From: Tribonema minus
Taxonomy: Eukaryota > Sar > Xanthophyceae > Tribonematales > Tribonemataceae
Direction: 5' to 3'
Assembly: GCA_017506865.1 (NCBI GenBank)
Contig: JAFCMP010000423.1
Location: forward strand, 682,001-746,000
DNA: 64,000 nucleotides
Shown here piece after piece: positions 1 through 64,000 of this stretch; positions within the stretch are counted from its first letter, which is position 1; each line of letters opens with the position of its first letter. Position numbers and translations under genes: made by a program. The notes under the pieces are model-generated. The model was not told the origin of the DNA. It worked only from the letters and a program-made list of their open reading frames with translations, and ran no database searches.

Positions 1-203
1 GTACTGCAAGCACTTGACGTATGCATTCAAGTTGATGGCTAACCACACCTTGTCACCTCGAGGTCTACAATTTTTTGGTTCGTTTCCATGCAATACAAAT
101 CCATCCCGTGCATGACTCAATCACATTTACTTCCTCCACGGAGTCCAATGTTGCCTACACATGTACTTGAAAAATACTTGAAGTGTGCGATACCCATACA
201 TAC

Positions 204-3200
204 CTTGATCATGTTGACCTCCTCCACGGAGTCCTGCCCAACGTCTCCACACATCAGGTTATTAGACAGATCGAAAGAGCAGCGCCATGGATTCCTGAAG
301 AGGGACACCACAAGCAAGAGAGCAGTGATTGAGTGATCGTGCCGATGCAAACGCACGCATTCCTGATTTCATAATACTAAAAAGGCAGGCAAGGCATTAA
401 TATGGAAGACATTAGTATGAAACGCACGCATTAATATGGAAGGCAAGATCTGGCCGTACGGTTGCGTTTTACCAAGAACAGTCGGTGGGCTGCCCAAAAC
501 AACAGTGCTCGCAGGTGCTAGGATCAAGCTTCCAGTGCAGAAGCATCGTTTGCCATTGTTTGCAAGCACACATTCAACAGGTGGTCGCGACTGTGTTTTT
601 TTCATGTTTTTTTCCAATGAGTTTCAATACGTCCCTTCCAGCAAGAAGCACCTGCGCAGCTTGGGACAGGTGGACTGCCGTATATGTAATTGAAATACGT
701 ACCTCAAGCCGTACGCGTACACCGTTCCTAGCGCAGTGACACCATTCACAACGGCCGTTGCGCCAACGAATGGGTTGTCGGTCGGGACAGAGTAGAAGGG
801 GCCAACTGCGATGGTGGCTTGCGCCTGCCAGATGCGCACGCGCAGCATCTTGCCGAGAGGGCTGGAGAGGTCCTGCGCGTTGCCGGTGTCGCCGTGCATG
901 TCGTCTGCAGCCAACCAAAGAGCACCGAGGCTGTGAAGTTGAGCTTGACGTATGAGAACTATGCATATGTAACGATAAACAAAGAAGTTGACCTTGAAGT
1001 ATGGTAACGCGTCATGAAACATGTCGGTATTGCTGTGCATATTGGCTGCACCCAGAGACGCGAGCAGGGTGTGAAGTTGAGGTTGAAGTATGGTTATGCA
1101 TTCAGGTTAAAGTATTGTAGGTATGCAAGTGGATGTGAACTGCGGACGAGCATCATCGTTTGCTGAGGGGGCGCAGGGAACTGGCGCGTTGATGGTGTTG
1201 CCGCGCATGTTGGCTGCACTAACCCTGACCCTAACCCTAACCCTGCCGTGTCAGCATCTGCACCGCCGCAACAACAAAAAAAGCGGAACATCAAGGCTGA
1301 ATGACAATGCACATGTACATTGCGCACGAGGCCATTGCGGAAGGGTAAGGCACAATGTAGCAAGTTCGAGTTCATTTCCATCTAACGATCACCCGGTTGC
1401 AACTTCAACTTCATTTCTGCCGCCGTGGTGAAGATTTGAGCGGTTCATATACTTCAGCTTTGAATTTGATTCAGGTGCTCTCAGGTGTTGTTCGGCCAAA
1501 AGTGGCAGCACTCATGCATGCACTCATGCCTAATCCTAGCTCTATACCTAAACCTAAGCCACAATGAACATCAACCAAAACAACAGCTGCTGAACTGCCC
1601 CCTGCTGAAACCAAGCAGCCTCAGACTGAACTTCAGCAGTCAACTTGAACGATACTCACTTGCGCCACCGCCGTCGCCGGTCGCAATGTAGAGGTCGTGG
1701 TATGCGGCCGCGGGGTCCAGATTGTTTTGAAAGCTGATCCAGCCCGCATTGTGGTTCTGCTCAGGCTGCATTGCCCAGCAATGGGGGGAGGGGGGGGAGG
1801 GGATTAGGGTAAGCGTAAGAATTGAGAGTCAGGGCTGGAGAGAGCAACAGCTGCCGTAGAAATGTAACCTTACGCGCATAGCGCAGTAGGATCAGGCGTA
1901 GTCTGAGGGTTTGGCTAATCCTAACCCCTCAATCTTCAACATGCACGACAGGCCAGCAACTACTTCCTGGTGCAGGTGTAGAAGTTGAAGTGAATACTTC
2001 AAGTCATGGCAGCGCTCACCTGCGGCCACGACATGAGCGTGCGCCGCGACATGCGCGTGAGATCCGCGTTGCCCGGCGCGTACGTGTAGTGTAGCGCACG
2101 ATGTTGATGAAAAACTTCAAGATGCAACTTCTAGTGATGGCAGCGTTCACCTGCGGCCACGACATGAGCGTGCGCCGCGACATGCGCGTGAGATCCCCTT
2201 TGCCCTTCACACACCAAAGCACGTCAGCAAACTCTTCACACAAAACCTTCACAGATACAGACTTCAAGTTGTGGCAGCGCTTACCTGCGGCCACGACATC
2301 AGCGTGCGGCGCGACATGCGCGTCAGATCCGTGTTGCCCGGCGCAAATGTGTAGCGCACGATGTTGGTAACCTGGTCCCTGTCCACAAAGTTGACGTAGA
2401 ACGCCTTGTTCACGGCAAAGTTGGGGTGGAAGGCGAGGCCCAGGAGCCCCATTTCGCCGCTGAACTGAACGACGTCTTGTATGTCCAGGACCTGGGTGAG
2501 CGCTGCTGTGGTGGGGCTGTCGACCATGGATGATATTGTGCCGAGCTGCGCAGACAAGGGGGGGGTAAGGGGTTTTGTGAGTTTTGACAGGCAGAGAGCT
2601 TAGCATATGTTGAGGTTGGGTGACGAGCCACGATTTGAGGTTGGGTGACAGTGTTCGCATCGCTGCGGTGAGGCTGTCGACCATGGAGAATATCGTGCCG
2701 AGCTGCAAAGACCACGAGGGGGGGATGTTTTTGGTCATTGACAGAGGCAGAGCTTAGCAGATGCTGAGGCTGGGTGACGTGCCACAATGTGAGGTTGGGT
2801 GACAGCGTCCGCATTGCTGTGGTGGGGCTGTCGATCATGTAGGATATCGTGCCGAGCTGCCCAGAAAAGGGGGGGGGGGGGGGAGGGGTGTTGTCATTGA
2901 CAGAGCAGAGCACAGCGCATGTGGAGGTTGGGTGACGTGCCACAAGTTGAGGTTGGGTGACAAAGTTCGCAGCGCGTTGCTCGTTCACTTCTCATTGGCT
3001 CGTTCGCTATGTGTGGGCGATGCCTGCTCTCGTGCATTGTGACAAGTTGAAGTTGGGTCCTCGCTGCGTATTGCGACGTGCTACCTTGACAGCGCTCGCA
3101 TCATATCGTACTCCTTGTTAACAATGCATGCTCTCGTGAGTTGTGGCTGCATGACCGCTGACTTGTCCACCTCTGGCACGTCGGTGGCGCTGTGCGCTGT

Positions 3201-6200
3201 CGGCAATGTGAACAACGTGAAGTATATACCTTCCAAGTATGCGAACTCCACAAAGACATAAAGTGCGCAGCGCACCAAATTCAACTTCAACCGAAGAGAC
3301 GCTTGCCGCCAACATCTTCAACGTCACGTGGCAGACTATCAACCAGGTATGCTAATCCTCATCGTAACCCTAAACCGTTACCCGAGCCACGACCTTACCC
3401 CTAACTCCTGCTATTGTGCACCAGAAACCTCACCATGACACCTGCAACTTCAACATTACCTGAGAAACTATCCTCCACTTTTTTTCCTTCCGGCACCAGC
3501 TTCATGTCCGCCATCCCTGGCCACTGATGGACTATCCACCTGGTGCAGTGATATGACCCCCTGACCCTTACTCTAGCCATAAACCTACTTCCAACTCTTC
3601 ACAGTGTGCACCAGCAATATACACATCCGACTTCAACCGGAAGCACGTTCCACCACAAAAAAACTTCAACATTACCTGAGAAACTATCCACCACATTTTC
3701 TCCCCCGGCACCAGCTTCATGTCCACCATCATACCCGGCCACTGGTTCGCCATGAGCGGAAACGGCGACTGGAGTGCACGCGCTGCCGTCACTACCTCCG
3801 GCGCCGGCGCTGCATTGGAGCAAAAGCAGCACGCAAGAGAGTCAGTATTGATGCTTGTTGGAGCATGTGGCTAGTTCCTTGCTTGCACGCCTTATCATTA
3901 CGGCAGTTACACTACCGGTACAGACGACGATACAATTCACTTCTACCAGCACACGCCTGGCATCGGTCTTGTGTTGCAGTGGTCACCTTGTTGCACACCT
4001 CTACCAGTGTGGAGCAACAGGCTAGTAAGCAGCAGTTCTCTACGTTGCATCAATACTGTTTCCAGGGCTGCTAGGTCAGGGCTTGGGTCCCATGGCGCAG
4101 GTACGGAAACAGTTCTCTACGTTGCATCGATACTGTTTCCAGGGCTGCTAGGTCAGGGCTTGGGTCCCATGGCGCAGGTACGGAAACACCTGTGCATGCT
4201 CTGAGTTGCACAGCAACATACAATGCCTGCTAACCCTCACCCTAACCCTAACCCTAACGTCTGCGCCTCAGTACACAAAGCGCAAGCAACATACGATCAG
4301 CGGGGCTGTGCATATGAAGCACGCACAGCAACAGCAGCAAACATTCGGGGGGGCACGCTTAACCCTGACCCTAACCCTAACCCTAACCCTAAAGCACGCC
4401 GGCAAATCAGAGAGCACTGTGGAGACAAGGAAATCACACCGCCGAAAAGCGACAACACCTGCTACTGCAATAGATAGCGCGCTGTACTAGACGAAGCAAC
4501 ATTGAGGTTGACACTGTTGAAGTAGATACAGAAACTGTTGAAGTATACCGCCGCCTGCTGCAGCAACAAATGGTGCACTGTAAAGTAGACCCAATAGCTG
4601 AAGTTGGTAACGTTGAAGTAGAACCTGAAACAGTTCAAGTACATCGCCTACCTGTAAACGGGTAGCAGTAGTACTCGTCGGGCAAGCGGCTGCGGCGCGC
4701 GCAAAAATCAGCGCGGAAGTACACTAGACGCTGACACTGTTGAATCATAGAGCCCACTGCTCAAGCACATGGCGCACTATTAAATGGATCCAACACTGGT
4801 GAAGCTGAGACTGTTTGTAGTGGATACTGACACAGTCGAAGTACACATTGCGCACCTGTAAATGGGTAGCAGTAGTACTCGTCCGGCACGCGGCTGCGGC
4901 GCTTGCAAAAGTCAGTGGGCAGCTGCAGCGATGCTCCACACTCCGTGTAAACCTGCCCGCAGAAGTCGTGGCACAGCATCATGCCGTTGCGTGGCCCCAG
5001 CGTCTGTAGCACAACAACAAGGAAAGTTTGAAGTTGAAGTTAGGGTTTGATGTTGAAGCTGATGTGTACATGCACAGGTTGCTTGAAGTCGTGGCACAGC
5101 ATCATGCCGTTGCGAGGCCCCAGCGTCTGCGGCGCGAACAACAGGTGAAGTTGAAAGTTGAGGTTGAATTTAGGGGGGTTTGGTGTTGGTGTTGGTGTCT
5201 GCACGCGCGCGGTTGCTTGCACTTCATGGTGCAGGGAATGTGGGGTAATTTAACCAGCACCAGCACAGGGTAGTTTGGTGTTAGCTGGGTTTGGGCACCA
5301 GCAATGCTCTCTGCTTCCACAAACTTCATGTTGAAGCACGTGTTACGCAGTTTTTTTAACCCTAACCCCAACCCTTATAGCCACTGTGCGGCGTGGGCCT
5401 ACAGCCGTTCTAAAGTGCCCTCTGTCTAACATGTCCATGACGTTAACATAGTGCAGGGTACATGCAGGGTGCACCTATCACAACTTCAACCTATCACAGC
5501 TTCGGCCTATCACAGCTTCGGCCTATCACAGCTTCGACCTGTCCATAGTTCAACCTTTCGCGAGTTCAACCGATTACTACCCACTTCGACACAGCGCAAT
5601 GACCGTACAAGCTGATGGCAAATGCACACACACCATCGCACAGACGCTTTCCGTCAAGTATTGTCTTGATACTTTGAAGCATGCATCACCTATGTACTAC
5701 ATGTTCATCAAGTGCTCAATTACTCTTCGTAAGGTGACAAAGACTCACCGTGCCCAGCTCCTGGAATAAATGTGCGGACCATGGCTGGCAACTGCAAGAA
5801 ACAAAGCCAGCACAAGAAGCAGAAGCAGTCAGAGTGGTATCCTTAGCTCACACTACAGGTTCAGAGCACAGTTCAGGTTTTTGGACTGGGGCTGACTCGA
5901 TAATTCATCACCTTCGGATCCCTAACTGCAACTGCAACAGATGGCACGTCACCTGCTCTGCACCTCACCAACCATGCGCTTTGGTCTGCGATGCACAGGT
6001 GCTCTCGGTGCTATGTGCATGCAATTCAAGCAGTCAGTTTTGTAACACAACTGCGAAGTGCCTGAGAAACTTCAAGAGCCTAACCAGCACAGCCGTAAAC
6101 CTCAACTGCGACACCACTGCACACCACTCAGGTGGGTAGATAGATGCATGCCGTGGCATAGAAATCCCGTTTGCGCGAAAGGCCCGCCGTGATCACAACT

Positions 6201-7448
6201 GTGAAACCACTTTGATATTGCTCATTCGTTCCTTCATTCATTGCACCCTGGATCGCAAAGAAAAGTCATGTGAAGAGTGCCATCCCCACGGTGCAGCCTG
6301 CCGTTTAAACTTGCTGCGCTGTGGCTCAGCATTGCTGCTGCTGCTGACTGGGCGCTGCTGCTGCTGCGCAGCTGCCGGTGGTGCTGCAGAAAGGCCAGAA
6401 TGCACAACTGTTGACGCACTTGTTGCCGTTGTTGCACTTGCCTCGCCGCAATCAATACCCATTTCATGGGATATCTTGCCCTAGAAATCATACTGTACAG
6501 TCGACGATAATTGACACTCTTTTTCACATAGGCACTGTAGACGCTGATGGCAAGCCTCATTGGAAATGCTCCCTTGCGCTCTACAGTGCTTTGGTGAGAT
6601 CACATAGGAAAACTATACGGCATGCCACAAACTGACCTACGATTAAGGTAAGGGTCGAGGTTAAGGTAAGCGAAGCCTTATGTGCCTGGTAAAGGCGCCA
6701 GCGACGGCAGCTTTCATGCCGATCATACTGATAAATCTGTGCACAACCATTATGGTTGATGTAAAAACATATGAATGATGCCCATGAAAGTCGCCTGCCG
6801 CAGCTGCCTGCTGACAAAGATCATTCACTTCTCAGAAAACCAGTCAGGCTTTAACATCTGAATGATCATGAACTTGTTGTGACGTCAGCATTTATCTGCC
6901 TTTCTTCGCCTGCCACAAATGACCTGCTGGAATAGATCCGTGCAAGCTCGTGAGGCGGGTTCTGCGCGCCCGTTGATGAAAACCCCGATAGAGATCGGTT
7001 CAAGATAACCAAGCTCGTGTGATTCTGGCCTGCCGCAAATGACATCAAAAATTGTTTTTAGGATACTCGTGTTCATGGCTGAATGTATTGCTTACCTGCC
7101 GCAAGTGACCTGCTGAAACAGATCTGTGCACGCCTGCGAGGGGGGCGTCCCCCGCGCCGTCGCCGCTGCCACCACCCCATCAAAGACACCCTTCAGAATC
7201 GCCTCCTGTTCCAAAGAGCAGCACGCCCCATCAGGATTGCCGTTTACGCTGGTGCAGAATTCATAGTTGGGCGCGCCGTATCCCGGCTGCAGCGGTGCCG
7301 AAAAATCCAGGCAAAGGGGGTGGGCATGTGCCCCCGGAATCCCTAAGAAGACTGCCGTTGCCACGGCTGCTGCTGCTGTTTGCAGGATGGTGTGTGTGCG
7401 GTTGCGGTGTGGTTTTGGTTGGCGCGCAGCGGTGCTTTGGGGCTCCAT
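204..7448 (-). CDS. HHIP-like secreted glucose/sorbosone dehydrogenase family protein, 5' part
   Basis: Eight exons, written high to low: 7448-7096, 5791-5749, 5003-4856, 3809-3676, 2545-2285, 1765-1660, 904-703, 294-204. They chain in phase for 446 codons; the gene continues past the left edge. The ATG at 7448 opens a basic N-terminus and a hydrophobic stretch ending GAHA, read as a signal peptide (residues 1-42). Residues 46-180 are a cysteine-rich folate-receptor-like domain (HPLCLDF, PWSAHLF, CHDFCGQVYTEC). From about 205 comes the beta-propeller of the glucose/sorbosone dehydrogenase family: GEMGLLGLAFHPNF, QNHNAGW, YIATGDGGGA, GNAQDLSSPLGK, SVPTDNPFVG, YAYGLRNPWR, CGDVGQD. This domain order is that of animal HHIP/HHIPL proteins. 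In bacterial relatives the fold binds PQQ and oxidises sugars; HHIP binds Hedgehog. Which applies here cannot be told. The family call is strong; exon ends are inferred. Confidence 0.87.
1219..1246 (+). repeat. Telomere-like CCCTAA tract in an intron
   Basis: Four to five near-perfect CCCTAA/CCCTGA units. It sits inside a gene, so it is interstitial. Confidence 0.8.
2010..2862 (-). repeat. Exon echoes around HHIP-like exon 2545-2285
   Basis: The exon's 3' end with its donor recurs at 2130-2196 and 2010-2100 (GCGGCCACGACATGAGCGTG in both). Its 5' end with acceptor recurs at 2655-2705 and 2810-2862 (GGGGCTGTCGACCATGGA-like). The peptide LTRMSRRTLMSWPQ is kept in the first echo. Confidence 0.85.
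3336..3545 (-). repeat. Echoes of the HHIP-like exon 3809-3676 and its donor
   Basis: Segments 3430-3540 and 3305-3352 repeat the last part of the exon plus intron start (CATTACCTGAGAAACTATCC and a poorer copy). On the plus strand the poorer copy looks like a good exon ending CAACCAG, but this is an echo. Confidence 0.75.
4033..4186 (+). repeat. 77-bp tandem duplication
   Basis: Two adjacent 77-bp copies differ at a single base (CATCAATACTG versus CATCGATACTG). It is the youngest-looking duplication in the window and lies inside an intron of the HHIP-like gene. Confidence 0.9.
4228..4396 (+). repeat. Two telomere-like CCCTAA tracts
   Basis: Tracts at 4231-4258 and 4358-4393 with several perfect units, in an intron of the HHIP-like gene. 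Confidence 0.85.
4655..5136 (-). repeat. Echoes on both sides of HHIP-like exon 5003-4856
   Basis: 4655-4725 repeats the exon's 3' end (GGGTAGCAGTAGTACTCGTC); 5086-5136 repeats its 5' end (CACAGCATCATGCCGTTGCG). Both include the flanking splice site. Confidence 0.85.
4856..7448 (-). other. Signal peptide and folate-receptor-like cysteine-rich domain of the HHIP-like gene
   Basis: The first three exons encode the secretion signal and the cysteine-rich module. The second exon is only 43 nt (5791-5749) and supplies CQPWSAHLFQELG, matching the conserved C-x-PWSAHLF core of the module. The third adds the LCxDFCxxVxxxC helix and ends in DEYYCYPF. Conserved cysteines continue across both exon junctions, which supports the short second exon. 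Confidence 0.8.
6790..7050 (-). repeat. Echoes of the end of HHIP-like exon 1
   Basis: 6900-6965 encodes ACTDLFQQVICGR against ACTDLFQQVTCGR in the exon. Shorter traces sit at 7028-7050 and 6790-6812. The donor in the best echo has decayed to GCGAAG. Confidence 0.85.
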
Positions 7449-9191
7449 GGCGGTGGCTGGCGCGCTGCTGCTGTGCTCCTTGACTCAACGTTGCTCGTCT
7501 CGACTGCTGGATGTGTTCCTTAGGCCAAGCCGTTTCGCCTGGCGAAGAAAAACAAAAACACACCTTTGAGATGCAGCCATGCTTGCAGATGGATTTTAGA
7601 CTTACGTAGCAAGACAGGTGATGCAGGTGTTGTACGTCAGGCAGCAACAACGCAGCACAATAGAAGACCGCAAACGTAACTGACCAGGGCAACTTCAGCA
7701 CTTGCGCTCGCGCTCCTCTTCAGACACGGCACAAGACGGCAACTGCAACCGCTCCAGTCAGCTTCGCGTGGGCAGCGCTATCGCACGTCTGTGCTACTGT
7801 GCGGCATAGAAGAGCAGGCACAGAGGCGAGGCGGGAATTGCAGTCAGAACGGCAACTCACAGAATGCTTGCGTTGAAGTTGCACATTGTCGTTTCTTGTT
7901 CGCGATTCCTTCATGAGCACTACTAGTGGACGGTACTACTGTGTAGCTGAAGGCTACACGTGCCGCCATCCAACCGCAGCGGCCATGCGATGCAGATCGT
8001 TAAGTTCAGCGCAACATAGCACGGAAACATCGCTTGCAACTAATATTAGATTTGCGCCGTCGGCCACGGGTCACCCAGCGTGGATCAGATTGCTTTGAAA
8101 CTGAATATCTGTGCTGTACGCAGCCACGCCACGAATCTTCTGCTGTATACGACCAGCCAACTGCAGCAAGGCATTTGCTTTACCAGGCGCAAGCACGGTG
8201 GAACAGGGGTTCGATCTTACCTGTGCAGCTCTAAGCCTGCGTCCAGTGCAGCGAGTCTCCACGCGCTGGTGTGGCTGCAGCCTCACGCGCCCGGAGATGG
8301 TCTCAGGATCTGCTGCTGCGGTGTTTTCAGCAACTTACACACAGCTGTACGTGTCAGAGAGACCCAGGTTGAAGCTCTGTCTTGCAGTGTTTGCGCCCCA
8401 GGCACTTGCTAATGGGCAGCGGAACTGAACGGCACACCTTCAGCCACTCTTTCAAAGTTACCAGCACTGTGCCACCGGCAGCGCGCAACCACTGGCGTAA
8501 CGAAGCTGCGCGCTCAACTCCGATCCGAGCTCCGAGCGGCGGCGGTTATTTTTATTAGAAATAGTGTCATCTCCGGCACCCTTTCCGGGGTTCTTCATGT
8601 ATGCGCCAAGCGAAAATCAACAAGCACGAAGACTAGTTGAAAACATGATGCTGGCCAGGTGCCCTCACGCCCAGAGCCAGAGGCTCACCATACAACCTAC
8701 GTTAAGCCTAACACAAAGCGGGGGTGCCCAAAAATGGGAAGCGAACAGCATCAAGCCATGAGACTGAACAGCAAGGACGCATCAACACCATGCCATATTC
8801 AGATCGGCATGCAGTATATGTTATTCAACCATCTCAGCCAATCAGGAGTAACTTGTGAATGCAAAATGACTACATTTGAAGCACTTGTGAACCAGCATGC
8901 AGCCTCAACTCAGAAGGTGCTTGAGCATGATAACTTTGAACCAAGTGCTCCGTGGGTGTTTGGCGCATGTTGAGCGCGCTATTCATGCTCAAAATATAGC
9001 GCTTAAAATTGCGTAGCTCTCGCCATGTATGTATACATGGCAAAAATCAAAATCGTATAACCTTTGTGATGCCGCCATCATGATGTTCTTGAGCGTAGCA
9101 TGCAACGGTGCAGTGTGCTCAACAATTGCAATCCGATTATCAAATCCTCGTGAGCGTCTGCAAAACTCGCTGCAATGCCGGAATGCCCCCC
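7449..9191. other. Spacer between two minus-strand genes; no gene recognised
   Basis: This lies between the start of the HHIP-like gene and the stop of the hydrolase-CYTH gene. It should hold the promoter and 5' UTR of the former and the 3' UTR of the latter. ORFs up to about 145 codons occur on both strands but show no known motif, composition shift or splice-linked partner. I see no clear TATA box or polyadenylation signal. Confidence 0.5.
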
Positions 9192-12100
9192 CTATTTCCC
9201 CTCTCGGAGAGCCTGCCTCGCCGCTTTTATAACCCCCAGTTTCTCCGGTTGGTACCGTAGCAGATACTCTTCAACTTTGCCTCGCGCCTTGCCCGCAGCC
9301 GCTAGACCCAGCGCATGTGCCATCTGCTCAATGGCGGACTCGGCAGCACCGACTTCACTTGAAGTTGTGCACATGGCCTCAACTTCAAGAACGGCGTGGC
9401 CGTACGAGGCCTCATCGGTGTCGATGGTGAAGCCCTGACACCTGTGCGCCATGTGCGCGGAAAAGGGAGAGGGGCATGTAGGTAGCAAATGCAGCATGAG
9501 ATGTGCGAAAAGAAACGGTTTTTTGGCGTAGGCTAAAGGGGGAGAGGGGGCATGTAGGTAGCAAATGCAGTGCGAGGCGCTGAGCGTTGTCATAGGCAGG
9601 GTTGAGCCGTGCTGCAGCAGCGCAACGTGTAGAACTGTTGCGTTGATCAATGACGTACAAGTATCGTAGCATCGCCACTTTGCCATTCCGTGCAAGGGAA
9701 GCGTGACCCAAACCCTAACCCAAGCTACATGGCCAGCCTCAGCTGTGAGCCATCCAATTCTATGAATGCCTCATTCACTCCAAAGACTTTCTTCCTGCCT
9801 GTGGAAGCTCTGCCAGGAGTTACGTACATGCATCACTATTTTCAAAAGTTGCATTGTCTTCACCTTTTGCCTGACGCTGTATGACATGATGTCCTGTCAT
9901 CTTTGTGTTCTCTTTTGTTACTATGAAAAGCGGGTCGCCTGCGCAATCAGACATGTTGCCTCCAATGTTGATCATGCAGCATTATCTAGTACAGTAGCGT
10001 ATGTCCATGTGAGAGTTTCAAGATAGCACTCAACGCGCGTTACAATCAGTAGTTATGATTCTGCTTCCACCGCCACCTGCTGTAGGCGCACAACGTTCAG
10101 GGGCCATGGCCAAACTTCTCGAGGACCCTGACTTGAAGTTCGCCGCCACAACACTTCTTACGTGCTACGCTACTTTAAGCGCCACGAGCTGCACACATGC
10201 GCACTAATGCCGAGTTCCAAGCGCAGGGCCTAATCCAACACCACTGCGCCAAGCCGAGTGAGTCCGTCCCAACCCCTCCCCCCCCACACACAAGCGCAAG
10301 AGTAGTGCTTAAGATTTGGGAACTTCAGGTCCAGTGACCCAAACTCCAAGTTCAACCATGCGAACCTAACGCTCCGCTCTCACCTGTACTTGCGGCGTTT
10401 CGTCCCGAAGGTGACAAATGGCGCCCACCCCCTCTCCTGGAGCGCCCCCTTCAGGCGCTGTGAAGTTGAAGTTGCTGCGGGGGGAAGATCGAGGAACGCC
10501 TGCGGGCAGACGCGCCTGAGCGTTGCTGTGACGTCCTCCAGTGCCGTCGCCTGCGTGCAGCGGAGTTGAAGTGTTTGAGCACATGGCTTAGGATTATAGA
10601 ATTGGGGATCGAGCGGCACCCTGTGCAAGCAGTGTGGCATGTGCAGGTGCCTCCGCTCACGCGTCTTGGTGCTGGGCACATGTTGAAGTACCCCATGTTG
10701 AAGTATGGTATTGACTGCGTTAGGCTGCGGAGGGCCAGGCACTACTCGCTGTTATTGATTCAAACCTTAACTTGAACCTCAACCCCACCTCAAGACCGCC
10801 CCACCCTAACCTATAGTCTAAAGCGAGTACGAAGCACAATGTGCAAGTGCCTCCGTTTGCATTCTTGGTGCTGGGCAAACGTTGAAGCACCCAATGGTGA
10901 AGTATGGTCGCCCAACTGCGTCCAACGCACCATCTGTGCTTGTGCTGCGCACAACAAGGCACTGCTCGCTGTTGTTTGACTCAGTGCCTGACTTCAACCT
11001 AAACCCGACCCTCAGACGCTGAACTATTAGGTCAGTATGACAAGGCACCGCTCACGTCCACTTGTTAATACGGAGGCGGCAACCACACTCATCAAGCAGC
11101 AAGTTCACGTAAAGGCCTCGCAACTTCAAGCATCAGATCCAAGATCAAGCAGGAAGTTCAAGTGCACACACCTCACGGTACACCGCCGTACCCGCGCCTG
11201 AAGCGGAAGCTGGAATTGGTGTCTTCAGCTCCCAGAGGCCCGCCCGCAGTCTGAGCCACGAGTCTTGGCGCGCGAGTGAGTTGTCGGCAGAGTCCCAGTA
11301 TGAGTCAATGAACATCATCTCCATCACCTGCAAGGTTGAGTTGAAGTTGAAATAAGAGTTGGGGATTAGGACGCCTTGCCTGGAAGATGAAGATCAGGGC
11401 TAGCTGTGGTGCAAATTGGGAGCAGAGTACGCACGCAGCGTGAGGCAGGCGTCTTGGCGCACGAGTAGTTGATTGGCAGAGTTCCAGTGAACATTGTCTC
11501 TATCACCTGCACGGTTGAGTTGTAGGTGAAGTAAGAATAGGAGATCAGGATGCCTTGCCTGGAAGAGGAAGAGCAGGGCTAGTTAGTTCAACTTTAGACT
11601 AGCTAGTTTAGTTCAAATTTAGACTAGGAGCAGAGTATGCACGCAGTGCAAGCCTGGCGTCTTGGTGCACGAGTGATTCATCAGCAGAATGTATGTATGT
11701 GTCACGCGAATATTGTCTCCATCACCCGCAACATTAAAATGAGAGCGAGGGCAACCCTGATCCTATGGTCTGGCAGGTTCTGTCAGGTACTGGGGGGAGC
11801 TTATGCCGCCATATGGGCAACGGATCTTGCCCGACCCCTAACCCTAACCTTGATCCTAAAGCATGTTTCCTGAAGACATCAGCGGTGTACACCCGTTCCC
11901 TAGATTCACAGCAAAGGTCGTCATGTTCAGTGTGCCCAATGCTTCACAACGCGCAGCTAGGGTCAACTAACCCTAATCCTTGCCCTAGCCCAACCCTGCC
12001 CTAACCCTGATCACCTGCATGCTACCTTGTGCCACCTCCTGCGCCGTAGGGTTAGGGTTAAGATTAAGATTGAAAAAATGGAATGGGGGTTTGCCCAGCG

Positions 12101-15100
12101 CTTACTCGTCAAAGCCTGACTTGTTTCGCGCGCCATGCCTGCCGCCCAGGGTCACCCTAACCTCAACCCCCACTCTAACTCAACCCTCACCCTGACTCTA
12201 ACCCTGACCCTGACCCTAACCCTAACCCTACCTTCTGGACGTCCTCCTGCCGCAGCAGCTTCTTCTCCACCTCCTGAGCATCTGCCACGGCGTACTTCTT
12301 CTCTACTTCAATCGCCGCGCTGCTGCCGCCGCTGCCCTCTTCTAGCTGAAAGAACTCGCTTATTAGCGGCGGCAGCAGCGCCAGCGTCGCCGGCGTGTCC
12401 AGCCCGTGCTTGTCGTGCACAAATACGGCGCGCGTTAGGTCCGCTTGCTGCGTGCCATCGGTCATGAGCCCCTGCGTTGTCTGTACAGGGACGACCTAGG
12501 CAGGGGGGAAGGGGGGGGGGAGGGGGGGAAGGGGAGGGGGGGCAGGGGGGCATTCAATGTGCTCAGAACGCTCTCAAGGTAGCCGGAGTTGTAGAGCGCA
12601 TGTAGGCTTACTGCGTGCCATCGTTAATCCGCCCATGCGTCGTCTGTACCGGAACGACCTGGCGGTGGGGAGGGGTGAGGGGGTGGCCCCGGGGGGGGGG
12701 GGGGGGGGGGGGGCATTGAGCACGTGTGGAGCTTTCGCAAGACATCCCCGGAAACGACGCTGAACTGCGTTATTTCAGGCGCTGTGTGGACCTCTGAAGG
12801 AGCACTGCTCACCTTGTCACCTTGTCGTCTAGGCTGTGCATATCACTGCAAGGCGCTGGTAGGTAGGGTATGGCCGCAGCAATCACGGTACTGTACCTGC
12901 TCACAGTGTTCATAGATGAGAACGCAGAATTGCACGACGAAATGGAGTCGCTGAACCGGGTAATTCAAGCATGGTGTGCAGCTTTGGATGAGCACTGCCC
13001 AGTTTTGAGCGCTGCTTACCTAAAATTCTAGACCATGCATCATTTATTACAGCAGGGCAATGGTACGCAAGGTGCGGCGGAAGCTGCGGAGTTTCACTAC
13101 GGGACACTGGCAGGCAGGATATGGCGGCAGCAGTCACGGTACCTACTCACAACGTTCGTGTGTGGATCGGAACTTATATCACTTCGAATGAGCACTGCCT
13201 CATGTTGAGCGCTGCTTACCTCATCTTCCAAGCCATGCAGTATCACTGCGGGACACTGGTAAGCAGGGTATGGCGGCAGCAGCGCGCTCTCTGCCACAAA
13301 GGCGTAGGGCATGTTCACTATGAACCCATCTACGCGTTGCAGGCCTGCCACACATGAACACAGGCACAAACTTGAATATGAGTCACATGAAAGGAATTGG
13401 TACAATGTACAGCAATAGATCAATTGCAAGATGGGGGGGGGGGGTCATAACTTCTCTTCAAGTGAATTTTGCTGCCACAAAGGCGTAGGGCATGTTCACT
13501 ATGAACCCGTCTACGCGTTGCAGGCCTGCCCTACATGAACACGAGCACAAACATGAATATGAATCACCAATATGAACTGGCGTAGGGCATCTTCACTATG
13601 AACCCATCCACGCGCTGCAGGTCTGTCATGCATAGCAACAAGCACAGCATGAATATGAATACGAATCACCAACACGAGCTGGCGTATAGCGCTGCGTTGG
13701 GCAACACATTTTGCCCATAAGATAAGACAGTGTGGTGTGGGGGGGGGCGGGGGGCGATGGGGGGGTCACAACTTTACAACTCAAATACTTCTATCATTTC
13801 TGCCACGAAGACGTGGGGCATGTTCACTATGAACCCATCCATCCATGCGCTGCAGGCCTGCCGCGCGTGTACATGTGCATGAACCACCAGGAATGAATTG
13901 GCATGATCCACAGCAGTAGAGAATGGACCATTTGATGGGCGGGGGGAAGATTTCTGCCATGAGTCGCACACTCTGTGCCACTAAGGCGTAGGGAACGTTC
14001 ATGTTGCACGCACCTATGCGCGGCAAACCTGCCAACAGCAGTACAAGCAGCATGCAGACCACTATCACCGTCATAATATGGATTACACTACGCCAGACTT
14101 GGAACATCTGATGCTGGGAGTACGGGTATCAGCTACTGTCTAAGCACTTTCGTCCATACTACGCACCTTCAAAAGTTGGGTACGGATTACACTTGACTGC
14201 AGCATTGTGCTGTGCACTATGTAGCAAAGTGATACACACCACTTGAAGCACTTTGGGAGGAAAGAACTTCACAAACATCAAAGTTCACCTCTTACACCGT
14301 CTCGTTCCCACTCCGCCATTTCCTCAGGCGGCAGAAATTTTGAGGCACGTTCCCCAATGGAAAAAGCAGGGCAGAGCATAAAAATTCGGTCCACTGCCTC
14401 CGGGTGAAGCTCAGCGAACCTGCGCAGTGGTGTCCGCCCAGTGATACTAGGTCAATGTTCGCTTCTATCGCTTGTTCTTCATTGAGATGTAGTATGCACG
14501 TAGTAGCAACATACACGACCTGACCATGATATGCATGTACATTGCAACTAGACCACACGCTCTCTTCCTCTCTTATTGTCGACAGGCGAGCCATCGACGC
14601 ACATGAGAAGCCACCGACTGCTGCAGCCATCCCATCTGCTCAGTGTGATCTACTGTATATCTTCAACAGGTACAAGGAATGGTCTCGTTGAGTTGAGCGA
14701 TGCACGGCCAGCAGTGTTGTTGATGACGTGTCCTGGGGGTAGGTACGTACGCGTTATGACGTCATTAGCCCGGATCGTACATACTTACGGTAATGACGGC
14801 TAGGGTTTGACCTAAGTAGGGTGAGGGGGTTTAGGGCTTGGCACAAGTAGGGTTAGGAGGTTGGGGTTTAACCTAGCTAGGGTTTGAGGAAGTCGGGCCC
14901 GAAACGTTCTGCCGAGGGTCACTCGCTGCAGTTCTGCCAAGGGGCACGGGGCTTGCGCTCTGCTCTATTGCACTGTGGCGAGAGGCATCATGCCCAGGTC
15001 AGAGGCTAAGGTCGCTGTGCACAACGAGTGCTGCTGCTGCTGGCGGTCAGGCTCGCTGGGACGAGTGTTGCTGCTGCTGGCGATCAGGCTTGTGGCGCCG

Positions 15101-16074
15101 CCTCGGCGTGTTTTCGTGCGACATGCTTGCGAATGGCATCTGCGTGGCAGTGCGTACATGACATCAAGACACTGTGTACCCGTACACTCATGGTAGTGCT
15201 AGTAGTCAAATAACATTTGCATGCATCGACCTGAGCATGGCAGCCATGCAGTAGTTTCCGATGGAATTTAGCATGCCCTGTCATGCACCATTGCGCCTTG
15301 GAGCATTCTAACCCTATCCTTAGTCAGGGTCAGGGCTAGGTTTAGGATACTGCAGCAACTAGGGTTTGCCGTCATTAGCCGTCATTACCCAGAATCCTGC
15401 ATACTTGCGTCGTTACGCGTACTTACGTCGCTACCCGTACTTACGTCATTCAGCTGCAAAGTGTGCTGGAAGTATTGGGTGATTGCTGGCCTGACATCAT
15501 AGATGTCATCTGAATCTTGCAGGCAGCTCCTGGTGTGTATTGTGAATCTGCATCTCAGCCTTCACATGCCACTTTTCGAATACTCTGCCATGCAATCCGT
15601 TGCCGCTGACTGAGATGGTATTCAAGACTGCGCGGTGCACTCGACGCACCTGGCGACGATGTATCCACCCAGGCTGCTGCCTATGAGTCTAAGTTTCACG
15701 CCGTGTCCATGAAGCAACCGCTGCTGCTCCAAAAAGCGCTCGATCGCCGCCAGGCCAGAGGCATAGGTCACCACCCCACTGCCATCTGGCAAATTCAGAT
15801 CCAACAGCTCAATGTCCGCCAAGTGCTGCAGCTCCTTCCTGACATGAACGCCTTTGGTGCTGCGAGGATAGCTCAGAAAGCCATGGCAGTAGGCGTATGC
15901 ATAGGGTGGCGCTGCTACTGGTGGCGAGGTTGGGTCAGCTGCACTTCGTGTTGCTGGGGAGGCTGTCATGTGCAAGTGGCGATGCAGCAGTCTGTGACGA
16001 GGCGCGAGCGCGAGCGCAGAAGCCGACACCGGTAGCAGATACAATGCTCCAGCGCGCAGCCACCCACGTCGCAT
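9192..16074 (-). CDS. YqiA-like alpha/beta hydrolase fused to a CYTH thiamine-triphosphatase-like domain
   Basis: Seven exons, high to low: 16074-15650, 14419-14298, 13344-13220, 12480-12232, 11327-11172, 10550-10384, 9441-9192. Phases chain exactly (1494 nt, 497 aa, TAG stop). The first ATG follows an in-frame TTG; residues 1-25 look like a signal peptide. Residues 60-272 resemble the UPF0227/YqiA hydrolases: YCHGFLSYPRSTKG, nucleophile elbow GSSLGG, HPEAVDRIFMLCPAF, acid-loop HGLEDE and histidine loop HDKHGL, a plausible Ser-Asp-His triad. Residues 281-497 are a CYTH domain: IEVEKKY, DSYWDSAD, WLRLRAGLWELK, YRE, TKRRKYR, HAVLEVEA, KVEEYLLRYQPE, closest to thiamine triphosphatase (ThTP to ThDP and phosphate). 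The fourth exon carries both the end of the hydrolase and the start of CYTH, so the fusion does not depend on joining distant exons. The substrate of the hydrolase half is unknown. Confidence 0.85.
10620..11725 (-). repeat. Intron and exon echoes in the CYTH half
   Basis: The start of exon 11327-11172 with its acceptor recurs at 11450-11515 and 11655-11735 (TCTTGGCGCACGAGT and TCCATCACC blocks). A noncoding pair sits at 10625-10730 and 10835-10910 (TGCCTCCG, TCTTGGTGCTGGGCA, GTGAAGTATGGT). Confidence 0.75.
12145..12231 (+). repeat. Telomere-like tract abutting a splice donor
   Basis: On the minus strand the exon ending at 12232 is followed directly by GTAGGGTTAGGGTTAGGG, so the first telomere-like unit supplies the GT donor. 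Confidence 0.85.
12608..14050 (-). repeat. Echo field of the hydrolase acid-loop exon
   Basis: Copies of the exon 13344-13220 or its ends occur at 12815-12905, 13005-13140, 13480-13530, 13578-13625, 13798-13865 and 13970-14040 (GGCATGTTCACTATGAACCC is shared by several). 12608-12660 echoes the start of the fourth exon and still encodes a TTHG...DGTQ variant. Confidence 0.8.
12691..12713. repeat. 23-bp G homopolymer
   Basis: Uninterrupted G run in an intron. Comparable runs: G at 2869-2883 and 58566-58577, C at 27861-27883 and 45835-45853. Exact lengths are error-prone in any assembly. Confidence 0.85.
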
Positions 16075-16220
16075 TTGCAAGGCTCCTCGTCTCCGACGCT
16101 AAACTTCAACAGAACCGCAACTTCAACTCTCTGGATCCTAGTGAAACCGTAAGTTCCTGACAAACAAAATCTCCGTTTGGCCTACTTTGGCACGTAGGGA
16201 GGGCAGTGAAGCCAAGCGCT
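16075..16220. promoter_or_regulatory. Short divergent intergenic region, putative bidirectional promoter
   Basis: Only 146 bp separate the two start codons, which face away from each other. The region must hold both 5' UTRs and core promoters unless upstream noncoding exons exist. No TATA box is visible. It holds two copies of the AACTTCAAC word that is common across the window. Confidence 0.45.
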
Positions 16221-19200
16221 ATGGATACACATGACATAGCAGTAGTTGATGGCGCAAAAGCGCGATACCACAGCAGCGACCAGGGGTTTGCCTCACCTGA
16301 GTCGCTCTCCCGGCTGCATGCACAGCCGGACACCAGCCCCGGCGTGGGGTACGTGCACCCAGGATGGCTTGTTGTGGCAGGTGGAATGTCGATGCTGGTC
16401 GCAGGCATGATGCAGAGGAAGAGAAGACCGGTTGAAGCCCTGCGTGGCGATGTCGTAAAGACGCTGGAGGCGAGCTTCACCGCCGGCGACGAGGGCACCG
16501 CTAAAAAGCCGAAAACTCCTGCAGCCAGCCCTGTGTGTACAGTTCCTTCAACTGCCAAGGCTGTTTCTCGAAGGTGAGAAGATTTGGTGGAAATGACTGC
16601 CATTTTGCCTGGCCATGCATGCTCTTCGACAGTCAACTCACCTGCGTTTTGTGATGATTCTCCTCGTGCAGAGGGAGCCGCATCGCGCCTGTACGCTTGG
16701 AGGTGAGCTGAACTTGGAAGCAAGCGGTGGTTGATGTTCTCTGAGTGTAGTCCCGTGACAAAGACTTGCCGGTGCTGCTTTGAGGTGTGCCAGGCATGAA
16801 TTCACGCATGAATTCACAATTCGCCTTGCACTCTGTATGAAATCAACACATCTATTGCCTGGAGCAAACAATGTGGTTTCAAGTGCTTTTACTTAATGAT
16901 GTTATGCATTCAGGACGATCTTGATGATCTCAGGCCACAACTTCCTCTGTACCTGCATTTGGCCCACCGTTGGTAATCTTGGACAACACGTTCTGGCTAC
17001 AAGGTTCTTGTCATCCCCACTCTTGGTCGGCATCCCTTGCTCAGAATGCTTGGGAGCACAAGGTGGTCAAGGCGGTACGCATCGTACACTTCTTGTTGCG
17101 GAGCCACAAGCGGCATTGATTGCAAATACTAAAGCTGTTTCTAGCAAGAGCGGCTCAGGCAGCAACACCTTCAAGCGCCCCCCCCCACACAACCTAGTCT
17201 CCGCCCCCTCCCGCTTCTCTCCTGCACATGTGCAGGATTGTGCATCCCCTGACATAGCTCAGGAGACCGAGAATGCTGCACGAGTTCACCGATTCAGCAT
17301 GGAACGCTTGGAGGCTAAGCTGGAGGCAAGGTAGGTAGCCTGCTGCCAAGCATGCATTAGGTTCAGAGGTTGCACGCATTCAAGCATGTGAAGCGACACA
17401 TGCAATGATGGCGTCTTTCAGATGCCAAAACTTGAAGTTCTGAATTACAGAAGTATGTGGCACTGCACAATGGCATTAGCAGCTGCTGCTTCCTTGTCAG
17501 CGTGTCCCCATGCCACTTTTGCTTCCCCTCACTGCCATCTGATGCAAGCGATTTGCCTCACGGAGTGACTCCTTAAAGGTCGCTCATCAGAATCCTTGTG
17601 CTCGGCTCATGACTTTCCACGCGCCGTGATACTCACCACTGGTCATGGCTTTCGTTCTTCTTCGGCTGCAGTGAGCAGAAGGTGTCACGGCTAACCCTAA
17701 CCCTAACCCTAAGTCTAACTCTGTACCTAGCCCTACTAGTAAGCCGGCAACAGGTGACCTGTGCACAATGCTAATGAAGCTGGCCTCGCTGCAGGTTCCA
17801 CTGGCGCTCATACCTATACTTCTTGAAGTAGCTGTTTTATTACATCTGACTGCAGTGAGCAGGAGGTAACGCGGCTGCATGGCGTGCGCGCGACGCTGGT
17901 GCAGCGGCTGGCGGAGATCAAGGCGGCTGCAGGGGACCCCACCGTGAGCCTGGGCAGGTGTGCACAAGTAGGGTTAGGTAGGGTTTAGGGTTGGGCCGAC
18001 GGTCGCTAACATGTATAGAGTGAGGGTTGAGATGAGGTCTGAAGTTGGGGGTTTGGCTGAGGGTTGCCAACCCCAAAGCCGAAGTAATTGAAGTGCTTAC
18101 ATGCTCACAGGTACAAGTTACTTCGGACATTAGCTCATTGTATGCATGAATACTCAGGGAACGTGCATACATGACGAAGTATAGTCAAGGCACAATGCAT
18201 GCATGCCTGCACGCGCGCGCCGCGGGCTGGACAAAGCGGAAGCGTCACTGAGCACTGCTGATGCACAGCTTGCCGATGACGAGCACTGATGCCTACTTGC
18301 AAACGCCGCTGGCGGTAAGCACTGCTGCTGCACAGCCGGGAACACTCGCCAGCGTCACTTATTAGTACTATCACTCTGGACGCCGTCAAATACGTCTACC
18401 GCCAAAGAGCACTCCTTGACGGAAAGCAAACATTGATGCGCGTTGTTGGTTTGGTTTGTGTGTTTACAGTTATATAAACGTCGCTTGGGGCACAAACAGC
18501 CTTCTTCTCCGAGGAGAGACGAAACGCAAACAGGCTTTTCCCTCTTCACATTACCGCTGACACCCCACAACCAAACCCTATGCGCACGTACACCTGAGCA
18601 CTGCTGCTGCAACCCTAACCCTAGCGCTAAACCTAAGCCGGGAGCACTCGCCGACTCGGTGCGCGCTGCCATCAAACCGTCAACCCCAACGTTTTTTTTT
18701 TGGCGGAAAATGCATTGATGATCGCCGGTATATGTGTGTGTGCTAGTGTGCTGGGGGCTGGAATTGTCAACACGCTGGAAGTGTCAACCCCGATTTTGGG
18801 AGAATTATTGATTAGTGGTGGTGTGTTTGTACTCATGCACTGCAGGCTGGACACAGAGGCGCTGCTGCAGCATATACGCGAGCTCAAACGGAAGGCCAGC
18901 GCCGCACGAGACGGCGCCTCAGCAACGGTAACACTTCAACTTGAAGTACAATAATTGAAGTCTACCTCGAGTTGGCTTATTTGTGAAAGAGGCGGCGTCT
19001 CAGCAACGGCAATACTTTAATTTGAAGTGCAACAATTGATATGTAGTTCCTGCTTGTGAGGCCATGCGGCGTACAGGTTTAAGAGTTAGGGTTAGGGTTA
19101 GGGTGAGGGTTAGGGTTAGGGTTAGGGTTAAGCACGTACGTCAGTTCCAGCCGATAGCTGCAGATGAACAGTCATTACAACCTATGTAATCCAGTACCGG

Positions 19201-22200
19201 TACTAGTAGTCAATGCTTCAATAAGTTGCAGCAACTCAACAGCTAATCTAGTTGCATGTGACGTGTGCAGCATGTACGCAAGCTTCAACAAAACAGCACC
19301 TGGTTTAACTACATGTAGTGGGTGCAGCACATATGCCATGTGGAAAAGAGGCCCTGGCTGAGCGAGAGTGATGCCTGTGAAAAAGTATGTGTATGCGCAC
19401 ATTTATGTGCACGGTTCATTAATGACGGAGGCATCTATGTATCCACAGTGTTCTTATGCATGTATGTAGTATGCAAGTTATGGTACACCTCAACTGCATC
19501 GGTGGCTGTTTGATGCACGACTCTCCTCATAGCAACCAACTCTGGCAGCCAAACTATCATGAACTTGCTGCTCTGGAGTGACATCATGAATAGCTCTGTT
19601 GATCAGCGCAAGTGCTTCTGTGCGCCGAGTTGAACACGCTGCTGCTATCAACATTCATGGAATTACATAGCTCAAAAGTCTCTAAACCCGTCGGTGGTCA
19701 AATATAGGACCAGAAAAGGGCAGGCTGATAGGACCAAACGGTGGCCAAACATACTACCTGGGAAGGGCTAGCAGATACGCTCAACGCAAAGCACACACAT
19801 ACAAAAAAAGTATGTCATCTAGGCCACTTTTCCGCATTGCTGCACCTCCTCAGGAACAGGAGACCAGCAGTGGCGCTTTGAAACAGCTGATGATATTATT
19901 AATATCAATGCACAGCACACTAGAAAGTGCTCGCCTCCAATCATATTCAAATTCCATTTTCATAATGCTGCCCCGCCACAGGATCAGGAGATCAGCAGTG
20001 GCGCTTTGAAGCAGCAGATTGCCGCTGTGGAGCGAGAGCGCGATACGCTCAAGACTAACGTCATGGTGCTGCGTGTCGGCAAGGACGATGCGGCGCGGCG
20101 ACTCAAGGAGGTGAGCACTAATGCTAACACTAACCCCACCCTTAGCTCTAACCGTGGCCCTAACCCTAATTCTAACCCTAACCCTAGCCATAAGCGCGAT
20201 ACACTCAAGACGAGCATCATGAAGCTGCGGGTCGACAAGGATGATGTGGCGCGGCGACTCGAGGAGGTGAGCGCTGCTGCACGCACATGTTACTTCCAGT
20301 CCCTACCCTACCCCTGAAGCTAACCCTAAGGAGGTGGGCGCTGCTGCGCGCAAACTCTAACTCAAACATTAACCCGAGCCCTGAAGAGGTGAGCACTGCC
20401 GCACGCAGTAGCCGAGAACGGCAGTACAGGTTGGCAAGGCGATGCGGCGCGGTGACTGGAAGAGGTGAGCGCTGCCACACACTAGCGTATGGCAGCACGG
20501 CTCAGTCATGCGAAGGTACGTATGATGATGCGGACTGAAGGAGGCGAGCGCTGCCGCACGAGCGTATGCAGCACAGCTCAGTCACGCACAGGTCTGAAGC
20601 AAGGCATTGAGTCAGTCTACCATAACCCTAACCCTAGCCATAGGGCCCTGACTCTCACTTTACCTGGGAGTGTCCCGTGAGCTTCTGGCCCTTGTGCACC
20701 ACTTCAATGTATATAAACAGCCTACAGCTTCAGAGCAGTGGCCAAAGGCAAGCTTGAGCACTGTCATGAACAGCGTGACTCTAGGCGTAACCCTAACCCT
20801 TGCCCGGTCCCTTACACTAAGCCCACAGTACCTCATTCTGGCCCTTGTGTACTGTGTGTACCGAATATGATAATGCAATGCAGCTTCAAAGTAACAGCTA
20901 AGTGGAGCTCGCACACTGGCACGAGAGGCTTCTATATCAACAGGTACTTGTGAGTTTCAAGATATACTTGTAGCATTTTTTGAGATAGTTCTATGTACTT
21001 CAAAACTCCAAATGCTGTGCAGCTGGAAAGCAGCAGCCAAGTGGAGATTGCGCACTGGAACGAGAGGTTCAGTCGCCTCCAACGCGAAGCGAGCGAAGCG
21101 ATGGAGAGAGCTGCGGCAGCGGAGGCCCAGGCAGCGGCGGCAAGCGGCGCGGAGGACGTCGGCAGGGCTGTCGTAGCATCGGTGAGCAAATGTTCACGTT
21201 TGAACGACTGAACTAGCAACAGATGATGTTCTTTTGACGTCCTGAATCTGCATTGGTGAGCAAAAGTTCAAGCAATTGTTCAAGTTTGAAGTTTCAATGT
21301 TCAAGAAAAGCATGAGGCGGCGGCGGCGGGCACGTTGGCAGGGCTGTCGTAGCCTCGGTGAGCGCATGTTGAAGTTTGAAGTACGAGATGTTCTAAGGGT
21401 TTCACAAAGACACATGCAGATTATGGGTGCAAGTCCATGGGCACCCAAAATCTGGGCTTACTCGTACCCTGAGCGAGAATCAACTAAAAGCACTAGCACC
21501 AGCAATAGATAATGCTCCCCTGACGTCCTAAACCTAGCTATTAGTCGGCATTGGTGAGCAAAAGTTCAAGCAATTGTTCAACTCTTAAGTTTCAATGTTC
21601 AAGAAAAGCATGAGGCAGTGCGGCCAGCGGCAAATGTTGGCAGGGCCGTCGTAGCTTCGGTGAGCACAAGTTCAAGCAATTGTTCAAGTTTGAAGTACTG
21701 CTGTGTTCAACAGTGATGTTTAATGACGTGGCGAAGGACTTTGCCAGGGCAGTCATAGCTTCGGTGAGCGCATGTTCAAAATTTGAAGTATTGAAGATCT
21801 GATACAGCAAAACGGCCTGGCTTCCATGCTGCCAAAGGCAGATGGGCTGTAGTGCTGCTGGCGAGACCAAGTTGCAGCCAACTTGCTGGACAAACATTAG
21901 CAAAGCAAGAGAAATGAGACACACCTATGTGGACATGGACTGAAGGCCACTTGAATGGCTCAGCTCCAGAAAGGCTTGCTGTCTCCCAGCAGGATATCTC
22001 TCTTGCTCAGGGCCAGAACCAAGAGTGAGCAAAAGGGCCTTGTCCTCAGATGCTGGCCAGGACTTGAAGTTGAATAACGGTCCCAGGAATGGTCCGGTCT
22101 AGAACGACTCCCCTGGTGCTCTGTACCGAACTAGCACAGAAAACAGAGAGCTTGTATCAGATCAACAAATGTAGTACGTCGCTCTTTGGGGTTGATTCTA

Positions 22201-25200
22201 ACACGAGGCAGCAGCGACGTGAACAGCGGAGGATGCTGGCAGGGCCCTCTTGGCGAGCGCATGTTGAAGTTGAAAGTATCCATGCTTCAACGCGTTCAAT
22301 GAAGGCGGTTCCTCTGGTGCTGAATCTAGCCATAAGGCAGCAGCGGCGTGCAGTGTGGGTGCCAGCAGGGCCAGCATGGCGTGGGCGAGCACATGTTCAG
22401 GTTTGAAGTATCGCTGCTCAGCAGCCGTAAGCCAGATGAGGTTGGAGTTAGGGCTACACCGCGTTTGTCCGCTCCTCAAGCCGCGGATGTGCTGCATTGA
22501 ACTTCAACATTGAAGTTCAAAATGGACAGTCACCACGTATCCACATGCCGCTGCCCGCGCACTTCAAGGATGCGGCGCGCACGGCGGTTATAATTAGGGT
22601 TAGGGTTAGGTATGACGCATGCTCGAAAACCATGCAATCGCGTCGCCGCTTAATGTCTAAACAATATGAGCGTGTGCATCACCATGGCGTGCACTTCAAG
22701 GATGCGGCGCGCGCGGCGGAGGCACATGCGGCAGCGCTCAACAGCGATTATTCTACATGTGTGGCGCATGCTCGAATCCATGCAGTCGCGTCATCGCTGA
22801 TGTCTAAGCACGTTGTCACATGCCCTGTGTGCGCAGTTCAAGGATGCGGCGCGCGCGGCGGAGGCGCGTGCGGCAGCGCTCAACAGCGAGCTCGCCGCAG
22901 CGGCGGCCGCGCGGAGCGCTGCAGAAGCCGACAGGGACCGCGCCATTGCGACATCAGCTGCTCAGGCAGACCAGATCCGTAGGTACATGACAGGAGTGTT
23001 GCATTCGACTGAAGCTGACAGGGACCGTGCTCTTGTCACATCAGCTGCTCAGGCAGACCAGTTACACGGCAGGCGTGTTGCGCTGAGTGCACAATATATC
23101 CATCAAGAGAGGGCCTTTCTTGCTGAAGCCGACAGAGACCGTGCCATTGCGACATCAGCTGCTCAGGCAGACCAGATCCGCAGGTACACGATGCGGTGCG
23201 GCGGCAGTGCGGCAGATGTGCGACGGAAGTGTGGCGGACGTGTGGCACGAATGTGGCGGAAGACAGTGCTCAGGCAAACCAGATCCGCAGGCACACGCAG
23301 CAGCAGGGCGGCGGAAGTGCAGTGGAAGTGTGGCGGAAGTGTGGCAGAAATGTAGCTGACGTGTGGCAAAAGTGTGGCGGCGGTTCTGCACGTCATGTGT
23401 GTACATGGTTTTTGCGAGGAGCCTTAGCTGCTGCGCACTGCTGCAGACAATTGCCATGTACACACTAATTTGGGCCACATTAAGTGAGTTGACCTGCCGT
23501 GCCGCAGGCTGCAGTCCGCTCCTTCCATTGTACGCAATGCAATGCAGGTGTCAATGACAGTGACAACCCCGCTAGAGGATTCAACCCTAACCCTTGCTAG
23601 ACACATTGGCGCACTGCAGCAATCACGGGCTGATGCATGCGGTTACAGCACCTTCGGGTTAGGGTTAGATAAGGGTTAAGGTTAAGCTTAGTGTTAGTTT
23701 AGGCAACCAACGAGGTCGTTCTACTTAGACAGCATTAGTCTGACAGCCAAGAGCTCGTTTACACGAGAAGGCTGTGGGGAATCGTGCAAGGTCGGCCGCA
23801 GCTCGCTTTTGACGCACAGCAGCTCATGTTGATGCACGGCTGATACCGTCTTCTGATGTGTTCGTTGCAGCCTACAGAAGGAAGGGCAAGAAAATCCGCG
23901 GTTCACTTCTGGTGTTCAGCAACTCTTCTTGACTTACATCCGCGACCACCCGTTACGTTGTTGCAGCCTGCAGAAGGTGGCAGAGGAGTCGAGCCACGCG
24001 AGGCCACGCGGCACTAGCGGCGACCCTTAATGCTATTGCGGATGACATGAATCTTGCCTTTTCCTCACTTCTGACATGCAGCAAATTGTCACTGAACAAT
24101 TGCTACACCCACCTGCTACTTCATCGCAGCCTGCAGAAGAAGGTGGCAGAGGAGGCGAGTCACGCGAGGCCCCGCGGCACTAGCGGCGCCAAAAGCAGCG
24201 CGCATCGCGGCAACCACGCGTCGTCGGAGACGGTCGCGGCTGCGTACGCACAGGAGCGCGTGTCGCTGCTCAGCAAGGTGAGCGCTGCTGCTCAACTTCA
24301 ACTACTCCAATAACTTTGATAAGTTGAGAACAGGATCGGCCAGGCGAGCGCTGTTGCCTATGAGATGCCTATGTACATACCCCACTGCGGTCATTCATGA
24401 CTTCGGTGAGAGCAGACTTCCAATGACTTTGGTGAGAGTAATATTGGCAAGGCGAGCGCTGCTGCTTGACTGGTGCTGTCAGGAGCGGGTGTCGCTGCTT
24501 AGCAAGGTGAGCGCTGCTGCCTTGAGGTACCTACATGCCCCACTGCAGGAGGGCGTGTCGCAGTTCAGCAAGGTGAGAACTGCTGCTCCTGCCACGCATC
24601 GCGGTACCTGCAGGTCTGGCACCGAGATGCGTTGCGTTGTGCGGCGGATGCCGGGATGCGTTGTATTTGATGCTGGTAGGTGTACTGCGTGTGTGACGGC
24701 GTATGCACGTATGCTGACATGGGCACGTATCTGCAGGAGGCCAGGCTGGAGCGCGCCATGCAGGCAGCGCGCGAAGAAGTGCTGGCGTATGTTGGTATAT
24801 GTACTGCACGTTTGACGGGGTATGCATGTATGCTGACCTAGGTATGTATGTACTGCAGGTGGTATGCATGCTGATGTTGGTATGTATGTACCTGCTGACA
24901 TGGGTATGTATGTATGCGCAGGTGGTATGTATGTATGCTGACATGGGTATGTCTGTATGTATCCGCAGGTGGCCAGGCTGGAGCGCGCAATGCAGGAAGC
25001 GCGCGACGAAGCTGCGCGCGCCCGTGCGCGGGAGGAAAAGATGATCGCCGCCAGAGCGGTACCGTCAGGGTCAGCGAGGGACAGGCAAGTCACTTCTCGA
25101 ACTGCGCTTTTGCAGTTTCTTGCTGACTGAGATTCGAGTCTGCAATTATGGCAACCTTTGCAGCCGGGACCAGGGAGCAATCACAGTTCTCACCTCCCTC

Positions 25201-26898
25201 CCCCAACCTAACTTCAACTGTGACTTGCCGCTCTTTTGTGCTGCTGCAGGCCACGCCTTCGCGGGCGCCGCGGAGCTCGCTGTAAGCCGCTGCGACTGCC
25301 AGCAGCATGCGTGCTCTTGTCATGCAGCTCATGAGAAATCACCCTGACTCTGACTTGAACCCTTTCTCTCACCCCTGCCCCTAACTCCAACCCTAACCCT
25401 AATCCCAAGCCCAGACCTAACTTCAACCCTAACTTCATTTCCTTGCTGCTGCAGGCGCGCCTCCACCGACGCCGCGGAGCTCGACGCCAGCCGCCGCGAC
25501 TGCCAGCAGATGCGCGCGCTTGTGAACTTGACTTCAACTGTGACTTGCCGCTGTCTTTCGCTGCTGCAGGCGCGCCTCTGCAGACGCCGCGGAGCTCGCC
25601 GCCAGCCGCCGCGACTGCCAGCAGATGCGCGCGCTCGTGAAGCAGCTCATGGGCGATCTGGATCGCATCGTCGCGGAGAGGGACGAGCTGCGTGGGGCGC
25701 AGCCCAGCGGGGCGCAGACCAGCAGTGCCGGGGGGGTCTCGGAGACCGTTCTCAGCGCTGGGGCATGGGTTGAGCAGAGGGGGAGTTTGGGCGCGGCGGC
25801 AGCCCCGTATGCAGAGGTATGCATATATACCATACGTTATAGTCTTGAGTAGTACTAGTACTGCTTGGTTCTTAGAAATGACATATCGCATGTTGACATC
25901 TACAACACGCCAGAGCAGTACCACTTCATCCTCGTGTCGTTGATGATAGTCTCTGCTCGACAGCGTCGTCAGTGCCTACCAGCGCACTGCTTGCTCCACT
26001 GCGAACTCTGTCATGACTCTGTGGCCTGACCATAACCCTACCCCTGGCCCTAAGTACGGCATGTGTGCCTGCTGGCCCCAGCACACCTGCTCATGCCCCA
26101 AAATAGAGCACTGCTTTAGCATACTTCCGATGTAGTACGTAGCACATTCCCCAGCACCTCAACAGCAACAGTGCTCATGAGGGTTCTGCTCAAAGTCTGC
26201 CATAACCCTATCAGCAGCATCCATTCATATGTACTCACACGCTGTGTACAAAATCATCAAGTATGCCTGCTGGTGGCCCCATTGCGCCTGCTCATGACCC
26301 GACAGAGCTCACTGCCTCATGGTGATGCTCACCTAACCCTAACCCTAAACAACTCCGTCCTTCCCTTCTACCCATGCAAGGCGCATGCGGGCCATGTCTC
26401 ATTTCACATGTGCCTGCTGGTACCTGCCCCCCCCGTTGACAGCAGGGCACGGCCCCCGCGGCGCCCGAGCCAACCGCCACAGCCTCCGCACAGCAGCAGC
26501 ACCTCAGGCTGCAACACCACCACCACCACCACGACCACCAGCAGCAGCACCACCGCCACGACCACCAACAGCAGCAGCAGCAGCAGCAGTGCTCAGAGTG
26601 GTACCGCTGCTACGACCCCGCCACCAGTGCCCACCCCTACTTCTTCGACGCGACGTGCGAAGCTACTGCCTGGGAGCTGCCACCTGGCGCCTCAGCCTGG
26701 TGCGAACAGACGGGCAAGTGGGTAACGGAGGCTTGGGAGGGGCTCGACGGGTGGGAGGGGGGATTGGGGGGGGTGAATGGGGGGGTGAAAGAGGGGGTGT
26801 GGAGCGCTGCTGCTGCGGCTGCGGGCATGCCTAGCGTTGGCTTTGTTGGGGAATCGTGTGGTTCTGTGATGCAGGGGGGCAGGGGTGTTGCGGGGTGA
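16221..26898 (+). CDS. Membrane-anchored coiled-coil protein with C-terminal WW domain
   Basis: Twelve exons: 16221-16573, 16672-16702, 17236-17330, 17856-17957, 18846-18927, 19982-20110, 21023-21181, 22837-22982, 24130-24277, 24969-25084, 25570-25816, 26443-26898. Phases chain without a stop (2064 nt, 687 aa, TGA at 26896). Residues 48-65 (PGWLVVAGGMSMLVAGMM) are a single short hydrophobic segment followed by QRKRR, like a membrane anchor. The middle exons are charged and alanine-rich with heptad character (RLHGVRATLVQRLAE, IRELKRKA, RERDTLK, EADRDRA), predicting a long coiled coil. The last exon has His/Gln tracts and a WW domain. The exon after 25084 needs a GC donor (GCAAGT). I recognise no named family. 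A scaffold or tether binding proline motifs is an inference. Some exons have in-frame neighbouring copies, so the splice choice may vary. Confidence 0.75.
17665..19010 (+). repeat. Echoes of WW-gene exons 4 and 5
   Basis: 17668-17692 repeats the acceptor and start of the fourth exon (CTGCAGTGAGCAG) and then breaks straight into CCCTAA repeats. 18988-19010 repeats the end of the fifth exon (GCGTCTCAGCAACGG). Confidence 0.75.
17694..17712 (+). repeat. Short telomere-like tract joined to an exon echo
   Basis: CTAACCCTAACCCTAACCCT follows directly after a partial echo of exon 17856-17957. Confidence 0.8.
19086..19133 (+). repeat. TTAGGG tract, eight units
   Basis: The most regular telomere-like tract in the window, in TTAGGG orientation, within an intron of the WW gene. 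One unit is TGAGGG. Confidence 0.9.
19853..20570 (+). repeat. Echoes of WW-gene exon 6
   Basis: 19853-19893 repeats the exon start. 20195-20266 repeats its end in frame (RDTLKTSIMKLRVDKDD) with a usable donor. 20430-20470 and 20525-20560 are poorer copies of GATGCGGCGCGG and the donor. Confidence 0.85.
20880..22400 (+). repeat. Echoes of WW-gene exon 7
   Basis: The exon start recurs at 20880-20935. The end and donor (GGCAGGGCTGTCGTAGC, then GGTGAGC) recur at 21330-21372, 21618-21670 and 21735-21785, and faintly at 22205-22260 and 22335-22390. Confidence 0.85.
21405..21500 (+). mobile_element. Short copy of the retroelement 3' end
   Basis: Contains ACACATGCAGATTATG, AAAATCTGGGCTTACTCGTA and CCCTGAGCGAGAATCAACTA, the last part of the tail family. 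It lies in an intron of the WW gene, within a cluster of exon echoes. Confidence 0.5.
22555..23185 (+). repeat. Echoes of WW-gene exon 8
   Basis: The exon start (TTCAAGGATGCGGCGCGC) recurs at 22562-22590 and 22690-22745. The end (GACAGGGACCG, CAGCTGCTCAGGCAGACCAG) recurs at 23010-23065 and 23115-23182. The last copy has a good donor and stays in frame. Confidence 0.9.
23865..24590 (+). repeat. Echoes of WW-gene exon 9
   Basis: The acceptor side (TTGCAGCCTGCAGAAGG) recurs at 23865-23890 and 23962-24028. The donor side (GTGTCGCTGCTTAGCAAGGT) recurs at 24479-24520 and 24548-24585. Confidence 0.85.
24735..25570 (+). repeat. Echoes of WW-gene exons 10 and 11
   Basis: 24737-24790 repeats exon 10 (GGCCAGGCTGGAGCGCGC). 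25249-25300 and 25453-25535 repeat exon 11 (GACGCCGCGGAGCTCG, CGACTGCCAGCAGATGCGCG). The second exon 11 copy keeps the reading frame. Confidence 0.9.
26443..26592 (+). repeat. Histidine/glutamine-coding CAC/CAG tract
   Basis: The start of the last exon of the WW gene has runs of CAC and CAG giving His and Gln runs separated by Asp and Arg. It reads as a flexible linker between coiled coil and WW domain and is likely length-variable. Confidence 0.8.
26590..26690 (+). other. WW domain in the last exon
   Basis: Residues about 587-617 read SEWYRCYDPATSAHPYFFD, then TAWELPPG. The two tryptophans are 24 residues apart, with an aromatic block between (YFF) and a proline after the second, the WW-domain pattern. 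WW domains bind proline-rich peptides. A tail of W, G and V residues follows to the stop at 26898. Confidence 0.75.
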
Positions 26899-28222
26899 TG
26901 GGATGTACTTCAAGTTGATGTGCATTGCAGCGTTATGTGTAGCTGTGGGAGTGAGAGTAGGCAAGTGCTCGCAATCATCTAGCAGTCTGACTGTTGCTTC
27001 CGTGCTGTGATGACTGAAGCTAATTAGCGGCGGGAGGGACGAATTTGTTGGCGCAAAGTGCTCAGCAGTGATGGTTGCTCTTGAAGGCATTGGGATAAGC
27101 GGTGCTGCCACGAATTATACACGGGGGCTTCTGTCGCCTGGATACGTTTGTTGTCCTGAGCTTTCTGTTTCTTTCGTGCAAGCAACAACTACTCCTCAAC
27201 ACTAATGGAAGCTGACTGCAAAAGCTGCCTGTCGTGTTTTTTGTCACTTACTTCTTTGGTTTTTTTCCTTCGGCGCCCATAGCTTGCTCATGAAGCACAA
27301 CCTGTGAGAACGTGGTTCTCGGGAATGGAACGGTTCACGAACAGAATGGTATTGGTAGCCGCATAATCCGAGCACAATGCAGACAGTGAAAAAGGCACTA
27401 AGCTGGTTGTGCACCATTGTCGGAAGGCTTGTACAGTTGCTGCATGCATGCGCTCCACACACACAAGCACTCCACATATGCGCAAGCGTACATTCCTGCC
27501 ATTTCCTGCTACATGACAATTCAGCCCTGACGAGTCAGGAGCACGCCGCTGGCTTGCGCCCTGTAGCGCGTTCACGTGCTGTTACTGGTGCACCTTTCTT
27601 ACTGATGCAGATTTTTCCTCTGGGCTCGTCGCCGGCCGCTAAGCATACGCACGTCCAAAAAATTGATATCAATGACATTAGCGGGTCTCAGTGGCAATAT
27701 CGTTAGGTCAAAAGACGTACAGACAGAATGTCAGGTGCATGACTCAAATTCCGAGAAAAGCAATCTCTTCCTGTGCTACAAGCTCCACTTGCAACCCTGG
27801 GCCACGTTGCTTGCTGATTGCTGCATGTCTGCCAAATACGCGCCAAGTGTGACCTGATCACCCCCCCCCCCCCCCCCCCCCCCTGTGCCCTGCTGGTTTC
27901 TGGTGTTTGGCTCAAATTTGTGCCAAATTGATGAAAACTCAGATGCTGTAAATATGGACACAGGGGCGCACCAAAGCCGACGGTCATGATGTGCAATAGT
28001 GCAAGGCCAATGCTCGCTTCTGAAGTCAACCGTAGGTGTGTATGTAGGTGTGAAGCCTGCACATCTTCAACTTTAAGTGACGGTTTCGCGCGCTGAAACG
28101 GTGTGTGTGTGTATGTGTGTCGAGTTTGCCATGAGTGCGTGCTGATAGGTGGCCGCTGCGCTTAGGTAAGATCGCAGACATCAACTGCAGCATGCCTCTG
28201 TAGGCTGTAGAGGCAGCAGATC
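26899..28222. other. Intergenic region, with a 23-bp C homopolymer
   Basis: This lies between the stop of the WW gene and the start of the large gene. It holds a C-run at 27861-27883 and one TTGAAGT-type palindrome near 26908. Short ORFs on both strands show no motif. No gene or RNA recognised. Confidence 0.5.
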
Positions 28223-31200
28223 ATGATGAAAGGTGCAGACGACGATAGTGCAGCAGACGACGATGCTGCTTCGGCAGGCAGCTCAGATGTCTCTCTGGTG
28301 TCAGGAAAGGCGCCATTCATCCATGCCAACACCGAGCGCTCAGTTATTACCTCTGTCACATTCGATAGCAGCATCGATGGCCAGAGCAAGCCGCGGCCGA
28401 AGAAAGGCCGAGGCACCTGTCCCACGGACAGGACCAACACATCAAGCACGAGCTTGTCCATTGTGACGATCAGCTCGTCTGACAGCGGCCGCGGCAGCAA
28501 AGCGCGACCCAAGCGAGCTGGAGTGGTGCCAAATCTGACTCTGGCGCGGACCAAAACTATCGCCAGCATTCCGGCAGGACAGCGCAAAGCGGAAGTGCAA
28601 GTGAGTGGGCATAAGCAAAGAAAAATGTTTTGCAGCTGCAGCAGTTACATGTCTGTATAGTAATCACGGTGGGATTGATCTGACGTCAAGAACACACAAT
28701 AAAAAACAGTGACTAGACATGATCTGGTACAGCAGTTGCAGTGGCACTTTCTGCAGTGCCTCAGCGAGTACTGAGCACTTGCTTTGCTGAGCTATGGCTC
28801 AAAGATGCCCTGCGGACACTCGCAGTGCACAAGCACAAGGGCTGCTATCTTGCCTGCGCAAAACTGTGTCTGCCGCTCAAGCGGACATGAGCAAAGTATC
28901 GAACCGTATACGGAAGCCGCACAGGCAGATGCACATGCAATGTAGGGTTTGCAGATTGTACCGCCCGGCGTCGCCCATAACCTGCACTGTGTCGACACCA
29001 GCAGAGGAACATCTTTCGAAAAGGTGCTGCACGTCTACAAGCCCATACTCAAGCGTTTGCGCGCAGCTTCTGCATACCACTGCAAATGAGTGACATGCAG
29101 CGCTGTGCCTGTCCGAGCCACTGACTGATCCTAGCGTGTGGCAATGTCTTGACGTATGTCTGATGTGGTGGGAGTCACCAGAGACCAAGCCCAACAAGTA
29201 CTGACGTCTGCTGCCGTGTGCGCAACAAGTAGAAACGAATTGTGCGCAATTGCTTTGCCCTTGTGCACCAAGAGCAGGGAAATAGATAATGACTTGTGTG
29301 AGTGTTTTTGTGTGCAAGTAGTGCACGTATGGTGCAGAGCAGCGGCAGCTTGTGGTTCAACAGGCAGGCTGCTATGTGCACAGACAATACGGCTAAGGGC
29401 ATGCTTTAACTTCTACTGACGCTGCTGTCACTGCAATTGTGACATGTGTGGATGTGTTGTGCCTGCAAGGCGCGCAGCTGCTGCAGGAGATGGTGGTCAC
29501 CACGTGGTACTTCAACGTTACCAGCAAAGCCCTTCAGCATCTCCACGTACTGCAGGCAGGGTGGCAGTGCGCAACGGCGCACTTGGTCGCACTTCAAATG
29601 CGCATGCGTCAAACGCCAACTGACATAGGCCTATCCCTTACCTGCGTGCATGGCGCGGTGCGCAGCAGCTGCAGGAGGTGGCGGGTGACCACGTGGTATG
29701 TGGACATTGCAGGAAAAGCCGATCAGTCTTTCCACGCACTGCAGGCAGGCGGCAGTGCGCAGTGGAGTATTTGCTCACATTGCCACACTGCAATCTGACA
29801 CTGATCACTCATCAAGCGACATATGTATGTGTAATGCATGTAACGTATGATAACATGTGTACATGTGTGCGCGCGGCGCGTGTGTACGCACGCAGCAGCT
29901 GCAGGAGGTGGCGGTGAGCACGTGGTACGTGGACATTGCCGATGCTGCGCGCGAGTGCCTCTACCGCCGCAACGAGGAGGCCTACAGGGATGCACTGGAT
30001 GTAGCGCAATCTCTGGCGCTGAGGGGGCACGGGCGGCTGGCATCGCGGTCGCTGAGGCCCGAGGTGAGGCAACACTTGAAGTTGTTGTTGAAGGTGACGC
30101 GCTACGTCGTGCAGTCGCTGGCGCTGAGGGGGCACGGGCGTCTCACATCGCGGTCGCTGAGGCCCGAGGTGAGCAATGTTTGAACTTGAATGTGAAGTTG
30201 AAGCTCTACATCGTGCAGTCGCTGGCGCTGAGGGGGCACGGGCGGTAGGAACAGTGTACAAAGTGCAGATCATCAACGCATGCAGTGCAAAGCGCAGATC
30301 AACATCATAAATATGATCTCATTTCAGGGTCGGCGACCAAAGATGAATTCAATTTTCTGGCATCGTGGTCGCTGAGGCCAGAGGTGAGGGAATGTTTGGG
30401 GGGGCTCGGGAGTGTGAGTTGAAGTTTGATGTCCTCATGCCGCTGGCGCTCAAGGGGCACGGGCGGCTGACATCGGGGCCGCTGAGGCCAGAGGAGATGA
30501 TATTTGCAGGTTTACGGTTTACCTTGAACTTTGTTTGCTGCCCATTCGCAGGGGGGAAGTCGCGTCAAGGTCGCTGTGGCCTAGGGGGCGTTTTGACGGT
30601 TGAAGTTGCACGTATGCCAGATGCTCGGGAGCTTGCATTGACGTCGCTGAGACCAGAAGTGAAGTGGCTTGATGGCGCGATGAAGAGGCCCGAGGGGTTC
30701 TTTAAGCCGATCTTCAAGGAGGACGCCAGTTGGTCATGCTGAAATACACACGGGCAGTCTGTGCTGCACAGGGCTGTCAGGCGTGCATTCAAGACCCTTT
30801 ACTACTTCAGAGGTCATGCACATCTCCGGCTCAATGAGGCTGACGCCAGCGCACCGTTCTCATGTCCCAGCTGGTACTTTCATTTTTCCCCATCTTAACG
30901 CCCTCTCCAACTTCTTTCCGACTCGTTTCCTCTGTCTTCGCCCAGTTTGCGCTGCTCAAAGTCATTGGGCGCGCGTTCAAGGCGCAGCGCTCAGCAATGG
31001 TGGTCGCCGCTCAGGCGCTGAGCAGCAGAATAGCTGTCATACAGGTCAGTAAACATATGTGCTCGTGCTGAAAAGGAGCATCTGTTTTGTACATGATGTG
31101 ATGCGAAGTAGATTTTCCACCCCTCAAGCGGAAGTACATAAATTACAAATACTTGAGTTCAGCCGCCAGGGCTGTGAGCACAACGCATTGGACGGGCTTC

Positions 31201-34200
31201 AAAGCTGTATATTTTGCATATTTTGTAGGGTTCTGTTCCCCCCCTCGAACAGAAGTGAATCAACTACAACTACACAGGGCCGCGACGGACCAAGTCACTA
31301 TCAGAGCACAAGTTTTGAAGTTCACACTCCTGGACGCCCAATCTAACCCCAACCCTAACCCCTGGCCTGGCTGACCCTAAGGTAGCGCTTGCAGCTGGAC
31401 CTACAAAGGTGCTGTGAATAGCAAGTGCGATGCTGAGAGTCGATGTGGGCCAGCCTGAGAGAACGATCGTCCAGTGTACTGGCACTTGCATGCACGGCAA
31501 ACCCGTGCAGACAGGGCAAGACCAGAAGTGTAGTATATTTCAGCAAACAGCATACTTTTCAAGAAGCAAGTACACATAGCAGCACCTGGCAGTGCAAAAA
31601 CTTTGTTATCTGCACATTGCAAGAGGTTGAGTCAATTGAGCTGACTGCAGCTGAAGACATATGCAACATGCGAGGCTTGCGGAGCTGCCTGTGCATGCTG
31701 TCACACTGGGCCATGCATGCAGTGAGCACGCAGCAAGTTGTGCTCGGTTGACTTGGCGCGTCGTGAGCATTGGACTGCCATCTGGCAGCAGGTGCCATGG
31801 TAATGCATTCTTCAAGAGGCCAGGTGATACCAACAACGCACTGGTGTCAACAGCATCATGTGGTATGAGAGCAGCTGAGGCGCATACCAAGCTGGCACAG
31901 CAGGACGTGATGGCACACTTCTGATACTGCCATTTTGCGCTTGAGGTCTCTCAAGCTTAGGGGAAAGTTATGCTCCCGTGTTCTTTTGCAAGCAGCTTTT
32001 GGGCATTTGTAAGATATTCCACAGCTTGTGAGCAAACACAATGCTCCTGTTGCTTTTTGTAGCACCATGGTGCACTCTGTCTGCACGCGTCCCAAGGACT
32101 TCCCCCAGCCTGCAGGGCTATTATCAAATTACAGGAACATCAGTTGGGCAACAGTGGCATTCCATGGTCTGGTGCAGATCACGCAACTCATCGCACAAGT
32201 CAAGAGCCGCATATCTGGCAGGTGTCATGGTTCTGGCCCCTCGGCCTGCAGTAACAACAGTACAATTACAAGTCACCAACGAGTATGTGTAGGTGTACCC
32301 TATGGGTTGGATTTTGCCATGAGGTCAGGCTCATGCTCCTGCAGCCGTATTGGGGCGCTGCACGTGTGTGTGCGTTTCTATGTGTGTGTTTAAGCAGATC
32401 CAGATATCAGAACGTCAGCGATGGCACTGTGGTGTGAATGTGGTGATCTGCCAGCTGTATACGCACGCCCCCGAATACTTCATCTCTATGTTCCACCATC
32501 AGATGCACCTCCCGTTGTTGTGCATGCTGCATCGTATACACATTGCACTGGCATCACCTGGGGTGCTGCTACATTACTGCCTGAGCCTCCTAGAATGCAC
32601 TGCAGAGGTTTGGCCGCTATTGTCCACAAGATGCTTGATGTCACATTACCGAGATACGTCTTGCCAGTATATTGTTGGTGCATAGTTCAAGCTTGTAGTT
32701 ACTTGTGAAGCTCTCATAGTGCGCAATGCACGGCCACAAACAACTGCAGGCAGTAATGCGCAGCTGTTCTTCTGTTGCTGAGGATTTCGCGCGATAAATC
32801 GAATCGTTGCGGGCAATATACGCGCGCTGTTCATTCGCCTGAAGACGAGGCTGTAACCTTGGGCTGCTGTCATCAAGAACATGCGGTCCAAACTGCTGCT
32901 GTATCCGTATAGAAGTACACACTTGAAGTACACACTTGAAGTGCTGCTGTACACATGAAACTTGTGCATCTTCAATTATAGGCTACTGTACTCAACATGG
33001 CTGCTGTACCTTGCAGGATGAACTGCATCTGGCCAGAAAGAAGCTGCGCAGCAGGGAGGCCAGACTGCAGGCCATACATACCCTATGGGAGGACTGGACT
33101 CGTTTGAAGGGGGTGCCACCGGCATTTGCTCTCGCTGCTGCGTGCGCTGCTGTGGGTAGCAGTGCTCAGGTGAGCTTCAAAAAGTTTTGCGTAGCTGCCT
33201 CAAAGAAAGAAGTAGTAATGGCGCAGAGAGAATCTAGACTACTGCAGTGGCAAATGGTTGAGGAATGCTAATGAAACTGGGCAGTACAAGCACTCAGGCA
33301 GCATCAGATCACTTGATCTACTTGCCTCATGCAAGTTGTAGCTCGTTACATATTGATAGGTGTGCGGGTGCCTGATACAACCAGTAGTACTGGCAGTTGT
33401 AAAATGATACATGAACGGGAAGCAGCGCTCAGGCAAGCAGAAAAGCGCGCTACCTACCTGCCGCGTACAGTCAGTAGCACTTGCATTCAGTTACAAACAA
33501 AGTCGTGTGGGCAGCAGCTTTCAGGGTTAATCTTACACCGAATGCTGACCCTGACCCTAAGCCTCATTAGTTAGGGTGAGACCTAACTCGAATGCTAACC
33601 CTAACCCTGACTTGAACCCTAACCCGAAGCCTCATGCAAACCAGTCATGCCAGCACTGTTGGAAGCACAAACGCGCGGCGAGCGCCACTCAGGCAAAGCG
33701 CCAAAGCGCTTGACCTACCTGGCTCACACAATCATGAGAGCTGGCACTGGTTCATAAACAAAACTGGCAGCAGCGCTCAGGCAAGCAAGTCCACGACTGT
33801 ACCTTCCTGCGTCGTACCGCCACTTAAAGCTGTCCTGAAGCAAGGCTGCCACATGCCCGCGTTGCTGCAGTTTACGCGATTCCTCGAAGACTTCCTCAAG
33901 CAGCCGCCGCCGCGGCCGCAGTCGCCGACATCTGCTTGGGGCGCCGCCGCCGCATTGAATACCGCCAGCGGCGGCAGCGCTTCCCCCAGAGGTGAGCGAA
34001 GGGGGCGCAGCCCAACGCGACGCCGCCAGCAGCAGCTGCTGCTGCAGCAGCAGCAGCAGCAGCAGCACCGCTCCCGTAGCAACGAACATGGTGGCAGCCA
34101 TGCTGCAGGCGGCAGCGGAAGCCCAGGCGGTGGTACAAGCGCCAACAGACAAGGCAGGGAGCACGACAATGCTGGCAGCATCGACAGCGCCCGGGGCGAT

Positions 34201-34250
34201 GCCTGCAGCATTGGCAGCAGCGCCAGCGGCGGCGACGGCAGTGGCGGTGG

Positions 34251-34281
<31 letters not shown>

Positions 34282-34493
34282 GGCGGCGGCGGTGATGGCG
34301 TCAGCAACAGTGACCCTGGTGCTGCCGCGCGGGTGCTGCGCATCTCTGTTGAATCGCGGCCCGGCTCGCAAGAGAGGAGCGGACAGCAGACGCAGCAGCG
34401 GCAGCAGCAGCAGCAGCAGCAGCGCAGCTCGACAGAGTCGCGCCCCGGCTCGCAGGAGCGCTGGCAGCAGCAGCAGCAGCAGCAACAGCCGCC

Positions 34494-34532
<39 letters not shown>

Positions 34533-37500
34533 CCAGCGGCAGTCGTCCAGCAAGTACGTGCTGACGGCGCAGGACATGCTGCGCGACAACTTCCGCAAGC
34601 GCAGCAGCGCCGGCAGCGGCGTGCTTCTGCCGTCGCCGCGCCGCAGCGACGACGGTGAGCACCGCGGTTGAGCACTGCCTCGCTGTTAACCTCAGAAAAG
34701 CGTGCCTGGCATGGTCATTTGGCATGGTCACTCGCTGAAATGTCAGCAGGCTTGCGACCGCTGATTGAGCTCGCGCAGCACTGCCAATGTGCACGCACAG
34801 TCACGATGTGCGCGAACAGTTGCGCTCATGGCCATGACCCTAACCCTAATGCTGATTCTGGCCCTAGCCTTAACCTTAGCCATGGCGCTGAGCCTTGCAT
34901 GGGCCCCGCACTGGTTATTATGCGCTGAAAATGGTCATAAAGCGGCAGTTTCCGTGTAGTGGGGAGCTGACGATATCAGCTTCAACCCCAGCCGCAATTC
35001 AACCCTATTTGTATTCATGACTCAGACCCTCATCCCAATCCGGAGCCTTGACCTACCGCTTTTCTCACTTCAACGCCAACTCCTACTGTGAATACAAACA
35101 AGCGGCGGCAGACTACACCGCGCAGCGGCAGCTGGCCTCCCTCTGGCTAGCGCTGCAGAAAGCATTGGGCGTGCACCCAGGGTTTGACTGGGACTCCGCC
35201 GCACCGGCCGCACAGAAGAGGCACGTGCCGCTGCATCTGAAAGATGCCAAGCTCCTGGTTGCGGAGCTCCAGCAGCAGCCGCACCGGTGCCTGATGTCAG
35301 ATATGGTGAGCAGTATTTGCGTGGTGCTGTCTGGCTTATGTGTCTGCGAGTGGGAGATGCTGTCTTGCTTGTCAGGCGCACAACTGGGGAGTCACACAAC
35401 GGCAAGCAGCGGCTGCCATGCACTTGATACACACGCATGTTGCACCACTTAAGCTGCTTTTGAAAAGCGCCGGCTTGACTTAACCCTAACATTTATCTGC
35501 CGCACTGCTCAAAAGCACCTCGCTTTGTTCCTGTCAAGTGTCTAGGTAAAAGTTTCCTGCAATTCCAGCAAGCCCTCGCGTGCCTTGTCCTGTTTTTACG
35601 CCTGCGGTTTGATATCGCTCTCTTGATGCCATGATCTCTCAGATGGCAGCCATGCTCTCGGCGTGCGAGCCTGAGGAGCTACTACCAGGATCCAAAGGTG
35701 GGCACCTGAAGTTGTTAGGATTTGTCAGCTTTGCCTTACTTCAAGTTGCATGGACACACGTATGATGGTCGCTGTGTAGAAGCATTGCTTTGCTGCCAGG
35801 GTGCGAAGGTGGGCACTTGTAGATTTATGGACGTCACCTGAAGTGTGTTAGCGCCTGTGTGGTACTCACGGTGAAGAGGCATTACTTTGTGAAACAAGTC
35901 TGAAAGTTGCTGGCCTTGCAGCTAGGAGCAATCGATTGCAGAATCAGTTTGTGGTGAGAATGTTCCTCAAAAGGGGGAGTCACAAGGTTACCCTTGTGCT
36001 CTATTTATTTTTGCTTGAAGAACGCGACGCATTCTGTACGACATAGATTACGTAGAGCATGTGCAGTGTTGACACCATATCTTGAACTTGAAATTCACCT
36101 CATCCCAAGGCTTTACGCAGTAATGGTGAGGGCATGCTAACATGAGCTGATGCTGAAGTTGTGCATCATGTTGCATGTACCAAATTGCCGCTCTCTCTTG
36201 AGGACTTTACATGTCAGCGACGACCCTGCCGGTTGTCATCCATGCACGCTTTATCCCACCATCCTCATATACTGCCACAGCTGATTATTTCTGACCTATC
36301 GCAAACGGGACCCGCTGCTGCTGTGCAGTGCGCTTCGAGACATTCGTTCCGGCGCTACACGCGGTGTACGCCGCCGTGCAGCGTGCGTTCTGGCACCAGT
36401 TCCACACCAGCGCTCAGGGCCAGGTGCTGCTGCAGCAGGTCGTCAGAGACAGGGCAGCGGAGGCGAAGCAGCATCAGGTAATTCCATCCCTCGAGTGTGT
36501 GCCCTTCTGGAGTACTGTAGGTTCAAGGGTCTGGTTGAACCAGATACTTCCAAGTAAGCGTTAGTTTCACTGGTAGAGCTGCGGTAGGCAGGCTGAAGGC
36601 TAGAATTAGGATTAACTGCAAGTTACGCATCAGTGCTCAGGGCCAGGGGCTGCTGCTGCGGCAGGCCATCAGGGACAGGGCACCGGAGGCAAAGCAACCT
36701 CAGGTGCTTCCATCCCTATCCCTTGGGTGTGTGCCCTTCAGGAGTACATACAAGGTTGTGGTCAGAAGGAGCGTCATGTGCACTATCAGGGCTGGTGTCA
36801 GGGCAGGTTGAAGTTACTGTTAGGGCTGGATGCGAGTTATGCACCAGTAGTGAGCGTCAGGTGCTGCTGCAGCAGATGGTCGGGGGTGAACTTTGACAAG
36901 TGCATTAGTGTAAATGGCCAACACCCTTGATCGCTGCTTTAAAAGTCATACCGATGTAACCCTGCACATTTCTTCTGCATTCGAACCAGCTGGAGGCTGC
37001 TCTGGCTCTTCTGGCAACAGCTACGGGCATTCAGAACAGTGCTGCTCAGACAGGCAGCAACAAGGCAGCAGAAATGGACGACGATGAATGGGTGAGATGC
37101 TATATTGTGCTTTATGTCAATCAATGTTCAGGGGCGCAAAAATGCCCAGATGGTGGATGTCCAGCTTGCAATTAGAATCTACATGTGTCTTGTGAACACC
37201 TTGAAAGGTTCTCAATGCGCATTGCACTCTTTGTTGATTCCTGCTGAGGGCGCCAAAAAAAAAAAAGGATGTCGTGAATGTAAAAGTAGGCGCCAGTCGA
37301 GCGGGAGTAAATAAAATGAAGCACACTGAGCAAAGTGTATGAGCATGCAAGACCTATATGTGTGCACGCAGGCAAGGCAGTGGAGACCATGTACAAGGCC
37401 GCAGAGCGCGCTGGCGCAACTGATCTGTAAACCGATCTGAAACTGATCTGTAACTGATTTGTAACCGCTGTTGTGACGCAGATGGACAGCGCGCTCGTGC

Positions 37501-40500
37501 ACGAGGGCTCGCGCCAGCGCGCCAAGGTCGACGTGGCCATCGCGCAGGCGAGTGTTGAGCTTGTTTTTTACTCCCAAGGTTGACGTTGCCATCGCGCAGG
37601 TAAGCATTGAAGTTGATCTTGCTCAGTGCTTAGACCAAGTTGAGGTTGAAGCTGCGGTTCGGCTGGAGCACCAGTTCAGGATTGGGACAAAAAACAAGGC
37701 TAAGATGAGCGTGGCCATTGCGCAGTCAGTGTTGATGCTGGTCTTGCTCAGTGTTGAGACGATGGTGAGGTCGAAGCTGAGGCTGGGTAAGGAACCCGAA
37801 TCAGATTTGGGGTACAAAGAAGGCTAAGGTGGACGTGGCCACTGCACTAGTGAACACTGGGTACCTTGCTTATTCGCCAAGGTATTGACATTGAAGTTGA
37901 GGTTGTATGAGGGCTAGGTCGCGCGTGTGTATCGTGCACGGCTTGAACTAGGGTGTGGCCAAGACTCAGCATCAGAAGTACGCATTCAAAGTAGATTGCG
38001 CCCACTGCATGACCTGCCGTGTTTTCATGCAACACCCTCCTTCCATATTGCCTTCGGCCCTGACAGGGTGAAAAACTGCTAGCTGCAGCGCTGGCTCAGC
38101 TGGCTGCAAAGGAGGGGCGTCTTGCTGTACTTGTGCAATGGGTGTACGAGCAGGCTGTGGTACATCTACAGCGGGTATTCAGGTGAAGCTTCAGTAGAAA
38201 TAGAAATAGGGCTACGGCTAAGATGAAGGTTGGGGGGTTTACAATTAGCCGTAGGATTAGCCCTACAGTTAGGGCTAGGGACAGGTGAGGCACCTCGTTG
38301 CACTCATTAAGCAGGTATAAAAGGAGGCTCCAATTCACCTTCAGCACGTAATCAGGTGAGGGCTCGGGGAAGGACTAGCGTTAGCGTCAGGATTTGGACA
38401 AGGAGGAAGTTTTGAATTGGGGCTAAGGTCAACACCCACCGTGTTGGAGTTAGGGCTAGATTAGACAAACCCTGACTTTCCATCATCGCCGCAGATGACT
38501 CAAGCCCTAACTTCAAGTTCTGTGTAGTGGACAAGATATTGTGCTTGTGTTCAATGAGTGGTACTCGCGATCCTGTTGGGTCTGACATCATCCCGAGCAT
38601 GGCAGCTATGCATCCAGTCAACTCCGACGTTACACCGAATTCTTAATTTATTCCCGCTCTGCGGGGCAGAAACCCTATGAAATATGCAGGTCATGCAGCT
38701 CTTATGCTTGTGCAAAGCATGTGCTCGCAGCGCATGCACGTGTACTCGTGCAAGATGAGAGGATCGCTCGGACCAAGCCTCGCCTATCCCAACTGCAAGT
38801 TGTTAACTTCGCAACTGAATTGATGCTGCCGTGGCGCAGAGGCGTGTTGACGCGTGCGGCGGTGCATGTAGTGAGGGAGCGCCACTGGTGGGCGGTGAGC
38901 ACTGCTGCAGCAGTAGAAGTTCAGCGCTGCTGGCGAGGCCATCTGGGACGCAGAAGGTATGCACTTCAACTTTTAAGTATATTGACATAATTGCAGGAAA
39001 CTTGGTGTGCGGTTGTCTGCCTCTTGCGCAACCTGCAAGTGCTAGTCACTGTGTATTGATTTGTGTGTACCACAAGGCGCCTTTGCAAAGGTGCTGCAGC
39101 ATGCACAGGAAAAAGAGTGACGTGAAAGTTGCGCTACTGAAGGGGGCACAAGTGACTGAGCTCTGTCATTGTGTCCCTGCAAGTGACGGTTTTGACGCAG
39201 TTCGGGCCTGAGCAAGGCCATTTGCTACAGGCCTGCTCTGGCTCGCATGATCACCCTGCTCACCGGCTAGCATTGAGCACGCTTGCGAACTCATTGATGC
39301 GACGGTGTACTGCAAATATCTTAGAAAAATAAGCACGCAATTGTGTGACCAGTGCATGAAGTGCTGACTCTATTGGCTGTGCTGTGAACCTGAACGCACG
39401 CACATGCTAGCTCGTACCCTGACCCTAATTGTGAACAGTCCTCCTCAACCCTGCTTCGTTCAAAAGCATCAAACTTGGTGCCACACTGGTTTATCATTCT
39501 GCACGCTGCATTGAAGTTTCATGGAAGTTTTGAGTGGGGCCATCACCGCGTCGGCGTGTGACTGCATGCGTACTGTGCCGTGACACAAACACTCTGAGCA
39601 CTGGCACTGTGTTCTTTGCGCAAGCAGCAGCGTCGACGCCGACAGCGCACGTACATGCATACAGTGCATAGATACGGCACGTGTGTAGCCTGGTGCAATA
39701 CACTGGTGCTCGAGTCACCACATGGACGGAATGTACGCCTCAGCTAAGCGTTTCGCTGGCGCGGGAGTTGGCGGAGCGCGTCATGGCGTACACACTCGGA
39801 GCGCGACTGCTGGGCTGTGTTGCAGCGCCGGTATCCAGGCTCCTAGGGCACAGCGCAGTCTAGGCTGCTGCGTTGACGCAAGCTTTTCGATTGCATAGGC
39901 AACCCGGCCTCCCTTGGGCCTTTATAAAGACAAGTGTATACGTACGCCTCAGCCAGGCATCACACTGACAGTATCAATGTCTGGTATTGGCCGTTGCGCT
40001 TGCAGGAGGGACGCAGCGCTTCTTGCGCACGCCGTCGGGCACCTGGAACGCCTTCAGGTGAGGCACTCATGAGTCACTCGTCAGCCACTTGCAACTCTTT
40101 GAGGGTGCAAGCCCTGGTACCAGCACGCACAGGGTAGGATTCAGATTAGGGTAGTCAGTCAGTCGAGTGCTCTGCCGGTGCAACCTTGTTCTTTTGCTGC
40201 ACTTTGTTGTACCGCAGTGTGGTGCGGCGTGCTACAGGCCACCAGGCCACCACCTTCATCATGATAGCGGCAACAGCAACCCAACCATAACGGTAGTAGT
40301 ACTGCTGTTGACCCCCCTCAGGGGTAGCCTCGGGTTGTCTAACAAATCGAGGGACGCAAACTTCTCAGAGCCAGGACGCATAGGAATTAGACACAGTCTA
40401 GAGCCAGGGTTAAAGTTAGGGTCAGGGTAAAGACTAAGGTTAGGTGCTAGGGTTGGGGTTAGTGTTGGGGTTAGGGTCAGGATGAGGGTCTGTAGGGTTA

Positions 40501-43500
40501 CCCCCTTCCTGGGTTTGCTTCGTTCAGCAGGTTCTCAGCCAGTTGAGTCGAGTAAGGGCTAGGGTGGCGGATAGGATTAGGGTTAAAGTTCACTTGCCAG
40601 GTGGAAGCTGATGAACCGTCTTTCTTCCCCTCCCACCACAACAGGCAAGGGTCAGGGGGTGGCTGGTGAGGCGTGCCGCAGCCGCAGCAGCGCTCGCCTA
40701 CCAAAATCTGAGCGCTGCTGCACTACAGCGCGTGGCAAGGGGCTGGCTCGGCAGGCGCAGAGCACGCCGCGTCAAGGCGGAGAGCGAGAGCTCACGATCT
40801 AGGTGCGTTTCGGTGCAGTGTGCTGGAACAGAAGGCTCTCATAGGGCTGCTGTTAACTAGGTCTTGCAGCGTCATCACTGGCTACAGTTGTGCAGAGTCA
40901 CAGCATATGCGTGGCAAGGGGCTGGCTCGGCAGGCGCAGAGCACGCCGCGTTAAGGCGGAGAGCGAGCGCTCACGATCTAGGTGCGTTTCGGTACAGTGT
41001 GTTGAAATAGCAAGGCTCCCATAGGGCTGCTGTTAATTAGGTCATGCAGGGTCATGACTGGCTACAGGTGTGCAGTGCAGGGTCACAACATATTCTTCAG
41101 ATAGTTCTGGACCTCCCCGCATTTTCTAAGTCTCTCTCCAGAGCACATTCTTTCTCAGGGCATGCGGCGATTGCCCATCTACATCACTACACACTCTCAG
41201 CAGATGATTCCAAGCAGACGATTCCGAGCATGAGAGCTGCCTCTGATCCTGCATGCTGACCGCAGCACTTCACCGCCAGCACTGCTGCCACATCCGCAGG
41301 CACCGATTCGTAATCACTGCGCTTGCCGCTTACACTGCAGGCTAGACAAGACGTGGGCCGCGACAGAGATACAGCGGTGTTGAATTTGACCCTAAAAGAG
41401 CATGATAGAGTTTACTCAATATGTACTATTAGTGCGCGTCTGTACATGCAGCCCTTTGCCCGCACAGCGCCTCTGCAGATGCAGCTTTTGCTACGTTTGC
41501 AGATACCAGTATGAATTCACAACGCTTGCCGCTAATGCCGCAGTCTAGACAAAGCGTGGGCTGCGACAGAGATACAGCGGTGCGCGCGCAGCAGACAGGC
41601 GCGGCGCTTCACCCGCGCCCGTAGAGTTGAAGTTGGCCTCAGCAGCCGCCTGGGCCGCGTTGCCGACAGGTTTGTGGCCGACGGGATGGTGGATGTGTGG
41701 GGCATGCTGAAAGAGGTGAGTTGGGATACATACCCGTCATTTGTAGGAGTAGAGGTGAAGTTGGATGCAGCAGCTGAACGAGGTGAGATGGGGTACATAC
41801 TGTCATTCGTAGGAGTAGAGTTGAAGTTGAACGCAGCAGGCTGGGGGCCGCTTGCCGGACAGGTTTGTGGCCGATGGGATGGTGGACGTATGGGATATGC
41901 TAAAAGAGCCTGAGGTGAGTTGGGATACATACCCGTCATTTGTAGGAGTAGAGTTGAAGTTGGACGCAGCAGCCGTCTGTAGAGGGTCGCTGACAGAGCT
42001 GTAGCCAACGGGATGGTGCATGTCTAGGGTATGCTGAAAGAGGTGAGTCGGGATACCTACCTGTTCTTGGTAAGAGCAGAGTTGAAGTTGCATGCAGCAG
42101 CTGCCGTTTCGTAGGGTGGCCGACAGGTTCGTATACAATGGGATGGTGGACGTCCTAGGGTATGCTGCAAGAAGACATATACCTGTCCTTTGTACAAGCA
42201 AAGTTGAAGTTGGACGCAGCAGCCGCCTGTGGTGGGTCCCTGACAGAGTGGTGGCCGACGGGATGGGGGTCGTCTGGGGTATTCTTTGACTCACATGCTG
42301 CGCAGGACGTTGCTGTGCAATATAAAGCTGTTGGCGCCCTGCAAAGTTGAAGTTGGCGGGTATGGCTTGACTGCAGGCATACACAGACGTTTTGCCTCTC
42401 TCGAAAGCTTTCAGCATCACAAAACTGTGAAAGAGTGAGCATTGAAAGAGCATCTAGTGACACCCCCCCCCCACGTGCACCGCACATTGCAGATTGACGG
42501 CGACTACCGCCGCTACGAAGCCGCGCTAGCCGCACAATCGGAGGACGAGCAATTCATGGCATCCACCTTTGTCAAGGAAGTGGTCAAGCTGCGCGAGCAG
42601 CAACTTCAACAAGCCAGCGCCAGTTACACTGCTGCCGTCGACTCTCGGGCAAGAGAGAGCGAAGCCAGGTACGCATCCAACCATTCATGAATGTTCACTC
42701 ATGAATCATTCTAGATCGAGTCACTTACTGATGCTTTTTTTGGTGTCACGAGCAGCTGCGTGACGCCAGCGCCGCCTCCTCTGCTGCCACTGACCTCCCG
42801 GCAATTGACAAGGAACCGAGGTACACAATGTACAACGCTAGTCGTGAGTGTCAACTGCCGCGAGTAACAATGTGCCATTCTCAAGCGTTCATGAATAATC
42901 CAAAGGTTGTTGATTGATATACGCGAGCAGCAGCAGCATGCCGGCAGCACCAGCTGCACCACGGTTGTTGACTCTCGGGAGAGGGAGAGTGCAGTCAGGT
43001 ACGTATTTCATTATTCACAACTGAGCAAGATCCATACGCTCGTGGATTAGTCGATGGGAGGAGCTGCAAACCACGCAAAGCTTCAAGTGACGGTTTCAGC
43101 GCTATGTCATGGCATAATTCGACGTAGGAGCATCTTGATCATGCGTCGGTTGTTGGCATAAGAGTACACTTTGGTACTTCTCCACTCACATTACCGGCAA
43201 TATCGTCACCATTCTCATCATGACCCTGGCCCCTAACTGTACCCCCGTCTGCACAGACGTCAAAACCGCAGCAGAAGCACAAGCCCCAACAGAGCCATGA
43301 GCAGGAGCCCGAAGCGGCTACGATCGCTTGCGCCGGGCACTGCACCTGCTTCAACAGCCCACCCATCTCAGCGTCTCAGTCAGGTGCGAGTTCAAGCTAA
43401 AGTTCACTAACAGTAACCACTCCAATCAGAGTCTATCATATACAGCTGCGATGGCTCCTGCGCTTCGCTGCGCCAGCTCAGCCAGCTCAGTGCCTGCGTC

Positions 43501-46500
43501 AGGTGTGCTTTCAAGCGCACTACGTAGCGGCATCTCCTTGCACACTGGACAACTGCGCCAAGGCAAGTTGATACGACTTGTATTGGGCAAACTGTTGAAG
43601 TTGAAGTTGAGATGCAAGATTGATTGAAAGCGAATCAAAAGATCGTAGAGCTCTAGGTGACAACGGATGGTTAGCCGCAGGTGCCTTCCACCAACAACCG
43701 TGGTCGCCGCTGCTGCAGCAGTTGGCCACGAGTCAAACATTAGATATTTGATCTCGCCACGCCGGATACCGTGCCTGCTGCGCCAGCTCAGCCAGCTCAG
43801 ACAGGTGTGATTCGTACATGTAGAGGCTGTGTGACCGACCCTAACTGTAACCCTAACCCTAATCTCCTCTCACACTTGAAGAGCATGCCAAGACGCCATC
43901 ATGGAATCCAGAGGTTGCGGTCGACATGCTGTTGAAGTTGTCGCACCCTGCAGCAGTCCACCCAGCTCAGCCTATGAGTCAATTGACGTTGCAGGAACCA
44001 GTATGTATGTATGCACAAAGTGCGTACATGTTGTAAAGGCAGCACGCTCAATCTCCTGTCGAGCTGGCCGAGACTTTCTAGATGTATAAGGTTGACGTGC
44101 CAAGCTCTAGCTGGCTACTGACATCCCCGCCACACACACCATTGTACTCTATCTACTTCCGCTCAAGGGACGGAGGTTCTGGGAAGTATGCAAGGCATGC
44201 AACTCTTACGCTTATGCGACGTGTGTGGTCACAGAGCATTTGCAAACTCAGTGGAAGCGAGTGTTACCTTCAGTATGAAAAACGAATCAAAAAGATCGTT
44301 GAGCTCTAGGTGACAAGGGATGATTAGTTGCAAGTGCCTTCCACAAATAACCGTGGTTGCCGCTGCTGCAGTCATTGGCCACGAGTCAAACAGTGCCATC
44401 ATAACCACAGTAGACAAAAATACTTCTGTGTGCAAGCTTTTAGCGTTTGAGGTATGGGTGATCAGTATGGACAGGTCTCACGTGTTCGGTAGGCCAGCTC
44501 CAGCCGGCAGCCCAACACAGAGGTTCAGCAGCTAGTGACAGCGCTCTTGAATGCGCGTAGTGCAGAAGGTGATGAGCATTTTTTGAACCAGTCCATGCGG
44601 CGACATGGAGGCTCCAGGTTGTTTAGCACGAGCTATCCGTAGCGTTCTCCTTTCCTCACCTACGAGCAGTAGCATAGCAGGCGAAGCGCGGGTCAGGAGT
44701 CTTGTCTGACCCCCTTGCTTCGCCACGCTAGAGGGTAAGCCTCCTAGCTCCAGCTGCCCAGTTTCCTTTCCGTCCCGGGTCGTCCGTCGTAGTGTTAAAA
44801 AAGAAATCTATGCCATACGTAATAGGTTCATTTTCTTCGACTTATTGACAGTACAAGCCAGCTGCAGCAGATGGGCCTCCAGGAGGACTTGAACCCTGAC
44901 CCTAACCCTAGAACCCTAACCCTAACCGCCGTACTCAGTGGCTCTAAGCCTAGATCAGAGCCCAGGCTACTGTTCTGACGAGTTTGGGGCGCAACCAGCT
45001 CAGGGTTAGGGTTTGAGTCAAAATTAAAGTGAGGGTTAGGGTTGCACAGTGCACCCACAATGCTCGATCGCCTCCGTGCCCAACTGCAGGCGTCGCTGAC
45101 AACGCTGGGGACTCGGTCCTCGCAGCAGCGATGCGCCACCAGCATTGGCGCGGCCACCGCCTCTGGGGGGCAGTGCTCAACCAGCATCAGGTACGAACAT
45201 GGCGACGTCATTTAGAAGTGATTGGCAATGCGCATTGAGACACTTTCAAGGTGTTCACAACGCCACATGTAGATTCGAATTGCAAGCTGGGCATCCACCA
45301 TCTAGGCTTTTTTGCGCCCTGAGCGAGAAGTGAATCAAAGGACGAAAAGCTTCTGAGCTTGCTTCTGACAGTATCATGCACTACCGTACCTCTGGCCCGT
45401 GCATGTAATTGGGAATGCAGTATTTCAGGATCACTCTTGATGTGGTCGCTGCAAGCAGCGCTCGCTGCATGCGGTGCACATTTCTGGCGTCAGACACCAG
45501 GCGGGTCACGGACCCCGCACAGCTTCATCCAGTTGGCTCAGTACATTTGCATACACTTTGAAGTACGAACACATACACACACGCTCTGTGTATGTGGACT
45601 CTGCAGTTTTTTGAAGTATGACTGCAATATAAATTCTATCCCTATATTGTACCGGACAAGTTACAATACAACAAAGGGTCTTTGTCACTATTGCGGTCAG
45701 ACCGACAAAAATGGACCAGAATTGATCAGTCATGCAGCAGTTGCAGACAGCCATGAGTTCATTACCCGTACAACGCTCAAGCAACGAAACAACTGAGCGG
45801 AAACGAGGGGAAGGGAGGGGGATGATATCCAATACCCCCCCCCCCCCCCCCCCAACGGCTGCTTACAAAGGGTCTGACCCCCCTCTCCTATGGGGCACCC
45901 ATTTGCCTACCTGCGAGTGCTGCACTACCTGGTGCACTCACGTAAGCCTTGCCCTTGCCCGCATGTCTTCGCAGCTCTGGCACCAGCTTTTATGCAGAGA
46001 CGAGCACTCACACCATAGCACATCTAGGGGCACAGCCTTGGGAGCCGATGTGGGACAAGGTAAAATACATGTGGTCTGCAGTCTGTGCATGTGCTTGATG
46101 TCAGCAAGCTACACGCAGAACTTGTTGAACCATACACGTGGCGATCTCACAGATACAGCATCACAGGTGTACTCTTTATTCATCATCTCCATCACTGCCA
46201 CTGCCACTTCATGTACAGGAGAGTAAATCACGTCACCTTGACCACGCCGCAAGCACGCGCTTTGTGAGTGCATCGGCGCTCACATGTAACTTCAATGCGA
46301 GTGTCAGACCTGTGCTCTTTCAGGACCTATTGTAGCGCAGAGCCCCCAAGAATGCCGGCTGCTCAGCATTCAAAATTACAGGGTAGAATAATTCAACTTC
46401 AATCTTGAAGTGTCAGACTGCTGCGCAGCATCCACACGCAGGTGCAATTCATCATTTGATTCCAACTTTGAAACACCGATTGAGCACACATCTATACAAG

Positions 46501-49500
46501 GCAACATTGACTCTTGAATCATCATTATCTTTGTGCGCTGCTGCTACCTCGTCATGTGCAGAAGAGGCACCCTTGTAAGCTCGAAACGCACCCACTTTGT
46601 GGGGCCTAGAACTCATGCTTGGTAACTTCAGCACAGACTTTGTTCAAGTAATATCTGCAACATGGCCACTTGGCGCTCTATCCGCAGAAACACAAAAGGC
46701 ACATCACCTCAAACACGCCGCAAGCACGGCCCGCCACCTCGACCACGCTGCAAGCACGCGCTCTGTGGGCGCCTTAGCGCTCAATCGCATTTCATTTCTA
46801 TAGTGTTGAAGTTATGGTCATGGCGCTTTCGTCCACAGGAGCGGAAGGCACGTGACCTCGACCGCCCCGCGCATCGGCGCTCACGATGTAACTTCGTGTT
46901 GAAGTGATGGTCATGCCGCTTTTGTGCGCAGGAGCGCAAGGCCCGTCACCTCGACCACGCTGCGAGCACGCGCTTTGCGGGCGCATCGGCGCTCACGGTG
47001 CAACTTCATTTCACGACTATTGAAATAATGGCCATGCTTTTGTCCACAGGAGCGCAAGGCACGTCACCTCGACCACGCCGCGAGCACGCGCTTTGCGGGC
47101 GCGTCGGCGCTGCGCGACATTCCCGGGGGCCTCCACGACTGCACGGGGAGGCTGTTGCGCGCAGCCTTGCTGCGCAGCTTTGTCCCGAGTACCATGCCGG
47201 CGGGGGTAAGTGGAATGTTGTGCCCCCACTTTGTTCCGAGCACCATGCCGGCGGGGGTAAGTGGAATGTTGTGCCCCCCCACGACGGCCAAATGAACGAA
47301 TGCAATATTTGGTGTGTACTGTAATGGGTGAGTTCCTGACCAACACTGAAAGAACACTCGAGTGCTTCAACATACTTCGGAGCATGTGATTTAGAATGCT
47401 GTTCAGGAAATTGTACGCCCACACTTGGGTGACAGCAGCGCATTCGCTGCGCAACGGCAATGGGAAAGGTTTGCTGCTCAAGCTGCATGCGGCAGAAGGC
47501 TGATGCTCATGTTCGGCGCGATGACAGGCAGAGAATGCCAACAGGAATATCGGAAGTGGTTTGAATGTATCTCACACATCCTTACAACCTCAACTGCTCC
47601 TGCTTCTCTCCCGCGGCGTTGAACAGACCAGCGCAGAAATCGCATTCAGGCACTACCTGGCCCTGCCTCCGTCGCTGGCAAAGGTACGAGGTGTACGTGC
47701 ATTTGTTAGGGTAAGGTTAAGGTAAGAGTTACAATCAGATCAGAACTAACTTTGAAAAAACGGTCGGGGTTACTTTCAGGAATAGTGTTAACGTTAGACT
47801 AGGGTTGGCTTCAGGCTTAGAGGTAATGTCAGCCCAAAGTACAAGTGTGGAAGCACATGCGCGTGCATCTGTTGTGGCACCTCTAAGTAGGGTTAGGGTC
47901 AGCGCCCCACAGCGCAAGAAGGCAGTTGATGATGCTTGGTTCCGAAGTGGGTGCGTTGGAGTGTACATCATGTCAAAGAACTACCAGTCCTCCCCACCTT
48001 ACTGGCGCTGGCTTCAGAGCTAAGGCCTGTGTGAGACGCGCAACTCATGCCATTATTGCGTGGTCACTCCGGATACTTCAACTTTGACATTATGGGCTGA
48101 CACGCACCCTGCGCTCTGCGTCTTGACGAAACAATGTAGGGTTAGGGTTAGGGTACGGTTTCACGGTGCCACACACACACTTACTTAGTGCCAGCCCGTA
48201 CACCGTACAACAACGTGCCCTTCAAAGCTCAGCTGTGCGCTGATGATCTGCAATGTACTTGTGATTACCACAGTGCAGGGCAACTGCTTTTCATGATGCC
48301 ACACAAAGTACGTGGTGCCACCTTTACTTTGCCCGTACACCAGTGCAGATTAAGCAGGAGCAGCTACACCTCTCTGACAATCGTCCACAGCAATTGATCA
48401 CAGCTGCAGACTGTCACCGGAAATGGGCACTGACGATTTCAATTCCTTCTGCAAATGCAGATCAAGCACGAGCAGGATGCAGCAAAGGCCGCGCGGCCGC
48501 ACGCAGCGGCGCTGAGCGCTGCTGGCTTTCACCTCATCGGCCATCTAATGCCCATTAGCAAGATGGCACGCGTCATGCAGGAGGTGAGATGCCTACCCCC
48601 TCCCCCTCCCCATGCATGCACACTGAGGGACAAATCTGTGCACCACCGTGACGCCTGCCCAACCCTTGCCACTGTATCCAGCCCAACCGCAACTCTAGCC
48701 CTAAAACTCGATGGTTCAGGCTCATTACCATGCTTAGAGATAGGAGATAGGGTTATGCGCAAGAACAGCCTGAACACTGCTGCACAGCCAGGTTGCCCCA
48801 TAGCACTGCGCGCATGGTGTGCCGAAGAGCTGATCTGTCCTCAACCTTGGGGGCGACAAGTGCTGGAATTGATTAATTATGCCCTGAACGCCATGTGCCC
48901 GGAGCTGCAACTGCTGCCAGCTCTCCACCACGGCTCAGTGCATACAGCCGGGCTTCTCAAACACACCTGTTCTGAGCAAGGTGTCATTGAACAGTTTGCA
49001 ATGCAACCATGGACGTCTGTTTTGAGCAAGGTGTAATTCAACAGCTTGCAATGCAAGAAGCACGGGCATTCAACTAGTCCAGGGAAGTCAAGTTTTACAT
49101 ATCACACACGACATGGCATATGAACTGTGCCAACAGCCTCTGGCACATGCACGCACAGCACACCCAGCAAAGCCCAAGCTCTTAGGCCACTCGTTGAACT
49201 GCCCCATGACTGCGAATTTCGTCTGTCTGCATGCAGCAGCGGGCACCTGCCTGACCCTAAACCTCACCCTTACACCCTACACCCTTCTCCTAACCCTAGT
49301 ACCAATCTTGCCGGTGATACTGAACCTAGCTCTAGTCGTAAACACGCCTCCAACCCTGACTGCAGCTGGGGATCCCCGCAGCTGCAATCCTCGCCGCTCA
49401 GGACCTGGCGGAGCTGATGTGACCCCCAGCCTCACTCTCAACCCTAACCTTCAAGCTAACCTAACCCTAATCCTAATCACACGTCTACCAATGAGCACAG

Positions 49501-50342
49501 CTGGGGTTCCTCGCAGCCGCGATGGTCGCTGCGCGGACCTGATCTGACCCTACATTCAACCCTAGCCTTCAGGCTAACCCCAACCCTAATCACACCTGTA
49601 CCCTGACTGCAGCTGGGGGTCCCCGCAGCCGCAATCCTCGCCGCTCAGGACCTGGCAGAAGAGCTGCGCCGCGCGCCAGTGCCTGTGAGGCGCCTGCGGG
49701 CCAGAGCGTTCACGCCACCACGGCGATCAGCGCCGGAAGCGTCGAGCGTACAGCAGTGCTTGGCAGGGACGGCTGTAGCCAATGGCGATGCTCAACGGTA
49801 CGTCCAGTTGCGCAAAGGTTGTGTGTGGTCGATGCAGTTTGCTTGCGGCAATGTTGGACAGACGCCATGCACCTTGTTGTCGCGAGCTCTCGCGCCTACT
49901 TGGGTAGGGCGCAAGGGCCATGTGACACGCCGTGCACAATGATGCTAGCCCAGCTTTGTGAAATGTCTCCGCTTCCTGTGATGCTGTGCAGCGGCAGTAC
50001 CACTCAAGCAATATCGCACGCGCATCGGTTCTTCTCTTCTGCGACGACACTGCAGCAGTGCTCATTGTACAAGCGGCAGCAACAGTGCTCAGCATGCCAC
50101 TAGCGATCAAACCAGCACTGCCCGTGGCAGCAGCAGCAGCAGCAGCACTCGACACTGCAGCAGCAGCACTCAGTGGGCCATGCACGGTCGCTGCGGAGCG
50201 TACGTTGTCAGCGCTCTGAGGCAGAGCCCTTTGATCAGCGGGCAACCAGCAGCGTGTGACCGCGAAGCCAACTTCAACTTGAAGATGCATGGTGCAAGGG
50301 AGAGTGCCGCCAGCTCAAATGGGCGGCAACAGCAGCGGCAGC

Positions 50343-50379
<37 letters not shown>

Positions 50380-53300
50380 GCGGCGGCCGCAGCCCCCAGT
50401 CAGCTCATACGAGGCGCTTGTGAGCAAGCACATCCGCCGCCAGCCGGTGAGCACTTTGGCTTGTTGTGCGTGCCTGCATGCTGCTGTTAGTGTCTTCAAG
50501 CTAACCTGATTTGAGCGTTGCTGCCAGCACTCAATTCATCTGCAGCTACTGCGTCCACACCAGCTGCGATGCACAATGTCTCATGCGCTGTTTGAGTAAA
50601 TCAAGCGCTAGGTACGATTAGCAAGCAGCTGAGCCAGCGCAGCTCTGCCATTTTTGTTAGGGAGCAAATCTAGTTCACTTGCAGTACAGGTGGACCGCGT
50701 GGTAGTGTAAGCCTGAGGCATACAGTGGAAGCGCTGAACTATCTGCACCACGTAGGTACTGACTGCCAGCTGACCATTCAGTGCTTCGAAGTGCATTAGT
50801 GACCAACAGGTAGTACAGTCATACATATAGTGAGTGCTTAAATATGCTCCCAGCAGGGAAAGAGTGAGCAGGCTCAATAGGAGCATACGTGCTAGAGTGG
50901 CGCAGAATAGCGTTTCCGCCCCTCGAGCAAAGGTACATGAAGGACAGGCACACTTGAAGGACCACTGTTTTGAGCGCAGGCAAAAGTTAACGTGAGCATA
51001 ATTCACACGATGCAACGCATCTGCTATGTGCAGGACGCGCCCGATGCGGTGACATCCGCGGAGCAGCGCTGCCACTCCCCAACGACCAGTGAATGTGTGC
51101 AAGGAGGAGGCCAGGGGGACGAGGGCTTTGACGCCGCAGCATGTCTCGGCAGCTCTGCAGCGCCGCCCAGCGATGGAGCAGCAGGGCTCAGCAAATCTGC
51201 AGCGCACCTCTTCAAGGCCCTGTCAGGGTGCCCAAGGTGCTCCTGGGCCCCCGGCAAACTTTGCAAACGTGGTCACGAATCAAAAGTGAAGCTTTATGAT
51301 TGCTGTGCGTGATGCAGCCCGAGATGTGTGTAACCAACACAGCTTGAACTTTGTTGTGCTGCAGCGAAAGCACGCGCTACGCGCGTGAGTAACACTTTGA
51401 TGCATAATTCCACATGCCAAATCACATGTTGAGTTCGAGTTAGGGCTACTAGTCTAGTAGGGCTGGGGTTAGGGTAGGTGTTCTGGGCAAAGCGGGGGCG
51501 CATTCGTAGGCCCTGACCAGGACTCTGTTGAGATGCACAGCTGTCCAGCCTTCGTCACCCGCAACTGCATGTTCCATGCGGACATATGATTTCTACTGGC
51601 ACAGTGAAAGGTGATGGCGTTTGTGCGCTTCCTCCTCAAGCCTCGCTAGTCAAACGCCCACATCAATCAGTTCTGCTGGTGCCCAGTGCGCAGCAGAGAT
51701 TTCTATCAGTGCAATTCAGTAGATCTTAGAACTTCGAGCGCACCACGTGACTTGTTATTGTTGCGTGCCTTGTGCACAGCTGGGGGGTTCTACGCACCGG
51801 TGGAGGCTCTGCAGAGGCGTGCTGCCTTTACTGTTGTTGTGCAACTTGACAATACACATGGTTCCTTGCCATAGTGCATGTGGTGATGACAGATCACCAC
51901 AATGTAGATGTGCTTGCTGTTACACTGAGTCATGGCCGCATGTCAACAGTCCTTCCATTTTGGCGTCTCCGTCTGCAGCTGGGGAGATCTCTACGCGCCG
52001 GTGGAGACTCTGCTGAGGCGTGCTGCCTTCATTGTCGTCCAGCAACCACAAGCGGTCATGCCGCAGCCGCAGGATGAGAAGTCAGACACTGACTCGGAGG
52101 TAAGCCCCAACCTGTGGGATCATAGCACCGAGTAGATGCAGCTGTGCCTTCATTCCCTGTCCAAATTTGTGCCCAGTTTGAGGTGTGTACGTATGGACTT
52201 GTATTTATAAAGGCCCAAGGGAGGCCGGGTTGCCTATGCAATCGAAAAGCTTGCGTCAATGCAGCAGCCTAGTCTGCGCTGTGCCCTAGGAGTTTGGATA
52301 CCGGCGCCGCAACACAGCCCAGCATTCGCGCTCCACGTGTGTATGCCATGACGCGCTCCGCCAACTCCCGCGCCAGCGATATGCTCAGCTCAATGTGGAT
52401 CTGACGCTTAGCTAACCCGGCCTTGCGTAACACATCTGCCTTCCCCCCCCCTGAGCACATGCACACTGTTTTGGTTGTCTCTGAAGTGTATTTGCAAGAA
52501 AGCTTGAGTCAGAAGCTCCCGCCTTGAAGCGCTGGTTTGCTGATCCGCTAGGCAGCTGAGAACTGTGTGGTGGGGACACGCATGGCCACAACAGCGCAAT
52601 GGGTTGTCACACATCTAACGCCCGGGTGGGTGGTAGCATTTTGCATTGCAATTTTGGCCTATATGCAGCAGGCCGCACGTGCCGCCTTGGGGTTCAAATT
52701 GGGGTTCAAACTAGTGCTAGGGTTAGGGTTGTTGGCTGCTGGTTGCTGCATGCCTGTCAGAGCCTGCACCTTAGGGTGAGGGTTGAAGTCAGGGGTAGGG
52801 TTAGGATTAGGGTTAGGTTAGGGTTAGGCCTGTACCCCACACCACCACCTCACCTGCTGGTTCCTGGTGTTGGCTCCATTTTTGTACGAATGTTTGAAAA
52901 ACGTTGAGAAGAAATGGCACGCAAATGTGAGCGTTGGGCAAGGCCTCGCAGGGACTCCATGTTTGGGCAAAATTGCTGCAAGCTGTGAGAGGAAATGAAA
53001 CGCCAATATGAGCATCGGGTAAGGCCTGGCAGGGGCCGCTGCCATGGCAATCTCCGCAAGCAAGTGCAGCAGGTGGTGGTGCCCACTGCTTTACGGCAGT
53101 GCCCCCCCTCCTCTGGTTCTGCTTTAATGGTTAGATGGTTCAGGTGATTCCAATGAAATAAGTCAATTCTACGACGCACTGACGACGATGTTGCGATTGC
53201 TACCACCAACAACTGCACATATGTAATGCTAGCCGACCACTGAAACCTCACAACTAACTATCACTGATGTCATGATTGCTGTGTAGGAGCGCATTGGCAG

Positions 53301-56300
53301 CATTGCTCAACCCTTGGTGCCGCTTGCGAGCGGGCCAGCCGCGTTCCTCGACTTCATCCGTACACTGGACGCAGCTGCTGAGGACCAGCGGCATGAGCTA
53401 CTGATCGGGTGAGCCGCTTGAGCACTGAGCACAGTGGCGATACAATGAGCAGCATATTCTCAGTGCTCAAATGAGTTGTTTGAGCACTGAGCACATTGTG
53501 GTCAGCTGTGATGATGTTTCATGGGTGATGCTTAAATGACCTGTGTGAGCGCTGAACGTGGTGGTGATGCAAAGAACAGCTGAGCCAAGTGATGGTGGAC
53601 ATGTTGTGCTCAGTGCTCAAATGGCTTGTTCTGCTCAAATGGCTTGTTTGAGCATTGAGCATATTATGGTCAGCTGCAATGATGCTCAGATGAGCCGCCT
53701 GAGCGCTGAGCACAGTCACTGTGCTCAGTGCTCAGATGACTTGTTTGAGCTCCTGAGCATGACAACAGCTGTGATGATGCTCAGGTGACCTGTTTGAGCG
53801 CTGAGTACACTAACTATGCTGATGCTCAGGTGTGTACTTTATTATTCTGTTGAATTTGCAGGCGGTCACACGCAGCCTGCGCCCTCGCTACGCCCTACAT
53901 CCGGGTGCTGCGTGGCATCGGCGTCGTCACTGCACGCGACTTGGCGGATCTGCACCACGCCAAGTGGCAGGTGATCAAACAATGCGGCCACCCTACCCGA
54001 ATGGTAGCCGTTTTGCTAAAGCTGACCCTAGTTATCACATGAAGCCGCTCGCCATGCAAGACGCATGCACGTGGTAGTGCGGGAGTAGGGATCACGTTAA
54101 ACTTACAGTTAGCCCTGACACAGCCAAGAGAGGACCAGCCTGTGGACCAGAAGTTACCTATTCCTACCCCCGTTTTACCCCCAATCATAGCCCTTGTCCC
54201 AACTTTACCTCTCCGTTTCTAGGGTGAGGGTTATAATCAGGGTGAAGGCTAGGATCAAAGTTCTAACCCCAACCAAACTTCAAATCCAGATCCCATTACT
54301 GCCCCTCAATGCGATACCTTAACGCGACCGTGATTACTAATGGAGCAGATGCGTGCAGACCACCAGTAGCGCGTGTGAGCAGAAATTGCCAAAGTCTTGC
54401 CTATGTATATACATACCCCACCATGGAGCAGAATTCTGAGCTCTTGAAGTTAGTGTACCTTAAGCTGCCATCTGAAACCCACCGGCTTAGGGTTAGAATT
54501 GGGGGTTAGGGTTGTGCACCCATGTGTTTGAATAGAACCAAACTCCAGTTGCATAGCCTCTAGCTCCAGTCTACTACTTTTGACAGAGTCTGTACAGTTG
54601 GTATAGCATGTTGAGCGCCTTCCCACTTGTCTCAGCAGCTCAATACCCACAGCAACTCCTACCTCACATCAAGTTGCCTTAACTTCAAAGAGCAAATGGA
54701 GAACATGCCATGGTCTTCATGCTTGCTGCACTTGCTGATCCTAACCCTCGCCCAAATCACCGCACGCAGATGCCTGTGGAGCTTGCACGGCAGGTAGATC
54801 GTATGCTGCAGCGCCTACTGATCCTAGAGGCAGAGGGCAGCGCCAGCCTTTGTGTGGAGCGCACAGACGCTACTCCCGAGGTGAGTCATGTGTAACGAGT
54901 GAGCGACTACGTGAGTGAGTGAGTAAGTATCAGCGTTCTGCTGCTGCTTTGTCGGTTGCGGCCATGCGTGCCCCGTGAGGGTTGCTTTCCAGCCAACCAC
55001 ACAATTCCCAGCTGCCATTGCACTTGTGCTTAGGCGCTACAATGCCCGTGCAGCATTGATTCTGCGCATGCACCTCACACTGCATTGCGTTGACCGGCCC
55101 CAAGCTAGTTGTGGCTTCATTAGTGCCTATAGTCCAGTAACCTGCACATACGCAGATCCGATTGCATGGTTCAGCTCAAACGCATGTTTACCCTTGTGAA
55201 ACTTGACAGGTATTTGCCCGTCCATTTTGTCAGTACGCACGGCAAGGGTTAGAATTAGGGCTGGGCCTAGCGTTAGGCTTACCGCCACTCCCCTTGCTGG
55301 CCTGCTCCTAGTGTCAACTTTGCCCTCAACTGTCGGGTATTTTCACCAGCTCGAACACTCTGGTATTCCCTGCTGATCAGATCCTTTCTCACTGCTTGCT
55401 GCTGCCCCCTCACAGAACTTCAAGCCCGCAAAGCGGCACCGTGCATGCAAGTTTGACCCGCGCTATCGACGCTCCTCCACCGACCCCCATGGTCCCGTTG
55501 GTAGGCGCAAGCCCCTCCCACACCGGCTTAGAGACAAGCCCCCTGCTGTTGACCAGTGCGGATGGCTAGTCGCAGGGGGCAGGGGGGGGGTGTTGTGGGG
55601 GGATAAGGGGGAGGCACAGGGGAGCGGGGAGGAGGGGCTTTGGGGGCTGCCAGGGGGGCTGTGGGCCGAGGTAAGAGCACTGTCCCTCTACAACACATTG
55701 ATGTATCGATAAGTGTGGTGTTGGTACAGTGCCGTGCAGGTAGCGATGTGCATGCTTTTGCACTATGTCACAACCGATGACCGCCATGCATGCATTTGCA
55801 TCAAGGTCAAATGCACGCAGGCACGGGTGAGGTATGCATCCTAACATGAATCTATACCTACCTGCTGTATCCCTGCACGCAGGTAGGAGACTGCTGCGGC
55901 GGCGCGCACGCTCACGCGCCGTTGCTATTCCACGGCGCCAGCAGCAGCGCTCAGGGTGCTGTGGACGCGCAGCGGTTCACGTGTCGCGTGTGCGGCATGG
56001 CCTTTGGACAGCAGCGGCTGCTGCGCCTGCACCAGCGGACGCACACCATTTTCCCCATCTACTCTAGGTGCGGCCTTGCCATTCAATCCACCTGTTGGGA
56101 CATGGGCATCACAAGAAAGTAGTGCCCCCTCCCTAGGGAAAGGGTCGGGGGGCAAGTGGCCCGGGGAGAGACAGTCTGTTGCAACTTGAATAAAGGAGTT
56201 GTGCTGATGATCAGGTCTGCTGAATATCGTGTGAACAAAACCGGAACGCTTGCAGTAGCTCCAGGTGTGCGTACTTCTGAAGTACGTCACAGCCCAAAGC

Positions 56301-59300
56301 ATCAAGGATGTTGAGCATTCTGCCTGCTTGCTGCTTAGGTGAGCAACTTCAACATGACATAGAGGATAGGTACCTCTCACTTACAGTGAGTTCATGCGGT
56401 GCCCTTGGAGCTACAATAGCAGGAGTGCTGCAAGGCAGACCAGCGCAGCATGGCAGCAGCGCTGGGAGAGTTGAAGTAGAGCTATCCAGCACAGATAGAG
56501 GCAAGAGGCAAGTGCGGCACAGCAGTAGCGCTGGGAGAGTTGGAGTTACCCAGCGCACATAGAGGCAGGAGGAGAACATGACGAGTGACCTTCTAAGGTC
56601 ATAGGGATAGCCAAGATTTAAGTTGCGACTGGTTGAAGTAAGAGGTCAGGATGACGTGTCGGGGTCGAAACTCGATCAGTACTTGAACTTGATGCAGCTG
56701 TCAGCAAGCCCTCAATGCCACACCACGCATACAGGGCTGTGGCCGTTGAAAGGCACACCAGATTGCCCCTGCACTTCCCGCATACACTAAAATCACACAA
56801 AGACGGATCAGCCGATGTGTGTCCGCCACTCTGTGTTTGCATTCTGTCATTGCCTACAGGCACAAGGCCATGACCCGCGCCAAAGAGGGCGCCCTCTGGC
56901 TGGGCAGAGAGGGCCTCTGGCCGTGGGAGTCTCAGGAAGACGCACTGAGCGGATGGCGGCTACCGCCCGCCGTGCAGAGCGACCTGAGACACGTCATTGA
57001 CCGCGCACGGGGCTACGCCGCCGCCTGTGAAGCTGAAGTTGAAGATACAGTTGAAGTTGAAGTTGGAGATGAAGTCAGCGCTTCTGGGCAGGAAGCATCG
57101 CTGGCGCTGGTGGAGTACAGGGGCAGAGGGGATGGTGATGCTTTGTACCAAGACGATCAGGACGCAACCTCATTGGCAGACTCCCAACTTGTGAGTGCCG
57201 TGCCGTACTGTGGTCCTGTTTGCTCTGAGTGATTGCAACAAGTTATGATGCGCATTGTCAGGCCGCAGAGGTTGCAACCTAGATGTGCACATGCTGATCA
57301 GGCAAGAAAGATTCATATATGCATATGCCTCAGCTTAGAGAAAGCCCCATGGCGACTCTTACTGGTGGCATCAATCCTGATATTATTGATGCATATGCGC
57401 AGCCACGCTGTACTTCATTTTTTCCCGCTTGAGGGACGGAACCCCTATCACCGCACGTTACAACACATATACCCTTAAGCTCGTGCATGCTTTTTCTGCA
57501 GGGATATCGCCACCCTTTACTACTGTAGTTGTACACGTCACAGGCATCAACAATGCACGTCACGTCCCCCGGGTAACAATGGCGCAAGAAGTATGACCGT
57601 CGAGGAGATGCACTGCCTGTGTGCCGATATCCAACACACAACGAGCCCCTGTCATGGTTTCTGCATAGAATATTATGTCTGAGGTGCTGGCCATGATGAC
57701 AGTCGCTCATGCTGAGACACATGCAGCAATTAACTGCCAGTGGCTCAACTAACCAGCTGTACAGTAAACTGCCAGCCGCCGTTTACTTGCCAAGTCACTG
57801 ATGCGCTTGTGTATTGGGTGTGCATTGGATACGCAATACAGTTTCACACCTTCTCATGGTTCTCTGTGCGCATCTGTACCCGCAGACACTGTGCAGCAGC
57901 TCCTCTGGCTCCCAGTTCTGCCTGCCGCACCGCACCGTCTTACGCTTGGTAAGTCGTACTGAGCAATTATGGTAAAACCACAATGAGTGCTGTTGACTTG
58001 CAGCACTGTACTGTCTTGCGCTTGGGAAGTCATACTTGCAAATACGTTCTTCAAGTAGTTGCAGTACTTGAGACTCATTCATGGAGTGCATGCTGAGTAC
58101 TGATGAAACTGGGCACTGCACTAGTGCACTGCTGTCATGCGCTGGGTCTGCAATAGCCTTGAATATATTCCCAGAAGTGTAAGGTACTTCGAGAATGCCG
58201 ATCGGCTGCTTGTGCAACTGCCATGCCATTGCATTCTGCGCTCCATGCGTACTACTGTCAATTCTTCCATCTACCATCATGTATGCTGGACGCCGTTGAA
58301 GTGTCTGGTAAACGCCAGCTGTCAACACCCGCTTCAGCATCCAGAAGACGCGCTTGGCTTCACTAGATCTTGTCATCAGAGCAAGCACTTGCAGCCGCTT
58401 GAGGGGCACTGACGGACTGTACCCATGCGCGAAATGGAGAGGCTGGGATTAGTATTTGGCTCCATACAGATCTACGCAGCCGCCAGTGAGGCTTGCTCAG
58501 CAGCAAGTCCTGAAAATCAGTGCTAATGCCTCAGTGACTTTTGTGTGGCCGACCGCGTGAGCTCAGGGGGGGGGGGGAAGCCATTTGGCGATGTCGCTTA
58601 GGAGTGATCATCAAATGCGCATGATACACTTCAAAGTGTTCACAAGATGCATGTAAATTCTGGCGGCAAGCTGAAAATCTACCATCTGGGCTTTTTTGGG
58701 CCCTAAACAAGAACTAAATAAAGGTACGCTCAGCCATGCCAGGTACGGTGAGGCCTCCAGGTCCTGGCGGTTCAAACCGCCCCTGTCAGTGCCAGAGCCC
58801 ACTTCAGTGCTCTCAACCGCATCTGCAATTTGATGAATGCAGGTCCCAAAGTCCAAGGACGACAGGCCCGCTGATCAGCCACGCCAGGGTACTGGGAGGC
58901 CGAGCACTGCCACGGGGGCAGTGTCGCTGCCGCCATTGGCGCAGCACAATGCGAGATGCGCACAGAGCATCACACCTCCACTCAGTGAACCCCAGGTACG
59001 CGCACTACTACTTGCTGCTGGGAGCATCGATAACATTCTGAAGTATGCTACGTAGTCGTTACTGCGGCCCATCAAGCACTGCAGAGTATGCGTTAAGTAC
59101 TACTTGAAGTACTTCACAATTTGACATGTTGAATCATGTGTGCATCACACATAAGTACTGAAGTTGCTGCATTTGAAGCACATCTGGTGGCGCAATTGCA
59201 GGCATGCGCACATATGCTTGAAAATATATGTGAGTATACTCTAGGTAGGTGCCGCAGCGTGCTCACTCTCAACCTAACATGTTGTGCTGGCTGTCACTCG

Positions 59301-60213
59301 GCGGAGCAAAAAACATGACTGAGGTTGCATACACTGCGTGCCTGAACTTAGCTGCTCTTGCAGTAGAATGTGCCACAGTGCTCAGGCTGCAGCAGCTGCC
59401 CAGGGGCGAAACAAACTCGGCTCAAACATTTGCATGTGTACCTTGTTGTCTCTCCCACCACAGGTGGAGGCGCCGCGGGGATCACCAGACGACATCATGA
59501 TGGAAGCACTGGCAGCAACTGCTCAGCTGGAACCCCCTAGGGCTTTCCCTCCAATTGAGGCATCCCCCGAACCAGCGCCACTCAGTGTGCCTGCGGCTCC
59601 ATCTCTTGAACCCGCCAGTCCCAGCCCATTCTTGCAGCACGAGTCGGCGATACCTGATGTTCAGCTCGGAACACCTCCTAGAAGAGGCAGTTCGGGTACA
59701 AGTGATGGTGGGCTAGAATTAGGGCTACTAGGGTCAGGCAGCACGCCTCAGCTGCCAGCCACAGAGCGGACATCACGGGGATCGAGCAGGGGGAGCAGGC
59801 GTCCGAGCAGCACGGGCAGCTGGGAATGGTCAACTGGCAGCGACATCAGCCAATCAGCTCGCAGCAGCAGCAGCAGCAATACTGCTGGCAGCAGTGGCAG
59901 CAGCAGTAGCCGCGGCGGCAGCGATGGCGGCAGCGGCGTGATGCACCTCAGCAGTGCTGAGCATCCAGCACATGGCCATATTGAAGATGTCAAGGTGAAG
60001 TTGACGCTGCCGCAGGACGCCTTCGAGTGGTCGCTCGGTAGCACGATGCGGGCCACTAAGGCAGTGCTCAGCGGCGGGCCTGGCAACGGACCTGTGCCAT
60101 CGGCAGCAGCGCTGTCGCCTGCGTCCTACTTTGGGGGCGTGCAGTTTGACTTTGAGGGAGACTCGGACAGTGAGTCTGGGTCTGATGATGGGTCAGACGT
60201 GGTGGAAGTTTAG
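28223..60213 (+). CDS. Very large IQ-motif and C2H2 zinc-finger protein with poly-Q tracts
   Basis: Exons: 28223-28600, 29896-30063, 30946-31044, 33017-33169, 33871-34654, 35112-35305, 35643-35697, 36329-36477, 36990-37091, 37482-37547, 38067-38182, 38699-38956, 40006-40057, 40645-40802, 41544-41715, 42493-42668, 43257-43383, 45050-45190, 47050-47205, 47627-47683, 48461-48583, 49613-49797, 50239-50446, 51034-51236, 51979-52099, 53287-53408, 53862-53970, 54770-54880, 55416-55670, 55883-56067, 56860-57190, 57886-57948, 58843-58995, 59464-60213. The sum is 6480 nt, 2159 aa, in one frame. Seen: low-complexity Q/G region (residues 267-527), IQ motifs (about 820-935), a C2H2 finger (about 1698-1721), and a Ser-rich acidic tail (FDFEGDSDSESGSDD). 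Calmodulin binding is the usual role of IQ motifs. No family recognised. Exons at 29896, 37482, 45050 and 51034 are the least certain, and the span could be two genes. Confidence 0.62.
29466..30650 (+). repeat. Echoes of large-gene exon 2
   Basis: The exon start (GCAGCTGCAGGAG, ACCACGTGGTA) recurs at 29474-29545 and 29660-29730. The end (TCGCTGGCGCTGAGGGGGCA) recurs at 30115-30168, 30219-30247, 30355-30390, 30440-30500 and 30620-30665. Confidence 0.9.
31045..33016 (+). other. Long intron with no recognised content
   Basis: About 2 kb between exons 30946-31044 and 33017-33169. It contains two retroelement-like tails near its start and a duplicated CACTTGAAGTACA at 32920-32945. ORFs of up to 120 codons show no motif. 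Confidence 0.45.
31110..31265 (+). repeat. Two very short retroelement-like tails
   Basis: CCCCTCAAGCGGAAGTACAT (31120) and CCCCTCGAACAGAAGTGAAT (31242) resemble the terminal CCCTGAGCGAGAAnTnAAT of the tail family. Similar ends occur at 50918-50935, and inverted at 38648-38668 and 57418-57440. They are too short to be sure of common origin. Confidence 0.35.
33285..33800 (+). repeat. Echoes of the end of large-gene exon 4
   Basis: The exon-intron join AGTGCTCAGGTGAGC recurs as CACTCAGGCAGC, GCGCTCAGGCAAGC, CCACTCAGGCAAAGC and GCGCTCAGGCAAGC near 33290, 33425, 33688 and 33772. Each is followed by a related CTACCTG segment. Confidence 0.7.
33871..34654 (+). repeat. Low-complexity exon: poly-Gln, poly-Gly and repeated SRPGSQER
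   Basis: This 784-nt exon begins FTRFLEDFLKQPPPRPQ, then has CAG/GGC tracts. The peptide ESRPGSQER occurs twice, separated by a Gln-rich spacer, so the tracts look expanded by duplication. It ends with a conserved-looking stretch (YVLTAQDMLRDNFRKR). The opposite strand has long open frames only because CAG/CTG repeats are open in all frames. Confidence 0.8.
36630..36900 (+). repeat. Echoes of large-gene exon 36329-36477
   Basis: 36630-36740 repeats the exon end and 30 bp of intron (GCTCAGGGCCAG, GACAGGGCA, TTCCATCCCT, GTGTGTGCCCTTC). 36850-36885 repeats CAGGTGCTGCTGCAGCAG. Confidence 0.85.
37124..37275 (-). mobile_element. Inverted copies of the retroelement 3' end
   Basis: On the minus strand, 37222-37124 reads GCGCATTGAGAACCTTTC, CACATGTAGATTCTAATTGC, CATCTGGGCATTTTTGCGCC. 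A second tail (TTTTTGGCGCCCTCAGCAGG) adjoins at about 37270-37230. This may be nested insertions, intronic in the large gene. Confidence 0.6.
37572..37860 (+). repeat. Echoes of large-gene exon 37482-37547
   Basis: The segment AAGGTCGACGTGGCCATCGC recurs at 37577-37600, 37699-37725 and 37823-37848 with increasing change. The first echo has a better donor (GTAAGC) than the exon (GCGAGT). Confidence 0.8.
39738..39946 (+). mobile_element. Dispersed element A, copy 1, with conserved ORF end
   Basis: Nearly identical to the reverse complement of 52186-52398. Both encode LARELAERVMAYT, then GCVAAPVS and LLGHSA followed by a stop, and share about 85 bp beyond it ending at a TTTATAAA motif and TACGTAC. 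The copies sit in two introns of the large gene, in opposite orientation. This suggests a 5'-truncated retrocopy carrying the C-terminus and 3' UTR of an unknown element or gene. Confidence 0.6.
40388..40500 (+). repeat. Degenerate TTAGGG tract
   Basis: A run of GTTAGGG-like units with many substitutions, in an intron of the large gene. Similar short tracts lie at 44893-44935, 45000-45045, 48134-48153 and 52790-52832. Confidence 0.75.
40890..42290 (+). repeat. Echoes of the IQ exons
   Basis: 40905-40990 repeats the end of exon 40645-40802 (GTGGCAAGGGGCTGGCTCGG). 41338-41385 repeats the start of the next exon. Its end (GACAGGTTTGTGGCCGA, GGGATGGTGGA) recurs five times between 41760 and 42290, each followed by a similar 40-bp intron start. 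Confidence 0.9.
42750..43005 (+). repeat. Echoes of exon 42493-42668
   Basis: 42750-42822 and 42923-43000 repeat the exon end and donor (GAGCAGCA, CCAGCGCC, GACTCTCGGG). If 42754-42820 is treated as an exon the frame hits a stop, so I left it out of the gene model. Confidence 0.7.
43460..44530 (+). repeat. Duplicated intron segment of about 120 bp and short echoes
   Basis: 43623-43741 and 44276-44396 share GATCGT(A/T)GAGCTCTAGGT, TGCCTTCCAC and TTGGCCACGAGTCAAAC in the same order. CAGCTCAGCCAGCTCAG motifs at 43475 and 43785 echo the end of exon 43257-43383. Confidence 0.8.
45199..45350 (+). mobile_element. Short copy of the retroelement 3' end
   Basis: Matches the tail family over about 140 bp (GACACTTTCAAGGTGTTCAC, CACATGTAGATTCGAATTGC, CATCTAGGCTTTTTTGCGCC, CTGAGCGAGAAGTGAATCAA). 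Intronic in the large gene, immediately downstream of a donor site. Confidence 0.65.
46225..47290 (+). repeat. Echoes of exon 47050-47205
   Basis: The exon start (CACGTCACCTCGACCACGCC) recurs at 46230-46285, 46697-46790, 46843-46890 and 46930-47005. The exon end with donor (ACCATGCCGGCGGGGGTAAG) is repeated in tandem at 47222-47275. Confidence 0.9.
49365..49550 (+). repeat. Echoes of exon 49613-49797 start
   Basis: 49368-49425 (CTGCAGCTGGGGATCCCCGC) and 49497-49547 (CAGCTGGGGTTCCTCGCAGC) copy the acceptor and first 50 bp of the exon. Both end in CCCTAA-like tracts. Confidence 0.85.
50325..50395 (+). repeat. CAG tract coding for poly-Gln
   Basis: An interrupted CAG run in the exon 50239-50446 gives a Gln run followed by PRRPQPPVSSYEALVSKH. 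It is probably length-variable. Confidence 0.8.
51775..51845 (+). repeat. Echo of exon 51979-52099 start
   Basis: CAGCTGGGG, CTACGC(A/G)CCGGTGGAG and AGGCGTGCTGCCTT are shared with the exon 200 bp downstream, including the acceptor. Confidence 0.85.
52186..52398 (-). mobile_element. Dispersed element A, copy 2 (inverted)
   Basis: Counterpart of 39738-39946. The protein-level differences are mild (Val/Ile, Leu/Met, Arg/Lys, Leu/Arg, Val/Asp). Upstream homology is lost before about 52400, so each copy starts at a different point or diverged. No family recognised. Confidence 0.6.
53405..53830 (+). repeat. Degenerate minisatellite of TGAGCRCTGAGCAC units
   Basis: Starting at the donor of exon 53287-53408, about ten imperfect units combine TTGAGCGCTGAGCAC, its inverse GTGCTCAGTGCTCA, and GCTGTGATGATGCTCA. 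It could fold into hairpins. It begins as an extension of the donor sequence GTGAGC. Confidence 0.75.
55883..56067 (+). other. Single C2H2 zinc finger exon
   Basis: The exon encodes FTCRVCGMAFGQQRLLRLHQ followed by RTHT: C-x2-C-x12-H-x3-H with the hydrophobic F and L at the standard places and an RTHT end typical of C2H2 fingers. One finger alone may bind RNA, protein or DNA. Confidence 0.85.
58590..58735 (+). mobile_element. Short copy of the retroelement 3' end
   Basis: Shares GCCATTTGGCG, GATGCATGTAAATTCT, CATCTGGGCTTTTTT, GGGCCCTAAACAAGAA and CTAAATAAA with the element ending at 61900. It begins within the last codons of the element's ORF, as expected for a 5'-truncated insertion. It lies in an intron of the large gene. 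Confidence 0.65.
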
Positions 60214-61070
60214 CAGGAGCCGCCTGAGCCTGAGTTGACGAGAGGCAGCATTCTATCACAGTTGTTGCGTACGGACAATACTGATATTTCTTTTGAGCAT
60301 GTGCAGGACTCCAGTGCTTTGTCTCGTCAACTTCCATGCGCTGGCTCCTGCTGCTTCCCCAAATGAAGTTGCCACCTCTCACGGTGGACCAACGATCGCT
60401 GTGAGCCACTGGCAGCCTGAGGGCCCCGCGCCGGCGCAGCATCCAATGCCGCGGCGGGGTTTGTAGCCGTTGTCAGGATATATCTTGTGAAGCTGACTGG
60501 TGCACTTGTGAATCTGAAACCTTGGACGTGACTTCAAGTTATTGAATCATTGCGTGATGTCAGTGGTTGCATAGTCGCCATGACATGGCCCCACAGTACA
60601 TTAGAGGTTGGCTACCAACTGAAGGTCTGAGGTTGATGAGGGTCGGGGTCGCATGACGCCAGACGCCTGATGCTGATCTGTGCCACAGTGCACTGAAACT
60701 ATCATGCTGTGCGAAGCCTGTGCTTTCCCTATCATGATAGCGTCACATGTGACCATTGCCAGTGGTGGTGTCCACTTCAGGTCGAAGTTAACGCTCAGTG
60801 ACACTCATATACGGCAGAACGTAGCGACAAGCAAAGCAGCGATCGATCGGCATGTGCTCTTTGTGCTCATGTAGGCGATAAATCACTGAAATGGTGGACT
60901 GATGACCATACCACATTAGCCATGACACTGCCAGCTCATCTGGCGTACTACATAGTATATAGAAGTACATACATTGTGAGAACAAGGCGACACACCTACA
61001 ACATGGCATTTCCACAGCCACAAGTGGAATATAATAAAAGTACATACATTATAAACGCGCCATCGGAGTA
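60214..61070. other. Intergenic region after the large gene
   Basis: Between the stop of the large gene and the retroelement remnant. It contains a short direct repeat of AGTACATACATT (60963 and 61039), possibly a target-site trace of an insertion. No gene recognised. Confidence 0.45.
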
Positions 61071-61900
61071 GAGGAGCAGACGGCAGGCTGCAAGCTGTGC
61101 GGGAAGTCGCCGGGCGGCACCCTGCATGCACGGCTGTGTCAAGCGCCACGCGTCAAGACGCACGACACCATCGTCCACAATAGCGTCAAGAGGGCCACGC
61201 AGCGCATCCTGCGGCAATATCTCAAAACGGGACTGGTGGACGAGGACTACACGCCGTTTCTGGGGTCCGCCGGGCCGCCGGGGAGTCGCAGGATGGACAT
61301 CGTGCTGCCTGCCGACGCCTTCGCGGTGACCGGCTACGACGACCCGACACTCCACCTACCGCTCTGACCTGCTTCGAGGCACAGGTGGCGTCGCGGGCGG
61401 CGAAGACTGCAGCAGACGCCGAGCGATGCTGCCGCGACCAAGAGGCCGCCAAGACTACCCACTATTCTGGTCTTTATGATCAGAATTGCTACAAAGTTGC
61501 CACTTTGGCAATAGGGTCATTTAGCAGCATCGGGGAGCAGGGGCGGAAGCTGCTGGAGGCTGTGGCGACGGAGTATGCCAGCAGGATGTCAGTGCCCGGA
61601 GGAGCGCGCCCTAAAGCTCTCAAGGGCATCGCCCTGGCGCGCTTACGCTCGGCACTGTCGGCAGCGCTCCACATGGCGTACTCTGGCCGTGTCATGACAC
61701 ACATGGCAGAATCCAGGGGGGGGGGCACATGGAGGAGAACGTAGGGGAGGACCCCGAGATGCCATTTGGCGGCGGCGGCGTTTGAGTGGTTGTCGTTGCG
61801 ACACTTTCAGACTGTCATACGACATGTAGATTCCTTACAGCTAGATGCCAATCATCTGGGCTTTTTCGCGCCCTGAGCGAGAATTAATAAAAAGTACATA
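61071..61900 (+). mobile_element. 5'-truncated, frameshifted non-LTR retrotransposon end (CCHC knuckle and restriction-like endonuclease)
   Basis: The first frame (61071-61367) has CKLCGKSPGGTLHARLC, a C-x2-C-x8-H-x3-C knuckle, then HDTIVHNSVKRATQRIL and SRRMDIVL. That is the arrangement upstream of the restriction-like endonuclease in R2/NeSL-type LINEs. A TGA at 61365 is followed in another frame by FEAQVASRAAKTAADAE, AAKTTHYSGLYD and GRKLLEAVATEY, the C-terminal helices, up to a G-run near 61720 with a further frame change and TGA about 61785. A 3' UTR of about 115 bp follows, ending GAATTAATAAA. No reverse transcriptase is present, so this copy is dead. Host-gene alternative: a decayed nuclease gene. 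Confidence 0.62.
61795..61900 (+). repeat. Retroelement 3' tail, reference copy
   Basis: Sequence with ACACTTTCA, ACATGTAGATTC, CATCTGGGCTTTTT, GCGCCCTGAGCGAGAAT and TAATAAA. Related tails occur elsewhere in the window without the coding part. Confidence 0.7.
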
Positions 61901-61929
61901 GTATACGCTTCCAAATTGAATTGCCTTCA

Positions 61930-63665
61930 CACCTCAACTCTGCCAGATCATTCATAGGTGTTGCACGTGGCACTGCGTACATGCGCATTTCTAGACTGAG
62001 CTCAATTGACCTGCCCAGATCTTGAGGCTATGACATGAGACATCGAGAATGTGGTCCATTGAACTAGTCCATGGCAGCCACCAACAAACGCAAGTGGGCT
62101 GCGAATTCGCGCGAAGTCGTGGCTGCAGCTGTCTGCAGCAGCAGCAACCATTGACAACAATCTTGAAGGAGCGATTTGACCACTCGCATTGCGTACAGTA
62201 GCACAGGGTTGGTCAAAAGCCAGAGATCAGGGCTATGCTCAAAAGCACGCCAGCCACCACCATGACCAAAACAGCAGGAGCACAAGTCCCACTAATTCAT
62301 TGCTTGCCAAGTGAGTGTTTTGCTGTGTTGTGGACGCACGGCAGCGTGACTCAATTGCATGGGGCACGCCGGATCCAGTGTACCACCCCCAGTCCAATTG
62401 TCTGAGACCACGGTTGGCTTGAGAGGTGATGCGCTGAACACAGCCTAACCCTACCTGACCCTGCTGTGAAACTACTTCAAATTGAAGTGCAACGGATGAT
62501 TTGTAGGCCAGATGACTGGCATTTCTCCACTTTTTGTTGTTGTTTTGTTCAGTGTTGCAGTTGCTCCAGCTCACAGCTTGTTTCACCCATGTGAGGTATG
62601 ATTAGAAGTGATCATCGATGTGCATTGCACCATTTGTGTTGTCACTAGGGATAACTAGAAATTTCTGGCATATACATTCGATGCAATGCAGTTGCACCTC
62701 AATTTGGCCAGATCATCCAAAAGAAGTTGCACTGCGTACATGCGCATGATTTGACCAGAGTTCAATTGTCCAGATCAGATCATGAGACTATGACATGAGA
62801 CATTGAGAGCGCATGTGACTCATTACAATCACCGGCCCGTGGCAGCCACGAACAAGTGCAAGTGGGTCACGTAGTTGCAGCAGCAAGTGCACGCATGCTT
62901 GCTCCTGACGAACACCTTCCACTGGCATTTGCCTGCAAGAGCACAAGATCGCATGCCACAAGCAGGAGATTGTGGCTGTGCTCAAAGATATGCTAGCCAG
63001 CGGACTATCAGGACCATGTGCAAGTCGCATAATGTTGTGGACGCACGGCAAAGTAAATGAGTTGCAGGAGGCACACCAGATCCAGTGTACCACCCCAGTC
63101 CAATTGTCTGAGACCACAATAGCCTTGTGAGGTAATGCGATGAAAGACACACACAGCCTAACCCTACCCAAAACCTACTTCAAATTGAAGTGGCAAAGTT
63201 GGGGTCACTTGCAAACTATTGTGTTGTGGTCCATTGAACCAATCTATGTCAGCCACCAACAAGCGCAAGTGGGCTGGGCCACGAGGTCGTGGCTGCAGCA
63301 GCTGCAACTGTTGACAACAATCTTGAAGGAGCGATTTGCAATGCATGTCTGCCTCTGACGAGGCCACTGGCATTGCGTACAGTAGCACAGGATTGGTCAA
63401 AAGCCAGAGATTGAGGCCATGCTGAAAAGACGCCAGCCACCATGACCGAACAGCAGGAGCACAAGTCCCACTCATTCTTTGCTTGCCAAGTGAGTGTCGT
63501 ACTGTGTTGCGGACGCACGGCAGCGTGACTCAATGCATGGGGCACGCCGGAGCCAGTGTACCACCCCCAGTCCAACTGTCTGAGAGCACGATTGGCTTGA
63601 GAGGTTATGCATGAAACACACACAGCCTAACCCAACCCTCAAAAACCTACTTCAAGTTGAAGTGA
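61930..63665 (+). repeat. Three diverged direct copies of a 430-700 bp unit
   Basis: Copies at about 61930-62490, 62700-63195 and 63225-63665. Shared blocks: TGACATGAGACAT (first two), GCAGCCACCAACAA, GACAACAATCTTGAAGGAGC (first and third), TTGGTCAAAAGCCAGAGAT (first and third), CCAGTGTACCACCCC and GTCCAATTGTCTGAGA. Each ends with a palindrome of the form ACTTCAAnTTGAAGTG. Frames are not kept open across copies, so I do not call a gene. Confidence 0.7.
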
Positions 63666-63750
63666 GTTGGTGTGACAAGTGTCAATCATCACTGGAGCAT
63701 AGCACTCGTCGATCACTGCTCGGGACCGCACTACACAGCAGATCGAAGGA

Positions 63751-64000
63751 ATGGCAGAGCTATCCTATGGCAAGGCCAGGCGCACGGGAAGCAGCGCTGC
63801 AGCAGAACATCCGGTTTTCACGCTGGGGTCGCACATCCTCGCCTTCCTGGCTCCCTCGGTCATGATCAGGAGCACGTGCCGGGGCTTCCATGGCATTATC
63901 GAGCAGAATCACGAGGCCAAGAGGCGGTGCTTGACGGTGGTTGCGGAAGCTGTCGCTAGCGCCAGCCTGCTTGGGTGGGCCGTAGAGAAAAAGGTCTGCA
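63751..64000 (+). CDS. Start of a plus-strand gene, possible F-box/ankyrin-type protein, cut by the window edge
   Basis: The ATG at 63751 opens a frame that stays open to the right edge (83 codons seen). It encodes VFTLGSHILAFLAPSVMIRS followed by CRGFHGIIEQ, which has the shape of an F-box-like helix pair (position-specific L, CR and F). It ends ASLLGWAVEKKVC, a phrase like those opening ankyrin-repeat arrays in brown-algal proteins. The family idea rests on memory of such proteins and is tentative; coding status is supported by composition and the uninterrupted frame. Confidence 0.5.
   Translation, partial: MAELSYGKARRTGSSAAAEHPVFTLGSHILAFLAPSVMIRSTCRGFHGIIEQNHEAKRRCLTVVAEAVASASLLGWAVEKKVC

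Follow-up and report, generated by a model that had tools for sequence, protein, structure and literature searches.

Exon sequence duplicated beside its source is familiar from tandem exon duplication and mutually exclusive exons, and natural insertions in rice were reportedly described by Vaughn and Bennetzen in 2014. In a review, rice insertions of 10–1000 bp are presented as duplications, whether fully tandem, partly tandem or non-tandem, of sequence lying up to 200 bp from a break (PMC7407515), and CST/Pol alpha-primase tandem duplications are known (PMC8355091). In a potato gene, an intron was created by a tandem duplication across an intron–exon boundary (PMC4974935).

Here, we describe decayed copies of exon edges in introns of Tribonema minus, analysed in a stretch of 64,000 nucleotides (the window) and in genes elsewhere in the genome. 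Like the break-repair duplications (PMC7407515, PMC8355091), the copies are direct, tens to hundreds of bp long, and arranged head to tail or displaced by a few hundred bp. Unlike those fresh insertions, the copies here are mostly old and diverged, and local direct repeats make up 15–19% of the sampled bases. The resemblance to tandem-duplication intron gain lies in a duplication that crosses an intron–exon boundary and carries splice signals; however, intron gain makes a new intron, whereas here the copy, apparently unused, is added to an intron already present. A descent of the introns themselves from tandemly duplicated exon segments, which would make the echoes birthmarks, has a precedent in the potato case (PMC4974935), but is very improbable, as each copy carries intron sequence and a splice site from an intron already in place and is confined to that intron. 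Tandem and mutually exclusive exons differ in that only part of an exon and one splice site are copied here.

Introner elements, which the preliminary description of this DNA had named as a near idea, share the association with introns; they are related elements in many genes (PMC3443670), whereas the copies here appear local and gene-specific in one genome search. That search, with one 221-bp boundary stretch, returned five non-self matches, two being its own neighbours and three lying on other contigs at 72–87% identity. The dispersed near-identical copies of introners were not seen with this single query, which speaks against introner insertion. A search of titles and abstracts found no description of such a pattern, which does not by itself prove its absence.

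Intronic copies of exon edges

Self-comparison of the window, proposed earlier as a check, gave 96 direct and 1 inverted repeat pairs with a separation below 1 kb, vs. 0 pairs in one first-order Markov shuffle. Two other 100-kb stretches gave 112 direct vs. 5 inverted and 130 direct vs. 12 inverted local pairs. Bases within local direct repeats amount to 18% of the window and to 15% and 19% of the other two stretches, every region sampled thus carrying local direct duplications, and the boundary-copy pattern was also met elsewhere in the 158-Mb genome. All ten regions in which decayed exon-edge copies had been listed overlap at least one direct pair; the observation of intronic exon-edge copies is real. 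Segmental duplication, the other near idea of the preliminary description, is correct. Differences between copies are partly allele-like (synonymous-rich exons, gapped introns), as they would be if diverged haplotypes had been joined in tandem during assembly. However, such an artefact deserves almost no credence, given up to seven copies per boundary at variable spacings, the copying of only exon parts at the boundaries examined, and a similar duplication load in all three sampled regions. The transition/transversion ratio among aligned local duplicates, of interest for a possible repeat-targeted mutation process, is 1.50. The window had no Rfam match, and Pfam scans of two of the three forward frames of 40.5–51.5 kb and of the three reverse frames of 1–8.9 kb gave 0 families.

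One gene of the window, W1 (20–26.9 kb), has seven exons that join into a single open frame of 465 codons with a provisional 5′ end (Table 1). An intronic copy comprising exon end, splice site and some intron is present at 9 of its 12 boundaries, and the intron-side end of the matching block is often no more than 25 bp from the splice site. The predicted stitched protein had no homologue among the 8000 candidates sharing most words with it. A homologue search with a window ORF that we take to be WW-like from its motif found none either.

Table 1. Exons of W1, their intronic copies and other duplicated arrays, in window positions
Feature	Positions	Strand	Remarks
Three-copy tandem array, period ~131	1996–2339	.	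extends into predicted exon 2285–2545 (minus strand)
Most alike duplicated pair of the window at the sensitivity used	4033–4188	.	77-bp unit, 98.7%; within predicted intron
W1 exon	19982–20110	+	donor at 20111; frame open through all seven exons
Copy, end of exon 19982–20110 and donor	20193–20275	+	functional stretch 20037–20119, 86%
Copy, acceptor and exon start	20872–20928	+	functional 21011–21067, 81%
W1 exon	21023–21181	+	open frame
Three copies, exon end and donor	21320–21778	+	21320–21380, 21636–21674, 21731–21778; functional 21144–21204
Two copies, acceptor and exon start	22534–22747	+	22534–22587, 22610–22747; functional 22759–22889
W1 exon	22837–22982	+	open frame
Copy, exon end and donor	23121–23191	+	functional 22920–22990, 93%; extra exon-end copy 23007–23077
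Copy, acceptor and exon start	23946–24022	+	functional 24109–24188, 85%
W1 exon	24130–24277	+	open frame
Two copies, exon end and donor	24480–24588	+	24480–24520 (95%), 24546–24588 (88%); functional 24251–24293
Copy, acceptor and exon start	24701–24779	+	functional 24925–25011
W1 exon	24969–25084	+	GC-type donor GCAAGT; open frame
Two copies, acceptor and exon start	25205–25526	+	25205–25333, 25445–25526; functional 25525–25651
W1 exon	25570–25816	+	open frame
W1 last exon	26446–26898	+	stop codon at end; open frame
Copies flanking a predicted exon on both sides	29469–30497	+	predicted exon 29905–30168
Copy array around predicted exon end and donor	41597–42290	+	predicted exon 41646–41715; spacings 67–577 bp
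Five copies, acceptor and exon start	46205–47111	+	last is part of predicted exon 47050–47205
51-bp tandem duplication over predicted donor	47178–47278	+	96%
Three copies, acceptor and exon start	49323–49659	+	telomere-like spacers

The frequency of such copies was determined in eight chaperonin genes (CCT and Cpn60 subunits), which were not chosen for repeats and whose exons were set by homology. Before counting, manual curation removed two small artefact introns (L029, L030) and any boundary adjoining a stretch for which reference sequence was lacking, and one of the 88 boundaries kept, the first donor of L028 with its 12-bp exon, is doubtful. At the BLAST threshold, an intronic copy was found at 20 of these 88 boundaries and in 17 of 44 introns, and three of the eight genes had none, so that the earlier wording, nearly every intron, was too strong. 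Boundary copies are absent from CCT alpha, the sole gene matched to a transcript-derived protein. A lower threshold gave copies at 33 of 100 boundaries (one copy at 14, two at 10, three at 5 and four to seven at 4). These counts do not fit minisatellites, in which a short unit recurs in many similar copies.

At all 29 copy-bearing boundaries of W1 and the chaperonin genes, the copies are intronic, lying downstream of donors and upstream of acceptors, exactly as had been described. Several copies are called exons by a simple gene finder trained here, which would suit alternative exons or the normal exons of a repeat protein. Such an explanation is highly unlikely, since CCT and Cpn60 are conserved, non-repeat proteins whose frames match known chains when the copies are left out, and since each copy spans one boundary and holds only part of an exon. 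The copies at chaperonin boundaries hold no known exon sequence.

The suggested lengthening of introns is matched by an association among the 44 chaperonin introns: those with copies have a median length of 779 bp vs. 411 bp for those without (p = 7e-5), and the duplicated fraction grows with intron length (rho 0.65, n = 44).

Placement relative to exon boundaries

Boundary-spanning pairs are more numerous than under a simple placement null, with 43 vs. 18.4 expected in the chaperonins and 15 vs. 4.8 in W1, and at no less than 80% identity 14 chaperonin boundaries are matched vs. 6.9 under the null (p = 0.005). Unmasked coverage in the ab initio exon set (55 predicted exons of at least 90 bp, selected for strong coding score and not by homology, as the gene finder over-calls exons in introns, e.g., 20 vs. 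8 in L029) also peaks at the boundary, with 0.295 vs. 0.15–0.24 from 40 bp inward. These excesses, together with the short intronic reach of the W1 blocks, are what would be expected of a process aimed at boundaries, in which exon ends and splice sites are copied into the adjacent intron (e.g., by a transcription- or spliceosome-linked route or by an RNA-templated one).

The strength of this case depends on the uniform simulation chosen for comparison. The observed boundary rates exceed a uniform rate of 0.137 (p = 0.019 and 0.029, pooled 0.0015), but show no excess over 0.177 (p = 0.21 and 0.30, pooled 0.13), and the uniform rate varies with settings over 0.045–0.137, 0.177–0.186, 0.25–0.35 and 0.37–0.45. 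Relative to nearby intron coverage, the chaperonin boundary rate is 0.80, compared with simulated values of 0.52–0.59 for constant-rate uniform, 0.66–0.80 for burst and 0.97–1.18 for targeted placement; the simulation parameters were hand-picked, and one burst set overshoots the duplication coverage.

In a masked-exon control, duplications were detected from intron sequence alone and their coverage was followed against boundary distance; the 55 predicted exons were also used in this control. Masked coverage drops toward the boundary, with a near/far ratio of 0.47 (95% 0.29–0.67) over 190 pooled boundaries, and of 0.46 (88 boundaries) and 0.49 (102 boundaries) in the separate sets. Uniform-placement simulations gave 0.40–0.43, 0.37–0.47 and 0.47–0.51 by setting, whereas boundary-targeted simulations gave 0.93 and 1.21, and the probability of a masked ratio of at least 0.93 is below 0.01. 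Boundary-spanning counts exceed the simple null, but masked coverage falls toward the boundary, much as in uniform and unlike targeted simulations, and a boundary-specific process is not supported. In addition, intron-only clusters are about as frequent in the chaperonins as boundary-spanning ones (18 vs. 20). The sample speaks against strong boundary targeting, and we regard boundary-aimed copying as unlikely, although a mild boundary preference is possible. On the basis of hand-tuned simulations, we attribute the excess over the simple null to exon constraint, which would prolong detectability, and to the age of the duplications.

Divergence, age and junctions

Between exon and copy, exon-derived DNA diverges by 8.3% and intron-derived DNA by 19.8%, the former being lower in 20 of 21 pairs. 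Divergence between copies in exon-derived DNA is 13.9%, above that between exon and copy, which is expected if constraint acts on the exon alone. Boundaries would then be conspicuous because constraint on an exon lets its copy be identified for a longer time (8% vs. 20% divergence).

The exon–copy differences show a third-position excess (32/26/86 by codon position), and 81 changes are synonymous and 63 nonsynonymous, i.e., 56% synonymous vs. 27% expected. Simulations yielded a weaker ratio of about 1:1:1.5 and more gaps than the 5 openings in 1703 columns observed in exon-derived parts. Blind duplication with constraint explains the third-position excess only partly. The synonymous excess, the few gaps and the third-position richness of changes unique to one copy (47/42/79) would be in keeping with copies that exchange with the exon by gene conversion or re-copying, or with some copies that are or were translated, which would place part of them under coding-like constraint. 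However, copy–copy differences in exon-derived DNA (18/16/28, with 1.07 gap openings per 100 columns) are nearer neutral, third positions are GC-rich (510 of 568 are G or C) and may mutate faster, and the set is small at 29 boundaries; exchange or translation therefore has only an outside chance of being correct. Decidedly doubtful, too, is a reading in which copies and the functional exon edge trade sequence, or copies see occasional use, making introns a reservoir for rewriting exon edges, which would account both for the third-position excess and for exon-derived parts having so few gaps.

The graded divergence had been taken as the mark of a continuous process. However, among 124 complete head-to-tail pairs, 92 are less than 80% identical and only 6 reach 90% or more (pairs of the same array are not independent), and duplication activity looks older rather than continuous. 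The 77-bp pair whose members differ at one position, cited earlier as the least diverged end of this range, does exist, but it is intron-internal in the gene model, away from predicted exon edges. Complete tandem units make up 124 of 368 pairs overall and 6 of 48 pairs at 90% identity or above, vs. 29–84% in simulations; most pairs in this upper class are short blocks rather than complete tandem units. At nine near-perfect junctions, overlaps range from −12 to +9 bp and a clear microhomology pattern is absent.

A probable position-blind origin and its meaning

Small local duplications that are blind to position and filtered by selection are, in our judgement, the likely explanation of the boundary copies. 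Short segments of roughly 40–400 bp would be duplicated locally and directly, head to tail or slightly displaced, with placement independent of exon edges. Break repair is probably the source, and staggered breaks or nicks may have been filled in and their ends joined, sometimes with insertion of templated sequence; the activity was presumably greater in the past. Duplications that damage coding sequence would be lost, whereas those over one exon edge could persist because splicing stays with the outer, exon-side splice site, leaving a second exon end and splice site stranded in the intron, where the splicing machinery would ignore them. The copies would be found on the intron side only because selection spares just those when duplications land at random. 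As the functional exon is constrained, a stranded copy should remain recognisable longer than an intron-internal duplication, which would make boundaries seem favoured.

Thus, a general mutational process, together with splicing and selection, can mimic copying directed at exon edges, and masking exons before profiling duplications by boundary distance offers a simple control. Should so high a share of duplicated DNA turn out to be uncommon in eukaryotes, the genome studied here would be well suited to measuring intron growth and the way in which duplicate splice sites are ignored.

Local duplications and boundary copies

The window runs from base 682001 to base 746000 of contig C423; the assembly comprises 158 Mb in 554 contigs. 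Self-BLAST of the window returned 117 direct and 21 inverted repeat pairs, of which 96 direct and 1 inverted lie less than 1 kb apart, and all ten regions in which the preliminary description had seen intronic echoes of exon ends overlap a direct pair. Two further 100-kb stretches showed 112 and 130 direct versus 5 and 12 inverted pairs at <1 kb. Local direct duplications hold 18% of the bases of the window and 15% and 19% of those two 100-kb stretches; one Markov shuffle of the window yielded zero local direct pairs. The sampled stretches carry genes, since kinesin exons are present in L018, one sampled 10-kb locus.

Because the window gene had been the preliminary description's own pick, eight chaperonin genes found by Pfam (CCT eta, alpha, theta, gamma, delta and beta, and two Cpn60) were taken as a test set, with exons defined by spliced alignment to solved-structure chains or a transcript protein and 44 introns kept, one with a doubtful donor. 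The CCT alpha protein from stitched exons shares 80–83% identity with proteins of Ectocarpus, Vaucheria and Chrysoparadoxa and 96% with the EukProt transcript-derived protein; the source is taken as a PX-clade stramenopile alga, perhaps a yellow-green one. The spliced model agrees with the transcript protein at 512 of the 513 residues; its single mismatch falls in a doubtful 12-bp first exon.

A local duplication whose partner copy lacks known exon sequence covers 20 of the 88 chaperonin boundaries, and 17 of the 44 introns have a boundary copy, i.e., a direct copy of the exon end with its splice site; in the window gene, 9 of 12 boundaries have one. A further set of boundaries came from 55 strong ab initio exons of the window and the two samples; duplications span 27 of its 102 boundaries, with an intronic copy in 22. 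The exon-end copy pattern is real and was seen in each sampled region. Copies occur at 0/36 boundaries in CCT alpha, eta and beta versus 19/46 in CCT theta, gamma, delta and one Cpn60 (p = 2e-6, for a grouping made post hoc from the data). By locus, the same contrast sets L027, L028 and L032 against L029, L030, L031 and L034, and it holds even between two genes of contig C279.

Chaperonin introns with boundary copies have a median length of 779 bp versus 411 bp without (n = 44), and longer introns tend to have a larger duplicated fraction (rho 0.65, n = 44). This fits the earlier proposal that introns grow by duplication, though copies also find more room in a long intron. The GT/GC or AG dinucleotide is kept in 26 of 29 copies, whereas by our arithmetic about 24 are expected by chance at 8–10% divergence; its retention is therefore no sign of splicing use. 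GC-start introns make up 3 of 50 training introns (window position 25085, L031, L032).

Degenerate telomere-type tracts (CCCTAA/TTAGGG) occupy 3.3% of the window; two 100-kb samples have 0.9% and 1.8%, and the shuffles (one per region) 0.0%. Such hexamers number 320 per 34.6 kb of introns and 5 per 12.9 kb of exons in the gene set; in some cases a tract forms the spacer between exon-end copies, and CCCTAA arrays stand at 2 of 6 sampled contig ends (contig starts L035 and L039). In contrast to the local duplications, copies of the dispersed family D14 are scattered across 40 kb. The 179-bp tandem duplication at 40730–41093 may be an IQ-type repeat.

Other repeats in the window
Feature	Position	Length	Remark
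Telomere-type tracts, examples	4230-4392, 12152-12230, 20129-20192, 49424-49606		
Dispersed family D14	21438, 45288, 58672, 61842	~56 bp	64-73% like first copy
Tandem duplication	40730-41093	179 bp	89%; self-BLAST

Placement relative to exon boundaries

At 29 boundaries, 20 from the chaperonins and 9 from the window gene, identity to the functional exon is 91.5% in the exon-derived parts of the copies, against 80.0% for the intron-derived parts; the exon part is the less diverged in 20 of the 21 pairs with enough of both (8.3% versus 19.8%), and copies differ from one another by 13.9% in exon-derived DNA. This agrees with a pairing in which the exon is frozen and the copy evolves neutrally, and boundary copies therefore stay recognisable for longer.

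Counting boundary-spanning duplications against random positions, as the preliminary description had suggested, gave an excess, with 43 pairs observed in the chaperonins versus 18.4 under random placement in the same genes, and 15 versus 4.8 in the window gene. Covered chaperonin boundaries numbered 14 versus 6.9 expected at ≥80% identity (p = 0.005) and 20 versus 16.1 with no identity cut (p = 0.1). Such a simple excess is biased by the unequal decay of exons and introns. The unmasked boundary rate is also the weaker test because it varies with simulated duplication load (0.045–0.137 or 0.177–0.186 by setting, and higher in further simulations, including past-burst ones; every simulation was hand-tuned). 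Both observed rates, 20/88 and 22/102, exceed 0.137 significantly (p = 0.019 and 0.029; pooled 0.0015), but not 0.177 (p = 0.21 and 0.30; pooled 0.13). Relative to nearby intron coverage, the chaperonin boundary rate is 0.80, versus 0.52–0.59 in constant-rate uniform, 0.66–0.80 in past-burst and 0.97–1.18 in targeted simulations. A past burst, which reaches the observed value, thus closes the gap with blind placement; duplications may also mildly prefer boundaries.

Masking the exons and profiling duplication coverage by boundary distance removes the exon-conservation bias. Over bins of 0–20, 20–50, 50–100, 100–200, 200–300 and 300–600 bp, coverage was 0.10, 0.14, 0.16, 0.23, 0.21 and 0.25 in the chaperonins and 0.08, 0.12, 0.11, 0.15, 0.16 and 0.15 in the ab initio set, giving 0–20/100–300 bp ratios of 0.46 and 0.49, respectively (pooled 0.47, bootstrap 0.29–0.67). 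Forward simulations of uniform duplication plus selection gave 0.40–0.43 and about 0.47–0.51, and past-burst simulations 0.37–0.47, whereas aiming 50% or 80% of duplications at boundaries gave 0.93 and 1.21. The masked data are therefore as expected under blind placement and argue against strong boundary targeting.

Kind, age and origin of the copies

The 311 pairs at ≥90% identity are spaced 77 to 528 bp apart (10–90% quantiles). Complete tandem pairs number 59, 33, 15, 11, 2 and 4 in the 65–75, 75–80, 80–85, 85–90, 90–95 and 95–100% identity bins, pairs from the same array not being independent. They account for 59 of 91 pairs at 65–75%, but only 6 of 48 at ≥90%, where short blocks prevail; simulated pure tandem duplication, with 29–84% complete at ≥90%, did not reproduce this. 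These short blocks may be short near-tandem templated copies, or they may be later-fragmented tandem units of which exon-derived blocks are the recognisable remnant. A review describes local duplications, tandem as well as non-tandem, among insertions in rice (PMC7407515). Since the complete tandem pairs are mainly old, unlike the age profile of a constant-rate simulation, duplication activity probably fell over time, at odds with the continuous process envisaged earlier.

Exon-versus-copy differences at codon positions 1, 2 and 3 number 32, 26 and 86 (81 synonymous, 63 nonsynonymous; expected synonymous 27%), versus about 1:1:1.5 in simulations; changes unique to a single copy number 47, 42 and 79. 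Third positions are G or C at 510 of 568 sites (90%) in exon parts having copies (L029–L031, L033, L034 and the window gene), the overall G+C of the samples being 54–59%. Gap openings amount to 5 per 1703 columns in exon-derived parts versus 0.6–1.3 per 100 simulated, and to 5 per 468 columns between copies in exon-derived DNA. The GC-rich third positions may mutate faster, and repeated copying from an evolving exon contributes synonymous differences; sequence exchange with the exon or some past coding use of the copies would be a less likely explanation of the third-position excess beyond simulation and of the fewer gaps.

With a masked ratio as in blind placement, the present evidence does not support a new boundary-directed system. 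Most likely, the pattern reflects small local duplications, a selection filter and exon conservation: ordinary duplications landing without regard to exon edges would produce the copies, selection would then filter the duplications, and exon conservation would make boundary copies conspicuous.
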